Assembly: GCF_001598355.1 (NCBI RefSeq)
Contig: NZ_BCYU01000002.1
Span: 1-64,000 of the forward strand
DNA length: 64,000 nt
Reading direction: 5' to 3'
DNA from: Sphingomonas asaccharolytica NBRC 15499
GTDB lineage: Bacteria > Pseudomonadota > Alphaproteobacteria > Sphingomonadales > Sphingomonadaceae
This document shows, in pieces, positions 1-64,000 of the stretch (position 1 is its first letter; the number at the start of each line of letters is the position of its first letter). The notes below the pieces were generated by a model. That model worked only from the letters and a program-made list of their open reading frames with translations, ran no database searches and had not been told where the DNA came from. The translations under genes and the position numbers were made by a program.

Positions 1-971
1 GGCGCCGCCACATTCGAGGCCGCCCGCCTGTTGGACTGCCCCTCTCCCCGACCCTCTCCCCGGAGGGGAGAGGGAGCGTTGCGCTGCGCTGCCGTCTGCC
101 AGCGTCGCTGCTCGGGCTCGTTGCGGGTGCGGGAATTGCCCGCCGCTCTCGGCGGCGTGCGATGTGCCCCGGCTGAAGGCGTGGGGCTCGAAAGCTCGCT
201 GACCTGTTTGCGCGCCGGTTGCGGCAGATCGAGCCGGGTCGGATCCTTGCGGAATGAATCGATGTCGTGCGCGCGCACTTCGCCGATCGCCCCCATCGGC
301 AAGTCGCCGAGCGCGAACGGACCGTAGCGCGTGCGGATCAACCGGCTGACCTCGAGGCCGAGATATTCGAGTACGCGACGCACTTCGCGATTCTTGCCCT
401 CGGTCAGCTTGAGCTCGATCCAGAAGTTGGCGCCCGTGCGTCGCTCCATATTAGCGTCGATCGATCCGTAGCGGACGCCCTCGATCTCGACGCCATGGAT
501 CAGATCCTCGAGTTGTGACTGGGCGACGGTGCCATAAGCGCGGGCACGATAGACCCGTTCGACGCCGGTCGCCGGCAGCTCGAGCTGGCGCTTGAGCCCG
601 CCATCGGTGGTCAGCAGCAAAAGGCCTTCTGTCGCGAGGTCGAGCCGGCCGACCGGGACCAGCCGCGGCAGTCCCTTGGGCAGGCGATCGTAGATCGTCG
701 GACGACCCGCCGGATCGCGCTCTGTCACCAGCAGGCCCTTGGGCTTGTGATAGAGGAACAGCCGCGCGGCTTCCGCCTCGCGCACCGGATTGCCGTCGAC
801 CGTGACGCCGGCGAGCGAGGTCAGCAGAGTCGCGGGCGTTTCGACGACGACGCCATCGATCGCGATGCGCCCTTCGGCAATCATGCGCTCGACTTCGCGC
901 CGCGAGGCGATTCCGGCGCGCGCCAACATTTTTGCGATCCGCTGATCGTCGGGAGTCTTGGAGGGAGGCAT
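1..971 (-). CDS. rluB: 23S rRNA pseudouridine synthase, RsuA/RluB family (3' end off window)
   Basis: Partial gene read leftward from an ATG at 971; the stop lies beyond the window edge. An N-terminal S4 RNA-binding domain (about residues 10-45, with ARAGIASRREVERMI) precedes the catalytic domain, in which the signature VGRLDLATEGLLLLTTDG carries the catalytic Asp at about residue 111. The family isomerises a uridine in 23S rRNA during ribosome assembly; RluB rather than another RsuA-type enzyme is inferred from general resemblance. From about residue 240 the protein becomes a low-complexity Arg/Pro/Ser tail, part of it encoded by an intergenic-type palindrome (52-74) that appears to have been absorbed into the reading frame. 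Confidence 0.85.
   Translation of the reverse strand, partial: MPPSKTPDDQRIAKMLARAGIASRREVERMIAEGRIAIDGVVVETPATLLTSLAGVTVDGNPVREAEAARLFLYHKPKGLLVTERDPAGRPTIYDRLPKGLPRLVPVGRLDLATEGLLLLTTDGGLKRQLELPATGVERVYRARAYGTVAQSQLEDLIHGVEIEGVRYGSIDANMERRTGANFWIELKLTEGKNREVRRVLEYLGLEVSRLIRTRYGPFALGDLPMGAIGEVRAHDIDSFRKDPTRLDLPQPARKQVSELSSPTPSAGAHRTPPRAAGNSRTRNEPEQRRWQTAAQRNAPSPLRGEGRGEGQSNRRAASNVAA
40..74. repeat. REP-like CCCTCTCCCC palindrome inside the tail of the pseudouridine synthase
   Basis: CCCTCTCCCC occurs at 40-49 and 52-61, and the inverted copy GGGGAGAGGG at 65-74, so 52-74 folds into a 10-bp stem with a 3-nt loop. Elements of this style are usually intergenic (compare 54203-54464); here one sits within an open reading frame. 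Confidence 0.7.
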
Positions 972-1101
972 GGTCGCGCCAATATACTGATTGGCTGGGG
1001 AGCGGGGGAAAATTTACACCGTATCCGTTGCCGGGCGTTAAGCCACGCACACGTAACGACGCGCTGACGAAACGATCTGCGCGCGACTGGGTTGAACGAT
1101 T

Positions 1102-1542
1102 ATGGTGTTCGGACACGCAAAAAGAGTCATTACGCGCCTCCTCGTCTGCGAGGACGAGCCGCTGATCGCGTTCGATAATGAGCATGCGCTGATCGAACAG
1201 GGATTCGAGGTCGTCGCCACGGTCGATCGCGTCGCCGACGCCGTCGCGGTGCTGGCATCGGGTGTCGACGTCCACCTCGTTCTTGTCGATATAACCCTGG
1301 CCGATGGCAGTGGCATCGAGGTTGCGCGGGCGGCGCATGCCCGCGGAGTCGCGGTGGTCTTCGTCACCGGCGAATGTCCCGAAGGTGGCCGCGCCTTTGC
1401 CCGCGGCTGCCTCGCTAAACCCTATCGCCCGGCCGACCTGATCGCCGCGATCGCCGCGATCGACGGGCAGATCCAGGGGCGCCCGCGCCCGCGCCGCCTG
1501 CCGAGCGGCTTCTCGCTGTTCGATCAGGAAGCGGCCGCGTAG
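1102..1542 (+). CDS. Single-domain response regulator (REC)
   Basis: A 146-aa protein that is almost entirely a receiver domain. The acidic pocket is E17-D18-E19, the predicted phosphoacceptor is D63 in LVLVDITLADGSG, the switch Thr is T89 in VVFVTGE, and K106-P107 is the conserved Lys-Pro. There is no output domain, so it probably works by protein contact or phosphotransfer like CheY or Spo0F. No sensor kinase is nearby. It diverges from the pseudouridine synthase gene, leaving about 130 bp for two promoters. The partner kinase cannot be told from this window. Confidence 0.85.
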   Translation: MVFGHAKRVITRLLVCEDEPLIAFDNEHALIEQGFEVVATVDRVADAVAVLASGVDVHLVLVDITLADGSGIEVARAAHARGVAVVFVTGECPEGGRAFARGCLAKPYRPADLIAAIAAIDGQIQGRPRPRRLPSGFSLFDQEAAA

Positions 1543-1573
1543 GCATAGAGTCGCGGAGACAGGGAAGGGTGCG

Positions 1574-2191
1574 ATGGGCGTACTGACACGGACGCTGGCT
1601 GGTGCTGCTTTCCTGGCGGTCGCCACCGCCGCCTCTACCGCGAGTTCGCGCCCCGTAAGCGACAGCGATATCGCCAGCGGCGATTATGGCGGCGAGATGC
1701 TGATCGCCGTCGACCCGGCATCGCATGTCGTCCGCGGCTATTATCAATCGTCGACCGGCAACGGGCGATTCAACTGCATCTTCTATTTTTCCGGCAAGGT
1801 GAACGGCGCGATCCGCAGTTACTTTCCGGAAACTCCTGATGAGGTGGTCATGGGAACGCTGTCCCGCGAAAGTGACGGGAGTCTCAGCGTCCGGCTGGCG
1901 ACGGAGCATGGCGGCTGTTGGAACGTCCAGCATTTCGCCGACAAGGACCAGCCCGCCGAATTCACTCTCCAGACGGCCTATCCCTGGGTATCGGTGGCCG
2001 TGATCAAGCGCGCCCGCGCCCATTTATACGATAGCCCGATCAGCAAGGCGCCGCGCAAAGCCTATGTCGTGAAGGGCGGTGGCGTCGGCATCCGCGCCAG
2101 CCGGCCAGGTTGGATCCAAGTCGATTTCCTCGGTGGCGGCAAAGCGGTGAGCGGCTGGATCAGGAGTTCGGACGTCTATCCGTTGTCCTGA
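1574..2191 (+). CDS. Secreted protein with C-terminal SH3-like domain
   Basis: 205 aa. Residues 1-25 form a signal peptide (TLAGAAFLAVATAASTASS) with a likely cleavage before RPVSD. The middle has two Cys residues (FNCIFYF and GGCWNV) that could form a disulfide in the periplasm. The last 65 residues (VIKRARAHLYDSP ... GWIQVDFLGGGKAVSGWIRSSDVYP) have the spacing of a bacterial SH3-type domain, often used for cell-wall binding. It starts 31 bp after the response regulator and may share its transcript. Function unknown. Confidence 0.7.
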   Translation: MGVLTRTLAGAAFLAVATAASTASSRPVSDSDIASGDYGGEMLIAVDPASHVVRGYYQSSTGNGRFNCIFYFSGKVNGAIRSYFPETPDEVVMGTLSRESDGSLSVRLATEHGGCWNVQHFADKDQPAEFTLQTAYPWVSVAVIKRARAHLYDSPISKAPRKAYVVKGGGVGIRASRPGWIQVDFLGGGKAVSGWIRSSDVYPLS

Positions 2192-2230
2192 GCCTTGCGG
2201 CACGCGGGTCGCTAAGGCTATTCGGCCGGC

Positions 2231-3718
2231 ATGACCGAACCGCTCAGCACTGCCGCACCCTCGACCTACCGCATCCATGGCGCCACCGGCGAATGGGAAG
2301 TAATCATCGGACTCGAGGTGCACGCCCAGGTCACCTCGCAGGCCAAATTGTTCTCCGGCGCGGCGACCGAATTCGGCGCCGAACCCAATACCCAGGTGTC
2401 GCTGGTCGATGCGGCGATGCCTGGCATGCTGCCCGTGCCCAACCGCGAATGCATCCGCCAAGCGGTACGCACCGGCATGGCGATCGACGCCAAGATCAAC
2501 AAATGGTCGCGGTTCGACCGCAAGAACTATTTCTACGCCGATCTGCCGCAGGGTTATCAGATCAGCCAGCTCTATCATCCGCTGGTCGGCGAAGGCTCGG
2601 TCGAGATCGAGCTGGAAGGCGAGGCCGAGGCGACCAAAAAGATCGGCGTCGAGCGCATCCATGTCGAGCAGGATGCCGGCAAGCTGATGCACGACCAGCA
2701 TCCGACCCGGTCCTATGTCGACCTCAACCGCTCGGGCGTCGCGCTGATGGAGATCGTCAGCAAGCCCGACATGCGCTCGCCGGCCGAAGCGGGCGCCTAT
2801 CTGACCAAGTTGCGTTCGATCCTGCGCTATGTCGGCTCGTGCGACGGCAATATGGACCAGGGGTCGATGCGCGCCGACGTCAACGTGTCGGTACGCAAGC
2901 CCGGCGAGGAGTTTGGCACGCGCACCGAAACCAAGAACGTCAACTCGATCCGCTTCGTGATGCAGGCGATCGAGCATGAGGCGTCGCGCCAGGTCGATGT
3001 GCTCGAATCGGGCGGCAAGATCGTCCAGGAGACACGGCTGTTCAATCCCGATACCGGCACGACACGCTCGATGCGGTCGAAGGAAGACGCGCACGATTAC
3101 CGTTATTTCCCCGATCCCGACCTGCTGCCACTCGAGCTCGACGACGCGTTCCTCGAAGCGTGCCGCGCGAGCCTGCCCGAGCTGCCCGGCGCCAAGCGCG
3201 CGCGGTACGAGGGGCAGGGGATCACTCCTTATCAGGCCAATGTGCTGACCGCCGAGGTCGAGACCGCGCGCTGGTTCGATACGTTGCTCGACGAAGGCGC
3301 CAAGCCGGTGGCGGCGGCGAACTGGGTGTCGTCCGAATTGTTCGGCGCGCTCAACCGGCTGGGCAAGGACATCACCGAATCGCCGGTCACGCCAGGCCAG
3401 GCCGCGGAATTGCTCGCGTTGATCGCAGATGGCACCTTGTCGGGCACGCTCGCCAAACAGGTGTTCGAGGTGATGCTCGAGACCGGCGATGCTCCGGGCA
3501 AGATCGTCGAGGAACGCGGACTCAAGCAGACCAGCGACACCGGCGCGATCGAGGCGGTGATCGCCGATGTGCTGGCGAAGAATCCGAACCAGCTGGAGCA
3601 GTATCGCGGCGGCAAGGAAGCGTTGTTCGGCTTCTTCGTCGGCCAGACGATGAAGGCGATGCAGGGCAAGGCCAATCCGGGCGTGGTGAACGAGCTGCTG
3701 AAGAAGGCTTTGGGCTGA
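2231..3718 (+). CDS. gatB: Asp-tRNA(Asn)/Glu-tRNA(Gln) amidotransferase subunit B
   Basis: 495 aa, the usual length for GatB. The N-terminal cradle domain begins with [13 protein letters not shown] and contains the family hallmarks [18 protein letters not shown] and [14 protein letters not shown]. The C-terminal part, from about residue 350 ([29 protein letters not shown]), is the tRNA-binding YqeY-like domain. GatB is the kinase and tRNA-binding subunit that activates misacylated Glu-tRNA(Gln) or Asp-tRNA(Asn) for amidation by GatA. gatC and gatA are not in the window. Confidence 0.97.
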
Positions 3719-4646
3719 GCGGCCAAGGCGGGGCGGGCAGTTCGCTCGGCCCCGCCAGATAGGAAATTTTTCCCGGCCATCGGGCTTCCAATTGCCGCTG
3801 GAGCGCATGCGTCGGCTGCTTCCAACTGTCACCGCCTTGGGGCTGGTAAACACTGAAGACGATGCCGTCGTCGATGGCCGCGGCGTAGAGCGTCCCAATC
3901 TGCGTTCCGGCCTCTGTGCATAAGCTGGCGTCGAACCATTGCATGTCGGGGCTGGATGGCGTCGGATCGCGGAACGACCAGTGCCTGGTTGCCGCGAATT
4001 GCCGCAGCTCGCGGCGTAGGACTGGCCACTCGCGGACCGGGAGGCGCAGTTCGAACCCTGCGACCGGACCAAGCGACTCTCGCCCGTCGCGCATCGGATT
4101 GTGGCAGGAGCGATCGACGTACAGGCCGGGGACGGCCGTGCCGCCGAAGATCGCGCCGACTACCGCAACAGCGAGCAGCCCAAACCTCCAGCGTCGGGCG
4201 GCGGGTAATTCCTGTTCGGTCGTCAACCACTCGAGCAATCCCCAGGTCGTGAACGCCCCGACAATGCCTGCGACGCCGAAACCACTGAGGACGAGGATCA
4301 GACTGGAAACCGCGCCGATCCATCGGCCATTGGGCGAAATCGCATCGCTCAACACCGCGGAAATGGCCCAGGGTAGCAGCAACAGAGGAACGAATAATCC
4401 GGCGACAAGGCCGCCCTTGGCGACCGAGCGCCATGAAATGCGGCCTCGGCGCCGCAGAAAGCCGAGGATCGGTGCACCGCCGATCATGGCGATCACCATC
4501 GTCACACCCATGACGAACGGGAGCAATCGCAACAGGTCGGCGACGACTCCGATGATCACCGATACTGGTACCGCCGCAGCAAGAATGGCCAACGAGCCGC
4601 TGCAACCGGTCGGGTGGGGTGGTGGCGGCGCGACATTCATCGGCAT
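3522..4646 (-). CDS. Multi-pass membrane protein, antisense overlap with gatB
   Basis: 374 aa with several hydrophobic segments in the first 175 residues ([72 protein letters not shown]), then a soluble domain of about 130 residues. The last 60 residues are a Ser/Pro/Arg-rich stretch read antisense to the 3' end of gatB (197 bp overlap). They look like non-selected sequence and suggest that the natural stop, near 3720-3760, has been lost. No family recognised. Confidence 0.6.
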
Positions 4647-4792
4647 AGCTCACGTAAGAAATAAAGAGATTACTTAAATACTGAAATATGGTGCTCGCAC
4701 AACCCCAGGATGATCAATGCCGATCCGGTGTTGTCTCCAACCGTTGCGGCGGCGTGTTCGCCGCCATAGGCTGGACCGAGAGGAGTATCCCG

Positions 4793-5458
4793 ATGCTGCG
4801 AATGATTCCCCTGACGTTGGGCCTGCTGGCCGCACCCGTGATGGCGCAGACGAGTCCGGCGCCCGCGCCGCAGCCTGCTCCGACCCCGGCGGTCGCGCCG
4901 ACACCTGTGTCCGCCCTGCCACGCGTGCAGATCACGACGACTGTCGGCAGTTTCACGGTCGAGGTAGAGACGGCCAAGGCGCCGGTCACCGCCGCCAATT
5001 TCCTGCGCTATGTCGACCAGAAGAAGCTCGACGGAATCACTTTCTATCGCACGTGCAAGGTGGCCGATAAGTTCGGCTTCGTGCAGTTCGGGACCAATGG
5101 CGACCCGAAGCGGACGCTGCCGCCGATCAAGCACGAGCCGACCACGATCACCGGCCTCAAGCATCTCAACGGCACGCTCTCGACCGCGCGGCTGGCGCCG
5201 GGATCGGCGCGCGGCGACTTCACGATCAGCGTCGGCGACCAGCCGTCATTCGACGCCGACGCTACCAAGCCGGACGACGCCACCAAGACCAACCTCGGCT
5301 ATGCCGCGTTTGGCCGCGTGGTGGACGGCATGGACGTGGTGCTCAAGATATTCGACGCCCCGATCGATCCGAACGCGACCGTGCGCGGATCGTTCAAGGG
5401 AGAAGTGCCGGCGGCGCCGGTGAAGGTGCTGAGCGCGCGCAGACTCCCCAAAGTGTGA
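4793..5458 (+). CDS. Periplasmic cyclophilin-type peptidyl-prolyl isomerase
   Basis: 221 aa from the ATG at 4793, preceded by AGGAG at 4781-4785; an upstream in-frame start exists but would bury the signal peptide. Residues 1-20 (LRMIPLTLGLLAAPVMAQ) are a signal peptide and the next 30 residues are Ala/Pro-rich. The cyclophilin domain covers about residues 45-215 (VEVETAKAPVTAANFLRYVD ... GYAAFGRVVDGMDVV). Cyclophilins catalyse cis/trans isomerisation of prolyl bonds. The core barrel motif is divergent (FYRTCKVADKFGFVQFG in place of the usual FHRVIxxFMIQGG), so its activity may be altered. Confidence 0.85.
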   Translation: MLRMIPLTLGLLAAPVMAQTSPAPAPQPAPTPAVAPTPVSALPRVQITTTVGSFTVEVETAKAPVTAANFLRYVDQKKLDGITFYRTCKVADKFGFVQFGTNGDPKRTLPPIKHEPTTITGLKHLNGTLSTARLAPGSARGDFTISVGDQPSFDADATKPDDATKTNLGYAAFGRVVDGMDVVLKIFDAPIDPNATVRGSFKGEVPAAPVKVLSARRLPKV

Positions 5459-5559
5459 GCTGCCACCCCGGTTCCGGTGCTACTTGTCCGGCCTTTACCG
5501 CCGTTTATGGTGCGCCTCGGGGGACGCGGCGATTCGCCGCATCCAAAAAGGGGGGGCGC

Positions 5560-6174
5560 ATGAAAATGCATGATTTGGCCGCGGTCGCGGTCATGGTCGC
5601 GCTGCCGTTCGGCGGAACACCGGCAGCGGCACAGGAAAAGTCCGTCTATCTCGCCGATAGCGCGTCGCCATTCGGCGTCTCGACGGTGACCAATGCCGAT
5701 GCGCAATCGGTGACGATGCCGAAACTGGACTATGTTTCGGATGGCACCGAGGCCGCGGATTTCGACAAATATTACGTCTTTCACCGCGCTGACACGGACT
5801 TTGCCACGGCTTATGGCGACATTGCCGAATGCGATAATTATGCGCGCGGCCTGCAGAGCGGGATGAGCAACGTGCAGGTGCCTTATCCCTATGCCGGGAC
5901 TATGGCCGGCGCGCTTGGTGGTGCGATCGGCAGCGCGGTGGCGATGGCGATCTTCGGCTCGGCCGAAAAGCGCCGCCTGCGTCGGGTCAACATGCGCACG
6001 TGCATGAACTTCAAGGGCTATGATCGTTACGGTTTGCCCCGGGCGCTGTGGGACGATTTTAATTTCGAAGAAGGCCTGTCGGGCGTCAACGAGGAGAAGC
6101 GCCAGCATTACCTCAAGCAACAGGCCCTGGTCGCCTCGTCAGGCAAGCTGCAGGGAAAGGTGCTGGGGCTATGA
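5560..6174 (+). CDS. Secreted protein with glycine-zipper segment
   Basis: 204 aa from the ATG at 5560. The first 24 residues form a signal peptide ending in AAAQ. A Gly/Ala-rich hydrophobic stretch at about residues 118-137 (AGTMAGALGGAIGSAVAMAI) resembles the glycine zippers of outer-membrane lipoproteins and pore-like proteins, followed by a basic patch (EKRRLRRVNMR). There are two Cys residues (IAECDNY and RTCMNF). It overlaps the next gene by ATGA, so the two are probably translationally coupled. Function unknown. Confidence 0.65.
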   Translation: MKMHDLAAVAVMVALPFGGTPAAAQEKSVYLADSASPFGVSTVTNADAQSVTMPKLDYVSDGTEAADFDKYYVFHRADTDFATAYGDIAECDNYARGLQSGMSNVQVPYPYAGTMAGALGGAIGSAVAMAIFGSAEKRRLRRVNMRTCMNFKGYDRYGLPRALWDDFNFEEGLSGVNEEKRQHYLKQQALVASSGKLQGKVLGL

Positions 6175-7037
6175 AGATCTCACTGCTCAGTGCGCTGATC
6201 GCGCTGTCGCTAGCCGTTCCCGCCATTGCCAAGGAACAGGCGCCGGTCTTCGTCGAAACCGTCGCGGTCAAGGACAAGCCCGCCGTCGCACTAGACGCGA
6301 CCAAAGCCTATGTCATGCTGCGGTCGGACATGGCTGTATCGCTCTATTTGATGAAGGTACCCACCGCCGACGATCAGGGGAGCTACGACAAGTTTCGCGC
6401 CGATGCGCTGGCCAAGGCGCATGAGAAATACGTCAAGAAGCAGGCGCAATATGATGCGGCGGTGAAGGATAGGGCGAGTGCGCCCAAAGGCTCGGCGCTG
6501 CCGCCATTGCCCGACAAGCCGATCGAGCCCACCGAAGCAAACTTCCAGTTCACGCCGTTCCCGTTGCTTGCCGGTGTCTCGATCGGCCCGATCAATCGTT
6601 TCGCCAAGGCAGAGGGCGGCCTATCGACCTATCTCCAGGAACTGACGCCGGGCGAATATCGCATCTACGGACCGCTCGCCATGGGCCCCAATGGCGCGAT
6701 TGGCAGCTGTTTCTGCATGGGAAGCGTGGCCTTTGCCGCGAAGGCGGGGGAGATCGTCGATCTTGGTGTCATCGCGGCCAAGGCCAATCTGACGGTCAAG
6801 CGTCCGGAGGGCGATTCCTCGGCGCCCATTATATTGGACGGGCCGTTTCTGGTACCGGCCGGCGCCAGCGTGGCAGTCGATGCGCGACTCAGCGGTGCGC
6901 ACATCGTGGCGGCCCGGTTCCGGCCAGTCGGCAAGCTGCCCAATTATTTCGGCGTGACGATCAACCGGATGCCGGTGATTCCGGGTGTGATGCGCTATGA
7001 CCGCGATCGCATCGTCGATCTGACCGCCGCGAACTGA
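6171..7037 (+). CDS. Secreted hypothetical protein
   Basis: 288 aa starting with a clear signal peptide (KISLLSALIALSLAVPAIA). The start codon overlaps the stop of the upstream glycine-zipper protein, so the pair is co-translated and may act together in the envelope. The mature protein has a central FQFTPFPLLAGVSIGPINRF block and a Cys pair in GSCFCMGS. No recognised domain. Confidence 0.65.
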   Translation: MKISLLSALIALSLAVPAIAKEQAPVFVETVAVKDKPAVALDATKAYVMLRSDMAVSLYLMKVPTADDQGSYDKFRADALAKAHEKYVKKQAQYDAAVKDRASAPKGSALPPLPDKPIEPTEANFQFTPFPLLAGVSIGPINRFAKAEGGLSTYLQELTPGEYRIYGPLAMGPNGAIGSCFCMGSVAFAAKAGEIVDLGVIAAKANLTVKRPEGDSSAPIILDGPFLVPAGASVAVDARLSGAHIVAARFRPVGKLPNYFGVTINRMPVIPGVMRYDRDRIVDLTAAN

Positions 7038-7066
7038 CCGATCCGAAGAGTGAGGACGGCGGCGCG

Positions 7067-7294
7067 CTATTGCGCGTCGTCGTCCTGGTTTTTGGTCTCC
7101 CCGCCGGTTCCGGCATTGCCGGAGAACAGGCCGGGGGCGGTCAAGGCCTCAGGCTCCGGGCCGCCTTCGCCGCGTTCGACCGCGTCCTTGCGCGCTTCGA
7201 CTTCCTGTTGGAGATCGCTGCGCGGGTCGCCTTTGCGGGCATCGCGTTCGCCGGCCGTCTCGGTCCGCGTATTGTGATCGGTCATCGGGATCAT
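7067..7294 (-). CDS. Small charged hypothetical protein
   Basis: 75 aa, very hydrophilic, rich in Glu, Asp, Lys and Arg (TETAGERDARKGDPRSDLQQEVEARKDAVERGEGG), probably disordered. Its ATG at 7294 overlaps the stop of the upstream minus-strand gene, suggesting coupling; the ATG at 7285 (MTDHNT) is an alternative start. Function unknown. Confidence 0.5.
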   Translation of the reverse strand: MIPMTDHNTRTETAGERDARKGDPRSDLQQEVEARKDAVERGEGGPEPEALTAPGLFSGNAGTGGETKNQDDDAQ

Positions 7295-7458
7295 CCTTGC
7301 GGGTTGGCGGGGCCGGTGGGCTGTTCGCCGGGCGAGGGAATGTCGATATCCGGCATCGGCGGCGCGATTTCGGGCGGGGCAGGCGTCGGTTGCGCGGGCT
7401 GGCTAGGCTCGGGCGGAAATTCGGGCGGGGGTGTCTCGGGCGGTGGATTGGTGGCCAT
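7291..7458 (-). CDS. Small proline-rich protein
   Basis: 55 aa from the ATG at 7458, preceded on the minus strand by AGGAACC. Nearly half of the residues are Pro, with PPETPPPEFPPEPSQ-type runs. It diverges from the tRNA-Leu promoter at attL. Likely a short disordered host protein; function unknown. Confidence 0.45.
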   Translation of the reverse strand: MATNPPPETPPPEFPPEPSQPAQPTPAPPEIAPPMPDIDIPSPGEQPTGPANPQG

Positions 7459-7514
7459 GGGAGGTTCCTTTCGCTCGATTAACGCCTTTATGACCCCGTC
7501 GGTTGCCAAGCGGG

Positions 7515-7542
7515 TTGCTCCCAGCCGGGCAGTTGCTATAGA
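7515..7542 (+). promoter_or_regulatory. Native promoter of the tRNA-Leu gene, stranded at attL
   Basis: TTGCTC at 7515-7520 and TATAGA at 7537-7542 are separated by 16 bp, and the tRNA 5' end lies 24 bp downstream at 7566. This is a good sigma70-type match. After integration it drives only the 39-bp tRNA fragment and the phage leader, which ends in a terminator at 7701-7735. Confidence 0.6.
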
Positions 7543-7565
7543 CGCCGCCGACCGGCGGTCCTCTG

Positions 7566-7604
7566 GCGGGCGTGGCGGAACTGGTAGACGCGCTGGATTT
7601 AGGT
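7566..7604 (+). mobile_element. attL: 5' half of tRNA-Leu left at the prophage boundary
   Basis: 39 bp identical to the first 39 nt of the tRNA-Leu(UAG) at 52387 (acceptor 5' strand, D-arm, anticodon 5' strand and loop). Identity stops on both sides: the base before is G at 7565 against T at 52386, and the base after is G at 7605 against T at 52426. This fixes the left end of the prophage. Confidence 0.95.
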
Positions 7605-7607
7605 GCT

Positions 7608-7660
7608 AGTCCGCAATTGCAGACTATTCTGCAATCCGAGACAGTCCGCAACCGCAGACT
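7608..7660. repeat. Tandem inverted-repeat operators (or integrase arm sites) beside attL
   Basis: GTCCGCAATTGCAGAC at 7609-7624 and GTCCGCAACCGCAGAC at 7644-7659 flank a degenerate copy at 7627-7642. They match the family GTCnGCAnnTGCnGAC found elsewhere in the prophage. Being next to attL, they could serve integrase or a directionality factor instead of a repressor. Confidence 0.7.
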
Positions 7661-7700
7661 TTAGCCATTTTCTGGGCTTAGCTCGGAACCGTAACGAAGT

Positions 7701-7735
7701 GGTCTCCCATCGTCCGTGGTGGGGGACCATTTTTC
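7701..7735 (+). terminator. Rho-independent terminator upstream of the phage early region
   Basis: GGTCTCCCA at 7701-7709 pairs with TGGGGGACC at 7720-7728 (9 bp, one G-U), followed by ATTTTTCG. It would stop transcription coming from the stranded tRNA promoter and so insulate the phage polymerase gene from the host. Confidence 0.75.
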
Positions 7736-7781
7736 GTTCAACCGTTCGTCGCAAAAACGTTGGATTCTCAACGAGGCAGCG

Positions 7782-7826
7782 TTGACCGAGCGCACCGCCA
7801 TGCCCATAAGGTCCGCATATGCTGAC
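7782..7826 (+). promoter_or_regulatory. Predicted early promoter of the phage RNA polymerase with overlapping operator
   Basis: TTGACC at 7782-7787 and CATAAG at 7805-7810 are separated by exactly 17 bp. Immediately after, GTCCGCATATGCTGAC at 7811-7826 matches all 12 fixed positions of the prophage's inverted-repeat consensus and would cover the transcription start. A protein bound here should block host RNA polymerase. Confidence 0.7.
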
Positions 7827-7832
7827 TGTCGG

Positions 7833-7857
7833 TTTCGTGCGACCGTTGGCACAATTG
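7833..7857 (+). promoter_or_regulatory. Candidate promoter for the phage RNA polymerase (copy 1)
   Basis: Contains GTGCGACC (7837-7844) and GCACAA (7849-7854) at the same spacing as the two near-identical elements at 10532-10556 and 32088-32112; 19 of 25 positions agree. Placed just upstream of the polymerase gene, it would give positive feedback. Confidence 0.5.
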
Positions 7858-7898
7858 CCCAGTAAGGGCCGCCATAGAGCGAGGAGGAAGGACGCCAA

Positions 7899-10496
7899 AT
7901 GGACTACACAAACGATCAGCTCAGCTTCCAGCAGTCCCTGGAGAACACTGCGGCTGAAGCCGGCGCCGAGCGCTACTGGGAGGACCAGCAGCACAAGGCG
8001 AACCGCGAAGGGTTCGAGCGCCGCGATGACGTGCAGAAGATCATCCGCGGGGCCATCCCACTGCTGTCCGCAGCGATCACGGGGTGGGTGGAGCACGCCA
8101 AGGCCCGGAAGGGACGACCCTCGGCGGCCCTTGCGCCCCTGTCGGAATTGGACGCCGACACCGTCGCATATCTCGCACTCAGCAAGACATTCAACACGGT
8201 CGCGCTCGGCAAGATGCTGTCGGCCACAGCTCTCGCGATCGGCCGGACAATCCAGGTCGAGATCGAGGCCGCGATGATCCAGGAGGCCGACCCTAAGGCA
8301 GCCCGCCGGTTCCTCAAGATGGCTGAGGGCGAGCCGCGGGAGAGCGTGAACCGCAAACGGCACGATCGCCTTAAGGAGCAGCTCGGGCTGGGTCTGACCT
8401 GGTCCCAGCGCACGGTCGCCCTGGTCGGGGGAACCGTCCTCAATCTGATCCTGACGACCCTGCCCGACATTTTCGAGCGATCGGTCCTCAACGATCACCG
8501 TGGGACCGTGCCGGTCGTGCTACTGACCGAGGCCGCCCAGGACCAGCTGGCAACGATGACCGAAGCTGCCGCCTGGCTCCATCCGATCCTCAAGCCCATG
8601 GTGGTCGAGCCCCGTCCATGGGTCCATTACGACACCGGTGCCTATCTGGACCTTCGGCTGAGCAAGACGGTGCCAATGGTCCGCACGTTCAACCGGGAGC
8701 ACCAGCACTTGATCCGGGAGGCCATCAAGGCCGGCGAGATGGCCGAGGTCCTCGACGGGCTCAACGCGATCCAGGGAACGCGCTTTGCGATCGACCAGCG
8801 CGTCCTCAACGTCATCGAATGGTGCCGTTCGGAACGCCTCCAGCCTAACAAGAGCTTCCCGCTGGCCGCCATGCCCGAGCTGCCCAAGAAGACGCCGCGC
8901 GAGGAATGGGAGGCACTGACCCCCGAGGCCCGCTCAGCGCTCAGCCGGCGCCGCAAGGCCCTCCGCGACCTGCGAGGCTCCGCGGCTGTCGACGGGGGCC
9001 TGTTCGTCTCCGACACGGCCACCGCACAGCAACTGGCCGAGCATCCCTGCTTCTACCTACCGCACAGCATGGACTTCCGCGGGAGGGTCTACGCGGTGCC
9101 GCATTTCAACCCGCAGCGCTCGGACCACATCAAAGCCATGTTCCGCTTCGCCGACACTGTTCCGCTGGGCGGCGAGGGCGGCCGGTGGCTGATGATCCAT
9201 CTGGCCAACTGCGGGGACTTCGAGAAGGTCAGCAAACGCCCGTTCGACGACCGGGTCCAGTGGGTTCGCGACAACGAGCAGGCCGTAATTGAAGCGGGCA
9301 GAGACCCCTTCGGGACCTATGATTGGTGGTCAACCGCGGACAGCCCGTTCTGCTTCCTCCAGGCCTGCATGGAATACGCTACCTGGGCGACCATCTGGAA
9401 CTACTGCCCGGACTTTCCGTCCTGCATCTCGGTCGCGCTAGATGGGAGCTGCTCGGGCCTCCAGCACTATGCGGCCATGACGCGCTCGGCCGAGGAGGGC
9501 CATCACGTCAACCTGCTGCCCCGCGATGTTCCCGGCGACATTTATCAAGTGGTTGCCGATGGCGCCCGGCCGACCCTTGAGGCCTGCGCGACCCGTGGGG
9601 ATTTGGACGCGACGACGATCTTGGCCAACGGCTTCGGCCGCGGCGAGGTGAAGCGGAACGTGATGACCTACTTCTACGGGAGCGGGAAATTTGGGATGCG
9701 CGATCAGCACATGGTCGACCTGATGCGGCCGCTGGCTGACGAAGTGGCGTTAGGCGAGCGTGTACACCACCCGTACTCGCTGCTGACTGAGCGGACCAAC
9801 AAAGAGACCGGGGAGGTCACGCTGGTCCAAGACGGCGGCTTCACGTGCGCCCAGACCCTCGCGTCCCACGTCTACGCAGCGGTCACCCGCGTGGCGCCCA
9901 AGGCCGACGAGGCCGCCACGTGGTTCCAGCAGGTCGCGGCGACGCTCGCGCATGAGAGCCTCCCCGTCGTCTGGCGGACCCCAACGGGCCTTCCGGTCAT
10001 CCAGCGGTACAGCGAGTTCACGTCGAAGCGGGTCAATATGTGGCTCTACGATCGCAAGGTCGCGGTGCCGACAGGGGACGCCAAGATCGACGAGGCGGGC
10101 AACGTACTGACCAGGATCGAATGCCTCATTCGCGAGGCGCCCACCAAGCGCATCGACAAGAAGAAGGCCCGCAGCGCCATCAGCCCGAACGTGGTTCACA
10201 GCCTCGACGCCTCGCACCTGGTCCGGACTGTAGTGATGGCGAAGCAGGAAGGGATCGAGCACTTCCAGCTCATCCACGACTCCTTCGCGACCCACGCCGG
10301 CAATACAGGTCGGTTCTTCCGCATCATCCGGGAAGCATTTGTCGACCTCTATACCGACTACTGCCCCTTCCGGGAGGTGGACCGCCATGCCCGCTCGGTC
10401 CTCAGCGAGGAAGGGCAGGCCAAGCTGCCGCCAATCCCCACCAAGGGCTCCCTGGACCTCTCCGCGGTCCTGCAGTCCGACTACGCGTTTGCTTAA
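7899..10496 (+). CDS. T7-type single-subunit DNA-directed RNA polymerase
   Basis: 865 aa, close to the 883 aa of T7 gp1. The palm and fingers motifs are intact: DFRGRVYAVPHFNPQ (T7 DxxGR region), catalytic Asp D515 in LDGSCSGLQHYAAM, K585 and Y593 in VKRNVMTYFYGS (T7 K631 and Y639), NVVHSLDASHL, and H793-D794 in LIHDSFATH (T7 D812). It ends in YAFA, like the conserved FAFA foot of T7. AGGAGGAAGG lies about 9 nt upstream of the ATG. It should transcribe the phage genes from its own short promoters. It is the first gene inside attL and is apparently controlled by the operator at 7811-7826. Confidence 0.97.
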   Translation: MDYTNDQLSFQQSLENTAAEAGAERYWEDQQHKANREGFERRDDVQKIIRGAIPLLSAAITGWVEHAKARKGRPSAALAPLSELDADTVAYLALSKTFNTVALGKMLSATALAIGRTIQVEIEAAMIQEADPKAARRFLKMAEGEPRESVNRKRHDRLKEQLGLGLTWSQRTVALVGGTVLNLILTTLPDIFERSVLNDHRGTVPVVLLTEAAQDQLATMTEAAAWLHPILKPMVVEPRPWVHYDTGAYLDLRLSKTVPMVRTFNREHQHLIREAIKAGEMAEVLDGLNAIQGTRFAIDQRVLNVIEWCRSERLQPNKSFPLAAMPELPKKTPREEWEALTPEARSALSRRRKALRDLRGSAAVDGGLFVSDTATAQQLAEHPCFYLPHSMDFRGRVYAVPHFNPQRSDHIKAMFRFADTVPLGGEGGRWLMIHLANCGDFEKVSKRPFDDRVQWVRDNEQAVIEAGRDPFGTYDWWSTADSPFCFLQACMEYATWATIWNYCPDFPSCISVALDGSCSGLQHYAAMTRSAEEGHHVNLLPRDVPGDIYQVVADGARPTLEACATRGDLDATTILANGFGRGEVKRNVMTYFYGSGKFGMRDQHMVDLMRPLADEVALGERVHHPYSLLTERTNKETGEVTLVQDGGFTCAQTLASHVYAAVTRVAPKADEAATWFQQVAATLAHESLPVVWRTPTGLPVIQRYSEFTSKRVNMWLYDRKVAVPTGDAKIDEAGNVLTRIECLIREAPTKRIDKKKARSAISPNVVHSLDASHLVRTVVMAKQEGIEHFQLIHDSFATHAGNTGRFFRIIREAFVDLYTDYCPFREVDRHARSVLSEEGQAKLPPIPTKGSLDLSAVLQSDYAFA

Positions 10497-10499
10497 AAG

Positions 10500-10532
10500 G
10501 TCTGCAACCGTGGAATATCCGCAAAAGCGGTA
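10500..10532. promoter_or_regulatory. Tandem degenerate operators after the RNA polymerase gene
   Basis: Two imperfect copies of the 16-bp inverted repeat at 10500-10515 and 10517-10532 (about 13 of 16 positions each against the best sites), 17 bp apart. They abut the candidate phage promoter at 10532-10556. Confidence 0.5.
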
Positions 10533-10556
10533 TTAGTGCGACCATATGCACAACTG
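10532..10556 (+). promoter_or_regulatory. Candidate promoter for the phage RNA polymerase (copy 2)
   Basis: Identical at 24 of 25 positions to the element at 32088-32112, 21.5 kb away; core AGTGCGACCATATGCACAAC. It is non-coding and precedes the SSB-endonuclease-lysozyme gene block. Confidence 0.65.
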
Positions 10557-10592
10557 GCTTCGGTCAGCCCTCTGCACCTCCTCACGTTCCCT

Positions 10593-10634
10593 CCGGGGGT
10601 CGGCCTTATCAAGTCGACCTCCGGTTTCTTTTTC
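10593..10634 (+). terminator. Rho-independent terminator between candidate promoter and SSB gene
   Basis: CCGGGGGTCG (10593-10602) pairs with CGACCTCCGG (10615-10624) over 10 bp with one G-U; the tail TTTCTTTTTC follows. It probably ends the host-transcribed early unit, while phage-polymerase transcripts may read through. Confidence 0.75.
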
Positions 10635-10649
10635 TCCACAATTGCGGAC
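10634..10649. promoter_or_regulatory. Operator-like inverted repeat upstream of the SSB gene
   Basis: CTCCACAATTGCGGAC keeps the full right half-site TTGCGGAC and part of the left. It lies 50 bp upstream of the SSB start. Confidence 0.45.
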
Positions 10650-10698
10650 TGTCTGTGTTTGTCAGTTACCCGCCCCCTACGGAATACCATACGCCTTT

Positions 10699-11319
10699 AT
10701 GGCAAAGACCCCCTCTATTACCGCGACGTTCGGCCCGCTGATCCTGTCGTTCCCGTGCCTCAACAAGCCCGACGAGAAGTATGACGTCTATACGGCCAAC
10801 GGCACCGAGGACCCCAACTCCGACGCGATGAAGCAGGCCAAGGCGATCCTCGCCGACGCCCTCAAGCAATTCGGTCTGGACGTTGACGCGCACCTCCCGC
10901 TGAGCCGCGAAATGGTCAAGGACCCGAACGCGCCGGCTGGCACCAAGAAGCCAAAGAAGGTCCCGACCGGCAAGCTGATCCTGAAGTCGAAGAGCCAGCG
11001 GCCGCCCGCGATCGTCGATGCCAATGCGCGTCCGATCGACCCCAAGTCGGTCCAGATCGGCGGCGGCACCAAGGCCCTCGTTCAGGGCTTCCTCAAGCCG
11101 TACGACATGAACGGCAACGAAGGCATCTCCTTCACCCTTACCGGCGTCCAGATCATCGAACTGGTCGAGCGCGGCGGGTCCAGCGCCAAGTTTGAAGCTT
11201 GGAACGGCGAGGGCGGCTACTCCTATGACGGTGACGCCCCGGCTGCCGAGCTGAATATCGGCGACGACAGCGACGGCGACGACCAGGCGCAGGACGACGG
11301 TGGCATCCTCGACATTTAA
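10699..11319 (+). CDS. Single-stranded DNA-binding protein (DUF2815 / Enc34-like, T7 gp2.5 role)
   Basis: 206 aa from the ATG at 10699 (MAKTPSITATFGPLILSFPCLNKPD); an upstream in-frame extension runs across promoter and terminator and is not believable. The body resembles the OB-fold phage SSB family, with GKLILKSKSQRPPAIVDANARPI and GGTKALVQGFLKPYDMNGNEGISFTLTGVQIIEL. The C-terminus is a long acidic tail (DDSDGDDQAQDDGG), as in gp2.5, used to recruit polymerase and helicase. It heads the replication block and overlaps the endonuclease gene. Confidence 0.75.
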   Translation: MAKTPSITATFGPLILSFPCLNKPDEKYDVYTANGTEDPNSDAMKQAKAILADALKQFGLDVDAHLPLSREMVKDPNAPAGTKKPKKVPTGKLILKSKSQRPPAIVDANARPIDPKSVQIGGGTKALVQGFLKPYDMNGNEGISFTLTGVQIIELVERGGSSAKFEAWNGEGGYSYDGDAPAAELNIGDDSDGDDQAQDDGGILDI

Positions 11320-11740
11320 GGGTCGAGTGAAGCTCCACGGCCGCTCTGGCCTCGAAGACAAGACGATGGAGGACCTCGCAGTGCGCGGGGTCCCCTATCG
11401 GTACGAGGAGGTCCGGGTTTCCTACGAGAAGCCCGCGAGCCGTCACAAATACACCCCCGATTTCATCCTGCCGAACGGCATCATCGTCGAGACCAAGGGC
11501 ATCTTCGAGGTCGCCGATCGCCAGAAGCACGAGCTGGTCAAAGCCCAGCATCCCGGCCTCGACATCCGCTTCGTATTCAGTCGCTCAAAGTCGCCGATCC
11601 GCAAAGGATCTAAAACGACCTACGCCAGCTGGTGCGCGGGCCGCGGCATCCCCTTCTCCGACAAGGTCATCCCTCAGGCCTGGATCGACGAAGCCGACAA
11701 CCCAGAGCGCCACGCCGCCATTGCGGCTGCCAGCGCCTAG
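11300..11740 (+). CDS. T7 endonuclease I-like Holliday-junction resolvase
   Basis: 146 aa, the size of T7 gp3 (149 aa), and readily alignable with it: SGLEDK, EYEEVRVSYEKPAS, YTPDFILPNGIIVETKG, and KLIP/KVIPQAWI near the end. The catalytic set E19, D54, E64 and K66 is present (T7 E20, D55, E65, K67). The enzyme resolves branched replication DNA and helps degrade host DNA. It overlaps the SSB gene by 20 nt, so the two are coupled. Confidence 0.93.
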   Translation: MASSTFKGRVKLHGRSGLEDKTMEDLAVRGVPYRYEEVRVSYEKPASRHKYTPDFILPNGIIVETKGIFEVADRQKHELVKAQHPGLDIRFVFSRSKSPIRKGSKTTYASWCAGRGIPFSDKVIPQAWIDEADNPERHAAIAAASA

Positions 11741-11757
11741 CCCACCGAAAGAGAGAA

Positions 11758-12264
11758 ATGGACGACCTGAATCGAGAGGTCCTCCGCGCGGAGCTTTCGC
11801 GCGACGAGGGCGACCGCCTAAAGCCCTACAAAGACACCGTGGGCTGTTGGTCCATCGGGACCGGCCGGAACCTTGATCGAGCGGACGGCGGCATAACCGC
11901 GGCCGAAACCGCTCTGCTCAAAATCACCCGCGCTTCGTGCCTCCAAAAAGGCATCACCGAGGCCCAGCGGGTCGTCCTACTCGACAACGACATCGACGCC
12001 GTGATGGCCGACCTGGACCGAGCGCTCCCCTGGTGGCGCAAACTCGACCCCGTTCGCCAGCGCGTGATGGTCAACCTCGGCTTTATGGGGATCGGCAATA
12101 CCCAGCGCGGGCTGCTGAGCTTCCGCAACACGCTCGCAGCGATCCAGCAAGGCCGGTGGGATGACGCCGCCAATGGCCTGCTCGCTTCCAAGTACGCCCG
12201 CCAAGTCGGCGCCCGCGCAATCCGCCTAGCGGCATTGCTCCGCAATGGCCCCCGCAAGCTCTGA
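11758..12264 (+). CDS. Phage lysozyme / endolysin (GH24, T4 lysozyme-like)
   Basis: 168 aa from the ATG at 11758, preceded by a GAGAG motif. The muramidase signature is E17 and D26 in RDEGDRLKPYKDTVGCWSIGTG, with Ser32 in place of T4 Thr26. VMVNLGFMGIGNTQRGLLSF matches the second conserved block of T4/P22 lysozymes. It hydrolyses the N-acetylmuramyl glycan bond of peptidoglycan. There is no N-terminal signal anchor, so release needs a holin; candidates are the small membrane proteins at 12678, 19105 or 50426. Confidence 0.9.
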   Translation: MDDLNREVLRAELSRDEGDRLKPYKDTVGCWSIGTGRNLDRADGGITAAETALLKITRASCLQKGITEAQRVVLLDNDIDAVMADLDRALPWWRKLDPVRQRVMVNLGFMGIGNTQRGLLSFRNTLAAIQQGRWDDAANGLLASKYARQVGARAIRLAALLRNGPRKL

Positions 12265-12274
12265 AAGGACCTTA

Positions 12275-12505
12275 ATGAAGACGACCTACCTGACCCCCCG
12301 CGCCAAAGAGGTGCTCGACTACTTGCAAGCCAAGGGACGCACCACGCCCCGCGAGGCCCTGCTGGACCTCGACATCAACAGCGGGTCATTTACGCGCCGC
12401 ATCACCGAGCTGCGGGACGCCGGCTACTCGATCGCGGTGACGACCAACCGGCACCCGATCACCCGCCGTCGCTACAACGTGTACACGTACTCGCCCCACG
12501 ACTGA
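12275..12505 (+). CDS. Small winged-helix DNA-binding protein
   Basis: 76 aa from the ATG at 12275 with AAAGGA upstream. The sequence LTPRAKEVLDYLQAKGRTTPREALLDLDINSGSFTRRITELRDAGYSI has the layout of a winged helix-turn-helix found in many phage small proteins, with a basic wing (TTNRHPITRRRYNVYTY). Its 3' end contains the perfect palindrome CGTGTACACG. Likely a minor phage regulator. Confidence 0.6.
   Translation: MKTTYLTPRAKEVLDYLQAKGRTTPREALLDLDINSGSFTRRITELRDAGYSIAVTTNRHPITRRRYNVYTYSPHD
12478..12487. repeat. Dispersed palindrome CGTGTACACG (copy in winged-helix gene)
   Basis: Perfect 10-bp palindrome, extending to 12 bp (12477-12488). Other perfect copies are at 20911-20920, 31134-31143 and 35736-35745. 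One-mismatch copies are at 9759, 16445, 19742, 28098 and 47412. Confidence 0.6.
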
Positions 12506-12678
12506 TGGCAAAAGACCCCCTCGATCCGGGGACCATTGAGCTACCGCTCGATACCCCGGAGGCCTGCAGTCATACGGCGTATCTGGAGCGAAAGCGTGGT
12601 GACGCCAACTACCCCAATTGGACCTGCATGATTTGCCGAGCCTCCGTGCCCGAGCCGCAGGTCTGGGAGAACTTCTGA
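12505..12678 (+). CDS. Small Cys-containing hypothetical protein
   Basis: 57 aa (MAKDPLDPGTIELPLDTPEACSHTAY ... WTCMICRASVPEPQVWENF). The ATG overlaps the preceding stop (TGATG) and its stop overlaps the next ATG, a typical compact phage arrangement. CSH followed by CMIC could make a small zinc-binding site. No family recognised. Confidence 0.6.
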   Translation: MAKDPLDPGTIELPLDTPEACSHTAYLERKRGDANYPNWTCMICRASVPEPQVWENF

Positions 12679-12938
12679 TGCAATCCCGTACCGACAGCCT
12701 GATGGAGTCGCTGGTCAACATTGTGATCGGCCTCGTCATCTCGACGATCGCCAACCACTGGGTCCTCCCGGCGGTGCTGCATGTCTCGATGACGTTCGGT
12801 CAGAACTTTCTGATCAGCGCGATCTTCACGGCGATCTCGCTGGCCCGCTCGTACACCCTGCGCCGCCTCTTCAACGGCCGCTCCGTCTGGCAGGCTATCG
12901 CCGGCCTCTGGCGTGACCGTCCCGCGGTGACCGCATGA
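12678..12938 (+). CDS. Small phage membrane protein (DUF7220-like)
   Basis: 86 aa with two transmembrane helices, SLVNIVIGLVISTIANHWVLPAVL and FGQNFLISAIFTAISLARSYTLRRLFN. The ending SLARSYTLRRLFN is the hallmark I recall for DUF7220 proteins, common in phages of alphaproteobacteria. A holin role is possible given the lysozyme gene 400 bp upstream, but this is only positional. Confidence 0.65.
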   Translation: MQSRTDSLMESLVNIVIGLVISTIANHWVLPAVLHVSMTFGQNFLISAIFTAISLARSYTLRRLFNGRSVWQAIAGLWRDRPAVTA

Positions 12939-13180
12939 CAACGCCCGGCGCCCTGAGCCCCGACGAGATCGCGCGGCGCAAGAAGATTCACGAAGACGCG
13001 ATGGAGGCTTTCTATCGCCATCGCTCGGAGAGTCTCCGCGTGAACAACACCGTGACGGCCGATGGCCCGCCGCCTCCACCCCCGCCGCCGCCCCAGCCAG
13101 CCCTGCAACGCCGATCGTCGCGGCCCGGCATCCTCGGTTGGGTGGCTGACGCCTTTGAAAACGCCACAGGATGGCACTGA
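12935..13180 (+). CDS. Small polyproline protein
   Basis: 81 aa, overlapping the upstream gene by 4 nt. A helical N-terminus (LSPDEIARRKKIHEDAMEAFYRHR) is joined by a run of nine prolines to a basic, weakly amphipathic C-terminus (GILGWVADAFENATGWH). Function unknown. Confidence 0.55.
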   Translation: MTTPGALSPDEIARRKKIHEDAMEAFYRHRSESLRVNNTVTADGPPPPPPPPPQPALQRRSSRPGILGWVADAFENATGWH

Positions 13181-13187
13181 GGATCAC

Positions 13188-13391
13188 ATGGACGAACCCA
13201 CGAAACCGAAGGCCGTAAAGGCCGCCCCTCCGACCCCCGAAGCAGCCCTCCAGGCCGCGGTCGGGGTGGTCGTAACCGCAGCCCGCGCCTTTGCGGCTGC
13301 CGAGCCGGCGAGCACCACACACAGCTTCACCTCTGGCGACTACCGCGTGCGGTTCCAGAGCGGAGAGCTGCTCGCGCTCCAGCGCCTATGA
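13188..13391 (+). CDS. Small hypothetical phage protein
   Basis: 67 aa (MDEPTKPKAVKAAPPTPEAALQ ... SGDYRVRFQSGELLALQRL). It is the last plus-strand gene before a strong terminator. The C-terminal half could form a short beta hairpin. Function unknown. Confidence 0.5.
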   Translation: MDEPTKPKAVKAAPPTPEAALQAAVGVVVTAARAFAAAEPASTTHSFTSGDYRVRFQSGELLALQRL

Positions 13392-13396
13392 TCCAG

Positions 13397-13436
13397 ACGG
13401 GGTCGATCAACACCAGGTCGACCCCGTTTATTTTTC
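13397..13436 (+). terminator. Rho-independent terminator after the lysozyme block
   Basis: ACGGGGTCGA (13397-13406) pairs perfectly with TCGACCCCGT (13418-13427), followed by TTTATTTTT. It separates the plus-strand block from the convergent minus-strand pair. Confidence 0.9.
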
Positions 13437-13442
13437 AGCCGG

Positions 13443-14060
13443 CTAAACGCTATCGAGAGACACCAGATTGGCCACGTGCTGGTTCTCCAGAGCGGCTATC
13501 AACGCTCCCGCTGCGGCTTCAATGTCAGCGGTCCATTTGACCCGAGAGCCGTCCGGAAAGTCGCCGTAGTGCGGTCCAGGCCCAGCCATCCACACGTTCC
13601 TCCCCCGCAGTTCGCGAGCGCTTCGAGCGGCGCGGGCCACGTCGAGGAAATGATTGCGGGCGTTCAGGCTTGCCACTTCGTACCAGGCCCAATGGGCCCT
13701 CTCCAGTTCAATGATATGCAGCTTGGCTGCCTCGTCTCTGAAATCTGCTGCTTGCAGGACATGGCAAAGGGAGCGGGCGGCATATAGTAGTTCGGGTATC
13801 CCCATAGCGCGAGGACTGGCTGATACCTGTTCCGGCGCAGCCACCGGGAGGCCCTTAGCGGCTGCCGCTGCTTCTCGCAGCCCGATCATCCGGCCAGCCA
13901 AAAAGATTCCGACTGCGAGTAGCAGGGCACCGACAACTGTCAGCTGACTACTCCACGGAACCAGACCGGCGTAGATCGCCGTAGGCGAGTAGGCGACCAA
14001 CAGGGTCAGGAGACCAGCAATGGCGGCGACGGCAGAGACAATCCCGCTCACGAACCGCAT
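13443..14060 (-). CDS. Membrane-anchored hypothetical protein (moron)
   Basis: 205 aa. Two N-terminal transmembrane helices (IVSAVAAIAGLLTLLVAY and QLTVVGALLLAVGIFLAG) lead to a soluble, mostly helical domain with many Ala and His. It is oriented against the surrounding replication genes and closed by the terminator at 13397, the usual arrangement of a prophage cargo gene. It is the second gene of a two-gene unit with 14072-14278. No family recognised. Confidence 0.6.
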   Translation of the reverse strand: MRFVSGIVSAVAAIAGLLTLLVAYSPTAIYAGLVPWSSQLTVVGALLLAVGIFLAGRMIGLREAAAAAKGLPVAAPEQVSASPRAMGIPELLYAARSLCHVLQAADFRDEAAKLHIIELERAHWAWYEVASLNARNHFLDVARAARSARELRGRNVWMAGPGPHYGDFPDGSRVKWTADIEAAAGALIAALENQHVANLVSLDSV

Positions 14061-14071
14061 GGTGCAGTCGC

Positions 14072-14278
14072 TTACTTTTCGACGGGCGGGTGGTCCCGCT
14101 CGTAGGCCCTAAGGTCCGCGGCCAACTCGCGAAGATCGAACGGTTCCCCGTTGCTCTGAAGCAGCTCCATGCCGGCGCCCCCCAGGCGCTCCTGCCCAGC
14201 CAGGGCACCCGACATCTCATAGAATACATCGGCAAAATCATCGAGCAGAGCGGCAATCTCGCTAGGTGTCCGAGCCAT
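14072..14278 (-). CDS. Small acidic hypothetical protein, first gene of minus-strand moron
   Basis: 68 aa from the ATG at 14278, chosen because AAGGAGAT lies at the right distance upstream. Mostly helical and acidic (SEIAALLDDFADVFYEMSGALAGQERLG). Its stop is 11 bp before the next start, so it forms an operon with the membrane protein. Function unknown. Confidence 0.55.
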   Translation of the reverse strand: MARTPSEIAALLDDFADVFYEMSGALAGQERLGGAGMELLQSNGEPFDLRELAADLRAYERDHPPVEK

Positions 14279-14571
14279 GGAAATCTCCTTTGGGCTCAGC
14301 CTAGCTGATGCCCGACCATCCCGTCCACTGACGTTTCCCACGGCCCCTGCAGGGCTTCCCTCCTTTCACCTGCAGGGGCCTTGAGAGCCGCCGGGGACAC
14401 CCGCGGGCCGCCCAGGCCCAGTGTTATCCTGCACGGCCCCTACGCGGCCGGCGGTTCATTCCAAGCAGGCCCACGGACGCCACACCCCAGCCCGGTTCGA
14501 GCAGACCCCGGCCTGTCCCAGACGCGAGGGGGAGCTGGGGACCCGTGGGGCCTGCGCCCCAATTCCATCAC
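14279..14571. other. Gene-free spacer with a 12-bp perfect hairpin
   Basis: 293 bp between the minus-strand moron and the primase-helicase. GGCCCCTGCAGG (14342-14353) and CCTGCAGGGGCC (14369-14380) form a perfect 12-bp stem with a 15-nt loop but without a T-run. The moron promoter should lie in the left part; nothing else was recognised. Confidence 0.5.
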
Positions 14572-16323
14572 ATGGAGAACGCCTTGGCTGACCAGCCACG
14601 CGACGAGACTTCTTTCGTCGGGCACGAGCCATGCCCCGCCTGCGGCTCCCGCGACAACCTAGCTCGATACGCCTCCGGCCGCGGCCATTGCCACGGCTGC
14701 GGACACAACGAGTTCCCCGACGACTACGACGGCCCCCGGCGGCCGGCCAACACCAAGAGCAAGATGAGCCAACCCTACGAGCCGTACCAGGGAGACCTGG
14801 GCGACGAGACCTTTACACGCGCCTACGGGATCAAGACGGACATCCGCCGCGACATCGGCATCAGCCTAGTCCCGATGGGCGTTGAGCACCTCGGCGTAGA
14901 CTACCCCCGCAAGCCCTGCGTCACCTTCGACTACCGGCTGCCCGACGGGACCCTCTGGGGTCAGAAAATCCGCTACAAGCTCCCCGAGGGCGCCGAGGAC
15001 GGCAAGACCTTTCGGTTTCCCCACGCCAAGGGAAGCCAGGCGGCTCCAATGTACCTCATGCACAAGTGGGGGCAGGGGTCCGATCGCCGATCACTGACCA
15101 TCTGGGAAGGGGAGGGCGACTGCGCCGCCTACTATCAGGTCACTGGCGGCAAGTACCCCTGCGTCTCGCTGCCCAACGGGGCCAAGGGCGCCGAGGACAC
15201 AATCCGCGCCTGGTACGAATGGATCGACCAGTTCGATAAGATCGTGCTGGTCTTCGACGGCGACGCAACAGGCCGTGAATGGTCCAAGAGGGTCGCAGCG
15301 CTCCTGCCGCCCGGTAAGGCCTTCATCGGCGAGGTTCCAGGCCACAAGGACGCCCGCGAGGCCCTGCTGGCCGACGACACCAAGGCGGTGCAGCAGGCCT
15401 ACTGGAACGCCACCGAGTTCAAGCCGGACGGCATCTTCACCGTTGCCGACCTGCGGGAGCAGGCGCTTGTCCTGCCAACGATTGGCATCCCCTGGAAAAG
15501 CCCAACGCTCACGAGCTGGACCTACGGGCGGCGCGAGGGGGAAGCCTATTACCTCGCGGCCGGAAACGCGGTTGGAAAGACCGACTTCTGCACCGAAAAC
15601 ATAGAGCACGACGTCAACGTCCTGCGACTGCCCACAGCGGTCATCTATATGGAGCAGCCGCCCGTCGAGACCGTCAAGCGCGTCGCCGGCAAGGCGGCCC
15701 ATCGGCTCTTCCACCTTCCTCCCGATGAGGGCGGATACACCCAGGACGAACTGACGGCAGCGATCGACCGGCTGGCATCCTGCGACCACCTCGTCTTCGG
15801 CGGCAACTTCGCGGCCACGACTTGGGAGGACCTCAAGCAACGCCTGCGCTACCTCTCGGTGTCCAAGGGCATCAAATCCTTCTGGATCGACAACCTCACG
15901 GCCCTCGTGGACCCGGCGAACGAGCGGCAATCTGTCGAGACGATTGTCAAGGAACTGGCCCTGCTGATGCAGGAGCTGCGCACCTTCTGCGTCATGGTCT
16001 GCCATCTGCGAACCGCGGAGAACGGCCCGAGCCATGAGGAGGGCGGACAGGTCCGGCTGAGCCAGTTCAAGGGCAGCCGCGCAATCGGCGCCTTCGCCCA
16101 CTACGCCTTCGGCCTGGAGCGCAACACGGTCCACGAGGACCCTGACATGCGCCTTTATACGCTGTTGCGCTGCGTGAAGGACCGCTTCACCGGCCGCGCT
16201 GGCGGCAACACGCTTTGGCTCAAATACAACCCCGAGGACGGCATGCTCGCGGAGAGCGACGCGCCCCCCGAGACTGCCTCCCACGGCTTCCAGCCCGTCG
16301 ACACCGGCGGCCTCGACCTCTGA
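14572..16323 (+). CDS. T7 gp4-like primase-helicase
   Basis: 583 aa from the ATG at 14572; a GTG at 14545 with a purine-rich leader is an alternative. An N-terminal zinc-binding domain carries CPACGS ... CHGCG. The Toprim primase domain shows EGEGDCAAYY and VLVFDGDATGREW. The C-terminal RecA-like helicase has a Walker A of GNAVGKT (K336) and a Walker B of FWIDNLTAL. As in T7, one protein unwinds the fork and makes RNA primers for the polymerase encoded directly downstream. Confidence 0.93.
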   Translation: MENALADQPRDETSFVGHEPCPACGSRDNLARYASGRGHCHGCGHNEFPDDYDGPRRPANTKSKMSQPYEPYQGDLGDETFTRAYGIKTDIRRDIGISLVPMGVEHLGVDYPRKPCVTFDYRLPDGTLWGQKIRYKLPEGAEDGKTFRFPHAKGSQAAPMYLMHKWGQGSDRRSLTIWEGEGDCAAYYQVTGGKYPCVSLPNGAKGAEDTIRAWYEWIDQFDKIVLVFDGDATGREWSKRVAALLPPGKAFIGEVPGHKDAREALLADDTKAVQQAYWNATEFKPDGIFTVADLREQALVLPTIGIPWKSPTLTSWTYGRREGEAYYLAAGNAVGKTDFCTENIEHDVNVLRLPTAVIYMEQPPVETVKRVAGKAAHRLFHLPPDEGGYTQDELTAAIDRLASCDHLVFGGNFAATTWEDLKQRLRYLSVSKGIKSFWIDNLTALVDPANERQSVETIVKELALLMQELRTFCVMVCHLRTAENGPSHEEGGQVRLSQFKGSRAIGAFAHYAFGLERNTVHEDPDMRLYTLLRCVKDRFTGRAGGNTLWLKYNPEDGMLAESDAPPETASHGFQPVDTGGLDL

Positions 16324-16363
16324 TTTAGACACCCGGCGTCCAGCGAGACGCCCCAGGAACACC

Positions 16364-18376
16364 ATGAAATTACCACCAACCGCCCGGTCTCAGGGGCGGT
16401 ATGTCTTCGACTTGGAGACGAACGGGCTTCTGCCCGAAGTGACCCGTGTACACTGCGCGGTTCTCTACGACCTCGACACCGAAGAGGTCCTGGACTTTCG
16501 ACCCCACGAGATCGGCAAGTTCCTAGAGCTGTACGTCAAGGCGACGCTCCTGGTCGGCCACAACGTGATCGGGTTCGACATCCCGGTCCTTCAGAAAATT
16601 TACGGTATCTCGCCGGCCCGCAGCTGCGACGTGATCGACACGATCGTGCTGGCCAAGCTGGTCTTCTCGGACATCAAGAGCATCGACTTCCCGCGGGCAT
16701 CCGCCTGGAAGAAGTACCGCGAGGCTCGCGATCTCTACGAGACCGAGCGGGCCGCCCGGATTGAAGCCGGCGAAGTCGATCCTGGACCCTTCCCTTGGAA
16801 GACCCCCCACGAGTTCCCCGGCCAATTCGTCGGGGCGCACTCGCTGGAAGCGTGGGGCTACCGCATCGGTGCCGAGCGCAAGGGCGACTACGCCAAGGAG
16901 ATGAAGGCTCAGGGGCTCGACCCGTGGGCTTCCTGGAATGAGGCGATGCACGCCTACATGATCCAGGACGCGGTCGTTAACGTCGGGGTCTACCGCTACC
17001 TGATGGCCGAGGCGCCCACGGCGCTCTCGATGCAGCTCGAAATGGACGTCCAGCGGCTCTGTTGCCGCATGGAGCGCAACGGCTGGCCGCTCAACGTGAA
17101 GGCAGCGCAGGCCCTCTACGCCCGGCTGTGCCAGCGCCGGCACGAGCTGGAAAAGCAGCTGGTTGAGGCCTTCCCGCCCTGGCGGGTCAGGCTCGAAGAT
17201 TTCATCCCGAAGCGCGACAACAAGACCCGCGGCTACAAGGCCGGCGTTCCTGTCGAGCGCTGGGAAACCCGCGAGTTCAACCCGGCCAGCCGGGACCACA
17301 TCGCAGACCGCCTGATCGACAAATACGGCTGGCGGCCCAGCGAGTTCACCGATGGCGGACAGCCGAAGGTCGATGACGACGTTCTGCAGCGCCTCCCGTT
17401 CCCCGAAGCCAAACTGCTCGCCGAATACTTCCTCATCCAGAAGCGGATTGGGCAGCTCGGGGAGGGCAACCAGGCCTGGCTCAAACAGGTCACCCCGAAA
17501 GGACGCATCCATGCACGGTATAACACAAATGGCGCTGTCACGGGCCGCGCGACTCACTCGAACCCCAACATCGCCCAGGTCCCGAGTGTGGGCGCGGAAT
17601 ACGGATGGGACTGTCGAGTTCTGTTCCACGTCCCCCGCGGCTGGACCCAGCTCGGAGCTGACCAGAGCGGCCTAGAGCTTCGCTGCCTCGGTAGCTTCCT
17701 CGCTGCCTTCGACGGGGGCGCCTACATCGAGGTCGTCCTCCACGGCGACGTCCACTGGGAGAACGCCAAGGCGCTGTTCGGCCTCGCCGACGACCTGGAG
17801 CGGGACCCCGATAATCCCCAGCACAAGAAGATGCGGGACGTCGCCAAGACGTTCATTTACGCCTTCCTGTACGGTGCCGGCGACGCCAAGCTTGGCTCGA
17901 TCATCGGGAAGGGGGCGAAGGCAGGGGCTCAGCTCCGCGCCCGCTTCCTCAAGAAGTTCCCGGCGCTCGATCGCCTCATCAAGGCTGTTAAGGCCGCTGC
18001 GGCCAAGGGCTGGCTCAAAGGCCTAGACGGCCGCAAGCTTCCCGTCCGTAGCGATCACGCTGCCCTCAACACCCTCCTGCAGTCCGCGGGCGCTCTCGTG
18101 TGCAAGAGCTGGATCACCTTGGCCGAAAAGGCCCTGGTCGATGCCGGCTTCAAGCTCTCTGACGCGCTCCACGGTGACTGGGACCCTGAAGCAGACGTCG
18201 TGTTCCTTGGATGGATTCATGACGAACTGCAGGTCGCGGTCCGGCAGGGCCTGGAGGACCAAGTCTCTGCAATCCTCATCGAAACCGGCCGAAGGGCAGG
18301 CGAGCCATTCGTCTCCTGGAAGTGCCCCACCGACGTCGACGTCAAACCCGGTGCCAACTGGGCCGAATGTCACTGA
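16364..18376 (+). CDS. Family A DNA polymerase with 3'-5' exonuclease (T7 gp5-like)
   Basis: 670 aa. The exonuclease domain is intact (D16 and E18 in VFDLETNG, GHNVIGFDIPVL, and a late QDAVVNV motif). The polymerase motifs are A (D433 in ADQSGLELR), B (K495 in KTFIYAFLYGAG) and C (H619-D620 in IHDE). The length is near that of T7 gp5 (704 aa). The start lies 40 bp after the primase-helicase stop with an AGGAA-type site. It carries one copy of the CGTGTACAC palindrome at 16445. Confidence 0.95.
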   Translation: MKLPPTARSQGRYVFDLETNGLLPEVTRVHCAVLYDLDTEEVLDFRPHEIGKFLELYVKATLLVGHNVIGFDIPVLQKIYGISPARSCDVIDTIVLAKLVFSDIKSIDFPRASAWKKYREARDLYETERAARIEAGEVDPGPFPWKTPHEFPGQFVGAHSLEAWGYRIGAERKGDYAKEMKAQGLDPWASWNEAMHAYMIQDAVVNVGVYRYLMAEAPTALSMQLEMDVQRLCCRMERNGWPLNVKAAQALYARLCQRRHELEKQLVEAFPPWRVRLEDFIPKRDNKTRGYKAGVPVERWETREFNPASRDHIADRLIDKYGWRPSEFTDGGQPKVDDDVLQRLPFPEAKLLAEYFLIQKRIGQLGEGNQAWLKQVTPKGRIHARYNTNGAVTGRATHSNPNIAQVPSVGAEYGWDCRVLFHVPRGWTQLGADQSGLELRCLGSFLAAFDGGAYIEVVLHGDVHWENAKALFGLADDLERDPDNPQHKKMRDVAKTFIYAFLYGAGDAKLGSIIGKGAKAGAQLRARFLKKFPALDRLIKAVKAAAAKGWLKGLDGRKLPVRSDHAALNTLLQSAGALVCKSWITLAEKALVDAGFKLSDALHGDWDPEADVVFLGWIHDELQVAVRQGLEDQVSAILIETGRRAGEPFVSWKCPTDVDVKPGANWAECH

Positions 18377-18599
18377 AGACCCTCAACTGCTCCCGGTCCT
18401 TCGCAGGGCTTGGGAGCAGCCCTTTCTGACCCGCTCCGACTTCGCCCGGCAATCCGCCGACGAGGTCGCCATCGCTGCCTGTCGCGGTCTCCTGACCGTC
18501 CGACACGATCAGCATCACTGGGGCCGAGCATGGCGTATCACCGCCGCCGGCCTCTCCCTCCTGGAATGCCAGGAGTTCCCCAAGGGAGAAGACCAATGA
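18351..18599 (+). CDS. Small winged-helix-like phage protein
   Basis: 82 aa if started at the GTG at 18351, overlapping the polymerase gene; no good ribosome binding site is visible, so the start is uncertain. LTRSDFARQSADEVAIAACRGLLTVRH ... WRITAAGLSLLE has the shape of a small winged-helix domain. Its stop overlaps the next ATG. Function unknown. Confidence 0.5.
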   Translation: MPTGPNVTEDPQLLPVLRRAWEQPFLTRSDFARQSADEVAIAACRGLLTVRHDQHHWGRAWRITAAGLSLLECQEFPKGEDQ

Positions 18600-19105
18600 A
18601 GTTCCCCCGTTTCTACAATCCGTTCAAGCTCATCCGCCAGCTGCGCGAACGCGCCGAAAACGCCGAGTGGGCGCTCGGGCGAGCCCATGAAGGCAACCGC
18701 CAGCTCTGCGCTTCGCGTGACACCTGGATCAAGGTGGCCCGTGAGTTCGGCGCCGAGATCGACCGCCACGAGCAGGCTGTGGCCGCGTTCATGGACGAAC
18801 GCGCCGAGCTGAAACACACGATCGCCGCCGCTATCCGTGCCGGCGCCAAGCTGATGGGCATGTACCTTGTCGAGGCCGCCGGCCGCGTCGAGATCGAGCG
18901 CACCTCGCAAGAGCAGGCTGCGGAGACCGTCGAGACCGTCACGTACATCAAGCAGGTCGAAGCGGCCCTGGCTGCCGCCGGCATCACGGTGACGGACGCC
19001 GAAGCCGGACCGCAGGTCGTGGTCGAGGAAATCCTCTTCATGCGGGCTTGCGAAAACAGTCTCCCGCTCGGCCCCGGCATCCGGGCGCTTGCCCAGGCCG
19101 CGTAA
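18596..19105 (+). CDS. Coiled-coil hypothetical phage protein
   Basis: 169 aa from the ATG at 18596, which overlaps the previous stop; AGGGAGAAG lies upstream. The first 90 residues are strongly helical with heptad-like spacing (RQLRERAENAEWALGRAHEG). Its stop overlaps the next start as TAATG. Function unknown. Confidence 0.6.
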   Translation: MKFPRFYNPFKLIRQLRERAENAEWALGRAHEGNRQLCASRDTWIKVAREFGAEIDRHEQAVAAFMDERAELKHTIAAAIRAGAKLMGMYLVEAAGRVEIERTSQEQAAETVETVTYIKQVEAALAAAGITVTDAEAGPQVVVEEILFMRACENSLPLGPGIRALAQAA

Positions 19106-19368
19106 TGCGCCTGCTGCGGTTCCTTCACTTCGAGGGCATGCGAGCGGCCCTCAAGCACCTGCTGACCGCCAAGGACGGGGAAACCTACGCCCCGGCCAGG
19201 GTCTATTGGTGCTTGGGGTCCGTGCAGTTCCTCGTCCTCTCGGCTTGGTCGGTCATTGCCCACCAGCACGAGTTCAACGCCACCGACTTTGGCACCGGCT
19301 TCGCGGCCATCCTGACCGCGGGCGGCCTTGGCGTGTGGTTCACCCGGAAGACCGAGCCGGGACAGTAG
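19105..19368 (+). CDS. Two-helix membrane protein (holin candidate)
   Basis: 87 aa. A basic amphipathic N-terminus (MRLLRFLHFEGMRAALKHLL) precedes two hydrophobic helices (VYWCLGSVQFLVLSAWSVIA and FGTGFAAILTAGGLGVWFT) and a charged end. Size and layout suit a class II holin, but there is no sequence signature. Translation is coupled to the upstream gene. Confidence 0.5.
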   Translation: MRLLRFLHFEGMRAALKHLLTAKDGETYAPARVYWCLGSVQFLVLSAWSVIAHQHEFNATDFGTGFAAILTAGGLGVWFTRKTEPGQ

Positions 19369-19388
19369 CGCCCAAGGAGGGCGCAATC

Positions 19389-19991
19389 ATGGACGACATC
19401 GAGACCATCTGCGCCAACTCCTTCCGGAACTTCCATACGAAGGGGTTTGACTACCTGTGCCTCAGCCGGACGCCCGAGCTGACCAGGAAGATCTACTTTT
19501 TCGACGGAGAGCTATCGCAGCTCCCCGAACTGGTGATGCCCCACGATCACCGCTACGCCTTCGTCACCACGGTCCTCTCGGGGGCCGTGCGGAACAAGAC
19601 GTTCACTCCGCTGCCCGGCATCCGGCCCGAGCTGAAGGCCCTGGCGCCCCTCTACGATCGCTTCGAGTACCGCACGCCCCTTAACGGGGGCGACGGGTTC
19701 GCATGGGTCCGAGAGGAGCACGTCCGGGAGCACTCCGGCGGTGTGTACACGCGAGGCCGCCACTATCGGTCGGAACGCCATCACGTTCACACCCTCGACA
19801 TTCGCTGCGAGGGAACCGTGATCATGCTGGAGCAGCTGGCCGACGAGGTGCCCATGGACGCCCCGACGAGCGCCTGGCGCCGTGCTGGCGACCGAACCCC
19901 ACCGAACCTGGACGGCCTCTACGAACGCATGGCCCCGGACCATGCCCGGCTGCGGATCGGCCAGTTCCTCGACTTGATTGGAAACCGCTGA
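19389..19991 (+). CDS. His-rich hypothetical protein, possibly cupin-like
   Basis: 200 aa from the ATG at 19389 with AAGGAGG 10 nt upstream. MPHDHRYAFVTTVLSGAVRNKTF and RHHVHTLDIRCEGTVIMLEQ have the His-x-His and late-His spacing of a cupin barrel, which would bind a metal. The rest gives no family match. Treat the fold as a guess. Confidence 0.5.
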   Translation: MDDIETICANSFRNFHTKGFDYLCLSRTPELTRKIYFFDGELSQLPELVMPHDHRYAFVTTVLSGAVRNKTFTPLPGIRPELKALAPLYDRFEYRTPLNGGDGFAWVREEHVREHSGGVYTRGRHYRSERHHVHTLDIRCEGTVIMLEQLADEVPMDAPTSAWRRAGDRTPPNLDGLYERMAPDHARLRIGQFLDLIGNR

Positions 19992-19994
19992 CCG

Positions 19995-20207
19995 ATGACC
20001 CGCTACGCCACTCGGCAGGGCCGGGCGGCCGGATGGGTCCCCTCGATCGAGCCGGACGATCACAACCAGATCGTGGACGCGCTTCTCCCGGACCTCGACG
20101 TCCCTGGAGGGCGCGGCCCCATCGCCACGGGCCTCTACGACCTGAAGGGGAACGAACTGTTCCGCCTGCCTGAGCCGCTCGGCTTCCATAATCCCCTGGA
20201 GCACTGA
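19995..20207 (+). CDS. Small hypothetical phage protein
   Basis: 70 aa (MTRYATRQGRAAGWVPSIEP ... ELFRLPEPLGFHNPLEH). It lies 3 bp after the previous gene and directly before the spanin gene, in a tightly packed block. Function unknown. Confidence 0.5.
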   Translation: MTRYATRQGRAAGWVPSIEPDDHNQIVDALLPDLDVPGGRGPIATGLYDLKGNELFRLPEPLGFHNPLEH

Positions 20208-20208
20208 A

Positions 20209-20646
20209 ATGTTCGCCATAACCACCAAGCTGCTCGGCTATCTGTCGGGCGGCCTGGGCGCAGCTGCGCTCGCTGCTTCCGCCTTTGCGGGACTGCAGAC
20301 CTACCGGATGCACGCCGCCCATGAGCAGAACGCCACGCTGACTTCGGCGCTGGTGAAGGTCGAGGCCGCAGCGACCCTCGCGATCGGCGAGGCCAATGCT
20401 CGCGGCAAAGCCCTGACGGAACGCGACGGCATCATCAAGCTGCAGTCGGATTCGATCGACGGCCTCAAGAGCCAGAGCGACGCCGATCGCGCTGCCTACA
20501 TCGCCAACATCCTCAAGGCCGAGGACGGCGCCAAGGGCGAGGAGGCTCGCGCGGCCGAGATCGTCAAACTGCCCGCGCCGGCCCCTGGAGACCGCTGCGA
20601 GGCGGCCCGTGCCCTCATCGAACAGGAGCTGCTGAATGTCCGCTAA
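20209..20646 (+). CDS. Rz-like inner-membrane spanin
   Basis: 145 aa. A single N-terminal anchor (LLGYLSGGLGAAALAASAFAGLQTY) is followed by a long periplasmic coiled coil (residues 35-115) and a short end with one Cys, the standard i-spanin layout. The next gene begins inside it and encodes a proline-rich lipoprotein. Together they should bridge and fuse the two membranes at the last step of lysis. Confidence 0.75.
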   Translation: MFAITTKLLGYLSGGLGAAALAASAFAGLQTYRMHAAHEQNATLTSALVKVEAAATLAIGEANARGKALTERDGIIKLQSDSIDGLKSQSDADRAAYIANILKAEDGAKGEEARAAEIVKLPAPAPGDRCEAARALIEQELLNVR

Positions 20647-21028
20647 GCTCTCCCGCTTGCTCGGCCTGGTAGCTGACGGCCCAGCGCTGATCGGTCGCCT
20701 CGCGTCCACGGCAAGGGTCTGGTGGTGCTTGCCGTTCCCTGCGCTCCCGCTCCTTGCCGGCTGTATGCACGCGGCCGCGCCCGAGCTGCCCAAGCTGGAC
20801 CCAGCACCGCCGCCCCCGACGATCGCCAAAGTCGCCATCGCCGTGCCCTGCGCGGTCGAGCAGGTTCCCATGCCTGCCTACCCCGGCGACCTCGCCCGCA
20901 AAGGTGACGACGTGTACACGTTGGCTCGTCTCGCGATGGCAGACCGACGTGTCCGCATCGCCGAGCGCGATCGTCTCCGGGCAGCCAATTCCAACCCGTG
21001 CCCCGCGCACCTGGAGACACCCAAATGA
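20636..21028 (+). CDS. Rz1-like outer-membrane spanin lipoprotein
   Basis: 130 aa. The lipobox LPLLAGC ends at about residue 43 after a long basic leader, and the mature part begins with a Pro-rich run (ELPKLDPAPPPP) typical of o-spanins. It overlaps the i-spanin gene in a shifted frame, as Rz/Rz1 pairs do. It contains the perfect palindrome CGTGTACACG at 20911-20920. Confidence 0.75.
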   Translation: MSAKLSRLLGLVADGPALIGRLASTARVWWCLPFPALPLLAGCMHAAAPELPKLDPAPPPPTIAKVAIAVPCAVEQVPMPAYPGDLARKGDDVYTLARLAMADRRVRIAERDRLRAANSNPCPAHLETPK

Positions 21029-21387
21029 ACCAAGCTCAACTCAAGTACGCCCGCGCCCGCGCAGAGCGGGTATTCCGCGACCGCAAGGACGCCATCGTTG
21101 CGAAGCACACGACTCCGGCAGTCCGCTTGTCGACCGGCGAACAACTCGATGCGCTAAGGGCTGGTGCCTTCAAGATCGACAAGAAGGCTGGCCAACTCCG
21201 CTATGGCTGGGAGTACGGCGTCACTTTCACCGCTGAGCGGGATCAGAAGGTCAACCAGCCGGAGATCGACCGCGAGACTGCTGAGCTGACAGAGGCTTAC
21301 CGCAAGCTCGAAGACGAGCTGGTCCTCGGCGACAACGAGCAAGCGCTCGTGCTGCTCCGCGCCTTCGAGGGGGCAGCGGAGGCCTGA
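21025..21387 (+). CDS. Hypothetical phage protein
   Basis: 120 aa from the ATG at 21025, overlapping the spanin stop (ATGA). Basic helical N-terminus (LKYARARAERVFRDRKDAIVAKH) and acidic C-terminal half. The next gene starts at its stop. Function unknown. Confidence 0.55.
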   Translation: MNQAQLKYARARAERVFRDRKDAIVAKHTTPAVRLSTGEQLDALRAGAFKIDKKAGQLRYGWEYGVTFTAERDQKVNQPEIDRETAELTEAYRKLEDELVLGDNEQALVLLRAFEGAAEA

Positions 21388-21581
21388 TGCTGCTCACGAA
21401 CCGCGGCGGCCCGCAGGTCGCCTACCAGGTCCGCTACCAAGGCGGCCGAAAGCAGTTCGATCGCCTAGAAGGCAAGGACCCCGCCATTCACGCGAGGGCC
21501 TTCGCGGCCGAGCAGCGCACCAAAGGCGGCTGGGCCGAGCTGGCCCGCGTGACCACCGAGATCATCGAGAGGAAGCGCTGA
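21387..21581 (+). CDS. Small basic hypothetical protein
   Basis: 64 aa, highly basic (YQVRYQGGRKQFDRLEGK ... EIIERKR). It overlaps the previous gene by one base (TGATG) and the next by one base. Function unknown. Confidence 0.5.
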   Translation: MLLTNRGGPQVAYQVRYQGGRKQFDRLEGKDPAIHARAFAAEQRTKGGWAELARVTTEIIERKR

Positions 21582-21712
21582 TGGGCAGGCTTTACACCCA
21601 TTTCCCTTCGCGCCCTCTGGAGGAAATTGAGGAGGCCGAATTCGCAGAGGTCGAGGTCTCGCTGGTTCCGCCGCTGGCCCTGCCGGCTCCAGCCCGGGAT
21701 CGGGAGGAATAG
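21581..21712 (+). CDS. Small acidic hypothetical protein
   Basis: 43 aa (MGRLYTHFPSRPLEEIEEAEFAEVEV ... PARDREE). Supported only by perfect coupling on both sides: its ATG overlaps the previous TGA and its TAG overlaps the next GTG. Confidence 0.45.
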   Translation: MGRLYTHFPSRPLEEIEEAEFAEVEVSLVPPLALPAPARDREE

Positions 21713-21813
21713 TGGGGGTAGTCCTTCTGATCTTCGCGATCCTGCTGGGCGCCGGCTGCCATCCACCTTTCACCATCCCCGAGCCGCCCCGCTGTCGCGT
21801 CGGGCAACGATAG
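21712..21813 (+). CDS. Very small lipoprotein
   Basis: 33 aa from the GTG at 21712, overlapping the previous TAG. The sequence VGVVLLIFAILLGAGCHPPF is a signal peptide with lipobox LGAGC at residues 12-16, followed by a Pro-rich mature peptide. It resembles a miniature o-spanin and may be a second outer-membrane lysis factor or a superinfection lipoprotein. Confidence 0.5.
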   Translation: MGVVLLIFAILLGAGCHPPFTIPEPPRCRVGQR

Positions 21814-21820
21814 GACCCGC

Positions 21821-22615
21821 ATGACCACTCAGCTCCTTATCGACGCCGACTTCGTCCTCTACCGGGACTGTTCGGCCGTCGAGCGGGTCGCCAGCTTCAC
21901 CAACGAGCAAGGCGACACCGTCGACATTCTCAATTGCTCCCGCGAGGAAGCGAAGGACAACTTCGTGGCCTCAGTCGAGGGCTACATGAAGAAGCTGTTT
22001 GCCGACGAGGCCGTGCTGGTCTTCTCAGGGACCAACAACTTCCGCCTCGACGTCTGGCCGCTCTACAAGGCCAACCGGGCCGCCAGCCGCAAGCCGCTTT
22101 CCTATTGGGAGATCGTCCGCGAATTGCGGGAGGAGGGGCGCTTCCGCGTCTACTCCGAGAACTGCCTGGAGGGTGACGACTATATCGGCATCCTGGCCAC
22201 CAGGCCCTCGCCGGTCCGTCGCGTGATCGTGTCCGAAGACAAGGACATGAAGACGCTGCCGAACGTCGAAATCTGGCGCGGTGGCGACCTGGTCGAGACA
22301 GACGAGGAAAGCGCCGATCACTTCTGGCGCCTCCAGACCCTCATGGGCGACAGCACGGACGGTTATGCCGGCTGCCCAGGCATTGGGCCCAAGACGGCCG
22401 AAGCGGTCCTCGCGAAGCCCGGCGACCCCTGGGAGAACATCCTCGCCGCGTACCGCGAAGGCTGCCGCAAGAAGCCCGAGGCGCTGACGAAAGCCGGCGT
22501 GGAAACGCCCGAAGACCTGGCCCTACTTAATGCTCGCCTGGCCCGCATCCTGCGCCATGGCGACTGGGACACCCTCAAGCGCCGGCCGATCCTGTGGAAC
22601 CCGCAGGGCGCCTAA
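21821..22615 (+). CDS. 5'-3' exonuclease, FEN/PIN fold (T7 gp6 role)
   Basis: 264 aa. Metal-binding acidic residues appear in order: D8 and D10 in LLIDADFVLY, EGDDYIGILA, SEDKDMKTL, and MGDSTDGYAG, followed by the helix-hairpin-helix CPGIGPKTAEAVL. These are the marks of a flap/5' exonuclease. In T7 this activity removes RNA primers and supplies nucleotides from host DNA. It completes the replication set with the polymerase, primase-helicase, SSB and resolvase. Confidence 0.9.
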   Translation: MTTQLLIDADFVLYRDCSAVERVASFTNEQGDTVDILNCSREEAKDNFVASVEGYMKKLFADEAVLVFSGTNNFRLDVWPLYKANRAASRKPLSYWEIVRELREEGRFRVYSENCLEGDDYIGILATRPSPVRRVIVSEDKDMKTLPNVEIWRGGDLVETDEESADHFWRLQTLMGDSTDGYAGCPGIGPKTAEAVLAKPGDPWENILAAYREGCRKKPEALTKAGVETPEDLALLNARLARILRHGDWDTLKRRPILWNPQGA

Positions 22616-22649
22616 CTCGTGGACCCGACACGGGACGAATAGTTCCCAG

Positions 22650-22682
22650 GTCAGAAGACTAAATTCTTTCTAGTTTGCGGAA
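22650..22682. promoter_or_regulatory. Weak tandem operator half-sites before gene 22731
   Basis: A left half-site GTCAG at 22650 and a right half-site TTTGCGGA ending at 22681 sit in two 16-bp windows exactly 17 bp apart (22650 and 22667), the spacing of the better operators. The region 22616-22730 has no gene. Weak. Confidence 0.3.
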
Positions 22683-22730
22683 AACCGCCAGCTGCTGGAA
22701 GTATTTGGCATCCGATTGAAAGACGAGAGA

Positions 22731-22997
22731 ATGAAAAATCTGCCAACCGTCGCGAAGCCGAAAGGCCGCATGACGGAGGCCGAAGCCCGCGTTGTCGGCG
22801 CCTCGGCGAACCGCATCGTCAACCTCCGGGGCCTGCAGGTCTCGGCGGCCTGCGTGAGCGGAAGCCTCACTGTCAACGCCAAGTCCGGCGCGGTCTCGCT
22901 GGTCCTCACGTCTCAGGACGTGGAGGCCTGCCTGGCCCTGCTGATCGAGCGCGAAGCCTGCCTGCTCACACAGTTCGACATCGAGCTGGAAGCCTAA
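22731..22997 (+). CDS. Hypothetical phage protein
   Basis: 88 aa from the ATG at 22731 with GACGAGAGA upstream. Basic N-terminus, then a compact alpha/beta-looking domain with three Cys residues (SAACVSGSLTVNAKSGAVSLVLTSQ ... VEACLALLIEREACLL). Function unknown. Confidence 0.55.
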   Translation: MKNLPTVAKPKGRMTEAEARVVGASANRIVNLRGLQVSAACVSGSLTVNAKSGAVSLVLTSQDVEACLALLIEREACLLTQFDIELEA

Positions 22998-23015
22998 CCC
23001 CCAAAAGGAAACCCC

Positions 23016-23216
23016 ATGGACGAATTAAACACGTTCCGTGGCACCGAGGTGCTGACGGACGAAGGGTACGACGCGCTCACCGTGACCAACATGGGGGACG
23101 GCGTGATTGCCCTGTCGCAGGTCGACGAAGAAGGCCAGCTCCACAACGTCATCATCAGCGAGAAGCAGGCCGCAGCGCTCCTCCCGTTCCTCCAGCAAGC
23201 GGTGGGCGGCCGATGA
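23016..23216 (+). CDS. Small hypothetical protein, paralogue of 24782-24961
   Basis: 66 aa with AAAGGAAA upstream. The segment GDGVIALSQVDEEGQLHNVIISEKQAAALLPFL parallels GGMFVLFQEVDGRVQSITVSQDDLTKLL of the minus-strand protein at 24782, so the two seem to be diverged copies of one small beta-rich fold. Function unknown. Confidence 0.55.
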   Translation: MDELNTFRGTEVLTDEGYDALTVTNMGDGVIALSQVDEEGQLHNVIISEKQAAALLPFLQQAVGGR

Positions 23217-23782
23217 TCGACACTACGCTACCTCTGGAGCTGGAGGACGGCACGCCCGCACAGTTTCATCATCTATCGGGCGAAGACCTCGCCGTCGATT
23301 TGCCGCCGGGTACGCGGGAACGGTTTGGCGATCCCCACGTCGATCACGGTACGCTGTTCCGCTCTAACGGGCGACCCGTGTACGCCCGCCGCCTGCCTCG
23401 TCTGCGGAATGTCGCTCCGGCCCCGATCGGACACAACGGCGGCCCGCCGCTAAACGAGCTTTCGCTCCCCGACGACGACGCAAAGCGTGGCGAGTACCCG
23501 ATGGCCGATGGCCTGCTGGACTACTTCCCGAATGCTCTGGCCGAGGTCTCGAAAGTCTCGAAGATCGGCAACGACCAGCACAACCCCGGCGAGCCGATGC
23601 ACTGGGCACGCGACAAGTCCACCGACCACCCGAACAAGATCATGCGGCACCTCGTGGACCGTGGGAAACTCGACGGGCGCGGCGTTCGCCATACCGCCCG
23701 CTTGGCCTGGCGTGCCCTCGCGTTACTCCAGGACGAACTGGAGGCCGCAGAAGGCCTGCCGAGATCGCGGGGGTCGAAATGA
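23213..23782 (+). CDS. dATP/dGTP diphosphohydrolase-like protein (DUF5664)
   Basis: 189 aa. The C-terminal half, PMADGLLDYFPNALAEVSKV followed by GNDQHNPGEPMHWARDKSTD and HTARLAWRALALLQDELE, is what I recall as the signature of the DUF5664 nucleotide pyrophosphohydrolase-like family in phages. The middle holds GHNGGPPL, a motif common in alphaproteobacterial proteins. It may tune dNTP pools during replication. No PurZ-like adenylosuccinate synthetase was seen, so a 2-aminoadenine genome is not supported. Confidence 0.65.
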   Translation: MIDTTLPLELEDGTPAQFHHLSGEDLAVDLPPGTRERFGDPHVDHGTLFRSNGRPVYARRLPRLRNVAPAPIGHNGGPPLNELSLPDDDAKRGEYPMADGLLDYFPNALAEVSKVSKIGNDQHNPGEPMHWARDKSTDHPNKIMRHLVDRGKLDGRGVRHTARLAWRALALLQDELEAAEGLPRSRGSK

Positions 23783-23955
23783 TCCAGCATCTGAAAGCGT
23801 CAGCATTGCTGGCTGCCATCGGCGGCTTCTTGGCGCTATCGATCTACGCTCCGTGGCTGCCGGTTACGCTCCTGGTGATCGTACTGGCAGTGCTGGTCTA
23901 CGGCCTGGCATACGCGGCGTTCAGTGCGGACGAAGGGGACACCCATGGGGTTTAG
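23779..23955 (+). CDS. Small two-helix membrane protein
   Basis: 58 aa (MIQHLKASALLAAIGGFLAL ... LPVTLLVIVLAVLVYGLAYAAF), two transmembrane helices and a short acidic tail. It overlaps both neighbours. Function unknown; one of several small membrane proteins in this stretch. Confidence 0.5.
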   Translation: MIQHLKASALLAAIGGFLALSIYAPWLPVTLLVIVLAVLVYGLAYAAFSADEGDTHGV

Positions 23956-24202
23956 CCGCTTCGTCCCGATCGTCCTGCTGTCCCTCCTGGTCCTGTTGGT
24001 GTTCGGCCCGCCGATCGCGTGGGTCCTGGGGTGCCTGCTGGCCCTCGCCGGCACCTTTTCCACAGTCGTCGCCTTCTGGGCTTTGATCCTCTTCGCCGAG
24101 CGCTGGGTGGATGAGGGCTGGGAAGGGGCGTCCTACCTGGAAGCTCTTGAGCTGAGCCTCCGTGACATCGTGCTCGGCATCTGCCGGCTCGCCCACACCT
24201 GA
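23945..24202 (+). CDS. Two-helix membrane protein
   Basis: 85 aa from the ATG at 23945, inside the end of the previous gene. Two long hydrophobic helices (FVPIVLLSLLVLLVFGPPIA and GCLLALAGTFSTVVAFWAL), then a charged amphipathic end. Function unknown. Confidence 0.5.
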   Translation: MGFSRFVPIVLLSLLVLLVFGPPIAWVLGCLLALAGTFSTVVAFWALILFAERWVDEGWEGASYLEALELSLRDIVLGICRLAHT

Positions 24203-24207
24203 AAGGA

Positions 24208-24516
24208 ATGTCCGTGTTCCAGAATCTGTATCACCGCGCCATGGTGGCCTTCTACGGCCTGCTGGTGCCCACTGAAGACGCGATTGCCGGCGGCTTCAGC
24301 CGTCTGCAAAAGGGCATCTCGAAGGCCGAGGCTCGCGCTCAAGCGCACCTCACGGCCGAGATGAAACTCCGCGACGCCAGCTATGCCCGGCAAGAGGCTG
24401 CGCGGCGCCGTGAGATCGCCCAGCGCGATGCCAGCTACGGCCGCGACTCCGAGACCTTCTCGATCCTTGCCCGTGCTCAGCGCGTGTCAGGTCGCATCGC
24501 CGAGTTCCTCGCGTGA
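24208..24516 (+). CDS. Helical, Arg/Ala-rich hypothetical protein
   Basis: 102 aa with AAAGGA upstream. Residues 35-80 are a charged helix containing two copies of the phrase RDASY (KLRDASYARQEAARRREIAQRDASYGRD given in parts at residues 55-80). It is the last gene before a terminator and closes the plus-strand replication block. Function unknown. Confidence 0.55.
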   Translation: MSVFQNLYHRAMVAFYGLLVPTEDAIAGGFSRLQKGISKAEARAQAHLTAEMKLRDASYARQEAARRREIAQRDASYGRDSETFSILARAQRVSGRIAEFLA

Positions 24517-24529
24517 CCGAAAGTCCCCT

Positions 24530-24559
24530 AGCCCCTCACCGGGCCGGGGGTTCTTTTTT
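24530..24559 (+). terminator. Rho-independent terminator closing the replication block
   Basis: AGCCCC (24530-24535) pairs with the G-rich strand GGGGTT near 24547-24552, followed by CTTTTTTC. The terminator also overlaps the end of the small minus-strand gene 24536-24658. Confidence 0.65.
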
Positions 24560-24658
24560 CGACCACCGCCGCACGGCCGCAATGCGCCGATCGGCCGAGC
24601 TGGCCCAGACGATCCCGAGCGCCACAACGGCCACTGCAATCCACCCAAACAGACCCAT
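24536..24658 (-). CDS. 40-aa membrane peptide, downstream of a LexA-type promoter
   Basis: Starts at an ATG at 24658 with a perfect AGGAGG seven bases upstream on the minus strand. The peptide has one hydrophobic helix (GLFGWIAVAVVALGIVWAS) and a basic tail (RRIAAVRRWSKK). It follows the 59-aa gene 24782-24961 on the same strand, below the LexA box at 24997-25011. Size, charge and context resemble SOS-induced membrane peptides such as TisB, but no sequence similarity is claimed. Confidence 0.55.
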   Translation of the reverse strand: MGLFGWIAVAVVALGIVWASSADRRIAAVRRWSKKEPPAR

Positions 24659-24781
24659 GGGGAGCCTCCTATTCGCTGCCAGCGGCATAGGCCCAGGCAG
24701 TTACTGGAACGTTTCCGGCAAAGAGAAGGGGCCAAAGGTTTCCCCTCGACCCCTAAATGTCCTGGGCTGTCGCACCTGGCC

Positions 24782-24961
24782 CTACGCGGCCGCCAGCAGC
24801 TTCGTTAGATCGTCCTGGCTAACCGTTATCGACTGCACCCGGCCGTCGACCTCCTGGAACAGAACGAACATGCCACCGCCCATCCGTTCCGCGTGTCCCT
24901 CGTCCAAACCGATCCGCAGCGCATCTTCGGCGCCATCCGTCTCGACCCGCTCTTGCATCAT
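24782..24961 (-). CDS. Small hypothetical protein under a LexA-type box
   Basis: 59 aa from the ATG at 24961, preceded by AGGAGCTGAGG. The sequence ends in GGGMFVLFQEVDGRVQSITVSQDDLTKLLAAA, similar to the plus-strand gene 23016-23216. A GTTC-N7-GTTC box lies 36-50 bp upstream. It is the likely first gene of an SOS-inducible minus-strand unit. Function unknown. Confidence 0.55.
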   Translation of the reverse strand: MMQERVETDGAEDALRIGLDEGHAERMGGGMFVLFQEVDGRVQSITVSQDDLTKLLAAA

Positions 24962-24996
24962 GTACCTCAGCTCCTGCACTTCGACTCGACTCGGGT

Positions 24997-25011
24997 GTTC
25001 TTACTATGTTC
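24997..25011. promoter_or_regulatory. LexA (SOS) box, GTTC-N7-GTTC, copy 1
   Basis: GTTC at 24997-25000 and GTTC at 25008-25011 separated by TTACTAT. This is the alphaproteobacterial LexA consensus. It lies upstream of the minus-strand gene 24782-24961, with CATAGT as a possible -10 on that strand. An inverted repeat (TAGGAA/TTCCTA, 25020-25033) lies just beyond. Confidence 0.7.
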
Positions 25012-25426
25012 CGAACGTGTAGGAAAATTCCTATGGTGTTTTGGAACAGGTTAACCTCGAAATTGAGCGACCCCACACCGGACCCACGCACGGCAGGGCC
25101 CCTGTTACCGGGGGGTGGAAACCTGCTTCACAGACAGGTCGGGGCTTTTAAGCCGAAGCTCTGGACATGGCGCACCGCCCCCGGATACATGATCCAGAGA
25201 TGGACACGCCGCCAAGCGTGATCCGCAGGCCCTAGAGGCCCTCAGCGTCTTCCCGCGCCAACGGGGAGCCGCCTTATGTGAAGTCCGGGTTTCCACACCC
25301 ATTGCCAGAATGCCCTATGTCGACTCGGCGATCAAGCTGGGATCGTTAAGAATTTCGCCCGATTCGGTGACGGCTCAATCGGCGCCGGCTTGCATCCTTT
25401 TGTTCCCTATGCGTTCTACTGGGGCC
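25012..25426. other. Gene-free spacer in the SOS patch
   Basis: About 415 bp. It contains the inverted repeat TAGGAA-AA-TTCCTA (25020-25033) and the second LexA box (25402-25416) at its right end. The open frames in between lack ribosome binding sites and have atypical composition. I see no RNA gene I can support. Confidence 0.4.
25402..25416. promoter_or_regulatory. LexA (SOS) box, GTTC-N7-GTTC, copy 2
   Basis: GTTC at 25402-25405 and GTTC at 25413-25416 separated by CCTATGC, 10 bp upstream of the ATG at 25427. Repressor bound here would cover the transcription start of the zinc-motif gene. Confidence 0.65.
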
Positions 25427-25771
25427 ATGCGACTCCCGCCGACTCTCCGCGATCTCCACGCCAACGACTGGTCGCTCCGGGTTTGGTGCTTCAAGTGCGC
25501 GCGTGGCTCTGTGGTCGAGCCGCCGCCCTGGGAGGACTTCCAGGCCCGTGGGTGGCCGCTAGACCTGGAGAGGGCGGCCAGGCGCTTTCGGTGCCGGCTG
25601 TGCCGATCGTCCGCGTCGGTGATGTTGCTGCCGGCCTCAAAGCCGAAGCCGCCACCCCCGAAGCCCGAGGATGACGGCTGGTTTGCGATCCCGACGAACA
25701 GCCAGCTCGTCAGCCGGTTCTTTCATCTGACCCGTTCTATCTCTAAGAAGAAGCGAAATAGTCGACGTTGA
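25427..25771 (+). CDS. Four-cysteine hypothetical protein, predicted SOS-regulated
   Basis: 114 aa from the ATG at 25427; an upstream ATG at 25409 lies inside the LexA box and is less likely. LRVWCFKCARGSVVEPPPWEDF and RRFRCRLCRSSASVMLL give two CxxC pairs about 45 residues apart, suggesting one zinc site. Similar two-CxxC proteins occur behind LexA boxes in sphingomonads as far as I recall. The C-terminus is basic (SISKKKRNSRR). It may bind nucleic acid. Confidence 0.6.
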   Translation: MRLPPTLRDLHANDWSLRVWCFKCARGSVVEPPPWEDFQARGWPLDLERAARRFRCRLCRSSASVMLLPASKPKPPPPKPEDDGWFAIPTNSQLVSRFFHLTRSISKKKRNSRR

Positions 25772-25789
25772 TACGCCAGGGGGGCCGGG

Positions 25790-26380
25790 TTGCTAATTTT
25801 TTTCCAAATCTTAGTGACTGTGCTTCTTTCGGGTCTTGTTTCAGGCATCCTGCTGTTCGCACTACAAGAGCGTCGAGAAAGGAACGCTCTGCTGCTCTCC
25901 AAAGCAGAAGCTGCCGTAGAGGCCTACGTTGCTTGGGCCGATAGTGTGTTGGCGTGGCCGCAGGCGCATTTCGACATTTTTACGCCTTACCTCGATCAAA
26001 GGGCGCCAGCCAGAGACAACCTTAAACGCGTCTGGACCGAAGCAAATAGGACCGGAGCGCGGGCCCAGATGCTGATCCATATCTACCTTCCGGAGCAAAC
26101 AGGCGCGATCTCCTCGCTGATCTTGGCTTACCAGGCGTGGCTCGCAACATCCACGGAACTGCAAAACCAATCGCTACGAGGCGCCCCGCCGCCCGATAAC
26201 CTCGGCGACATCATAGGTGCAGCGGGGACGGCTATTATTGCCGGAATCAAAACCGCCCAGCTCTATGGCGCAGCACGCAGCTTGGTCCACTCGCCGTTCC
26301 TCGTTGATCGCGCTCGATTTAGGAGGAAGGCGAAGGGGGTCGTCCAGGCTAACGTTGCACCACCCGCTAAGCAGAGCTGA
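25790..26380 (+). CDS. Membrane-anchored hypothetical protein
   Basis: 196 aa from a TTG at 25790 after a G-rich leader; no better start precedes the hydrophobic segment. One N-terminal helix (FFQILVTVLLSGLVSGILLF) then a helical cytoplasmic domain with many Ala. Base composition is less GC-rich than the neighbours, hinting at separate acquisition. It lies 18 bp after the SOS-boxed zinc-motif gene and may share its promoter. Confidence 0.55.
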   Translation: MLIFFQILVTVLLSGLVSGILLFALQERRERNALLLSKAEAAVEAYVAWADSVLAWPQAHFDIFTPYLDQRAPARDNLKRVWTEANRTGARAQMLIHIYLPEQTGAISSLILAYQAWLATSTELQNQSLRGAPPPDNLGDIIGAAGTAIIAGIKTAQLYGAARSLVHSPFLVDRARFRRKAKGVVQANVAPPAKQS

Positions 26381-26431
26381 TACACCGGCTCCCGCATCGC
26401 TGACCCTACGCTTTGTGGTTCACCGCCGGCC

Positions 26432-26953
26432 TTACAGGGCGAGCGTTGGTTGTCTCGCCTCCGAGCCAAGTTTATCGATTAGGAAAATATGAGCCGGCGG
26501 CGTCGCCAGCAACTCGTTTTCAGGCACCGTCCGATCGAGCCAGTCCATCACCTGGTGGCGACGGATGATCGCGCCATGCCGCTCCTGATACCGAGAAACT
26601 TCTGGATTTGCGGCAACGGTGATGATGCGAAACGAAAGCGGCCAGTCTCCCATCGCTGGCTCCCAAATGCCGGCCAAGTAGAAGAAATTGCCGTCCTCTA
26701 GGTGCACGCGGTACTGCTTGCGGTCGACCTTCATATGAAACTCGGAGGCCGGAATCAGGCAGCGAAAGCCGGGAAAACTCTTTCCTTCAGATCTAACGAA
26801 TCGATACTCAATTCCGTTGCCGAACCGCGGGTCGGAACCCCAATGCGCGTTGACCAATTCCTTTCTTCCAGGTTCGTTCGGTTTACATCGGATGATAGGC
26901 CGAAGACTGCCTTCGCGGGCGTCCGAGTCGAAGGGTGTAGCGGCGGAGTTCAC
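26432..26953 (-). CDS. SRAP (YedK/HMCES-like) family protein lacking the N-terminal Cys
   Basis: 173 aa if started at the GTG at 26953; an in-frame ATG at 27013 would place the LexA box inside the gene. SRAP blocks are visible: LVNAHWGSDPRFG, FRCLIPASEFH (active-site region), FYLAGIWEP, FRIITVAANPEVSRYQERHGAII and MDWLDRTVPENELL. SRAP enzymes crosslink abasic sites through Cys2, but no MCxxY start is found in frame, so this copy may be inactive for crosslinking or use another residue. It is divergent from a Cys2-containing paralogue at 27012. Confidence 0.7.
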   Translation of the reverse strand: MNSAATPFDSDAREGSLRPIIRCKPNEPGRKELVNAHWGSDPRFGNGIEYRFVRSEGKSFPGFRCLIPASEFHMKVDRKQYRVHLEDGNFFYLAGIWEPAMGDWPLSFRIITVAANPEVSRYQERHGAIIRRHQVMDWLDRTVPENELLATPPAHIFLIDKLGSEARQPTLAL

Positions 26954-26958
26954 GTTAA

Positions 26959-26973
26959 GAACATAATAGGAAC
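26959..26973. promoter_or_regulatory. LexA (SOS) box, copy 3, between divergent SRAP genes
   Basis: GAAC at 26959-26962 and GAAC at 26970-26973 separated by ATAATAG, the reverse complement of GTTC-N7-GTTC. CATAAT (plus) and TATTAT (minus) within it are plausible -10 elements for the two SRAP genes. Confidence 0.7.
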
Positions 26974-27011
26974 GACGGCTAGACGCAAGGTGAAGGAACA
27001 GGGCTGCCCGC

Positions 27012-27635
27012 ATGTGCAATGACTATCGCCAGGAAGTCGAGATCGCTTCGATCATGGAGGACTTCGACGACCTTGAAATAAACATCGAGACGCCGGAAGG
27101 CGTGCCCGAGGACGCGCCCCGCGCCGACATCAAAATGACTGACGTCGCGCCGATTGTGCGCACCGCAAACAGGGACCCAGGGAACCGCAGAGCGGTCGGT
27201 GAACTGGTCAATCGGCGCTGGAGCTGGCCCGGTGCGCGAGGCAAACCCGTCTACAACTTCCGCTCCGAGAGTCGCGCGTTCACGTCAGGCCGGTGCCTAA
27301 TTGTCGCGGACGGTTTCTACGAGTTCACCGATCCGCTGCCTGGGGAGAAGCGTAAGACCAAGTGGCTCTTTACGCTGAAGGATCATCCCTGGTTCTGCAT
27401 CGCGGGTATCTGGCGGGCGCACCCAGAGGTCGGCGAGGCATTCACCATGCTGACCATGGACGCGGGCGAAGACATCGCGCCCTACCATCACCGGCAGATC
27501 GTCCCGCTAGCCCCCGAGCAGTGGGCGGCCTGGCTCGATCCGACCGTGCCGGCGAAGGAGGTCCTGCGTTACCTGCCCGCCGGCAGCCTGCCCGCAGTGC
27601 GCGTATATCCGCCGGCTCAGCCAGAAGCCGCTTGA
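27012..27635 (+). CDS. SRAP (YedK/HMCES-like) abasic-site crosslinking protein
   Basis: 207 aa beginning MCNDYR, so Cys2 is exposed after Met removal, as in YedK and HMCES. The other family blocks are GELVNRRWSWPGARGKPVYNFRSES, SGRCLIVADGFYEFTD (catalytic Glu region), WFCIAGIWR, FTMLTMDAGEDIAPYHHRQIV and AAWLDPTVPAKEVL. These proteins trap abasic sites in single-stranded DNA. The LexA box 40 bp upstream supports damage induction. Confidence 0.9.
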   Translation: MCNDYRQEVEIASIMEDFDDLEINIETPEGVPEDAPRADIKMTDVAPIVRTANRDPGNRRAVGELVNRRWSWPGARGKPVYNFRSESRAFTSGRCLIVADGFYEFTDPLPGEKRKTKWLFTLKDHPWFCIAGIWRAHPEVGEAFTMLTMDAGEDIAPYHHRQIVPLAPEQWAAWLDPTVPAKEVLRYLPAGSLPAVRVYPPAQPEAA

Positions 27636-27904
27636 GCGCTCCGATTTGACGCGGCGCTGGCGTTGCGTGCCAGCAGCTCGGTCATATAGTCCGATAGGGC
27701 CTTTGCGGTGCCCAGGGCGTCGTCCCGGTCGCCCGTATAGCTGGCCGTCTGCTCGGCATGGTTTCGGCGATGCCAGTGGCTCCAGCTCGGCTGGGCTGCG
27801 GCAATGCTGTCGAGCTTATAGGAGACGCGATACTCCCCCTCGAACTTCGCGATTGTCATGTGCGGCAAGGCCCGCACGGCTGCGAATAATTCCTTGTCGG
27901 TCAC
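27617..27904 (-). CDS. Hypothetical protein at the end of the minus-strand operon
   Basis: 95 aa from a GTG at 27904 that overlaps the upstream stop. A beta-rich start (LPHMTIAKFEGEYRVSYKL) is followed by WSHWHRRNHAEQTASYTGDRDDALGTAKALSDYM. It overlaps the convergent SRAP gene by 19 bp. Function unknown. Confidence 0.6.
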   Translation of the reverse strand: MTDKELFAAVRALPHMTIAKFEGEYRVSYKLDSIAAAQPSWSHWHRRNHAEQTASYTGDRDDALGTAKALSDYMTELLARNASAASNRSAQAASG

Positions 27905-28368
27905 TGCCGGGCTCCCTCAAGTGCCCTGGCGGCGTCGACGTGTTCCCGCAAGCGGCTAAAGACGTGATCGGTCAGGTTGATTGTCCGCCGGAGATCGGCG
28001 CGGCCGATGGCTTCCTCAATGTCGCAATCATGTGCGACCTGGAGGGCTCGGCCGTAGTTCTCGTGATAATGGAGGGGCTTGGCTCCGGCCGGGGCCGCGT
28101 GTACACTCGCGTCAACCTCAGCGGGCTTGAGCTGGCCTTCGGGCTTGCCGCTGTGGCCAGGGCTGCCGGTGTCGTGAGAAGCGCCGGACAGCCCGTCCGA
28201 TTGTTGCTCGCACGCGCCGACTTTGTGGGCGTTAAGGAAGCCCAGGAGGCTGGCCTTGTCCACCGGCACTTCGGACAGCTCCCATGTTCCCCCCTCGGCT
28301 TTCGCTAGGGCCTTGGCGTCGTCCTGGGTTCCCGCCCAGGAGCCGCGAGTGGTGACGTAAAGTCGCAT
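27901..28368 (-). CDS. Hypothetical protein of the minus-strand operon
   Basis: 155 aa from the ATG at 28368 with GAAGGAGATAG upstream on the minus strand. The N-terminus (MRLYVTTRGSWAGTQDDAKALAKAEGGTWELSEVPVDKASLLGFLNAH) looks like a small alpha/beta domain, followed by a disordered linker and a helical C-terminus. It contains a copy of CGTGTACAC on the minus strand at 28098. Function unknown. Confidence 0.6.
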   Translation of the reverse strand: MRLYVTTRGSWAGTQDDAKALAKAEGGTWELSEVPVDKASLLGFLNAHKVGACEQQSDGLSGASHDTGSPGHSGKPEGQLKPAEVDASVHAAPAGAKPLHYHENYGRALQVAHDCDIEEAIGRADLRRTINLTDHVFSRLREHVDAARALEGARQ

Positions 28369-28447
28369 CAATCTATCTCCTTCGTGATGGCCTGGGGCCA
28401 TCCTCGGGGCCGGCGTGTCGCGGGGATCGCCTGGCCCTCCGGTGGCC

Positions 28448-28696
28448 TCAGGCGCGGCTCGCTGGTGGGAGGTAGAAGCCGCCGGGGTCGGAGACGCCCG
28501 CAAGGTCCTTCGCCCGCAGCATCAGCTGCAACCAGGCGTCATCCACCGACACGTTGTTAGGCAGGGGCTGGCTCTGCACCTTTGCGGAGAACATCCGCAT
28601 TTTGGCGTAGAGCCGCTTGCGCTTGGCGGCCGGGAAACCGGGCATTGCCGTGTCCACCGCGCGACGCTCGGCCGCTATCAGCTCCTCCAGCGTCAT
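28448..28696 (-). CDS. Small basic hypothetical protein
   Basis: 82 aa (MTLEELIAAERRAVDTAMPG ... SDPGGFYLPPASRA), helical and basic. Its ATG overlaps the stop of the SprT-like gene by 4 nt, so the two are coupled. Function unknown. Confidence 0.55.
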   Translation of the reverse strand: MTLEELIAAERRAVDTAMPGFPAAKRKRLYAKMRMFSAKVQSQPLPNNVSVDDAWLQLMLRAKDLAGVSDPGGFYLPPASRA

Positions 28697-29331
28697 GATT
28701 GCACCAGCTCGCCGTCGCAGGTTGGCACGGGGCAGCTAAGGGTCTGCTGGACGCCACCCTCTAGGCCCAGATGCTTCGCCGTCACCCGAGCAGTCCAGCC
28801 GCAGCAATCGCAAGTGACCTTCAGATACCGCGTGGTCTGAGTCTTCTTGCCGCCCTCTAGCTGGGCCTGGTCGTCGAGCTGGGCACCCGGCAGCGGTCCG
28901 AGCTTCTCCAGGATCGCATCGGCCCATTCGTGCCAGCCAGGCCCCGCCACGGTCGCGGTCATCTTGCCGACGAGCCCCAGTGCCTGGGCAACCTTGCGGA
29001 ACTTGGGGCCGTGCCCCTGGCCCTTGCCGAGCGCCGCATGCACAAGCTCATGGGTTAGGACGTCGGCAACGCGGGCGCTATCGCTCTGCAGGCTGGGCCG
29101 AATGAAGACCTCTACCGCGTGGTCCTGGCTGGCCTCGCTGTACCAGCATTCCCCGATGACCTTGGACCGGTTGCCCTTGGAGGGGAAACCCACCGAGACG
29201 CGGACGCGGTCGGGCAGGGGGGCGCCTGCGGCCTCGAACTGCGGCCGGGCCAGGTCCGTGAAGGCCAGAAGCCAGCCCTCGCGGGTCGTCACTGCAGGCG
29301 CAGCGAGGGGCGGGAGAACGGGGGCGTTCAC
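28693..29331 (-). CDS. SprT-like zinc metallopeptidase
   Basis: 212 aa. The metal-binding motif HELVHAALGKGQGHGPKF gives HExxH plus a downstream His. The C-terminus carries a zinc ribbon with CDCCG and CPVPTC. SprT/SPRTN-type proteins cleave proteins bound to DNA or act on nucleic-acid complexes. In a phage operon it may clear host proteins, but no substrate can be named. Coupled with its neighbours on both sides. Confidence 0.8.
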   Translation of the reverse strand: MNAPVLPPLAAPAVTTREGWLLAFTDLARPQFEAAGAPLPDRVRVSVGFPSKGNRSKVIGECWYSEASQDHAVEVFIRPSLQSDSARVADVLTHELVHAALGKGQGHGPKFRKVAQALGLVGKMTATVAGPGWHEWADAILEKLGPLPGAQLDDQAQLEGGKKTQTTRYLKVTCDCCGWTARVTAKHLGLEGGVQQTLSCPVPTCDGELVQS

Positions 29332-30191
29332 GCTGCCACCTCCAGAGAGGCCGCACGGGCCAGCGTGAGCCGGTCCAGCGCCTCGCAGGCCTTGAGGTAC
29401 TCGGGGTCATCGCAGAGGGCCCAGGCGTCAGCATTGAGGCCCCGCTCGGCGCTAATGCGCTCCCTGATCATCTGTTGACGCTGCCAGCGATCGAGCCCGA
29501 CCTTGGCGAAGGCGGCGAGCACCTCCGGGGTGGTCTCGAAGTATGCCGCCAAGCCATATTGCAACACGTGCGCAAAGGCTTCGCCGCGAGTGCTGAAAGA
29601 CCCAGGGAACGCGGCGCCGGCTAGGTGCACCTTGTACAGCCCGGACCGATCGGGAGCGATCGACGCGGCGGCGCCGGTGGCCGCGTGGGTCAGGTAGAGA
29701 TCGCGGTTCCCGCAGGCTTGGAGAGACTGCGAGGCCCGGCGGACCTTCCAGCCGTGGCCTTTTGGCGCTTGCTGGCGCTCCACTGGCTTGGCCGGCACCG
29801 CTTCCGCATCGGCCGGCGGGTTCCTGAATGCCGAACCGTCAGCCGCCGCCCGGAAGCCGCGTTGCAGCTTCTCGATTAGGTCGATCATGCTTGAAGGCAG
29901 CGAGGTCGCCTTGAGCCCGTGATATGCGTTTACGCTCACCCAGGCACCACGGACGCCAGCAAGGGGCCTAGCGGCGTTATGCCAGTGGATCAGCGGCGCC
30001 TCGCTCCCGTTGGAGGCATCCAGCGATACGCTGGCCTCCAGGCCTTCCCCGGCTAGGTTGACAAAGAGGCAGCGCCCGAGGCCCTCGCGGACCTCCACGG
30101 CCACCCCGAGAGGCTCAAGGGCCTTGCGGATGTCGGCGGCCATTCGTTCCCGATCGGCCTTGCGGGTCAGGTAGATTACTTGGGTCAACAT
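29328..30191 (-). CDS. Hypothetical protein of the minus-strand operon
   Basis: 287 aa. An N-terminal alpha/beta-like region (QVIYLTRKADRERMAADIRKALEPLGVAVEVREGL) and two similar-looking middle blocks (ASVSLDASNGSEAPLIHWHN and ASIAPDRSGLYKVHLAGAAF) suggest a duplicated domain. An operator pair lies just upstream (30196-30228). Function unknown. Confidence 0.6.
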   Translation of the reverse strand: MLTQVIYLTRKADRERMAADIRKALEPLGVAVEVREGLGRCLFVNLAGEGLEASVSLDASNGSEAPLIHWHNAARPLAGVRGAWVSVNAYHGLKATSLPSSMIDLIEKLQRGFRAAADGSAFRNPPADAEAVPAKPVERQQAPKGHGWKVRRASQSLQACGNRDLYLTHAATGAAASIAPDRSGLYKVHLAGAAFPGSFSTRGEAFAHVLQYGLAAYFETTPEVLAAFAKVGLDRWQRQQMIRERISAERGLNADAWALCDDPEYLKACEALDRLTLARAASLEVAA

Positions 30192-30195
30192 GGTG

Positions 30196-30228
30196 TTTTC
30201 CTTCTGCGGAATGTCAGTATTTGCGGAC
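30196..30228. promoter_or_regulatory. Operator pair in the minus-strand operon
   Basis: GTCAGTATTTGCGGAC at 30213-30228 and a right half-site TGCGGA at 30205-30210, in frames 17 bp apart. Placed in the 36-bp gap before the 29328-30191 gene, where it could act as an internal operator or roadblock. Confidence 0.5.
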
Positions 30229-30875
30229 TATTTGGACGCGACTTCGCCGGCCCCGAAGAGCACAGCCAGGAACGCAGGGAGCCGATCGGCGCCTACGATG
30301 CTCAGTCGGTCCAGGTAGAGCCCACCGTCCGAGTTCAACCGGCCCATGAGGTTCACACCGTCCTTGACTACGTAGACGGGGGCCTCCCACTTGTTCACGC
30401 CTTCGGGAATGCGAATGTCCAGGAAGGGAAACGCCGCCGTGAGGGCAGCCGCATGGCGCTCCAGGTTTTCGCGATCGGTGTTCATGGTCGCCAGCTTCGC
30501 ACGGGCAGCGGCAACGGACTCGGCGGCTGGATCGAGCACACGGCGCTTCAGGTCCGCCGCGAGCTTCTCGATGCCCTTGCCGGTGTCTGCCTTGGCCGCT
30601 GGCCACTCGACATCGTATAGCGTGCCGGTCAGGCGGGTGATCGTCGGGGCGCCGGTGTAGACGCGGATGCCACCCGCCTTCTGGTCATTGGCGGTAACCG
30701 TCACGACAAGGTCGTCCATCACAATGCGACCGATGCCCCACGAGCCCGGTTCGCACTCGCCCAGGGTGGCGCCCCAGGTCTCAGCAAGGGCCTTAGCGAC
30801 CGCTGCGACGTCCACATACGGGTCGCGGCGGGTGTCTTCGGGGGTGACGATGAAGGGATTTGCGGGGGTGGTCAT
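30228..30875 (-). CDS. Hypothetical protein of the minus-strand operon
   Basis: 215 aa (MTTPANPFIVTPEDTRRDPYVDVAAVAKALAETWG ... LDRLSIVGADRLPAFLAVLFGAGEVASK). A central coiled coil (about residues 95-140) separates two alpha/beta-looking parts. No family recognised. It is the second gene of the operon starting near 31059. Confidence 0.6.
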   Translation of the reverse strand: MTTPANPFIVTPEDTRRDPYVDVAAVAKALAETWGATLGECEPGSWGIGRIVMDDLVVTVTANDQKAGGIRVYTGAPTITRLTGTLYDVEWPAAKADTGKGIEKLAADLKRRVLDPAAESVAAARAKLATMNTDRENLERHAAALTAAFPFLDIRIPEGVNKWEAPVYVVKDGVNLMGRLNSDGGLYLDRLSIVGADRLPAFLAVLFGAGEVASK

Positions 30876-30954
30876 GGTCTCTTTTCCTTGGCGCTTCGAT
30901 TTGCTATTTCGGAGAGGCCCCCTCCCGGTTCTCTTGCCGGTTCGGGGGTTGGCG

Positions 30955-31059
30955 CTAGAGCTTCCTAAGAAGCCCTAGGAGGGCGGCGGCTAGATTGAGC
31001 CCTACCGTCGCCCAGACCGCCCAGCGGATGATCCGCCTTTCGGTCCAATGACGCTTCAT
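30955..31059 (-). CDS. 34-aa membrane peptide, first gene of the minus-strand operon
   Basis: Starts at an ATG at 31059 with GAGAGGGA upstream on the minus strand. The basic N-terminus (MKRHWTERRIIRW) precedes one hydrophobic helix (AVWATVGLNLAAALLGLL). Too short for most gene finders, but the binding site and position directly below the promoter region support it. Function unknown. Confidence 0.55.
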   Translation of the reverse strand: MKRHWTERRIIRWAVWATVGLNLAAALLGLLRKL

Positions 31060-31106
31060 TGCGTCCCTCTCAGAGCCGGGAAGGTCCCGGTGACCAGATG
31101 CCGACT

Positions 31107-31176
31107 GTCAGCATCTGCGGACTATATTGCACACGTGTACACGGTCCGCAATAGCAGACTGTCAGAAAATGCAGTG
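31107..31176. promoter_or_regulatory. Operator cluster and divergent promoter region
   Basis: GTCAGCATCTGCGGAC (31107-31122) and GTCCGCAATAGCAGAC (31144-31159) are strong copies of the inverted repeat, with a weaker one at 31161-31176. A perfect CGTGTACACG palindrome (31134-31143) touches the second. TATAGT on the minus strand (31126-31121) is a possible -10 for the minus-strand operon. The first site reads almost the same as the operator at 7811-7826 in reverse (15 of 16). Confidence 0.7.
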
Positions 31177-31260
31177 CTCTTGCAGATTTCTCGGAGTGAG
31201 TCTTTCAGGCCACACCGGGACCGGCTAGGGTCGGCGTGACGGCAGCGGGAGAATTAAGCG

Positions 31261-31491
31261 ATGGCGACCGAACAGATAGCGATGGGCGTAGAGCTGCTGG
31301 GCTTTGCGCAGGCGGCTAAAGACCGGGGACGGTCGGTCTTCCTCGTGCTCAAGTGTCACTCTGCGGCCCTTGACGTGAAGAAAGCCGAGGTCGTCGGGAT
31401 CAACCTTGCGCGGGTTGAGCTTGATGTCCGCGAGGAGATCATTTGGTTCATCGCGTTGGATCAGATCGCGGCTGTTACCGTGAGGGACTGA
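31261..31491 (+). CDS. Small hypothetical protein divergent from the minus-strand operon
   Basis: 76 aa (MATEQIAMGVELLGFAQAAK ... VREEIIWFIALDQIAAVTVRD) with GGGAGA upstream. An alternating hydrophobic pattern suggests a small beta-rich domain. Its promoter would share the operator cluster at 31107-31176. Function unknown. Confidence 0.45.
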   Translation: MATEQIAMGVELLGFAQAAKDRGRSVFLVLKCHSAALDVKKAEVVGINLARVELDVREEIIWFIALDQIAAVTVRD

Positions 31492-32087
31492 AGGGCCTGC
31501 CGGTCCCACGGTCACACTTAACCGAATGGTTGAGTATCCCGGACCGCGACACTCCGGCCTGAATGTCTACCAGGCTCGGCAATGGCATGCCGCAATCGGC
31601 CGCAATCCCCCACAATCTTAGGCACGATGGGGGACGCGCGTGTTCCAGCATCCAGTGACAAACCGCAGATTCCTGCGGGTCTCGGCAGGGTGGGGGACGG
31701 CCGGAGTGGGGGAATAGCCCGCTTGGGTCCCTCCCGGCGACAGGACGGGAGCCCGTTCGGTTGTGGCAAATCATGGCTCGAAACTGGCGGCTTCGCTCGA
31801 CGCGCCCTGCGGCCGCTCGGACCTCAGTAACGCCGCGGTTTCCCTGGAGAATCTTGCGGGATCATGCAGCCCGGCGGGGACGATTGCGGAGCCGGAACGA
31901 CCACCCTATTATTTCTCGGGTCCCATTGGGTCCCATCCGGCCCATTCGGGACCCATATGTGTCAGCAAGGCTTCCCTATTTCCGAGGCCCGCTGCTCGAT
32001 CGCTACGGGGTCCCTTTGGGTCCCTCCTGGTCATTTGGGCTCCCGCCATAACTCACTGATACTACGCGCTTTCCAGCAGAAGACCGC

Positions 32088-32112
32088 ATTAGTGCGACCA
32101 TAAGCACAACTG
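32088..32112 (+). promoter_or_regulatory. Candidate promoter for the phage RNA polymerase (copy 3)
   Basis: AGTGCGACCATAAGCACAAC with flanks matches the element at 10532-10556 at 24 of 25 positions. It is the last such element before the virion genes and would be their main promoter. Confidence 0.65.
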
Positions 32113-32144
32113 CCAGCATCTGCGGATTGTCTGCTGATGCCGAC
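32112..32144. promoter_or_regulatory. Tandem operators directly after candidate promoter 3
   Basis: GCCAGCATCTGCGGAT (32112-32127) and GTCTGCTGATGCCGAC (32129-32144), 17 bp apart, begin at the last base of the promoter element, where a bound protein would block initiation or early elongation. Confidence 0.65.
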
Positions 32145-32158
32145 AGGTCCCTTAAAGC

Positions 32159-32214
32159 CCCTAAAGGGTCGATATAGGTAGTTCAGTAGAGTCGATATTG
32201 GAGACCCTTTAGGG
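32159..32214 (+). other. Large hairpin with internal direct repeats
   Basis: CCCTAAAGGGTC (32159-32170) pairs perfectly with GACCCTTTAGGG (32203-32214) over 12 bp. The 32-nt loop holds the direct repeats GTCGATATAGG (32168-32178) and GTCGATATTGG (32191-32201). AT content is higher than around it. There is no T-run, so it is not a standard terminator. Confidence 0.6.
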
Positions 32215-32338
32215 ACCCTAAGACTCCAAAGTCCCAACGATGCTCGCCTTGATGCGGGCCTTCCCGAAATCACCACCATAATCATCGGCGTCCGTTCCTC
32301 GGTCCGCCTATCGGCGCCTTGTGCGCCTGAGGAACCCT

Positions 32339-33067
32339 ATGTCCCTTGAGACCGCCCAGTACATCCACCAACTCAACCCATCGAACCCGTCCGGCGCCGA
32401 TCGGCTGAAGGAGGGTGACGACCACATTCGCATGCTCAAGGCCGTCCTGAAGGCGACCTTCCCCGGCATCACCGGTCCTCTCGGGACCAGCGTGACCCAG
32501 GACTTCCTCAACGGCCTCGCCGGCTCTCTGGTCCCGACCGGGGCCATCATGCTGTGGCACGGAGCCGCGACTGACTGTCCGGACGGCTGGGCTATCTGCG
32601 ACGGCAGCTCAGCCCCCAAGAGCGACGGCACCGGCAACGTCACCACTCCGGACATGCGGAACCGCGTGCCTGTTGGTGCCTCGGCGACCCACGCGGTCAC
32701 CACGCCGTTCGGCCAGACCAGCCAGACCGTCACATCCGCAGCGGCCGGCGGGCACACGCCGACTGGCAGCCTGCCAGGCCACACCCACGAGGCCGCCGGA
32801 CTGACGGCCACCGCCGCTTCGTCTCCGGCCGGCGTCACTCTCAATTTTCACAACCAGACGACCTACGCGGGCGGCGGGTCCCAGACGGGCATCCACGACG
32901 CTACGATCTCCGATCCTGGCCACAGCCACGGAATCACCGTGAGCGGCCACACGGCCAGCTCTGGCGCAGCTACGATCTCACTAAACCCGGTCGATGCCCA
33001 CAGCCATGCGGTGACGGTCGACGTCACCCAGCCGTCTCTCGCGGTCCACTTCATCATCAAGGTCTGA
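32339..33067 (+). CDS. Tail-collar-type fibre protein
   Basis: 242 aa from the ATG at 32339 with GAGGAACC upstream. The middle holds VPTGAIMLWHGAATDCPDGWAICDGSS ... TPDMRNRVPVGA, the phage tail-collar motif. The rest is Gly/Thr/His-rich beta repeats (GHTHE, PGHSHGI, DAHSHAV) ending in SLAVHFIIKV. The protein should form part of a receptor-binding fibre or fibre tip. It is the first gene of the virion block. Confidence 0.8.
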   Translation: MSLETAQYIHQLNPSNPSGADRLKEGDDHIRMLKAVLKATFPGITGPLGTSVTQDFLNGLAGSLVPTGAIMLWHGAATDCPDGWAICDGSSAPKSDGTGNVTTPDMRNRVPVGASATHAVTTPFGQTSQTVTSAAAGGHTPTGSLPGHTHEAAGLTATAASSPAGVTLNFHNQTTYAGGGSQTGIHDATISDPGHSHGITVSGHTASSGAATISLNPVDAHSHAVTVDVTQPSLAVHFIIKV

Positions 33068-33069
33068 CT

Positions 33070-34692
33070 TTGCCCACCATCCCGGTCCGCCGGCTCGGCG
33101 CCGCCGGGATCGTGACGGACATGAACCCCGCCGACCTTGAGGACCCAAGCGTCTTCACGGCCGGCGTCAACGTGCGCTTTCGCAACGGTCGCGTCTCCCG
33201 CGGCCCGATCCCTCGAACTGTCCACACGCTCGACTTCGAGCCCGGCCATGCCCTCGCGATTCCCCCGAGTTCCGGTGGGTACGACGAGGTCGTTATGGTC
33301 GCGGCAGATTTCTCCGCGGTGAAGCGCCTCAACGGCGACACGCTGGAGGATCTAACCCCGGCGGGGCAGGAGGCAGCCAGCGAGGGTACACCGATCACGA
33401 GCTGCTTCCTGGGCGGCGTGTCCTACATCAACCGCGACACCCACGCCCCGATCTACAAGGCCCCAGGCGACAGCGCGTACCAGACGCTGCCTGCATGGCC
33501 TGACGGCTATCGCTGCAAGGTCCTGCGTTCCTACAAGGACCAGCTGATCGCCCTCGGGGTGACGAAGGCCGGCGCCTACTACCCAACCATGGTCAAATGG
33601 TCGGACCTGTCGTCCTTCGGTGCCCCTCCGGGATCGTGGGACCCGACCAGCACCACCAACTCGGCCGGTGAGAACATCGTCAACGAGATGCAACACACGA
33701 TCGTCGACGGGCTAGCCCTCCGAAACAGCTTCATCATCTACTGCACCAACTCGGTGTGGCAGATGGACTACGTCGGCGGCGACTTCATCTACCAGTTCAC
33801 AAAGCTCTTCGATGAGAGCGGCGTAATCAGTCCCAACTGCGTGGTCCAAGTCGGTGGCCAGCACTTCGTGTTCGACCGCAACGACATTTACGTCCACGAC
33901 GGCGTCCAGCCGCGCTCGATCGCCGACGCCAAGGTCCGAGAGTTCGTCTTCGACGCGCTAGACACGGCGCGATCCTACCTCTGCTTCGTCAGCCACGATG
34001 CGCGTCTCAGCGAGATTCGCTTCTGCTACCCATCGAGCGACCGCCTGGTGGGTTGGCACAATCCGACGACCGGGTGCAATCGCGCCGCCGTATTCAACTA
34101 TGCCAACGGCACGTGGACCTTCTACGACCTTCCGAACGTCACTGGCGCCTGTCGGTCCGCGCTCATCTCCGGCAACAGCTGGGAGACGGACCAAGAGGTC
34201 CTTTGGGACGACGCGCAGGGCCTCTTCCTCTCCTCGGAGGGCGACGAGAGCCAGCATATGCTGTTCGCGGGCCGCTCCGACGCCTCAATGGGCCTTTCGG
34301 CCGCTCGGCTCTACGGTTTCGACCTTATCACCGGCGGCTCTCTGCCGCAGTCGATCGAGCCCGAGGCGGTCAAGCCGGCCTTCGTCGAACGTACAGGTCT
34401 CGACCTCGACAATCTTGGCAAGAATCTGACCCAGTACACCCATCTGCAGGCAATCTGGCCGCAGCTCAGCATTGAGAACCCGTCAGATGCCTATTGGCAG
34501 TTCGGGGCCAACGACTTGGTCAACACTGAGCCCACGTGGAGCGACGAGATGTCTTTCGATCCGCGATCGGAGGCGAAAATCGACATAAACGAGGCCGGCA
34601 AATACCTCGCATATCGCTTCGGTGTGCGCGGGACGGGCGACTTCCAGCTATCGGGCTTCGACGTCCAGCTGGTAATCCGCGGGAGGCGCTGA
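33070..34692 (+). CDS. Phage tail/stabilisation protein
   Basis: 540 aa from a TTG at 33070; the N-terminus [20 protein letters not shown] continues well upstream of the first ATG (33121), which favours the TTG. Similar podoviral proteins act as head-tail stabilisation or tail-hub components like P22 gp10; I infer this from the N-terminal motif, beta-rich content and position, not from a firm alignment. It overlaps the next start by one base. Confidence 0.6.
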
Positions 34693-35648
34693 TGATCGAC
34701 GAAACCGCGCTAGCCGCGGTCCGCGACCGCATCAAGAAGCTCCTGCCATATCGTCGGCAAGTGAGGCCGGCAGCGCCAACCTCGTTTCCGCCTTTCGTCG
34801 ACAACGAAATGCAACGGGTCAGCACGTCCACCTCGGACATCGTGGCGACCCTGCAGGCTCTCGACCCAATCTTGGCGGGGCTACCCGACCTGGGCGGCGG
34901 GGGGGTCGCCGAGGCCCCCGAAGACGGACAAACGTACGGCCGCAAGGACGGTGCCTGGTCCGAGATCGATGGCACTGTGGGCCCAGCGGGGCCGGAAGGT
35001 CCACAAGGTCCGGAAGGTCCACAAGGTCCACAAGGTCCGGAAGGTCCGGAAGGTCCCGAGGGTCCCGAGGGTCCCGAAGGTCCCGAAGGTCCCGAAGGTC
35101 CAGTAGGTCCAGCAGGTGCTAGCGGCTCCCTAACGCTAATCGACCAGGTTACTCTCGCGTCAGACGCTGCGTCCGTAGATTTTACGGCCATCCCGAACAG
35201 CTACACCGATCTAATGCTGATCGTACAGGCGCAGTCCTCGCTGTGTGGCGCTGCGAATATGCTGTCGATGCGCTTGAACGGGGATACCGGCAATAACTAC
35301 GACTGGTACTGGACGGCTCGCTTCGGCTCCGGTGGTCCAGCCTTTGCTGCCACCAGTATGGTCCTTGGGGATATCCCCCCTACGGCCAGCTCCGGGACCG
35401 CGATTGGCTTAAGAGCGGCGACGGTAGAAATCTATGGATACGCCAGCGGCACCATACCGAAGCACGTCTCCGCGAATGGGATGCTGAGGTATGTTACTTC
35501 GTCTGGCTTCACACCTGACCTGTCCCACATCGACGCCGCCGGAACATGGCAGTTAACAGCCCCGGTCACGTCGCTCAGTCTCTTCGGAGCTAGCGGTAAC
35601 CTGAAAGCAGGTACCGTCTGCACCCTGTACGGACGCGGCGGCTCGTAG
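34692..35648 (+). CDS. Collagen-like tail fibre
   Basis: 318 aa from the ATG at 34692. A helical N-terminus for virion attachment, then about 45 residues of uninterrupted Gly-Pro-X triplets (roughly residues 97-141) coded by near-identical 9-bp units, then a beta-rich C-terminal domain with [19 protein letters not shown]. The triplets should form a triple-helical shaft and the last domain a trimeric tip, making this a likely receptor-binding fibre. Confidence 0.75.
34980..35115 (+). repeat. Tandem 9-bp repeats encoding collagen-like triplets
   Basis: Units such as GGTCCAGAA, GGTCCACAA and GGTCCCGAA repeat about 15 times in frame. Their number may vary between isolates through slippage. Confidence 0.8.
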
Positions 35649-35682
35649 TCATAACCTCTGTCTCGATCTCCGGGAGGACCTA

Positions 35683-35997
35683 ATGGAAGTCCCGGAGTCG
35701 GACCACCAGCTCAAGGTGCCCGTCGTCCGCCGGCCCGTGTACACGTTGTACCTGGAGCAGGCGACGCCGCGGCACACCTTCATCCACTGCGACGTTCACG
35801 GCGTATGGACCCCGCGCGTCAAGCGCGACTTATGCTCCGATTGGCAGGCCCTTCGTGCTCTGCACGGCGGCCCCTTTTACGCCCTGCACGAGCCGGGCGA
35901 CCGCAAGCATTCCAAGTTTCTCACCATGTTCGGCTTCCGCTGGGCTGCGTCGTTCACCGACCGCCGCGGGAACCGCATGGAAATACACACCTCTTAG
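35683..35997 (+). CDS. Hypothetical virion-block protein
   Basis: 104 aa. GGPFYALHEPGDRKHSKFLTMFGFRWAASF resembles the C-terminal part of small acetyltransferase-like proteins found in podovirus structural blocks, but the N-terminal half is not convincing. It contains the perfect palindrome CGTGTACACG at 35736-35745. Function unknown. Confidence 0.5.
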   Translation: MEVPESDHQLKVPVVRRPVYTLYLEQATPRHTFIHCDVHGVWTPRVKRDLCSDWQALRALHGGPFYALHEPGDRKHSKFLTMFGFRWAASFTDRRGNRMEIHTS

Positions 35998-36004
35998 GAC
36001 TCCC

Positions 36005-36973
36005 ATGGGCGACCTCTTCGGCGGCACCAGCAAGCAAACCACCAACCAGACGACGAACACGGGTCCGTCCCAGTTCCAGCTTCCATACCTCCAGAACGCG
36101 TTCAACAGCGCCCAAGGCGCCTACAACGCGAGTTCCGGCACACCGTATTACCAGGGCGAGACCTATGCCGGCATGTCGGACGACGCCAAGGCTGCCCTCT
36201 CATCACTGAAGGACTACGCGAGCGGCACCGGACTATCGACGGCCGGTACGCTCAGCTCCATCGGGTCCAACCTAGCGGGATATGCCGGCAAAGCCGGCGA
36301 CACGCTCGACCAGTACCTTGCGACTGCCAACGAAGACCCGACGCAGGCGACGCTGTCCGCAGCCGGCCAATATGCGAACAACCCGTACCTCGATGCCCAA
36401 ATCGATGCCAACGCCCGCGACGTAACGCGCAACCTCAACGAGAGCACACTACCCGCGATCGACCGCCAGGCCTCCGGGACCGGCAACATCAACAGCAGTC
36501 GAGCCGGCGTGGCCGAAGGCATCGCACGCCGCGGCGCCGAGGATCGTGTTGGCGACATCAGCGCCCAGCTGCGCGGCAACGCTTACAGCCAGGGCCTCTC
36601 CCTGGCCCTGCAGGACCGTTCCGAGAAGCTCGGAGCGCTCGGCAACGCCGCGTCAGCTTACTCGGGCCTGGCAGGGCAGGGCATTGGCGCTCTGCAAGCC
36701 GGAGCCCAGACGGGGTACGGTGCGTACAACCAAATCGCCCAGGCGGATGCCATGGACCAGGCCAACCGGCAAGGCCAGGATACCGCGAACTTCAATCAGT
36801 GGCAGGGCCAAGACCAACGCCCATGGGACCTGCTGAGCCGCTACTACAACATCGTCGGCGGCAATCAGTGGGGCCAGTCGGGCACCTCGTCGGGCACCAC
36901 GACCACCAAGCAGAACAACGGACTGCTAACCAACCTCCTCGGCGTCGCCTCCACAGCCGCCGCCTTCATCTAA
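36005..36973 (+). CDS. Internal virion / DNA-ejection protein candidate
   Basis: 322 aa from the ATG at 36005. Polar start (MGDLFGGTSKQTTNQTTNTG), then long Ala/Gly/Gln-rich helices, an SGTGNINSSRAGVAEGIARRGAEDR motif, and a Ser/Thr-rich end with a hydrophobic tail (GLLTNLLGVASTAAAFI). Such proteins often leave the capsid with the DNA. It is the first of four consecutive candidates. Confidence 0.6.
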   Translation: MGDLFGGTSKQTTNQTTNTGPSQFQLPYLQNAFNSAQGAYNASSGTPYYQGETYAGMSDDAKAALSSLKDYASGTGLSTAGTLSSIGSNLAGYAGKAGDTLDQYLATANEDPTQATLSAAGQYANNPYLDAQIDANARDVTRNLNESTLPAIDRQASGTGNINSSRAGVAEGIARRGAEDRVGDISAQLRGNAYSQGLSLALQDRSEKLGALGNAASAYSGLAGQGIGALQAGAQTGYGAYNQIAQADAMDQANRQGQDTANFNQWQGQDQRPWDLLSRYYNIVGGNQWGQSGTSSGTTTTKQNNGLLTNLLGVASTAAAFI

Positions 36974-36986
36974 AGAAGCTCTCCCA

Positions 36987-37910
36987 ATGTTGCCGCAATC
37001 TGCGTTCGACCAGCTAGTGGACGACTACAAGCGCCAGTATCCAAACGGCTACGTCCCCGACGCTCCGCCTGCCGCTGCTCCCGCGCCAGCCCCGATGGCT
37101 GCGCCGGCCGCTCCTCCGGTACAGGCCGCAGCCGGGCCCACGAGTCTTCCGGCCGCGCCGCCGTCCACGAAGGTCCCGGACCTCTGGGACAAAGCGCACC
37201 GCCGAGATACGCTTTTGGCGATCGGCACCGGCCTCCTGTCGGGCAGTAGCCTATGGGACGGCATCGGCAACGCCGGCAAGAACCTGTTTGGCCTCGATCG
37301 GGAGCTGCAGGCCCAGCGTCGCAAAGACGTTGCGTTTGGCGGCCCTGATGGTGCCTTTGAGGTCATCACCGACCCCACGACGGGTGAAAAGACCGTCCGC
37401 GAGGTTCCGCAGTTCCAGGACTATCTGGAGCGCAAGCGGACCAAGGCGAAGGACACTGCCGACATCAACGGCCGGGCCATGTATTCGCTCATGCAGCTCC
37501 CTGAGGACCAGCGGGCGCAGGCGTACGCCAGCATCCGAGCCAATCCGACCTATTACGGCGTCGACCCTTCGACCATGCCGGAGACCTACGACCCGAACTA
37601 TGCCGCGATGACCTCTGGCATGGGCATGACTGTAAGCCAGGCTCTTACGCGCAAGAGGGCTGATGAAAGCGCCTCCGCACTCTCGGACTACCGGTCCCAG
37701 GTCCAGAACGATCGCGAACGGCGCACCGGAATTTACGCTGATCGGTCTGCCGCGACCACCCGCCAGGGTGATGCCCGACTGAGCCAAGGCGCCCAACGCA
37801 TCGATATCTCCCGCACTAATGCGGCGCGGCGCAGCGCTGGAGGCGACAGCGACAAGTACGAATACCGCATCGGCCCCAACGGCCAAATCCAGAAGAGGCT
37901 GAAGCGATAA
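36987..37910 (+). CDS. Internal virion protein candidate
   Basis: 307 aa. An Ala/Pro-rich linker at residues 25-65, a hydrophobic Gly-rich segment (TLLAIGTGLLSGSSLWDGIG) and a long polar helical C-terminus rich in Arg, Ser and Ala. It overlaps the next start by one base. The ejection role is inferred from composition and position. Confidence 0.55.
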   Translation: MLPQSAFDQLVDDYKRQYPNGYVPDAPPAAAPAPAPMAAPAAPPVQAAAGPTSLPAAPPSTKVPDLWDKAHRRDTLLAIGTGLLSGSSLWDGIGNAGKNLFGLDRELQAQRRKDVAFGGPDGAFEVITDPTTGEKTVREVPQFQDYLERKRTKAKDTADINGRAMYSLMQLPEDQRAQAYASIRANPTYYGVDPSTMPETYDPNYAAMTSGMGMTVSQALTRKRADESASALSDYRSQVQNDRERRTGIYADRSAATTRQGDARLSQGAQRIDISRTNAARRSAGGDSDKYEYRIGPNGQIQKRLKR

Positions 37911-38557
37911 TGGACCAAGACAACGACGGCTGGTCGGACGTTACCGACCCCCGAGAGATCAAGAAGCTAACGGGCGTCAAGGGCGTCCAGTCGATGCAGA
38001 AGCAAGCTCAGGGCGGTCCTGCCTCGGCCCAGGCCGGGGACGTGGATACGCCGGTTAAGCCCCCAACGGGGCAGGGGGCTCAAGCAGCATTCGCCAAGGT
38101 CGCTGCGGCTCGGACGATGCTAAAACAGCTCAACCGCGTCCGCTCCATGTACGATAAGAACATGACGGCTACCGGTCTCGCCGGCCTGCAGGATTACAAC
38201 CCGTTCCGCCAAGAGAACCAAGAGTTCGACGGCGCCGTAGCGGCTATCCCGCTCCTGGCCCGCCAAGCTTTCCGCGTTGCCGGCTCCGGCGCCGATTCCG
38301 ACCGCGAGCTGAAGCTCATCACCGACTCCCTGCCGAACCGGTGGGGCTTCATCGCCACCAACCGCGAACGCTTCAAGTCGCTCGATAACGTGCTGCGCGG
38401 CTTCATCACGAGCTACGGGCCGCTAGCGGGCTACAGCGGCGATCAAATCAAGCGCTTCTCCACGTCTGACACCTACGGCGCTCCCATGCCGCAGGCTCCT
38501 CCGGTTCGCCGGGCACCTCCGCCCGCGGCTGCGGGATGGAAGATCACCAGGAAATAG
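37910..38557 (+). CDS. Internal virion protein candidate
   Basis: 215 aa. Disordered N-terminus, then a helical domain (AFAKVAAARTMLKQLNRVRSMYDKN ... PLLARQAFRVAGSGADSDRELKLITDSLPNRWG) that resembles the helical proteins ejected by podoviruses. Pro-rich end. It lies between two other candidates. Confidence 0.55.
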   Translation: MDQDNDGWSDVTDPREIKKLTGVKGVQSMQKQAQGGPASAQAGDVDTPVKPPTGQGAQAAFAKVAAARTMLKQLNRVRSMYDKNMTATGLAGLQDYNPFRQENQEFDGAVAAIPLLARQAFRVAGSGADSDRELKLITDSLPNRWGFIATNRERFKSLDNVLRGFITSYGPLAGYSGDQIKRFSTSDTYGAPMPQAPPVRRAPPPAAAGWKITRK

Positions 38558-38559
38558 CA

Positions 38560-41037
38560 ATGCCTCAGAAATACGAGGTCACCGGGCCTGATGGCGCCAC
38601 CTACCTTGTAGAGGCGCCTGAAGGAGCGACTGAGGCCGACATCATCGGCCAGGTCCAGGCCGCAGCTGGCGGCACCAAGCCCCAGCGTATGTCTCCTGAC
38701 GACGAGGCCGCCTATGTGGCCATGGCGCGGGACCCCAAAACGAAACCTGCAGACCTGCTAAAGTTCACGTCGGACCGGGGGTTCAACCTCAATCCTGCTG
38801 ACGTCGACGCCTTTTACCGCGCCAAGTCGAAGAAGGGTGCCGAGGTCTCCGGCGGCATCCGCTACAACCTCCCAGCGGCCCCGCCCAAGCCCAAGAAGGA
38901 TCGCCCGAATACCGGGCTCGAGAACACCAGCGCCACGGCCCAGGAGACTCTCGACGGTATCCTGCCCGGCTTCGGCCGAACCATGGCGGGCGTAGGCGGC
39001 GCGACGGGTAACACCATCGCAGCTCTTCTCGGACGTCGCGAATGGGACCCGATGGGTGCCTATGAGCACGAGTCTGGCCAATCTGACCTCGACCGTGGCC
39101 GCCTGGAGCAGGACAACCCTGCGCTGGCAAACACGGCCTATGGAACGGGCGTCGTGGGTGGCTTCCTGCTCCCTGAAGCTAAAGTCCTCAAGGGCGGCGG
39201 CATGCTCAAGGCTGCGGGCAACGGCGTCATCACCGGAGCTGGCTACGGTGCCTTGTCGGGGTTCATGAACCCTACCCGTGACGGTCGCCTGGCCAACGCA
39301 GAAAACGGCGCCATGTTCGGCGGCACCATCGGGGGCGTCGCGGCTCCTGCGGTTCGCGGCTTAGGCGCCATCGGCGGCGCCATCCGGCGCAACGTCCCTG
39401 GAGTCGACGAGGCTGCAACGTTCGTTGGCGACATCCCCCGTATGTTGTCTGGACGCGGTCGGACTCCCGGCAACGCTTCGGCCAATGCCCAGGCCGAGCG
39501 CATTCTCGGCGACCAGCTGCCCGGCAGCAACATCAGCACCGGCATGGGCGCCGGCGACGTTTCAGCAACCCCGGATGCCATCGCGGCCGAAGTGGCACGC
39601 AGGCAGTCCCATGGCGTCCCAGCCATGGCTGCAGACGTCACCGATAAGGGCCGACGCGTCACCGCATGGGCACTTAGCGGGAATGGTCCCATGGCCACTC
39701 GCGCCCGCAATACTCTGGCTCAGCGCCAGGCGCAGAGCGGGTCTCGTGTCCGTGCAGCGATCACGGGCGAGCTAGGTCCCGCAGTAGATCCGATTGCCGA
39801 AACGCAAGCGATCACCGAGCGGGCACGTGCGGCAGCTGGACCTGATTACCAAGCCGCCTACGCGCAAGGGTCCCCAGTGGTGATCACCGACGAACTATCG
39901 TCGTTGATGAGTCGCCCGGCTTTCCGGCAGGCGCTCCCGCAGGCCTACAATAACATCCTCAACCGCGGCGGCTCCCCGGAGGCCCTCGGCTTCCGCTTCA
40001 TCCCGCATGGGACGGACGTAAGGCTGCCGCCGAACGCACCGCACGCTGTTACCCCCGAGGGCACTTTCGTGCTCGACCGGGCGCCGTCGTTCGAGGCGTT
40101 CGACCAGGTCGTGCGGACGTTGAACAAGGGTATCAAACGCAGCGACCTCACCGGCCGGCCGATCCTCGACAACGAGAGCGGCGGCATCAACGATGTCATG
40201 CAGAATCTCGACGGCTATCTGAAGCGCACGAACCCGGCATACGCCACCGCAAAGGGCAACTACGCGGACGAAATGGCCATCCGGGACGCGATGAATCGCG
40301 GCCAGGACATTGGCAAGCTCGGCGGTCCGGAAATATCCGAGCAGCTGCGCACGATGCCTCCTCATGCCCAAGAGGCATGGATGGCTGGAGCCCGTTCGTC
40401 GCTGGCTGACGACGCAATCAATGCGGGCCTGAAGCCCACGGCGAACGTGCCGCAGCGCATTCGCAGCCGCCTAGGCCTTTCCGGGGCTGGGGACCCAGCG
40501 CTGGGCGATACGCAGAAGCTACAGGCGATCGAGACGATGTCCGGCCGCCCTGGTGTGATCAATCGTCTCGACGATCGGCTGGAGAGCGAGGACCACGCAT
40601 ACAAGACGTTTGCCGAGACCTACGGCAACTCCAAGACTGCCGGCCGTCAGGCCATGGATGAGGCGATGTCGGGCGACAGCTCGGGCGCCGCGCTCAAGAT
40701 CGGCCGCAAGCTCGCCACCGGCGATGTACTTGGCACGATCACTGACGTCCTGTTCCATGGCGGCTCTCGCGGCACCCTGCGGTTCAAGCGTGACGTCCAG
40801 GACCGGATTGCCGAGATCATGACCGCCACGAACCCCACGGACGTGCGCGGCCTGATGCAGGCGATTACCGATCGCGCCGAGAAGGACGACAACTTCCGGC
40901 GCCTTCTTAACCGTGCCGGTATCGGCCCCGCCAAGGTGGCCGCTCTGCAGGCCGCCGGCATGGACAACGCCGCGCCGCCGCTGGACGACAGCCAATACGA
41001 CCCGCCGCAGGGCGTCGATTACGTCGACGGCCCCTGA
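38560..41037 (+). CDS. Large internal virion / ejection protein
   Basis: 825 aa from the ATG at 38560. It opens with KYEVTGPDGATYLVEAPEGATEADII, a small N-terminal module common in phage virion proteins. A Gly/Ala-rich hydrophobic region at about residues 140-290 (GFGRTMAGVGGATGNTIAAL and GGTIGGVAAPAVRGLGAIGG) could insert into the host membrane. The remainder is helical. It probably helps form the channel for DNA entry, like the large T7 core or P22 ejection proteins. Confidence 0.65.
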   Translation: MPQKYEVTGPDGATYLVEAPEGATEADIIGQVQAAAGGTKPQRMSPDDEAAYVAMARDPKTKPADLLKFTSDRGFNLNPADVDAFYRAKSKKGAEVSGGIRYNLPAAPPKPKKDRPNTGLENTSATAQETLDGILPGFGRTMAGVGGATGNTIAALLGRREWDPMGAYEHESGQSDLDRGRLEQDNPALANTAYGTGVVGGFLLPEAKVLKGGGMLKAAGNGVITGAGYGALSGFMNPTRDGRLANAENGAMFGGTIGGVAAPAVRGLGAIGGAIRRNVPGVDEAATFVGDIPRMLSGRGRTPGNASANAQAERILGDQLPGSNISTGMGAGDVSATPDAIAAEVARRQSHGVPAMAADVTDKGRRVTAWALSGNGPMATRARNTLAQRQAQSGSRVRAAITGELGPAVDPIAETQAITERARAAAGPDYQAAYAQGSPVVITDELSSLMSRPAFRQALPQAYNNILNRGGSPEALGFRFIPHGTDVRLPPNAPHAVTPEGTFVLDRAPSFEAFDQVVRTLNKGIKRSDLTGRPILDNESGGINDVMQNLDGYLKRTNPAYATAKGNYADEMAIRDAMNRGQDIGKLGGPEISEQLRTMPPHAQEAWMAGARSSLADDAINAGLKPTANVPQRIRSRLGLSGAGDPALGDTQKLQAIETMSGRPGVINRLDDRLESEDHAYKTFAETYGNSKTAGRQAMDEAMSGDSSGAALKIGRKLATGDVLGTITDVLFHGGSRGTLRFKRDVQDRIAEIMTATNPTDVRGLMQAITDRAEKDDNFRRLLNRAGIGPAKVAALQAAGMDNAAPPLDDSQYDPPQGVDYVDGP

Positions 41038-41099
41038 GCAACTAACCGAAGCGCCGGGGGTGGATTTATCCGCTCCCGGTGACTTCCCAAGGATAGAAC

Positions 41100-41639
41100 A
41101 TGCCCACGAAGCCGACCGGTCGCCCCCGCGGCCGCCCGCCGGGTGTGAAGAACAAGCCCAAGTCAATCGAGGCGTTCGTGGTCGAGCAAATCAGCTCCCC
41201 GATCCCGCCGCCCCCGGCGCCGCCCAAGAAGGCCGCGCGGGGACCTTGGGCCAAAATGACCCCAGACGAGCGCAAGGCCTACAGCGCCAAGCTCGTCGCC
41301 GCCCGCAAGGGCAACCACCCGAACACCAACACCCCCGGCAAGCCCAGGGGCCTGACAGATAGCCAGTGGGCTGCGGTTCAGGCCGAGGCTGCCCGAGACG
41401 CAAAAAGGATCATCGCGAAGATGAAGGCAGCTGGTCAGCTCCCCGACGACCCACGGGCCGTCGAGGCCCTGGAGAAGGCCGTAAAGACGCTCCGCGAGTC
41501 GACGAGCGCCAAGGATGTGGCCGCTCTCGGCCGCCTGGTCCTCGACTTCACTAAGGCCAAGCCGGCCCAGAAGATCGAGGCGACCGTCCGGACCGCCGAA
41601 GACTTCCTAGACGAGATGGCAGAGGATGACGGAGCCTAA
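41100..41639 (+). CDS. Terminase small subunit candidate
   Basis: 179 aa. Starts with an AT-hook-like stretch (PTGRPRGRPPGVKNK) and a Pro-rich linker, followed by helical segments (EARDAKRIIAKMKAAGQLPDD in part, residues 95-150). It is encoded just upstream of, and overlapping, the terminase large subunit. The DNA-binding N-terminus and position support a packaging role. Confidence 0.65.
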   Translation: MPTKPTGRPRGRPPGVKNKPKSIEAFVVEQISSPIPPPPAPPKKAARGPWAKMTPDERKAYSAKLVAARKGNHPNTNTPGKPRGLTDSQWAAVQAEAARDAKRIIAKMKAAGQLPDDPRAVEALEKAVKTLRESTSAKDVAALGRLVLDFTKAKPAQKIEATVRTAEDFLDEMAEDDGA

Positions 41640-43290
41640 GACCGACGAGGTCGAGGCCCGCCGTAAGGCCACCCGAAAGCGCCTGTTGGAGGACTTCGAG
41701 TTCTACAGCCGCAAGGCGCTCAAAATCCGCACCAAGGACGCCAAGGTCGTCCCATTCAAGCTCAACCGGGCACAGCGCCGGCTGCTCGATGCCATCATCC
41801 AGCAATGGCAGGAAACCGGCCGCATCCGGGTCGTTATCCTGAAGGCACGCCAGCTCGGCTTCTCGACGCTGGTGGGCGGCTTCCTATATTGGTGGCTCAG
41901 CCAGCACCGTGCGACCAAGGGCATCGTCGTTACCCACCACGGGGACGCCACCCGCGCACTCTTCGACATGACGAAGCGCTATCATCTGAGCGTCCCCGAC
42001 TTCTTGCGGCCCGCAACGGAACGGGCGAACGCCAAGGAGCTGAAGTTCTCCCGGCTCGATAGCGGCTACATGGTCGCGACGGCCGGCGCGGACACCATCG
42101 GCCGCGGCGAGACGCTGCAGGCCGCCCACCTTTCGGAGGTGGGCCTGTGGCCTAAGCTGAAAGCCAAGACGATCATGAACGGCCTGTTGCAGGCGGTCCC
42201 TGAAGAGGACGACACTTTCGTGTTCGTCGAGAGCACCGCTCGCGGCATGTCCGGGCCGTTCTACGAGGCCTGGAAGGCAGCCGAAGACGGCACCTCCGGC
42301 TTCCTGGCGTACTTCGCCCCCTGGTTTGAGGACGAAAAGTACCGCGGGCAGGTCCCTGACGGCTTCGAGCGCACGCTCGACGAGATCGAATACTGCGCCA
42401 AGGTCGCCGCGAAATACGGCGAGGACCTGGACGATGCCCAGCTCGTCTTTAGGAGGCAGAAAATCGCATTGGACGGCCCCGATCTGTTTAAGCAGGAATA
42501 CCCGACGTTCCCGGAGGACGCCTTCCTGACCTCAGGCGCCCCGGTCTTCAACCTCGCTAAGCTGGCGGCCCGTGCCGAGCAGCTGCCCGAGATTAAGCAC
42601 CGGATGGACTATGACCCGATCGAGCATGCCATTCTGCCCAACCCACGAGGACGGCTCCTGCTGTTCCGCGAGATCGAGCCGACGATGGAATACACCATCG
42701 GCGCGGACGTCTCGAAGGGGACCGGCGGAGAACAGGAGGGGTCGGAAGGGGACTGGTCGGTTGCGCAGGTCCTCGACAGGCACAAGCGGCAGGTCGCTGT
42801 TTGGCGGGGAAAGGTCGAGCCCGACTACCTGGCTGTCATCCTCTACCACCTCGGGCACCTCTTCAACGAAGCCCGCATGGGCATCGAGTTCAACAACCAC
42901 GGCATCCTGCCCAATACGCTGCTCTACAAAACGGGCGTGCTGATCGGCGGGGAGCTGAAGACCTATCCGAATCTCTACACCCGTGAAGTCTACGACAAGC
43001 AGACCGAAGAGATGAGGGAAGAGCTGGGCTTCTACACCGACGTGAAGACCCGCCCGCTCATCATCGACGAGCTGCGCAAGGACGTCCGCGACGAGACCAT
43101 TCTCCTCAACGATCCCACGACGATCGACGAGATGACCACTTTCGTCGCCGATCCCAAGAGCGGCAAAATCGAGGCCGAGGTGGGCTGCCACGACGACACC
43201 GTCATGGCGCTCGCCATCGCCAACCACATCCATGAAGGCTGCTGGACGCCGATCGCGTCCACCGATGACCTCTATTTCGAGATGATTTAG
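41626..43290 (+). CDS. Terminase large subunit
   Basis: 554 aa. The ATPase domain shows a Walker A-like KARQLGFST (K73), EVGLWPKLKAK and FVFVESTARG. The nuclease domain shows GADVSKG with D361 and HDDTVMALAIA with D523-D524. It cuts and pumps phage DNA into the procapsid. It overlaps the small subunit by 14 nt and precedes the portal gene by 7 bp, forming the packaging set. Confidence 0.93.
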   Translation: MTEPKTDEVEARRKATRKRLLEDFEFYSRKALKIRTKDAKVVPFKLNRAQRRLLDAIIQQWQETGRIRVVILKARQLGFSTLVGGFLYWWLSQHRATKGIVVTHHGDATRALFDMTKRYHLSVPDFLRPATERANAKELKFSRLDSGYMVATAGADTIGRGETLQAAHLSEVGLWPKLKAKTIMNGLLQAVPEEDDTFVFVESTARGMSGPFYEAWKAAEDGTSGFLAYFAPWFEDEKYRGQVPDGFERTLDEIEYCAKVAAKYGEDLDDAQLVFRRQKIALDGPDLFKQEYPTFPEDAFLTSGAPVFNLAKLAARAEQLPEIKHRMDYDPIEHAILPNPRGRLLLFREIEPTMEYTIGADVSKGTGGEQEGSEGDWSVAQVLDRHKRQVAVWRGKVEPDYLAVILYHLGHLFNEARMGIEFNNHGILPNTLLYKTGVLIGGELKTYPNLYTREVYDKQTEEMREELGFYTDVKTRPLIIDELRKDVRDETILLNDPTTIDEMTTFVADPKSGKIEAEVGCHDDTVMALAIANHIHEGCWTPIASTDDLYFEMI

Positions 43291-43297
43291 GAACCCC

Positions 43298-45343
43298 ATG
43301 AAACTGAAGCCCCGCGTCCTCTCCGATGAGGACCTGGTGGGCGCGTGCGTCGCGAGGGCGGAACGTAGCTCCTCCTTCGTCGACAGCAACCTCAAGGCCG
43401 AGCGCCGCGAGGTCACGATGTACTACCAGGGCAAGAAGCCCTTTCCGCTCCGCGAGGGTGGCAGCAAGTTCGTCAGCCAGGACGTCTACGAGAGCGTCGA
43501 AGCGATCAAGGCCCAGCTGACCGAGGCGTATAGCGCCGGCAACAACATCGTGTCGTTCGCGCCCCAAAACGCTGACGACGTCGCCCTGGCCGAGCAGGCC
43601 ACTGCTTATTGTGACTACGTGTTCTTCCGGCTCAACAAGGGCCTGGAGATTCACAACGGGGTCATCCACGACTCCGCCATCAATCGCCTCGGCATCGCGA
43701 AGGTCTACTGGGACAAGCGTGAGACATGCACGGGCTACACCTTCGACGGTGCAAGCCCTGAGGATGCCAACCAGCTAATCCAGGACCCGCAGGTCCGATT
43801 GACCTCCAAGCCTAAGGCGACAGTCGACCCCGCAACCAGCGCCGTCACGGTGTCCGGCGAGTTCGATCGTTGCGAGGACTCCAGCCAGATCGTCATCGAC
43901 GTCATCCCTCCGGAAGAGTTCCTCGTCGATAGCCGGTTCCCCGACCGGTATAAGGCGCATCGCTCCCGCATGACGCTCGGCGAGCTGGTAGAGAACGGAT
44001 ACGACCCCGACATCGTGTACGGGATCACCGGCGACGAAGATGACCTCGCGCTCGACGAAGAGCGGCTGCTCCGCGACGATGACACGGTCGTAACGGGCCT
44101 GGATAACGACTCCGAGGACGAAGCCGGCCGCCTGGTCACTGTCCACGAGAGCTATATCCGCATCGACGCGGAGGGCACCGGCCGCCAGCAGCTCTGGAAA
44201 GTCGTTCACGTCGGGACCACCCTGCTCGACAAGCAGAAGGTCTCGGACCATCCCTTCGTCACATATTCGATGCTGCCCGAGCCACACAGCTTCTACGGCG
44301 GCAACTTCGCATCCCGCACGATCCAGCACGCGAACACGAAGACCACTCTGACCCGCGCGATCATCGAGCAGGCAGTGGAGGCGACCAATCCCAGATGGCA
44401 GGTTGCCCGAGGCGGCGTCGCTAACCCCCGCGAACTGATCGACAACCGCCGCGGCGGCATCGTCAACGTTCGTGACGTCGGCACTTCGGTGGCCCCGCTT
44501 CCGTCGACGCCGATCAACCCATTCGTCCTCCAGACGATCGGCATGGTCGACCAGACGCGCGAGGACACCACCGGCATCTCGCGGCTTTCCCAAGGCCTCG
44601 ACAAGAAGGCTTTGTCCCACCAGAACAGCGCTGGCCTCGTCGAGCAGCTGACCAGCAACAGCCAGGTCCGGAGCAAGGTCATGGCGCGGCATTACGCCGT
44701 CCAGTTCCTCGCGCCGTTGTTCCTGAAAATCTATGCGATCGGGATCGAGCACGACCGGGACCGCATCCTGTCGATTGCCGGCAACTTCGTCGAGATCACG
44801 CCGCAAAAATGGCGGAGCCGTACGGACGTCACGGTCGACATGACCCTGGGGTACGACGAGCGCGATCAGCAGGCCCAGGAGCTGCTGTCCTTCGACAAGT
44901 ACATGATCGAGCAACGCAGCCGCCTCTATGGCGAGCAGCAGCAGTACAACGTGCTGCGCAAGGTGCTTCTCGTGAAAGGCCACAAGAACGTCCAGGACTT
45001 CCTGGTCGATCCGAAGACCCTTCAGCCGCCCGCGCCCGATCCGAAGATGCAAGCCGAGGTGGCAAAGATCACTAAGGAGACCGAGGTCCTGGAAAGGGAG
45101 ACCGCGCTTAAGGAGCAGAACGCCCAGCACAAGGTCTCCATGGATACCTTCGAGGCCCGCCTGAAGCAGCAGTTCCAGGCCGCGGACATCGACCTGAAGG
45201 GCCGCGACGCGGACCGGAAGGACCACGAGACGGCAAACCGCATCGACATCGCCCAGGCCGAGCTGGAGCTGGCAATCCACCAGACCCAAGTCGCGCCGCC
45301 GGCCAACGAGAAGGCTTCGGCCATCATCAGCCCGAACGGCTAA
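43298..45343 (+). CDS. Portal protein (P22-like)
   Basis: 681 aa, the size of P22-like rather than T7-like portals (T7 gp8 is 536 aa). SKFVSQDVYESVEAIKAQL, YCDYVFFRLNKG, HDSAINRLGIAKVYW and IDVIPPEEFLVD match the pattern of long podoviral portals. The C-terminal 100 residues are a charged coiled coil, suitable for the P22-type barrel. It forms the dodecameric ring at the packaging vertex. Confidence 0.85.
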   Translation: MKLKPRVLSDEDLVGACVARAERSSSFVDSNLKAERREVTMYYQGKKPFPLREGGSKFVSQDVYESVEAIKAQLTEAYSAGNNIVSFAPQNADDVALAEQATAYCDYVFFRLNKGLEIHNGVIHDSAINRLGIAKVYWDKRETCTGYTFDGASPEDANQLIQDPQVRLTSKPKATVDPATSAVTVSGEFDRCEDSSQIVIDVIPPEEFLVDSRFPDRYKAHRSRMTLGELVENGYDPDIVYGITGDEDDLALDEERLLRDDDTVVTGLDNDSEDEAGRLVTVHESYIRIDAEGTGRQQLWKVVHVGTTLLDKQKVSDHPFVTYSMLPEPHSFYGGNFASRTIQHANTKTTLTRAIIEQAVEATNPRWQVARGGVANPRELIDNRRGGIVNVRDVGTSVAPLPSTPINPFVLQTIGMVDQTREDTTGISRLSQGLDKKALSHQNSAGLVEQLTSNSQVRSKVMARHYAVQFLAPLFLKIYAIGIEHDRDRILSIAGNFVEITPQKWRSRTDVTVDMTLGYDERDQQAQELLSFDKYMIEQRSRLYGEQQQYNVLRKVLLVKGHKNVQDFLVDPKTLQPPAPDPKMQAEVAKITKETEVLERETALKEQNAQHKVSMDTFEARLKQQFQAADIDLKGRDADRKDHETANRIDIAQAELELAIHQTQVAPPANEKASAIISPNG

Positions 45344-45350
45344 GGAGACC

Positions 45351-45665
45351 ATGTCCGAAGTGCTACTCAGCGCCGAGGAGCAGGAAATCGTTGAAGAGGG
45401 GGACGCCGCGCGTGTCCTCCTCGACGACCCTGCATTCCTCCGCGCGATCGAAGCCGTCCGCCGCGAATGCGCCGACGCGATCCTACAGTCCGACCCGTCC
45501 GCCAAGCAGGAGAGGGAGGACGCCTACAACCTTTCGAGGGGCCTATCCGCCGTCACGCAGCGGCTGGTGGACCTCCAGGCCCGCGGGGAGTCCATCCTCG
45601 CTCAGGCCGAAACCCAGACCGTGCATCTCGACCAGGATAACCCCGTCGAGCCGGCCGACTACTGA
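45351..45665 (+). CDS. Hypothetical protein between portal and scaffold
   Basis: 104 aa, acidic and helical (MSEVLLSAEEQEIVEEGDAARVLLDDPAFLRAIEAVRRE). Position between portal and scaffold genes suggests a role in capsid assembly. No family recognised. Confidence 0.55.
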   Translation: MSEVLLSAEEQEIVEEGDAARVLLDDPAFLRAIEAVRRECADAILQSDPSAKQEREDAYNLSRGLSAVTQRLVDLQARGESILAQAETQTVHLDQDNPVEPADY

Positions 45666-45679
45666 AAGTACCTACCAAC

Positions 45680-46693
45680 TTGTCTATCCCCACGGACGAC
45701 AGCAACACCAGCATGACCGAGGACGCCGCGGTTGCGGCCCTCATCGACAGCTTCGAGCCGGCCCGTAAAGGCCCAGCTGCGAAGGGTGTCGGGAAGCCCG
45801 CCCCCGAAGACGCCGACCCGGACGAAGACGCTACCGTCGACGACCAGGACGAGGGCGAGGATGAAGACGGCGCCGAAGACTCCGATAACGAGTCCGACGA
45901 TGACGACCAGGATGCCGCTGAAGACAGCCAGGACGACGAGGAAGCCGAAGACGAAGAGGACGACAAGTCCGGCGGGGCCGCTGAGGCTGCCGATGACCAA
46001 GTCGTCAAGGTGACTGTCAACGGCGAGACCCAAGAGTTCACCGTCGCGAGCCTCAAGCGTCTCGCCGGCCAAGAGGCCTCGCTGACCCGCAAGAGCCAGG
46101 AAGCCGATCTCGTCGGCGGCCGAGCTGCTGCGGCTCTCCAAGCGGCGATAGAAGCTTCGATGGAAGACCTCCAGCCGTATGCGGATGTCGACTGGCTTAC
46201 CCTCCAGAACGAAATGGACCCCGAAGAGTTCGCCTGGCACCGCAAGAATGCCGCGCGGGCCGAGGGCCGCCACCGCAAGTTGATGGAGCAGGCCCAGGGC
46301 TTCGAGCAGGTCATGCAGCAGCGCAAGCAGGCCGATACGATCCGCCGGGCCGAAGAGGCCAGCGCTGTCCTCGCGAAGGACATGCCCGGCTGGGGTGACC
46401 AGCTCTATGGCGACATCATCAAGTATGGAGCGAGCCAGGGGCTCGACGAGGCTGACGTGGCCAACATCGTCGACGCCAACGTCATCAAGCTCCTCCACAA
46501 GGCGATGCTCCACGACCGCGGCCAGCAGGCAGCGGCCAAGAAGGTCACCGCTGCCCCCACCAAGGTCATCAAGCCCGGCTCGCGCGACGAAGCGCCGGCT
46601 AAGGCGGCAACCGTGAAGAAAGCCGTGGCTCGCCTGAGCAAGACCGGCAGCGACGCGGACGCGATGGCCGTTCTGATGGGCCGCTGGGCGTAA
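45680..46693 (+). CDS. Capsid scaffolding protein candidate
   Basis: 337 aa from a TTG at 45680; the ATG at 45713 (MTEDAAVAALIDSF) is an alternative. Residues 35-105 are an almost continuous Asp/Glu run, then helices (AAALQAAIEASMEDLQPYADVDW) and a basic C-terminus ending in an Ala/Lys-rich helix. Acidic middle plus basic helical end, directly upstream of the capsid gene, is the usual scaffold layout. Confidence 0.7.
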   Translation: MSIPTDDSNTSMTEDAAVAALIDSFEPARKGPAAKGVGKPAPEDADPDEDATVDDQDEGEDEDGAEDSDNESDDDDQDAAEDSQDDEEAEDEEDDKSGGAAEAADDQVVKVTVNGETQEFTVASLKRLAGQEASLTRKSQEADLVGGRAAAALQAAIEASMEDLQPYADVDWLTLQNEMDPEEFAWHRKNAARAEGRHRKLMEQAQGFEQVMQQRKQADTIRRAEEASAVLAKDMPGWGDQLYGDIIKYGASQGLDEADVANIVDANVIKLLHKAMLHDRGQQAAAKKVTAAPTKVIKPGSRDEAPAKAATVKKAVARLSKTGSDADAMAVLMGRWA

Positions 46694-46746
46694 GCCCCGG
46701 TCCTCACCCCAACCCAACACCCACATAGAAGACCCAGAAAACACCC

Positions 46747-47649
46747 ATGGCTACTTTCAAGACCTACGACTCGGTCGGCGCCAAGGAAGACGTCAGCGAC
46801 GTCATCTCCATGCTCAACAAGCATGAAACCCCCTTCACCAGCTCGCTAAGCAGCCGCACGGTCTCGCAGAAGACCTACGAGTGGCAGGAAGACGAGCAGG
46901 AGGGCGGCCAGGACAACGCCCAGGTCGAAGGCTTCGACGCTACCGAGGAGGACTGCACGACCACCGAGATGCGGTCGAACACCACGCAGATTTTCTCGCG
47001 CACCATCAAACTGTCGGGCTCGGTCCAGGCGACCGACCACTATGGCCGCAAGGATGAGCTGGCCCGCCAGATCGTCAAGAAGGGCAAGGCCCTGAAGCTC
47101 GACCGCGAGCGTGCGTGCGTGGGCGTCGACCAGGCTTCGGTCCTCGGCTCCAACACGGTCGCCCGCCGGCATGCTTCGGTAAGCAAGCTGATCGACGCCG
47201 GAAACATCATCGCGAACGACGCTGTTGGCGCTCCGCTGAAGGAGACCACGCTCCGTACCGCGATCAAGAAGAACTATGACGAGGGCGGCAGCGCTCGTCG
47301 GTTCATGGTCGCTCCGTATGTTGCCGAGCAAACCGCCGAGTTCGCCGGCAACGCCACGCGCACTCGCCAGGTTACCGACAAGGCGGCCACCGAGATCGTG
47401 CACGTCGTGGACGTGTACACCACGGCGCTCGGCACGCTCACCGTCGAGACGAACCGCGAGATGAAGGTCGATTTCGGCCTGCTCTGGAACCCCGAGAACT
47501 GGAAGAGCGTCGTCCTCAAGGGCCGCGGCTGGTTCCGCGAGACCCTCGCCAAGACGGGCGACAACACGAAGATCATGCTGGCCGGCGAGTACGGTCTCCA
47601 GCACGACAACTTCAAGGCGTCGGTGCTCGTTACCGGCATCAGCGAGTAA
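46747..47649 (+). CDS. Major capsid protein (SU10-like, DUF5309)
   Basis: 300 aa. MATFKTYDSVGAKEDVSDVI, NKHETPFTSSLSSRTVSQKTYEWQEDE and the middle LKGRGWFRETLAKTGDN match the pattern I recall for SU10-type HK97-fold capsid proteins. This differs from T7 gp10, so head and replication modules have separate origins. A copy of CGTGTACAC lies at 47412. A terminator follows the stop. Confidence 0.8.
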   Translation: MATFKTYDSVGAKEDVSDVISMLNKHETPFTSSLSSRTVSQKTYEWQEDEQEGGQDNAQVEGFDATEEDCTTTEMRSNTTQIFSRTIKLSGSVQATDHYGRKDELARQIVKKGKALKLDRERACVGVDQASVLGSNTVARRHASVSKLIDAGNIIANDAVGAPLKETTLRTAIKKNYDEGGSARRFMVAPYVAEQTAEFAGNATRTRQVTDKAATEIVHVVDVYTTALGTLTVETNREMKVDFGLLWNPENWKSVVLKGRGWFRETLAKTGDNTKIMLAGEYGLQHDNFKASVLVTGISE

Positions 47650-47662
47650 TCGCCGATTGAGA

Positions 47663-47699
47663 CCCTCGGCCCTTAAACGGGGCCGGGGGTTTCCCTTTC
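47663..47699 (+). terminator. Rho-independent terminator after the major capsid gene
   Basis: CCCTCGGCCC (47663-47672) pairs with GGGCCGGGGG (47680-47689) over 10 bp with one G-U, followed by TTTCCCTTT. It would make the capsid message the most abundant end product of the virion transcript. Confidence 0.75.
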
Positions 47700-47716
47700 C
47701 TCTAACCGAACACCGA

Positions 47717-48082
47717 ATGACCACACCGTTTCGCTTCATCACCGCAGATGAAGACTTCGTACCCGATACTGTCGACGATGATTTCCGGATGACCGGTACG
47801 ATCGTGTCGACCCAGAACATCCCGCAGAGCTTCTTGGACAAGGTCGCCAGTAAGCGTGACCTCCAGGACAAGCAGACCTTCTCGCAGCTCACGCGCGGCG
47901 ACGAGATCGAGAAAATCCATCTCGCCCGTATCCCGGTCGCGGTAGTCAGCAAGTGGCATCGCGAGGGGTTCGACCTGTTCCATCTGATCGACTCCGGCGA
48001 TCCCAACGCCAGCGCCATCATCCTCGCCAAGCTCCGAGCTGACGACATGGCGGCCTTCCAGACCACCTCAAAGAATTTCTGA
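47717..48082 (+). CDS. Hypothetical virion protein
   Basis: 121 aa from the ATG at 47717. MTTPFRFITADEDFVPDTVDDDFRMTGTIV then LARIPVAVVSKWHREGFDLF. It lies between the capsid and adaptor genes and is probably a minor structural or head-completion protein. No family recognised. Confidence 0.55.
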   Translation: MTTPFRFITADEDFVPDTVDDDFRMTGTIVSTQNIPQSFLDKVASKRDLQDKQTFSQLTRGDEIEKIHLARIPVAVVSKWHREGFDLFHLIDSGDPNASAIILAKLRADDMAAFQTTSKNF

Positions 48083-48086
48083 TCCA

Positions 48087-48698
48087 ATGAGCTTCGGCAA
48101 ACTCAAACGAGCGCTTCAGAGCCTCATCAACCGCAAAGACCTGACGGACGACCTTGCCGGAGACTTCATCAACCGCGCCGTCGACGAGATCGAGCGTCAG
48201 CTCCGCATCGGCCCCATGGAGGCCCTTCTCGAAGCTTCGAGCTGGGACGGCACAGCCAACAGCATCACGATCCCGCCCAACTACCTGCAGCTGATCGACA
48301 TATTCACGGACGGCGGGACCCTGCGGCTGGTCGACAAGGACGCGTTCTTCTGCGCCTCCACCACAGGCCGGCCCCTTGTCTTCATGAAGACCGGCGCGAG
48401 CTGGCTGGTGAAGCCCAAGCCGGCCGCGGGAACGACCGTATTCGTCCAATATTACGCTGAGAGCCCGCCGCTCCAGGTCGACACCGATGAAAACGTCTGG
48501 ACCAAAGCGTGCTTCAGCGCCGTCCTCTACACCGCAGCCTCCCTCGCTGCTGATCACTTCCAGATGGAGGACCAGTACGTCCAGCGCTTCGACGGCAAGG
48601 CTCAGGCCTTGGTGACGGCGATCGACGGCCAAAACTGGGACGAGAAGTGGAACGTGCCGCTCGCGATTGGCGCCCCCAAAGACATCGGAGAGTATTGA
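48087..48698 (+). CDS. Head-tail adaptor protein
   Basis: 203 aa. LTDDLAGDFINRAVDEIERQLRIGPMEALLEA, ITIPPNYLQLIDIFTDGG and a late helical AVLYTAASLAADHFQMEDQY match the pattern of podoviral adaptor / tail-tube A-type proteins. It should bind the portal ring and receive the tail. The start lies 4 bp after the previous stop. Confidence 0.7.
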   Translation: MSFGKLKRALQSLINRKDLTDDLAGDFINRAVDEIERQLRIGPMEALLEASSWDGTANSITIPPNYLQLIDIFTDGGTLRLVDKDAFFCASTTGRPLVFMKTGASWLVKPKPAAGTTVFVQYYAESPPLQVDTDENVWTKACFSAVLYTAASLAADHFQMEDQYVQRFDGKAQALVTAIDGQNWDEKWNVPLAIGAPKDIGEY

Positions 48699-48700
48699 CC

Positions 48701-49264
48701 ATGGGCGACTTCACCAGCGCCTCCTTCTACGGCCAGAGCCAGCAGGACCTGCGCGGACCCAAAGGCGACCAAGGCGACAAGGGCGACCAGGGAGACCTGG
48801 GCCCCCGCGGCGAACAGGGCCTCGACGCCTACCAAGTGTGGCTCTCGCTGGGCCATAGCGGCACCGAAGCGGAGTTCATCTCGTCCCTTACCGGCCCATC
48901 CGGCCGTGACGGGAAGGATAGCGCGTACCGCTATGGCTCGTTTGCCGTCGTCGGCATCCAACCAGGCGAGATTCTCCTCGATCATGACGTGATCGAAGCC
49001 CACACGCTCGGGGCTGACTTCGTCGGGTCAAGAGTTTCCTGTGACCTCCCACCGGACGACGACTGGATCGCTAAGGTCCTGAAGAACGACGTCCAGATCG
49101 GGACGATTACGGTTTCGGCTCCGGACGGTTTCGTCACGCTCGCCACCGCGGGACATGCCCCTGTGGCGGTAGCTGTCGGCGACGTTGTTTCGGTTGCCGC
49201 CCCGGATATCCCGGACGCCTCGATTGGCCGCGTCCGCTTCACTTTCTTTGGAACACTCCCGTAA
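48701..49264 (+). CDS. Second collagen-like fibre or spike protein
   Basis: 187 aa from the ATG at 48701. A short N-terminus leads to about 30 residues of Gly-X-Y triplets (GPKGDQGDKGDQGDLGPRG), the motif LDAYQVWLSLGHSGTEAEFISSLTG found in many fibre shafts, another short triplet run, then a beta-rich end. The triplets differ in codon use from those at 34980-35115, so the two fibres are not recent copies. Confidence 0.7.
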   Translation: MGDFTSASFYGQSQQDLRGPKGDQGDKGDQGDLGPRGEQGLDAYQVWLSLGHSGTEAEFISSLTGPSGRDGKDSAYRYGSFAVVGIQPGEILLDHDVIEAHTLGADFVGSRVSCDLPPDDDWIAKVLKNDVQIGTITVSAPDGFVTLATAGHAPVAVAVGDVVSVAAPDIPDASIGRVRFTFFGTLP

Positions 49265-50214
49265 TGCCCACTTATTTCGCCGGGTCCACGTTGGACGCGT
49301 TTGTGCCCTCCCTGACGAACTGCACGGACGACGCCTCCGTTGTCTATGTGAGCCCCGGCGGCTTTGCAGACGCATACGTTACTGATCCCGCAGACGGCAT
49401 TAGGAAGGGAGTTTCGAGGCTCTGGAGCCACGCTCACTCCGTATCTGGTGCATTTGCTGCCGCCCCGGTGCTTTACTCCTGGTTCAATCAGAGCGGCGTG
49501 GAGGTGGTACGGTTTGCCAGCGTCGCCGGAGGCTATCAGCTCCAATATTTCAACGCCGGCTCATGGGTTGGCGTTGGGGAACCGATGGGCGGCGGTTCAG
49601 GCACATACGACTTTCTTATCTACATCCACCCCACTGCCGGGAGGCTCGCGTGGTTCTTTAACCAAAACCTCGCTGTTGATGTACGCGCCCTAGACACTTC
49701 GCCCATCGGTAACGTGGCAAGGATGCGCCTAGGAATCCTGCAAGGATACGTCGGCAACACGGCCCACAGCGGCGTGCTCCTGGCGTCATACAACACAATC
49801 GGGCACACGGTCCGACGCCGTGCCCCCACCGCTAACGGGACCCGCATGACATGGTCTGGAAGCTACGCGGACGTTGACGACGCCGCGACGGACGATAGCG
49901 ACGCCATCTCTGCATCAAACGTCGGGGACGTGGCGACCTTCACCGGACCAGTGTTCACTCCCACCAGCGCCGGCAATGTCATCAAAGCTGTTGGCGTGGC
50001 CGCCCGCATCCGTAACGACGGCGATGTCATTCCGACCAACGCCAAGGTGTTGTTGTCGGTAGGCGGGGAGGATCAGTTAGCCCCCACAAACATGCCGATC
50101 ACTGCAGGATTTCAAGGCTCCGTCGCGATGTTCGATAAGGACCCAGGAACCGGCCTCCCGTGGTCCGATATTTCGCGGGTCAACGGCGAGTTCGGGCTCG
50201 TTGCTACGGAATAG
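49264..50214 (+). CDS. Structural beta-rich protein, likely fibre or spike
   Basis: 316 aa whose ATG overlaps the stop of the upstream fibre gene (TAATG). Mostly beta by pattern (YSWFNQSGVEVVRFASVAGGYQ, MTWSGSYADVDDAATDDSDAI). Probably extends or decorates the fibre made by the previous gene. No family recognised. Confidence 0.55.
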   Translation: MPTYFAGSTLDAFVPSLTNCTDDASVVYVSPGGFADAYVTDPADGIRKGVSRLWSHAHSVSGAFAAAPVLYSWFNQSGVEVVRFASVAGGYQLQYFNAGSWVGVGEPMGGGSGTYDFLIYIHPTAGRLAWFFNQNLAVDVRALDTSPIGNVARMRLGILQGYVGNTAHSGVLLASYNTIGHTVRRRAPTANGTRMTWSGSYADVDDAATDDSDAISASNVGDVATFTGPVFTPTSAGNVIKAVGVAARIRNDGDVIPTNAKVLLSVGGEDQLAPTNMPITAGFQGSVAMFDKDPGTGLPWSDISRVNGEFGLVATE

Positions 50215-50220
50215 CCCAGC

Positions 50221-50421
50221 GTGACCACATACGTTGCGAAAGCCGGGGAGTACCTCGTCGAAGGCGCCCCCGGCGTCACCGTGGTTTCCAAACTGGGCCA
50301 CTACATCGTCGAGGGCACCGAGAAGCGCGTCATTGCCAGCAAATTGGCACAGTACGTCGTGGAGGGCCCGCCGATTATCATTCCCGCGGCCCCGCGGCGC
50401 CGACAACTCACAATGACCTAG
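50221..50421 (+). CDS. Small protein with three short repeats
   Basis: 66 aa from a GTG at 50221. Three units of about 16 residues: VAKAGEYLVEG, VVSKLGHYIVEG and IASKLAQYVVEG, each with the pattern K-x-x-x-Y-x-V-E-G. This suggests a small beta-solenoid or a repeated strand-turn-strand. It sits between fibre genes and a membrane coiled-coil gene. Function unknown. Confidence 0.5.
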   Translation: MTTYVAKAGEYLVEGAPGVTVVSKLGHYIVEGTEKRVIASKLAQYVVEGPPIIIPAAPRRRQLTMT

Positions 50422-50425
50422 GTTC

Positions 50426-50713
50426 ATGGACACCAACAACAGCAACACCGGACTCATCCTGGACCTGCGCGACCGCATGGCACGGATTGAGACCAAACTA
50501 GACGCCCACCACGATGCCCATACGGTCATCGACAAGCGCTTGGACAAGGTTGAGGCCGCCGTATCGGACCTCGACGACCGAATCACCGCGAATCGCAGCG
50601 ACATTGACGCAGGTAAGGCGAAAGTCGCCACCCTGGGCGCAGTGGGCGGCGGCGTAATCGCGGTCGCAACGATGCTCGGCGACCACCTTTGGTCGCTCTT
50701 TAGGCTCCACTAA
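50426..50713 (+). CDS. Coiled-coil membrane protein (XhlA-like, holin-associated candidate)
   Basis: 95 aa. Residues 10-65 form a coiled coil (DLRDRMARIETKLDAHHDAH, KRLDKVEAAVSDLDDRI), followed by one transmembrane helix (VATLGAVGGGVIAVATML). XhlA-type proteins have this order and cooperate with holins. It is the last gene of the late block, which fits lysis timing. Confidence 0.6.
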   Translation: MDTNNSNTGLILDLRDRMARIETKLDAHHDAHTVIDKRLDKVEAAVSDLDDRITANRSDIDAGKAKVATLGAVGGGVIAVATMLGDHLWSLFRLH

Positions 50714-50722
50714 ACACTTCGG

Positions 50723-50749
50723 ACCCTCCCTCGCGGAGGGTTCTTTTTT
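50723..50749 (+). terminator. Rho-independent terminator closing the late block
   Basis: ACCCTCC (50723-50729) pairs with GGAGGGT (50735-50741), 5-nt loop, followed by TCTTTTTT. It isolates the repressor-integrase pair from late transcription. Confidence 0.9.
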
Positions 50750-50791
50750 CGTTACACTTGCATTTCTAGAACATTTCGGTAACGGGGAACT

Positions 50792-50824
50792 GTCCGCTAT
50801 TGCGGACGTTACCTAATTGCAGAC
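50792..50824. promoter_or_regulatory. Operator pair in the leader of the MarR-type gene
   Basis: GTCCGCTATTGCGGAC (50792-50807) has two perfect 6-bp arms. The next window (50809-50824) keeps the right half-site TTGCAGAC at 17-bp spacing. The pair ends 27 bp before the start codon, suggesting autoregulation. Confidence 0.7.
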
Positions 50825-50850
50825 TTTCCACACTCGGTATGGAGACAGAC

Positions 50851-51201
50851 ATGTCCCGCGATGAAACCCAACAGAAGGCGCTACGACGCCTCAATCGCTT
50901 GATGGCTACACTTCGAGGTACGATCGGGGAGACGATCCCCCTGCAAATCGCCCACACGTTTATCCTCGTCGCTCAGAATGAGGGCAAGGGTGTGAGCGAG
51001 TTGGCCGAACTGGCCGGGGCAAGCAAAGGGACGATGAGTCGTCACCTGTTGGACCTCTCGGACAAGCTCAGGAGCGGGGAGGATGGCTACGGGCTGCTCC
51101 AGCGCACGCAGGACCCAAGCAACCTCCGAACCGTCATCTACACGCTCACCGCAAAGGGCAAGCTGCTCCGAGACAACCTCGTGGGCATCCTGGAGGACTG
51201 A
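50851..51201 (+). CDS. MarR-type winged-helix regulator, candidate lysogeny repressor
   Basis: 116 aa from the ATG at 50851 (GGAG 7 nt upstream; an ATG at 50839 is possible). PLQIAHTFILVAQNEGKGVSEL and AELAGASKGTMSRHLLDL give the MarR recognition helices, and LLQRTQDPSNLRTVIYTLTAKG the wing. MarR dimers bind palindromes of 16-20 bp. It is the only regulator in the integrase operon, has operators in its own leader, and no CI-like or Cro-like gene was seen, so it is the best candidate for the protein that binds the dispersed operators. Confidence 0.8.
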   Translation: MSRDETQQKALRRLNRLMATLRGTIGETIPLQIAHTFILVAQNEGKGVSELAELAGASKGTMSRHLLDLSDKLRSGEDGYGLLQRTQDPSNLRTVIYTLTAKGKLLRDNLVGILED

Positions 51202-51202
51202 C

Positions 51203-52363
51203 ATGGCGATCTATCCCGACAAGAAGAATGGCAAGCTGACTGGTCGCTTCCGGGTCGAGCTGCAGCGGGGAGGCGAGCGCTACAGGAAGCGCTGGGACAC
51301 GTATGCCGAGGCAGAGGGAGACGAGATGGCAGTCCAGGCCGCCTGGGCAGCCGGAGAGGCCACGCCGGCCCCTGGAGAGGCCCCAGGGGCTCCCACGGTC
51401 CATACGTTCGACTCGGTGATCCCGCTGGCTAAGGGGACCCTTTGGGACGGCAAGTCCACCGAGGATACCTGCTGGGCCCATATCGAGTGGTGCGCCAATC
51501 TGCTTTGCCGCAAGACCCGCCTGGACGCGGTGGACACGCACAGCATCGATAGAGTCGTGAAGGCTCTCAAAGCCGAGAAGAAGGCCGCCGGGACGATCAA
51601 CCGATACCTGTCGCACCTCCGGACGTTTCTTATGTGGTCGAAGAGCCGCAAATACCGCACGCTGCCTGTAGCCGGCGATGACGGGATAACGTTCGATTGG
51701 CAGGACGAAGCCGAGGGCCGTATTCGGTGGATCACGTTCGAGGAAGAGAAGCAGCTTGAAGCCTTTCTGGTCCACACCGAGCGCGAAGACCCCGACCATG
51801 CGGCCGCTGCTGCCGCAGTCTGGGACCTGATCGACATCGCGATCGAGACTGGCTGCCGGCGCGACGAAATGTTGACCGCGGAGCTGGCACAGATTAACGG
51901 CCTTCGCTTGCATCTCTGGGAGACCAAGACGGACACTCCCAGGACCGTACCCCTAACTCAACGGGTCAGAGACAAGCTTGTGAGCCTTATTGCGCAAGGA
52001 CGGATGCCTACGCGACGCGGTCTGCGATCGTGGTGGAACCGTGCGCGGGTACACATGGGCCTGGAGAACGATGACGACTTCGTATTCCATGCGTGCCGCC
52101 ATACCTGCGCTACTCGTCAGGTTGATGCCGGCGTGAACGTCTTTGTCATCAAAGAATGGATGGGCCACAAACGCATCGAAACAACCCTTCGGTACGCACA
52201 TGTAAAGCCCCAGAACCTTGAGGACGCATTGGTGAGGGTGGGGGATTACCGCCGCGCAGCCAATGAAAACTCGCAGATTTCTGCGGAAAATTCGCTCCCC
52301 ACCCTGCACCCCACCGGTGTGGGAATGGGGGTAAACTTGCAACCAACCGGGATGGCCGCCTAA
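51203..52363 (+). CDS. int: Tyrosine recombinase (phage integrase)
   Basis: 386 aa. Catalytic residues are R219 (TGCRRDE), K242 (ETKTD), H296 and R299 (HACRH), H322 (GHKRIETT) and the nucleophile Y331 (LRYAH). The start is one base after the MarR-type stop, with TGGAGG upstream, so the two are coupled. The gene ends 23 bp before attR. The C-terminal 40 residues are a non-catalytic tail that includes CGCAG/CTGCG inverted repeats (52272-52285). Confidence 0.95.
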   Translation: MAIYPDKKNGKLTGRFRVELQRGGERYRKRWDTYAEAEGDEMAVQAAWAAGEATPAPGEAPGAPTVHTFDSVIPLAKGTLWDGKSTEDTCWAHIEWCANLLCRKTRLDAVDTHSIDRVVKALKAEKKAAGTINRYLSHLRTFLMWSKSRKYRTLPVAGDDGITFDWQDEAEGRIRWITFEEEKQLEAFLVHTEREDPDHAAAAAAVWDLIDIAIETGCRRDEMLTAELAQINGLRLHLWETKTDTPRTVPLTQRVRDKLVSLIAQGRMPTRRGLRSWWNRARVHMGLENDDDFVFHACRHTCATRQVDAGVNVFVIKEWMGHKRIETTLRYAHVKPQNLEDALVRVGDYRRAANENSQISAENSLPTLHPTGVGMGVNLQPTGMAA

Positions 52364-52386
52364 GGCAATATCAATGACTTGGCCAT

Positions 52387-52425
52387 GCGGGCGTGGCGGA
52401 ACTGGTAGACGCGCTGGATTTAGGT
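52387..52425 (+). mobile_element. attR core (5' half of tRNA-Leu)
   Basis: 39 bp identical to 7566-7604. Here it is continuous with the true 3' half, so the tRNA is whole. The crossover must lie within these 39 bp; tyrosine recombinases of this type usually cut in or near the anticodon loop. Confidence 0.95.
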
Positions 52426-52471
52426 TCCAGTATCGCAAGATGTGGGGGTTCGAGTCCCTTCGCCCGCACCA
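52387..52471 (+). tRNA. tRNA-Leu (anticodon UAG)
   Basis: 85 nt with an encoded CCA. Acceptor GCGGGCG pairs with CGCCCGC (52461-52467), discriminator A. The anticodon stem CTGGA/TCCAG encloses loop TTTAGGT, giving anticodon UAG, which reads CUA and by wobble other CUN codons. The long variable arm fits a class II tRNA. Its original promoter is 44.8 kb away at attL, so expression now depends on phage sequence, perhaps integrase read-through. Confidence 0.95.
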
Positions 52472-52533
52472 GTCCCCGCGCCTTTGGGGCGGGGTGGCCA
52501 CCAAATGATTTTCCGGAAAGATGAAGGCCTGAA

Positions 52534-54192
52534 ATGCAGACTGTCGAGACGTTGAACGAAGGGCTCAAGCGCGCCTACACGCTGACGATCACCGCCAAGG
52601 AGATCGACGCCAAGGTCGACGCCGAGGTGAAGCGCGTGGCCCCGCAGGTCCGCATGCCCGGCTTCCGGCCCGGCAAGGTGCCCGCCAATTTGGTCCGCAA
52701 GATGCACGGCGAGGCGCTGACCCAGGACGCGCTCAATGCCGCGATCCAGGAAGGTATCCAGACCCTGATCGGCAAGGAAAAGCTGCGTCCGGCGATGCAG
52801 CCCTCGGTCAAGCTCGAGAACGACTATGAGAAGGGCAAGGATGCCGAGCTCAAGGTCGAACTCGAAATCCTGCCCGACGTGCCGACGCCCGCGATCGACG
52901 CGATCAAGCTTGACCGCCTGACGGTTCCGGCCGGCGAGGAAGAGATCCAGGCGCAACTCGAGAAGTTCGCCGCGCAGCAGAAGAATTGGGAAGACACCAA
53001 GGACGGCTACAAGGCCAAGCAGGGCGATCTCGTCACGCTCGACTTCGTCGGCAAGGACAAGAAGGGCGTCGCGTTCGAGGGCGGTACCGGCACCGACATG
53101 GCGGTCGAGATCGGCTCCGGCCGGCTCATCCCCGGGTTCGAGGATCAGGTCGTCGGCGTGAAGGCGGGCGACGAGAAGACCATCAAGGTCACGTTCCCCG
53201 AGGATTATCCCGCCGAGGAGCTGAAGGGCCAGCCGGCGACGTTCGACCTGACCGTCAAGTCGGTGAAGACCGCGGGCGAGACCAACATCGACGACAGCCT
53301 GGCCAAGTCGCTCGGCCTCAACGATCTCGAGCAGCTCAAGGGCCTGCTCAAGGGCCAGATCGAGCAGGAGCTCAACGGCCTGACTCGCACCCACATGAAG
53401 CGCAAGCTGCTCGACCAGCTCGCCGCGGGCCATGATTTCCCGGTGCCGCCGTCGATGGTCGCTGCCGAGTTCGACCAGATCTGGGAGCAGCTCAAGCACG
53501 AAGCGACGCACGAGCCCGATCCCGAGGCCGCGCTGGCCGAGATGGAGGCCGAGCGCGACGATTACCAGGCGATTGCCGAGCGCCGCGTGCGCCTCGGCCT
53601 GTTGCTGTCGGAAATCGGCCAGGCCAATGGCATCGAGGTCACCAACCAGGAAATGAGCCGGCTGATCAGCCAGGCCGCGGCGCAATATGCCCCGCAGGAC
53701 CAGCAGCGCTTCGTCGAATATATCCGCAACGAGCCGATGGCCGCTGCCCAGCTGCGCGCGCCCCTCTATGAGGACAAGGTCGTCGACTTCCTGTTCTCGA
53801 CCGCGGACGTCACCGACCGCGAAGTGACTCGCGCCCAGCTCGAGGAAGCGATCGAGTCGGAAGACGGCTTCGCGACCGGCACGCATCATCACGACCACGA
53901 CAATCACAAGCCCAAGGCGAAGAAGGCTGCCGCCAAGAAGGCGCCGGCCGCCAAGGCGGACAAGGCCGATAAGGCTGACGACGCCAAGGCTGAGGAGCCG
54001 GTGAAGAAGGCAGCGACCAAGAAGGCGTCGTCCAAGACCGACGAAAAGGTCGAGGCACCCGCCGACGAGCTGAAGGCCGAGGAACCGGTCAAGAAGGCCG
54101 CGACCAAGAAGGCTCCGGCCGCCAAGGCGGAACCCGCCGAGGAAGCGCCCGCCAAGAAGCCGGCGGCGAAGAAGGCTCCGGCGAAGAAGTGA
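52534..54192 (+). CDS. tig: Trigger factor with histone H1-like tail
   Basis: 552 aa. Ribosome-binding domain (GFRPGKVP, residues about 45-52), FKBP-type PPIase domain (GDLVTLDFVGKDKKGVAFEGG ... IPGFEDQVVGVKAGDE, about 165-250) and helical chaperone arms follow the normal order. E. coli trigger factor has 432 aa; the extra is a Lys/Ala/Glu-rich tail from about residue 450 (KKAAAKKAPAAKADKADKAD). It binds nascent chains at the ribosome exit. clpP, clpX and lon lie downstream, as is common. Confidence 0.96.
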   Translation: MQTVETLNEGLKRAYTLTITAKEIDAKVDAEVKRVAPQVRMPGFRPGKVPANLVRKMHGEALTQDALNAAIQEGIQTLIGKEKLRPAMQPSVKLENDYEKGKDAELKVELEILPDVPTPAIDAIKLDRLTVPAGEEEIQAQLEKFAAQQKNWEDTKDGYKAKQGDLVTLDFVGKDKKGVAFEGGTGTDMAVEIGSGRLIPGFEDQVVGVKAGDEKTIKVTFPEDYPAEELKGQPATFDLTVKSVKTAGETNIDDSLAKSLGLNDLEQLKGLLKGQIEQELNGLTRTHMKRKLLDQLAAGHDFPVPPSMVAAEFDQIWEQLKHEATHEPDPEAALAEMEAERDDYQAIAERRVRLGLLLSEIGQANGIEVTNQEMSRLISQAAAQYAPQDQQRFVEYIRNEPMAAAQLRAPLYEDKVVDFLFSTADVTDREVTRAQLEEAIESEDGFATGTHHHDHDNHKPKAKKAAAKKAPAAKADKADKADDAKAEEPVKKAATKKASSKTDEKVEAPADELKAEEPVKKAATKKAPAAKAEPAEEAPAKKPAAKKAPAKK

Positions 54193-54464
54193 CATTGTTA
54201 TCCCTCTCCCCTTGTGGGAGTTTGGGGTCGGCCCTGCCCCCCGGCAGGACCTAAACAATACGGGGTATTGTTTACCCCAAACTGGTTGCGAGACTTGGGT
54301 CGCGCCCTTGCGCGGCCTTAGTCGAAGCTGGGTGAGGGATAGGCGGTCGCTCTCGCGACCGCGCGAAGCTGCGCTTCGCTTCCCCTCATCCAACTACGAC
54401 TAGCGAGCAAGCTCGCAAGTCTCCGTATCCTTCTCCCACAAGGGGAGAAGGTTTGGGGGCGCGA
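54193..54464. repeat. Intergenic mosaic of palindromes
   Basis: Several inverted repeats lie in series: TAAACAATAC/GTATTGTTTA (54252-54274), a CGCGGTCGC-type repeat near 54345, GCGAAG/CTTCGC, and GCGAGC/GCTCGC. The whole is bounded by CTCTCCCCTTGTGGGAG-like sequence on the left and TTCTCCCACAAGGGGAGAAG on the right. It resembles a mobile intergenic element without genes and can also terminate tig. Confidence 0.6.
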
Positions 54465-55391
54465 ATGACCGAACCACGTATCGCAGTCCTGCTACCCTGC
54501 TATAACGAGGAAGCCGCGATCGCGCAGACGGTCGCGGGGTTCCGCGCGGCGCTGCCGACCGCGACGATCTACGTCTACGACAACAATTCGAAGGACCGCA
54601 CGGTCGAGGTCGCGCGCGCGGCCGGCGCGGTCGTGCGGTCGGAGCGGATGCAGGGCAAGGGCAATGTCGTCCGCCGCATGTTCGCCGATGTCGATGCCGA
54701 CATCTATGTGATGGCCGATGGCGACGCGACCTATGATGCCGAGGCCGCCCCGCAGCTCGTCCAGCGGCTGATCGACGAGCAACTCGACATGGTGGTCGGC
54801 AGCCGGGTGACCCAGCACGACGCCGCCTATCGCCGTGGGCACGTCATGGGCAACAAGTTGCTGACCGGCATGCTGGCCAAATTGTTCGGCCGGAGTTTCA
54901 CTGATATTCTATCGGGTTACCGAGTATTCTCGCGACGGTTCGTGAAGAGTTTCCCGGTCCTGTCTGGCGGATTCGAGATCGAGACCGAGATCAGCGTCCA
55001 CGCGCTCGAACTGCGCATGCCGGTCGGCGAGGTCGAGACGCGCTATTTTGCGCGGCCGGAGGGATCGGCGTCGAAACTGTCGACCTATTCGGACGGCTTC
55101 CGCATCCTCAACACGATCGTGACGCTCTACCGGATCGAGCGACCGCTGCTGTTCTTCGGCGCGATCGGCGGCCTGCTCGCGTTCTTGGCGCTGGTGCTCG
55201 GTATCCCGCTGGCGATCACATACTACCATACGCATCTGGTGCCGCGTCTGCCGACGGCGATCATGGCGACAGGCCTGATCATTCTGGCGGCGTTGTGCTT
55301 CTTCGCAGGGTTGATCCTCGACACCGTGGTGCGTGGACGGCGCGAGGTGCGGCGATTGGCCTATCTGGGGCATCCTGCGCCGGGCGACTGA
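54465..55391 (+). CDS. Family 2 glycosyltransferase with C-terminal membrane helices
   Basis: 308 aa from the ATG at 54465. The GT2 domain opens with IAVLLPCYNEEAAI, has VYDNNSKDRT and a DGDATYD motif (DxD-type). Two C-terminal helices (LLFFGAIGGLLAFLALVLGI and IMATGLIILAALCFFAGLIL) anchor it as in dolichol/undecaprenyl-phosphate sugar transferases. It probably transfers a sugar from a nucleotide donor to a polyprenyl phosphate; the sugar is unknown. Confidence 0.85.
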   Translation: MTEPRIAVLLPCYNEEAAIAQTVAGFRAALPTATIYVYDNNSKDRTVEVARAAGAVVRSERMQGKGNVVRRMFADVDADIYVMADGDATYDAEAAPQLVQRLIDEQLDMVVGSRVTQHDAAYRRGHVMGNKLLTGMLAKLFGRSFTDILSGYRVFSRRFVKSFPVLSGGFEIETEISVHALELRMPVGEVETRYFARPEGSASKLSTYSDGFRILNTIVTLYRIERPLLFFGAIGGLLAFLALVLGIPLAITYYHTHLVPRLPTAIMATGLIILAALCFFAGLILDTVVRGRREVRRLAYLGHPAPGD

Positions 55392-55426
55392 GCCCGCCAC
55401 CCCTGGATGCCTCATTCGCTGGCGCA

Positions 55427-55606
55427 TCATACGATCCAAGGAATCGCAACGATTACTGCAAAATAGAATACTAAACCGATATTGAACGCTGTTGGATCGT
55501 CCCGCCGCCGGAGCAGGCCCGCCTTAGTAGGCAGGACTCCCCGATACGCGCCCAATCCGAGCAGTGAGAGCATTACCCCATAAAAGATGAACTTCGCGGG
55601 TGTCAT
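55427..55606 (-). CDS. Small two-helix membrane protein
   Basis: 59 aa (MTPAKFIFYGVMLSLLGLGAY ... FNIGLVFYFAVIVAIPWIV) with GGATAGG upstream on the minus strand. Two transmembrane segments flank a short basic loop (TKAGLLRRRDDP). Function unknown. Confidence 0.55.
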   Translation of the reverse strand: MTPAKFIFYGVMLSLLGLGAYRGVLPTKAGLLRRRDDPTAFNIGLVFYFAVIVAIPWIV

Positions 55607-55712
55607 TGCAGCCTATCCCAAGGTCCTCGGAATAGAATCGCTCGATCTGGCACCGGAGTAATACGGCACTTCTCGCTGATCTCCGCAATCGAGACATAAA
55701 CGAACATCGTCA

Positions 55713-56108
55713 CTAAGCGTCAGAAGTCGCTGATCCCGAACCGCGCGACGCCCTGATTATGCCCGGTGGATCGAGCACGCTGATATCGAGATCGAGCGGC
55801 TGGCCGATCCAGTGCGCCAGCGTGGTGTGATCCGCCAGATCGTCGTCGGTCAGCGGATGGACCAGGGCGCGTAGGCCGGTCGTTTCGATCGCGCGCGAGA
55901 CCACAGTGCCGGCGCTGCCGGAGAAATGGATCTCGAACTGCGCGATCGGATGCGGGCCGACCGGGCCGTCGGTCATCCGTCCGATGAACAGGATCGGCGC
56001 GACGTCGTCGACCATCATGTCGGCGAAGGTTGCGCGCAACTTTTCGGCTGCGGCGCGTTCGGACGCGTCATAATAGATGTGCGCGTGCCATGGCGCATTG
56101 TCGTTCAT
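55713..56108 (-). CDS. DOPA 4,5-dioxygenase family protein
   Basis: 131 aa, a normal length for the family. WHAHIYYDASERAAAEKLRATF, GPHPIAQFEIHF and LVHPLTDDDLADHTTLAHWIGQPLDLD match its conserved blocks, including the metal-binding His residues. The physiological substrate is not known for bacterial members. Its start overlaps the stop of the reductase gene by 4 nt, so the two form an operon. Confidence 0.85.
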   Translation of the reverse strand: MNDNAPWHAHIYYDASERAAAEKLRATFADMMVDDVAPILFIGRMTDGPVGPHPIAQFEIHFSGSAGTVVSRAIETTGLRALVHPLTDDDLADHTTLAHWIGQPLDLDISVLDPPGIIRASRGSGSATSDA

Positions 56109-57130
56109 GGCACGATCCCCAGCCGAATCAGGCTTTCGCCCGATGCTACGATAGCCTCTTCGTTCGATCGGAATTGCCAGCCGAGTTGCTCGCGGGCCTT
56201 GGCGTTGCTCGCCGCGGAGCGGATGCCGAGGCGCGGCGCCGCCTCGCGCGCCAGCGGGTTGAACAGCGCGATCAGCCGGATCAGCCAGTCGGGCATCTGA
56301 CGCAGTTTCGCCTTCGCCGCTTTCTCACCCATTCCCTGCTGCAGGATCACCGACATGTCGTAGATCGACACCGGATCGCCAGCGACCGCCAGGAAGCGTT
56401 CGCCGTTCGCCTCAGGCGCCGTCATCGCCTTGATTTGCATCCCCGCCACGTCGCGCACGTCGACTACACCGAAATAGAGCCGCGGCGCGCCGGGCAGCCC
56501 GCCTTCGAGCATGCGCTTGATGATCTCGATCGAGGTCGACAGATCCTCATTGAGCACCGGGCCGAAGATGCCGACCGGGTTGACCACCGCGAGTTCGAGG
56601 CCGTTGCCTTCGCGCTCGATAAAATCCCAGGCCGCGCGCTCGGCCAGCGTCTTGGATTTCATATAAGGCTGGACCGCAGGACCATCCACGTTGGTCCAGT
56701 CCGCTTCGGTATAAGCCGCGGCCTGGTCGCCATGACCGTAACCGATCGCCGCGAAGGACGAGGTCAGGACGACGCGCTTGACGCCGGCGTCGCGGGCGGC
56801 GCGCAGGACCCTGAGCGTGCCGTCGACCGCGGGGCGGATCAGGTCGTTCTCGTCCTTGGGCTGGGCCAGCGGGAAGGGGGAGGCGACGTGCTGGACATAG
56901 TCGCAACCCGTGACCGCCTGAGCCCAGCCCTCATCCTGGTTGAGATCGGCGGCGACGAAGCTCAGTCGATCGAGATTCTTGGCTCCGGCCTGGGCGAGCG
57001 TATCGCGCACCGCCTGTTCCTTGCTCAGCGACCGCACGGTCGTCCGCACGTCATGCCCCGCCTCGAGCAATTGCAGGATGACGTGCCCGCCGACGAAACC
57101 CGACCCGCCCGTGACCAGAATCGCGCTCAT
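56105..57130 (-). CDS. NAD(P)-dependent epimerase/dehydratase (dihydroflavonol reductase-like)
   Basis: 341 aa from the ATG at 57130. The Rossmann start is ILVTGGSGFVGGHV; SDR catalytic residues appear in VLTSSFAAIG and YMKSKTLAE (YxxxK). C-terminal substrate domain ends in SLIRLGIVP. This group reduces ketones or aldehydes such as methylglyoxal. It is coupled to the dioxygenase-like gene, suggesting a shared pathway for small carbonyl or aromatic compounds. Confidence 0.85.
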   Translation of the reverse strand: MSAILVTGGSGFVGGHVILQLLEAGHDVRTTVRSLSKEQAVRDTLAQAGAKNLDRLSFVAADLNQDEGWAQAVTGCDYVQHVASPFPLAQPKDENDLIRPAVDGTLRVLRAARDAGVKRVVLTSSFAAIGYGHGDQAAAYTEADWTNVDGPAVQPYMKSKTLAERAAWDFIEREGNGLELAVVNPVGIFGPVLNEDLSTSIEIIKRMLEGGLPGAPRLYFGVVDVRDVAGMQIKAMTAPEANGERFLAVAGDPVSIYDMSVILQQGMGEKAAKAKLRQMPDWLIRLIALFNPLAREAAPRLGIRSAASNAKAREQLGWQFRSNEEAIVASGESLIRLGIVP

Positions 57131-57294
57131 CGCGTCCCCTCTTTCTTGTGCAATAGACGTGGGCCCGCCGCGATGGCGATGCAAGACGCGGAAAATCGCA
57201 ACCGGCCCCCGTTCACCATTGCGCCCCCTTGCGCCCCGCCGGGCGAGCGCCGATGTAGGGCGCAAGCTAGGCATAAGGACCCGAGAGAATTAAC

Positions 57295-57972
57295 ATGCAC
57301 AATCCGTTCGAAACCGGCCAATTCGCTCCTCCCGGCTTCCGCGTCGACCCCGTGACCGGCGGCCTCGTGCCGATCGTCATCGAGCAGTCGAACCGCGGCG
57401 AGCGCAGCTTCGACATCTATTCGCGACTGCTGCGCGAGCGGATCATCTTCCTGGTCGGCCCGGTCGAGGACCATATGGCCTCGCTGATCACCGCGCAGTT
57501 GCTGTTCCTCGAATCGGAAAATCCGAAGAAGGACATCTACATGTACATCAACTCGCCGGGCGGCGTCGTCACGGCGGGCATGGCGATCCACGACACGATG
57601 CAGTACATCCGTCCGCGCGTCGGCACGGTGTGCATCGGCCAGGCAGCCTCGATGGGCAGCTTCCTGCTCGCGGCGGGCGAGCCCGGCATGCGGGTCGCGC
57701 TGACCAATGCGCGGATCATGATCCACCAGCCGTCGGGTGGTGCCCAGGGCATGGCGTCGGATATCGAGATCCAGGCCAAGGAAATCCTGCGCATCCGCGA
57801 GCGGATGAACAGCCTCTATTCCAAATATACCGGCCAGCCGCTCGACGTGATCGAGCGTTCGATGGACCGCGACAAGTTCCTGGAAGCCGATGAGGCCAAG
57901 GAATTCGGTCTGGTCGACGAAGTGTTCGACAAGCGTCCGGCGCCCGCCGACGATCAGGCGCAGGCGGCTTGA
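57295..57972 (+). CDS. clpP: ATP-dependent Clp protease proteolytic subunit
   Basis: 225 aa. The catalytic triad is S119 (QAASMGSF), H144 (IMIHQPSGG) and D193 (MDRDKF). The axial helix and [16 protein letters not shown] block are typical. It forms the tetradecameric peptidase that works with ClpX, encoded 430 bp downstream. Confidence 0.97.
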
Positions 57973-57993
57973 GGTTGAAGCGGGGGCGGGGGG

Positions 57994-58297
57994 ATGTTCG
58001 TTCCTTTGCCCTTGCTGATCGTGGCGGGACTGGTTTTCCTGGTCCTGCTGGTGATGGCGGCGCGGTCGCTCGGACGATTTGATGGCGGCACCGCGACCGC
58101 GCGTGCAGCGGGTGGCGGTTCCAGCCGGGCAAAAGCTGGAATTATCGAGCGAAACGCGAGTAGAGGTCGAACGATTGCTGGCCAAGGGTCAGGTGATCAA
58201 TGCTATCAAATTGGTCCGCGAAGCGACTGGTTCGGGACTGAAAGAGGCCAAGGACGCGGTCGACGAAATGCGGCGATCCGTCCTGCCGTCACGGTAA
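57994..58297 (+). pseudogene. Membrane-anchored ribosomal L7/L12 C-terminal-like protein, apparently frameshifted
   Basis: One frame starts at the ATG at 57994 with a clear transmembrane anchor (FVPLPLLIVAGLVFLVLLVMAARSL). A different frame from about 58082 encodes RVEVERLLAKGQVINAIKLVREATG followed by SGLKEAKDAVDEM, the helix pattern of the L7/L12 C-terminal domain, ending at 58297. Related alphaproteobacterial proteins, as I recall, carry both parts in one chain. Either a single-base indel near 58060-58130 has split the gene, or a short soluble protein is made from 58082. Confidence 0.5.
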
Positions 58298-58401
58298 CGC
58301 GGTTAAGGCGACGTGATTTTTATTGTGGGTTTACGGTGGTGCGCTAACATATGCGCCCGAAAACGGTACGCGCCCGTATCCGCGCGTGACGAGGTGATTG
58401 A

Positions 58402-59673
58402 ATGCCAAAGTTAGATGGCGGCGATTCGAAGAGTACGCTTTATTGCTCGTTCTGCGGGAAATCGCAGCACGAGGTGAGGAAGCTCATCGCCGGCCCGACC
58501 GTGTTTATCTGCGACGAGTGCGTGGAGCTGTGCAACGACATCATCCGTGAGGAAACGAAGTCGGCATTGGTCTCCAAGAAGGACGGTGGCGTCCCCACGC
58601 CGCAGGAAATCTGCGACGTGCTCGACGATTACGTGATCGGCCAGAAACAGGCCAAGCGCGTGCTCTCGGTCGCGGTGCACAATCATTACAAGCGGCTCAA
58701 CCACGGCGCCAAGGGCGCCGATGTCGAGCTCGCCAAGTCGAACATCCTGCTCGTCGGTCCGACCGGGTGCGGCAAGACGTTGCTCGCGCAGACACTAGCG
58801 CGAATCCTCGACGTGCCGTTCACCATGGCCGATGCGACCACGCTGACCGAAGCCGGCTATGTCGGTGAGGATGTCGAGAACATCATCCTCAAGCTGCTCC
58901 AGGCATCCGACTACAATGTCGAGCGGGCGCAGCGTGGGATCGTTTACATCGACGAGATCGACAAGATCAGCCGCAAGGCGGAAAATCCGTCGATCACGCG
59001 CGACGTGTCGGGCGAAGGCGTGCAGCAGGCGCTGCTCAAGCTGATGGAAGGCACGACCGCGAGCGTTCCGCCGCAGGGCGGCCGCAAGCATCCGCAGCAG
59101 GAATTCCTCCAGGTCGACACGACCAACATCCTGTTCATCTGCGGCGGCGCCTTCTCCGGCCTGGAAAAGATCATCGGCGATCGCCTGCAGGGCAAGTCGA
59201 TCGGATTCGGCGCGCATGTCGCCGCGCCCGACGAGCGCCGCACCGGCGAAGTGCTGAAGTCGGTCGAGCCCGAGGATCTGCTCAAGTTTGGCCTGATCCC
59301 CGAATTCGTCGGCCGCTTGCCGGTGATCGCTACCTTGGAGGATCTCGACGAGCCGGCGCTGGTCAAGATCCTGTCCGAGCCGAAGAACGCCTTGGTCAAA
59401 CAGTATCAGAAGCTGTTCGACATGGAGGACGTGAAGCTGGGCTTCACCGACGACGCGCTGTCGACGGTCGCGCGCAAGGCGATCGACCGCAAGACTGGCG
59501 CGCGTGGACTGCGCTCGATCCTGGAGGGCATTTTGCTCGACACGATGTTCGACCTGCCCGGCATGGACGGCGTCGACGAAGTGATGATCGACAAGGACGT
59601 GGTAGAGGGCCGCAAGGACCCGATCCGCGTCTATGCCAAGAAGGAAAAGGAAAAGGCCGGCGACGCCGCCTGA
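58402..59673 (+). CDS. clpX: ATP-dependent Clp protease ATP-binding subunit ClpX
   Basis: 423 aa. Zinc-binding domain with C15, C18, C37 and C40; Walker A GPTGCGKT (119-126); Walker [10 protein letters not shown]; pore loop GYVGED; and the IGF loop within [11 protein letters not shown]. It unfolds tagged proteins and feeds them to ClpP. The ATG follows GACGAGGTGATT. Confidence 0.98.
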
Positions 59674-59700
59674 TCCGGGTTTTCAAGCGTGATAAGAGAT

Positions 59701-59735
59701 ACGGGCGCCGATCGTTTCGACCGGCGCCCGTTTTC
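59701..59735 (+). terminator. Rho-independent terminator after clpX
   Basis: ACGGGCGCCG (59701-59710) pairs perfectly with CGGCGCCCGT (59722-59731), followed by TTTTCG. Confidence 0.85.
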
Positions 59736-59747
59736 GTTGGAGGGGTA

Positions 59748-59993
59748 ATGCTCGACCTGAGACCGAATTGCGAATGCTGCGACCGCGATCTGCCGGCCGA
59801 CAGTCCTGACGCACGCATCTGTACGTTCGAATGCACGTTCTGCGCGGAATGCGTCGATGGCGTGCTCGGCGGCGTCTGTCCCAATTGCGGCGGTAATTTC
59901 GTGCCGCGGCCGATCCGTCCGGCGGCATTGCTCGAACGCAATCCAGCCTCGACCCAACGCGTGCTCAAGCCCGAAGGCTGCAAGGCGGCATGA
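59748..59993 (+). CDS. DUF1272 zinc-binding protein
   Basis: 81 aa. LRPNCECCDRDLPADSPDARICTFECTFCAECV and GVCPNCGGNFVPRPIRP give the Cys pattern of DUF1272, a short family with probable zinc sites. Function unknown. The next ATG overlaps its stop. Confidence 0.85.
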   Translation: MLDLRPNCECCDRDLPADSPDARICTFECTFCAECVDGVLGGVCPNCGGNFVPRPIRPAALLERNPASTQRVLKPEGCKAA

Positions 59994-60571
59994 TCCGCGT
60001 GGCGACGAGGGCCGATCGCGACGCGATCGCGGTGACGCTCGCGCGGGCCTTCGCCGACGATCCGGCGACGTCGTACATCTTTCCCGATCCGGCCGAGCGC
60101 GCGAAGCGGTTGCCGCGCATGTTCCGGCTGATCTTCGACGAGGATGCCGGCGGCATGCCGCTGGTGACCGGGAGCGGGGAAGCAGCGACCTTGTGGCGGC
60201 GGCCGGGCCAGGCCGAGATCGGCAAGCTCGAGATGCTCAAGCAATTGTTCCCGTTGATCGGCGCCTTCGGGTCGTCGCTGGTGCGGGCGATGCGTGTAGG
60301 CGATGCGATCGACGCGCATCATCCATCGGGGACCTATTGGTATCTGCACATCGCCGGCGTCGACCCCGCGCATCAGGGCAAGGGGCTGGGCTCGGCCTCG
60401 ATCCGCCAGGGGCTCGCCAAGGCGCGGGAGGATGGCGTGCCGGCGTTCCTCGAAACCGCGACGCCGCGCAATGTCAGCCTCTATCAGTCGCTCGGATTCG
60501 AAGTGATCGACGAATGGCACGTGCCCAAGGGCGGGCCCAAGTTTTGGTCGATGTTGAATCCGAGGCCGTAG
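59990..60571 (+). CDS. GNAT-family N-acetyltransferase
   Basis: 193 aa. The acetyl-CoA site is LHIAGVDPAHQGKGLGSASI (Q/RxxGxG/A pattern), followed by LETATPRNVSLYQSLGFEVI. The substrate is unknown. Overlaps DUF1272 by 4 nt, so the pair is coupled. Confidence 0.85.
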   Translation: MIRVATRADRDAIAVTLARAFADDPATSYIFPDPAERAKRLPRMFRLIFDEDAGGMPLVTGSGEAATLWRRPGQAEIGKLEMLKQLFPLIGAFGSSLVRAMRVGDAIDAHHPSGTYWYLHIAGVDPAHQGKGLGSASIRQGLAKAREDGVPAFLETATPRNVSLYQSLGFEVIDEWHVPKGGPKFWSMLNPRP

Positions 60572-60586
60572 GAAGCCCGCATTTAC

Positions 60587-60693
60587 CGTCATCCCCGCGA
60601 AAGCGGGGACCCAGCTCCAACGCTCTCCTCCATACAGCCGGTCGTAGTTGCGGATACTGCCGGAGCTGGGTCCCCGCTGTCGCGGGGATGACG
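60587..60693. repeat. Inverted pair of CGTCATCCCCGCG repeats
   Basis: CGTCATCCCCGCGAAAGCGG (from 60587) is mirrored by a segment ending in CGCGGGGATGACG at 60693, with GACCCAGCTCC / GGAGCTGGGTC arms in between. Repeats of this type are widespread between genes of alphaproteobacteria. The pair lies between convergent genes and may serve as a terminator. Confidence 0.75.
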
Positions 60694-60704
60694 GAGGAGG
60701 GCGG

Positions 60705-61310
60705 TCAGAAAACCCCCGGCACGAACCTTTTCACCCTCGCGGCATACTCATCATACGCTGCCCCAAACTGCGTCCTCAGCAGCCGCTCCTCGTGCGCGAC
60801 GCGCATCCATGTCCCCAGCGCGTAGAGCGGCACGCCGACGACCAGGTTGCGGGTGTGGCCGAAGGCGATCGCCATCGCGATCATGAACCCGAACAAAGCG
60901 ACATAGATCGGGTTGCGCACGACCGCGAACGGGCCGGTCTGGACGAGCGTGTGGTCGGTCAGCGTGCGGGCAACCAATGCCCAGTTCTTGCCCATCGCGT
61001 GCGAGGAGGCATGGAACAACCATACGGCACCCAGCATCAGCGCAAGGACCACGATCGCCTCGATGATCGCCTTGGCCGACAGCGGATCGAGTTCGACGCG
61101 GACGGGGCCAAAGCCCGAAACGCCGATGCCGATTCCCTGGACGACGATCCAGAGCCAGGTAATCGAGGCGCGTTGCGACAAGGGTGTGGTGCCGACCTTT
61201 GTCGCCCGATGCCGCGCCGCCATCAGCGCGATGAAGAACGCGAAGAAGCCGAGCATCATCGCGGCGATCCCGGGCAGGGCGACCGCGTCGTTGGGAAAAG
61301 CGTGTTGCAT
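60705..61310 (-). CDS. Isoprenylcysteine carboxyl methyltransferase (ICMT)-like membrane protein
   Basis: 201 aa with about five transmembrane segments. The C-terminal signature VQTGPFAVVRNPIYVALFGFMIAM and RVAHEERLLRTQFGAAYDEYAARVKRFVPG is that of the ICMT/PEMT-like family. Bacterial substrates are unknown; methylation of a small or lipid-linked molecule is likely. Confidence 0.85.
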   Translation of the reverse strand: MQHAFPNDAVALPGIAAMMLGFFAFFIALMAARHRATKVGTTPLSQRASITWLWIVVQGIGIGVSGFGPVRVELDPLSAKAIIEAIVVLALMLGAVWLFHASSHAMGKNWALVARTLTDHTLVQTGPFAVVRNPIYVALFGFMIAMAIAFGHTRNLVVGVPLYALGTWMRVAHEERLLRTQFGAAYDEYAARVKRFVPGVF

Positions 61311-61350
61311 CGGGTTTGTATGCTCCAGCCGTATTATTCTAACAACACAC

Positions 61351-63141
61351 TTACTGCTTCAACTTGAGCCCTGCCCGATAATCCTCAACCGCGCGCGATC
61401 GTTTCAACACGCGGGCATAAGGGTCGACCACGACATGCGCGCCGGCGGGTACGTCGATCGTTGCGGTGCCGTCGGGCATGTCGACCTTCATCAGCTTATC
61501 GTCGACCAGCACCTCGATCGGCATCGGGAAGGGGAGTTTGTCGGGAGTCAGCCAGAACAGGTTGAGTTTGTCGCCGCTGCGCGCCTCGACCAGTTCGGGC
61601 AGATCGGCCTTGCGCAGATAGATGTCGAAGAACCAGTCGAGGTTCTTGCCGGTGACCTTCCTGACATTGTCCTCATAGTCGCGGGTCGAGCCGAAGCGCG
61701 GCGTGAAGTTGCCGGGTTTGGGATCGGGGCGGCCATAAACTTCGAGCCGGGTCACGTCCCAGAATTGTTTGTCGCCGATCAGCCAGCGCAGGGTGTGGAG
61801 CATCCACGCGCCTTTGTAATAGATATCGCTGCCCGGACCGCCCTTGCTCGTCTCGTACACCTCTTCCTCGGTGATCCAGCGGCCGCGGGTGATCGGCACG
61901 GCGTTGATGATTTTGTTGCGCTGATCGTCCAGCATCGTCGCATAGCGGGCATAGCCCTCGCGCCACAGGCCATAGGCCGGCTGCATATACTCGCCATAGC
62001 CTTCGTGGATCCAGTAATCGTCCCAATTGGCGGCGGTCACCTGGTTGCCGAACCATTCGTGGCTGAATTCGTGCTGGAACAGCCAATCGAAGCCCTCGGG
62101 CGCCTTTTTATAGGCGTTGCCATAGGCGTTGATTGTCTGGTGCTCCATGCCGAGATGCGGCGTCTCGACCACGCCGACCTTTTCGTCGCCGAACGGGTAG
62201 GGGCCGACATTGCTTTCGAAGAAATCGAGCGTCGGGGCGAATTCGGCGAACAGCTTCTTCGCCTGTTCCTCCTCGCCCGGCAGATACCAGTAGAACATCG
62301 GAATCGTGTTGCCGAAACGGCTCTTATAGTCGGCGGAGATCACTTCGTAGGGCGCGACGTTGAGCGCGATCGCATAGGTGTTGGGATGCTTGATCTCCCA
62401 GTTCCACGTCTCGCGTCCGTCGGCCCCGGTATCGACGCCCTTGAACACGCCGTTGGACGGCGCCTTCAGCCCCTTGGGAATGGTGATGTGGAGCGCGACC
62501 TTGCCCGGTTCGCCTTCGGGAAAGTCGAAGCACGGCCACAATATGTCGCAGCCATAGCCCTCGCTCGTGGTGGCGAACCACAACCGGCCGTCCTTGGTCT
62601 TCGACCAGACCACGCCGTCGTCCCATGGCGCGTTGACCGCAACATGCGGCACGCCGCCATAGGCGATCGTCGCGGTGATGCGCTCGCCCGCCGCATAGGT
62701 GCGCGGAAGCTTGATCGTCAGGCGGCCATCGGGGTTCGACCAGGCGCTCGCCGGCAGTTTCTGGCCGTCGATCGCGATCGCGCTCGGTCCGAGATTCTTG
62801 TCGAGATCGATGACCAATTTGTCGGCTGGCGCTTTGGGGGTGAAACTCTCCACCGCTACCGCCTTGAGTTGCTCGGTGTCCGGAAGGACCTCGAACGACA
62901 GATCGGCGGCGTCGAATTGCAGCTTGGCCTGGTCGGGATCGACCTGCCCGCCCGACCGCTGGGTCTGCGCGGTCAGCGGCGGTTCACCTTTTTTTGGTAA
63001 GCTTGCGATGCCCGCGGTGGCGACGGTCAGGCTTATCCCCACCAATAAGGGGACGAACAGGCGTGGGAGATTGATGGAACGCTCACGCTTCCCATATAGA
63101 AAGACAAAAGCGTCCCGGTTGGGCGCCCCCGGAGTATCCAT
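61351..63141 (-). CDS. M1 family aminopeptidase
   Basis: 596 aa if started at the ATG at 63141, which directly abuts the lon start on the other strand. The true start may be a later GTG/TTG just before the signal-like helix LFVPLLVGISLTVATAGIA. The zinc site is HEFSHEWFG with the second Glu in HEGYGEYMQ, and GMEHQT replaces the usual GAMEN exopeptidase motif. Periplasmic release of N-terminal amino acids is likely. A run of seven A (62989-62995 region) lies early in the frame. Confidence 0.85.
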   Translation of the reverse strand: MDTPGAPNRDAFVFLYGKRERSINLPRLFVPLLVGISLTVATAGIASLPKKGEPPLTAQTQRSGGQVDPDQAKLQFDAADLSFEVLPDTEQLKAVAVESFTPKAPADKLVIDLDKNLGPSAIAIDGQKLPASAWSNPDGRLTIKLPRTYAAGERITATIAYGGVPHVAVNAPWDDGVVWSKTKDGRLWFATTSEGYGCDILWPCFDFPEGEPGKVALHITIPKGLKAPSNGVFKGVDTGADGRETWNWEIKHPNTYAIALNVAPYEVISADYKSRFGNTIPMFYWYLPGEEEQAKKLFAEFAPTLDFFESNVGPYPFGDEKVGVVETPHLGMEHQTINAYGNAYKKAPEGFDWLFQHEFSHEWFGNQVTAANWDDYWIHEGYGEYMQPAYGLWREGYARYATMLDDQRNKIINAVPITRGRWITEEEVYETSKGGPGSDIYYKGAWMLHTLRWLIGDKQFWDVTRLEVYGRPDPKPGNFTPRFGSTRDYEDNVRKVTGKNLDWFFDIYLRKADLPELVEARSGDKLNLFWLTPDKLPFPMPIEVLVDDKLMKVDMPDGTATIDVPAGAHVVVDPYARVLKRSRAVEDYRAGLKLKQ

Positions 63142-64000
63142 GACTACCCAATCCTTCCCCGTATTGCCGCTGCGCGACATCGTGGTGTTTCCCCATATGA
63201 TCGTGCCGCTGTTCGTCGGCCGCGACAAGTCGGTTGCCGCGCTGGAAAGCGCGATGGCCGCTGACAAGGAGATTTTCCTGGTCGCGCAGCTCGACCCCGC
63301 GCAGGACGACCCGCAGCGCGACGACCTGTACGACATGGGCGTCGTCGCGACGATCCTGCAATTGCTCAAGCTGCCCGACGGCACCGTCCGCGTGCTGGTC
63401 GAGGGCAAGGCGCGCGCCACGCTGACGGCATTGTCGGGCGGCGGCGATCACCTCACTGCCGAGATCGAGCGGATCGAGGAGGAGCCCGTAAAGGGCGTCG
63501 AGATCCAGGCGCTGATGCGCTCGGTGGTCGATCAGTTCGAATCCTATTCGAAGCTCAACCGCAAGCTGCCGGCGGAGACCGCGGTGCAGCTGAGCGAGAT
63601 CGAGGAGCCGTCGCGGCTGGCCGATTCGATCGCCGGCAATATCGCGATCAAGGTCGCCGAGAAGCAGGCGTTGCTGGTCGAGCTCGACCAGTCGAAGCGG
63701 CTCGAGATGGTCTATGCCTTCATGGAAGGCGAGCTCGGCGTGTTGCAGGTCGAGAAGAAGATCAAGTCGCGGGTCAAGCGCCAGATGGAGAAGACCCAGC
63801 GCGAATATTATCTCAACGAGCAGTTGAAGGCGATCCAGCGCGAGTTGGGCAACGAGGCCGACGAGGGCGATGGCGATGAGATCGCCGAGCTGACCCAGAA
63901 GATCGCCACGCTCAAGCTGAGCAAGGAGGCGCGCACCAAGGCGACCGCCGAGCTCAAGAAGCTCAAGACGATGGCGCCGATGTCGGCGGAAGCGACCGTC
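63140..64000 (+). CDS. lon: Lon protease, N-terminal part (3' end off window)
   Basis: 287 codons visible. FPVLPLRDIVVFPHMIVPLFVGRDKS is the start of the LON substrate-binding domain, followed by EKQALLVELDQSKRLEMVYAFMEGEL and the coiled coil RVKRQMEKTQREYYLNEQLKAIQREL. The AAA+ and Ser-Lys protease domains lie beyond the edge. Lon degrades misfolded and regulatory proteins. Its promoter must overlap the aminopeptidase 5' end. Confidence 0.95.
   Translation, partial: MTTQSFPVLPLRDIVVFPHMIVPLFVGRDKSVAALESAMAADKEIFLVAQLDPAQDDPQRDDLYDMGVVATILQLLKLPDGTVRVLVEGKARATLTALSGGGDHLTAEIERIEEEPVKGVEIQALMRSVVDQFESYSKLNRKLPAETAVQLSEIEEPSRLADSIAGNIAIKVAEKQALLVELDQSKRLEMVYAFMEGELGVLQVEKKIKSRVKRQMEKTQREYYLNEQLKAIQRELGNEADEGDGDEIAELTQKIATLKLSKEARTKATAELKKLKTMAPMSAEATV

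Follow-up and report, generated by a model that had tools for sequence, protein, structure and literature searches.

A T7-like prophage in a tRNA-Leu gene

The window (the whole stretch of 64,000 nucleotides that was analysed) contains a T7-like prophage of ~45 kb, integrated in a tRNA-Leu gene and bounded by two att cores (Table 1). Besides a single-subunit RNA polymerase, it encodes proteins for replication (a gp2.5-like protein, a primase-helicase, a DNA polymerase, and an exonuclease) as well as structural tail, head, and ejection proteins. At its right end, a marR gene is directly followed by the gene of a tyrosine integrase. Gene calls come from our own simple coding-potential script, not from a standard gene finder. 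The prophage further carries a SprT-like protein (28693-29331, minus strand), two reading frames with an SRAP domain (SOS response associated peptidase; 27012-27635, plus strand, and 26432-26734, minus strand), and, according to ARAGORN, a tRNA-Pyl (cta) at 25172-25266 on the minus strand, which may be a false positive or resemble an amber suppressor gene.

Table 1. Positions of genes and candidate control elements in the window ("operator" stands for a candidate operator site)
Feature	Position	Strand	Remarks
attL core	7566-7604	+	39 bp, same sequence as 52387-52425; 5' part of tRNA-Leu
Triple operator array beside attL: 7609, 7627 (weak), 7644	7609-7659	.	Same layout in G399 and G400
Terminator-like hairpin between attL array and polymerase promoter	7690-7742	+	Fold -27.8 kcal/mol, z -6.4
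Sigma70-like boxes TTGACC-N17-CATAAG, polymerase gene	7782-7810	+	Chosen by eye, weak; not listed by the strict scan
Operator directly after -10 box	7811-7826	.	Exact copy of GTCnGCAnnTGCnGAC
Degenerate copy of 23-bp phage-promoter candidate	7833-7855	+	
T7-like single-subunit RNA polymerase gene	7899-10496	+	phrog_414, E 4.7e-196; PF00940, E 6.2e-89
Tandem operators 10500 + 10517	10500-10532	.	Directly upstream of phage-promoter candidate 2
Phage-promoter candidate 2	10532-10554	+	
Terminator-like hairpin and T-run before operator 10634	10582-10633	+	Fold -23.1 kcal/mol, z -4.3
Operator 10634	10634-10649	.	Directly after T-run, before gp2.5-like gene; 2 mismatches
Operator between two leftward genes	30213-30228	.	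1 mismatch
Operator cluster 31090 (weak), 31107, 31144, 31161 (weak)	31090-31176	.	Between leftward operon and rightward gene
Phage-promoter candidate 3	32088-32110	+	Before structural genes
Tandem operators 32112 + 32129	32112-32144	.	First starts 24 bp after start of candidate 3
Intrinsic terminator before marR promoter	50721-50743	+	
GGAAC-N16-CGTT, EcfG-type (general stress) promoter candidate of marR-integrase	50786-50810	+	
Operator 50792 in spacer of EcfG-type candidate, weaker partner 50809	50792-50824	.	1 mismatch
MarR-fold regulator, 116 aa, proposed repressor	50851-51201	+	phrog_9665, E 2.3e-22; PF01047, E 6.2e-05
Tyrosine integrase	51203-52363	+	PF00589, E 1.3e-18
attR core	52387-52425	+	Start of intact tRNA-Leu (tag)

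A palindromic motif enriched in the prophage

The original prediction described a family of operators dispersed over this prophage, and the enrichment of the motif, its intergenic placement, and its conservation in relatives support that description. The candidate operator is a 16-bp palindrome, GTCnGCAnnTGCnGAC, with about fifteen copies in the prophage. All ten main copies that had been predicted are present: three are exact (7609, 7811, and 31107), five have one mismatch (7644, 30213, 31144, 32129, and 50792), and two have two (10634 and 32112); the copy at 7811, read in reverse, does agree with that at 31107 at 15 of 16 positions. Among the weaker partners proposed, those at 7627, 10500, 10517, 31161, and 50809, together with a further one at 31090, reach matrix scores of 4.4 to 10.6, whereas the supposed pair at 22650/22667 scores below zero (-9.4 and -2.6) and was rejected.

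With up to two mismatches allowed, the window holds 14 matches against 4.85 expected, a number attained in none of 100 shuffles. Exact GTCnGCAnnTGCnGAC occurs three times in the 4.6-Mb host genome, always inside the prophage, and at up to one mismatch the whole genome has 28 copies, eight in the prophage and 20 elsewhere, a density difference of ~40-fold. A weight matrix derived from the window found 10 sites scoring >14 in the prophage versus one in 416 kb of host-side DNA, a comparison biased by training on those same ten sites. A matrix trained on eight sites of the related phage G400 offers a less biased test: 11 listed window sites take the top ranks, all of them intergenic (intergenic DNA being 13.9% of the sequence), and the best 20 window matches comprise 13 intergenic ones and seven within genes. 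At a score >12, this matrix detects 12 sites in the prophage versus a mean of 1.09 and a maximum of seven in 300 codon-preserving shuffles, and 10 in the 416 kb of host-side DNA. The motif is thus enriched in the prophage over both host and shuffled sequence. Codon-periodic palindromes dominated a search that covered whole prophages, genes included, and the search was repeated on intergenic DNA alone. In this unprompted scan of 4096 half-sites with four spacers, the GTCnGCAnnTGCnGAC motif ranks first in the prophage (11 versus 0.38 expected); it is among the top four in G400 and not among the seven listed in G399.

Other sequence patterns were recorded along the way. LexA-type GTTC-N7-GTTC has three matches against 1.87 expected, none coinciding with a candidate operator. 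In some relatives, palindromes of the CTTAAG/CCTAAG type are likewise among the high-ranking ones of the intergenic DNA. A second palindrome, CGCAGATTyCTGCGG, lies at 31664-31678 and at 52272-52286, the latter near attR, and these are the only exact matches to CGCAGANNNCTGCGG in the window.

The predicted start-to-start spacing of 17 bp between tandem partners was confirmed in the window, G400, and G399. Around 26 sites of these three phages, 12 of the 52 neighbours at ±17 bp score >4, which corresponds to 11 different pairs (five in the window, one in G400, and five in G399), and every other single offset from 10 to 60 yields at most two of 26; the matrices had been trained on the tested sites, one pair included. 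As the sites are 16 bp long, tandem copies pack with one base between them, a spacing from which we infer that they may be bound cooperatively.

Sites in transcription control gaps

The array at attL begins 4 bp after the att core in the window and in G399, and 6 bp after it in G400. Considering that in the lysogen the upstream portion of the tRNA gene is oriented towards the prophage interior, 0.3 kb from the polymerase gene, a roadblock combined with a terminator at this position would make sense; alternatively, the array may hinder excision. Together, the array and the site at 7811 flank the putative promoter of the polymerase gene (boxes chosen by eye), both preceding the gene. Judged by eye, the leaders of five phages (window, G400, G399, G017a, and G407) have boxes 16 or 17 bp apart followed by an operator, and no clear layout of this kind was seen in those of G003, G244, L074 (G409), and L076 (G413). 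This comparison left out G398, G406, and G408, of which the last two have records that start with the polymerase gene.

The gap downstream of the polymerase gene contains both tandem operators and a single one behind a terminator-like hairpin. A T-run followed by a 10634-type operator is present in six aligned phages, selected because the layout was seen there (only the hairpin of the window was folded), and is lacking in that form in G017a and G003.

A 23-bp element, ATTAGTGCGACCATAnGCACAAC, occurs at 10532 and 32088, with a degenerate copy at 7833. Its 13-base core is exact only at these three places in the window, and at up to three mismatches it is no more frequent there than by chance (8 versus 8.69 expected). 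The versions in relatives, all on the rightward strand, are near-identical between copies within one phage and different between phages, with two copies each in G399, G400, G017a, G406, and G408, one each in the fragments G398 and G407, and at most one for shuffled queries; for the version of the window, nothing convincing was found in G003, G017b, and G244. Likeness within a phage and divergence between phages is how promoters of single-subunit phage polymerases behave, and for this reason we call these elements phage-promoter candidates. Operators abut all three of them in the window or lie within 7 bp. At exactly +24 of the presumed late copy, an operator-like sequence exists in all seven phages where that copy was found, three of these calls having been made by the window matrix (score >8) and four by eye. 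Repeated CCCTTTAGGGACCC-like inverted repeats are also visible before the late genes (32145-32300).

Of the remaining sites of the central region, one separates two leftward genes and a cluster lies in the divergent gap between the leftward operon and a rightward gene. Between the operators of this gap lies a short element, CGTGTACAC (31130-31142), which recurs in the corresponding gaps of G398, G399, and G400.

The original prediction placed most sites outside genes and beside promoters. The first part holds, as the top sites are intergenic; the second does not follow from strict sigma70 scans, which gave no promoter in three site regions, and the putative promoters that we place beside sites were recognised by comparing relatives.

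Conservation and drift in related phages

Relatives of the MarR protein are found in G398 (63% identity), G399 (56%), and G400 (53%), and in more distant phages; in L004/G397 the regulator gene is identical to that of the window, so that this may be the same genome. The relatives include Sphingomonas and Novosphingobium, and G003 belongs to the same family as the host. A polymerase is also encoded in seven of seven records of a first set and in 11 of 13 of a second, although the sets overlap and several records are fragments; G401, G403, and G404 appear to repeat G400, G003, and G017, since they gave the same scores. Among the 10 same-genus genomes of the sample listed, none has the regulator protein.

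In G400, the window matrix finds seven sites with a score >13 (mean 0.17, maximum two in 300 codon-preserving shuffles) and 10 with a score >10 (shuffle maximum five). The signal is weaker in G399: the four sites scoring >13 stand out more clearly against codon shuffles (mean 0.32, maximum two) than against the reversed sequence (two), and only at this threshold, the seven scoring >10 equalling the shuffle maximum of seven, hence not significant, with six in the reversed sequence. All sites scoring >12 are intergenic in both phages (seven of seven in G400 and six of six in G399). They lie in gaps that also hold sites in the window, namely in the attL array, the polymerase leader, the gap between the polymerase and ssDNA-binding-protein genes, and the divergent gap, as well as, in G400, in the gap before the late genes and, in G399, in that before marR. 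Conserved copies at the same places, as expected for a genuine family, thus exist in the closest relatives, with lesser support from G399, where the ends of the operator consensus drift to TTC/GAA. Such drift at fixed positions suggests the existence of immunity groups.

The window matrix gives no excess over reversed sequence in G003, G017a, G017b, and G244. By eye, the gaps of these four contain related but different palindromes, which were not counted as matches. A stretch of G017 (L038-L042; G017:C1:668001-763500) holds a pair of T7-like polymerase genes (57% and 42% identity with that of the window) and a pair of MarR relatives, the distances within the pairs being ~41 and ~50 kb; this looks like a tandem of two prophages of this type.

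A MarR-fold protein as the probable repressor

The product of the marR gene scores 23.2 bits against PF01047, just under the cut-off of 24.6. Its structure model (mean pLDDT 92.1) has MarR and FabT as top Foldseek matches and DNA-bound MepR as top VIA-align match (Z 12.6, rmsd 2.8 over 105 residues). Most MarR proteins are longer than this one, and the best structural matches end near residue 110 of about 140. The stretch of its recognition helix is common to the window and G400, which have the same operator consensus, and different in G399, whose operators drift; this correlation comes from three phages, too few for proof. The predicted MarR fold, the site before marR, and the agreement between helix and operator back the protein as the candidate binder that the original prediction had named. 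We consider the motif family to be a genuine network of operators, whose most likely binder is a phage repressor of the MarR fold, and, judging from sequence and structure model, it is highly probable that the sites are operators of the prophage's own lysogeny repressor encoded at 50851-51201.

Several genes near the sites lack a recognised domain, and another phage or host protein, for instance from the unannotated leftward operon, might bind the sites while the MarR protein acts elsewhere. This seems unlikely to us, given that no DNA-binding regulator was recognised among 10 further window proteins scanned, that one site falls within the putative marR promoter, and that recognition helix and operator are correlated across three phages. 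Scarcely more credit is due to the idea that the attL copies are arm-type integrase sites or excision-factor sites whose likeness to the other copies would come from a shared use or from coincidence: their position in three phages, where the first copy lies 4 to 6 bp from the att core, would fit it, but the same motif occurs at promoters many kilobases from att, and no match near attR figures among the window matches listed.

Tandem repeats at fixed spacing are typical of iterons, and the sites could also be read as replication iterons or packaging signals. This is highly improbable, since the sites are split over at least six clusters that all lie in transcription control gaps and keep constant distances to promoter candidates. 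Even less can be said for a chance or codon-bias pattern in a G+C-rich genome, a practically negligible explanation: other palindromes do exceed simple expectation once genes are included, but the codon-preserving shuffles, the intergenic-only scan, and the cross-phage prediction all argue against it. Chance is refuted for the family as a whole, whereas single weak members may be due to it.

An EcfG-type promoter candidate before marR and the integrase gene

The sequence GGAAC-N16-CGTT precedes marR in exact form in the window, G398, G399, and G400. Variants are found at this place in G407 and G408 (GGAAC-N16-GGTT) and, in a looser form, in G406 (N17-AGTT), and the flanks and spacer of the motif differ between phages. 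It is lacking in nine further marR upstream regions, of which those of L065 and L066 look alike; some of the stretches scanned were short because the match began inside the gene. One copy in 64 kb (0.61 expected; 52 of 100 shuffles have one) is at chance level, so that place and conservation alone make the case for EcfG. Ten phage segments contain seven copies, four before marR and three elsewhere. The host genome, which encodes NepR and PhyR, has 18 copies, fewer than of the backward control (75); none is present in the 3 kb around phyR-nepR, and one lies ~1.6 kb from nepR (C13:62826).

EcfG promoters of sphingomonads offer the parallel: in one study, GGAAC-N16-CGTT is the conventional general-stress promoter of Sphingopyxis granuli and GGTT is among the natural -10 boxes (PMC7083833), and GGAAC-N17-20-GTT is given for Sphingomonas melonis in another (PMC6599016). 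Whereas the EcfG promoters described in that Sphingopyxis study drive host stress genes, the prophage copy precedes a lysogeny operon and has a putative repressor site in its spacer. With operator 50792 in this spacer, repressor and sigma factor would be in direct competition. A search for EcfG in connection with prophages, lysogens, and the general stress response found no paper in the literature covered.

Proposed control of lysogeny

In the mechanism that we propose, a repressor dimer would bind the 16-bp palindromes, often as neighbouring pairs whose starts are 17 bp apart. Sitting directly after the -10 box of the presumed host-type promoter of the polymerase gene, it would let little polymerase be made; placed against each of the three promoters presumably used by that enzyme, it would prevent leaked polymerase from starting the middle or late genes. 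It would also cover the divergent control region of the leftward operon and limit its own operon from within the promoter spacer. At attL, the triple array and the terminator may stop transcription from the tRNA-Leu promoter or from marR-int before it enters the polymerase gene, and/or hinder excision.

On a more tentative level, with a little less than an even chance of being right, sphingomonad T7-like prophages may wire the operon of repressor and integrase to the host EcfG, the repressor's operator filling the 16-bp spacer, while the same repressor double-locks the lytic programme (at the host promoter of the polymerase gene and at every promoter that the polymerase uses) and insulates attL. 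Under host stress, lysogeny would then be favoured through synthesis of repressor and integrase, within the limits set by negative feedback.

Comparison with known systems and significance

In the Streptomyces phage phiC31, conserved inverted repeats dispersed between genes are bound by the c repressor. The prophage sites resemble these as palindromes located between genes and probably bound by a phage repressor, although repressor and phage type are unrelated. The nearest analogy drawn originally was to the stoperators of mycobacteriophage L5; those of L5 and cluster A likewise comprise many repressor sites spread over a prophage with specificities differing between relatives. This analogy stands in part: the attL array and 10634 are placed like roadblocks, but most sites abut promoters and resemble ordinary operators. 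Stoperators lack symmetry, and the repressor that binds them is a monomer (PMC9283540); the prophage sites are palindromes, mostly abutting promoter candidates, with a MarR-fold protein as the proposed binder.

The temperate T7-like phages of the LUZ100 type also have an integrase beside a MarR-type regulator and sites flanking the polymerase promoter, and the excerpt describing them carries the hypothesis that MarR represses the T7-like polymerase via sites flanking its promoter (PMC10134795, citing Boeckman 2022). The core idea of MarR control of the polymerase promoter is therefore not new. In contrast with the LUZ100 type as described in that excerpt, the sites are also situated at the three phage-promoter candidates, in the leftward operon, at attL, and in the EcfG-type promoter candidate of the regulator. 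What goes beyond the excerpt is the genome-wide map with its fixed geometry, the drift of the operators, the placement at attL, and the EcfG-type promoter candidate of marR-int with an operator as spacer.

These observations bear on the question of what silences the polymerase in lysogens of T7-type phages, a group supposed to be strictly lytic; here the conserved operator map predicts a two-level lock, on the polymerase gene and on the promoters that the polymerase uses. The EcfG-type promoter, if it proves true, would tie the decision between lysis and lysogeny to the stress of the host.
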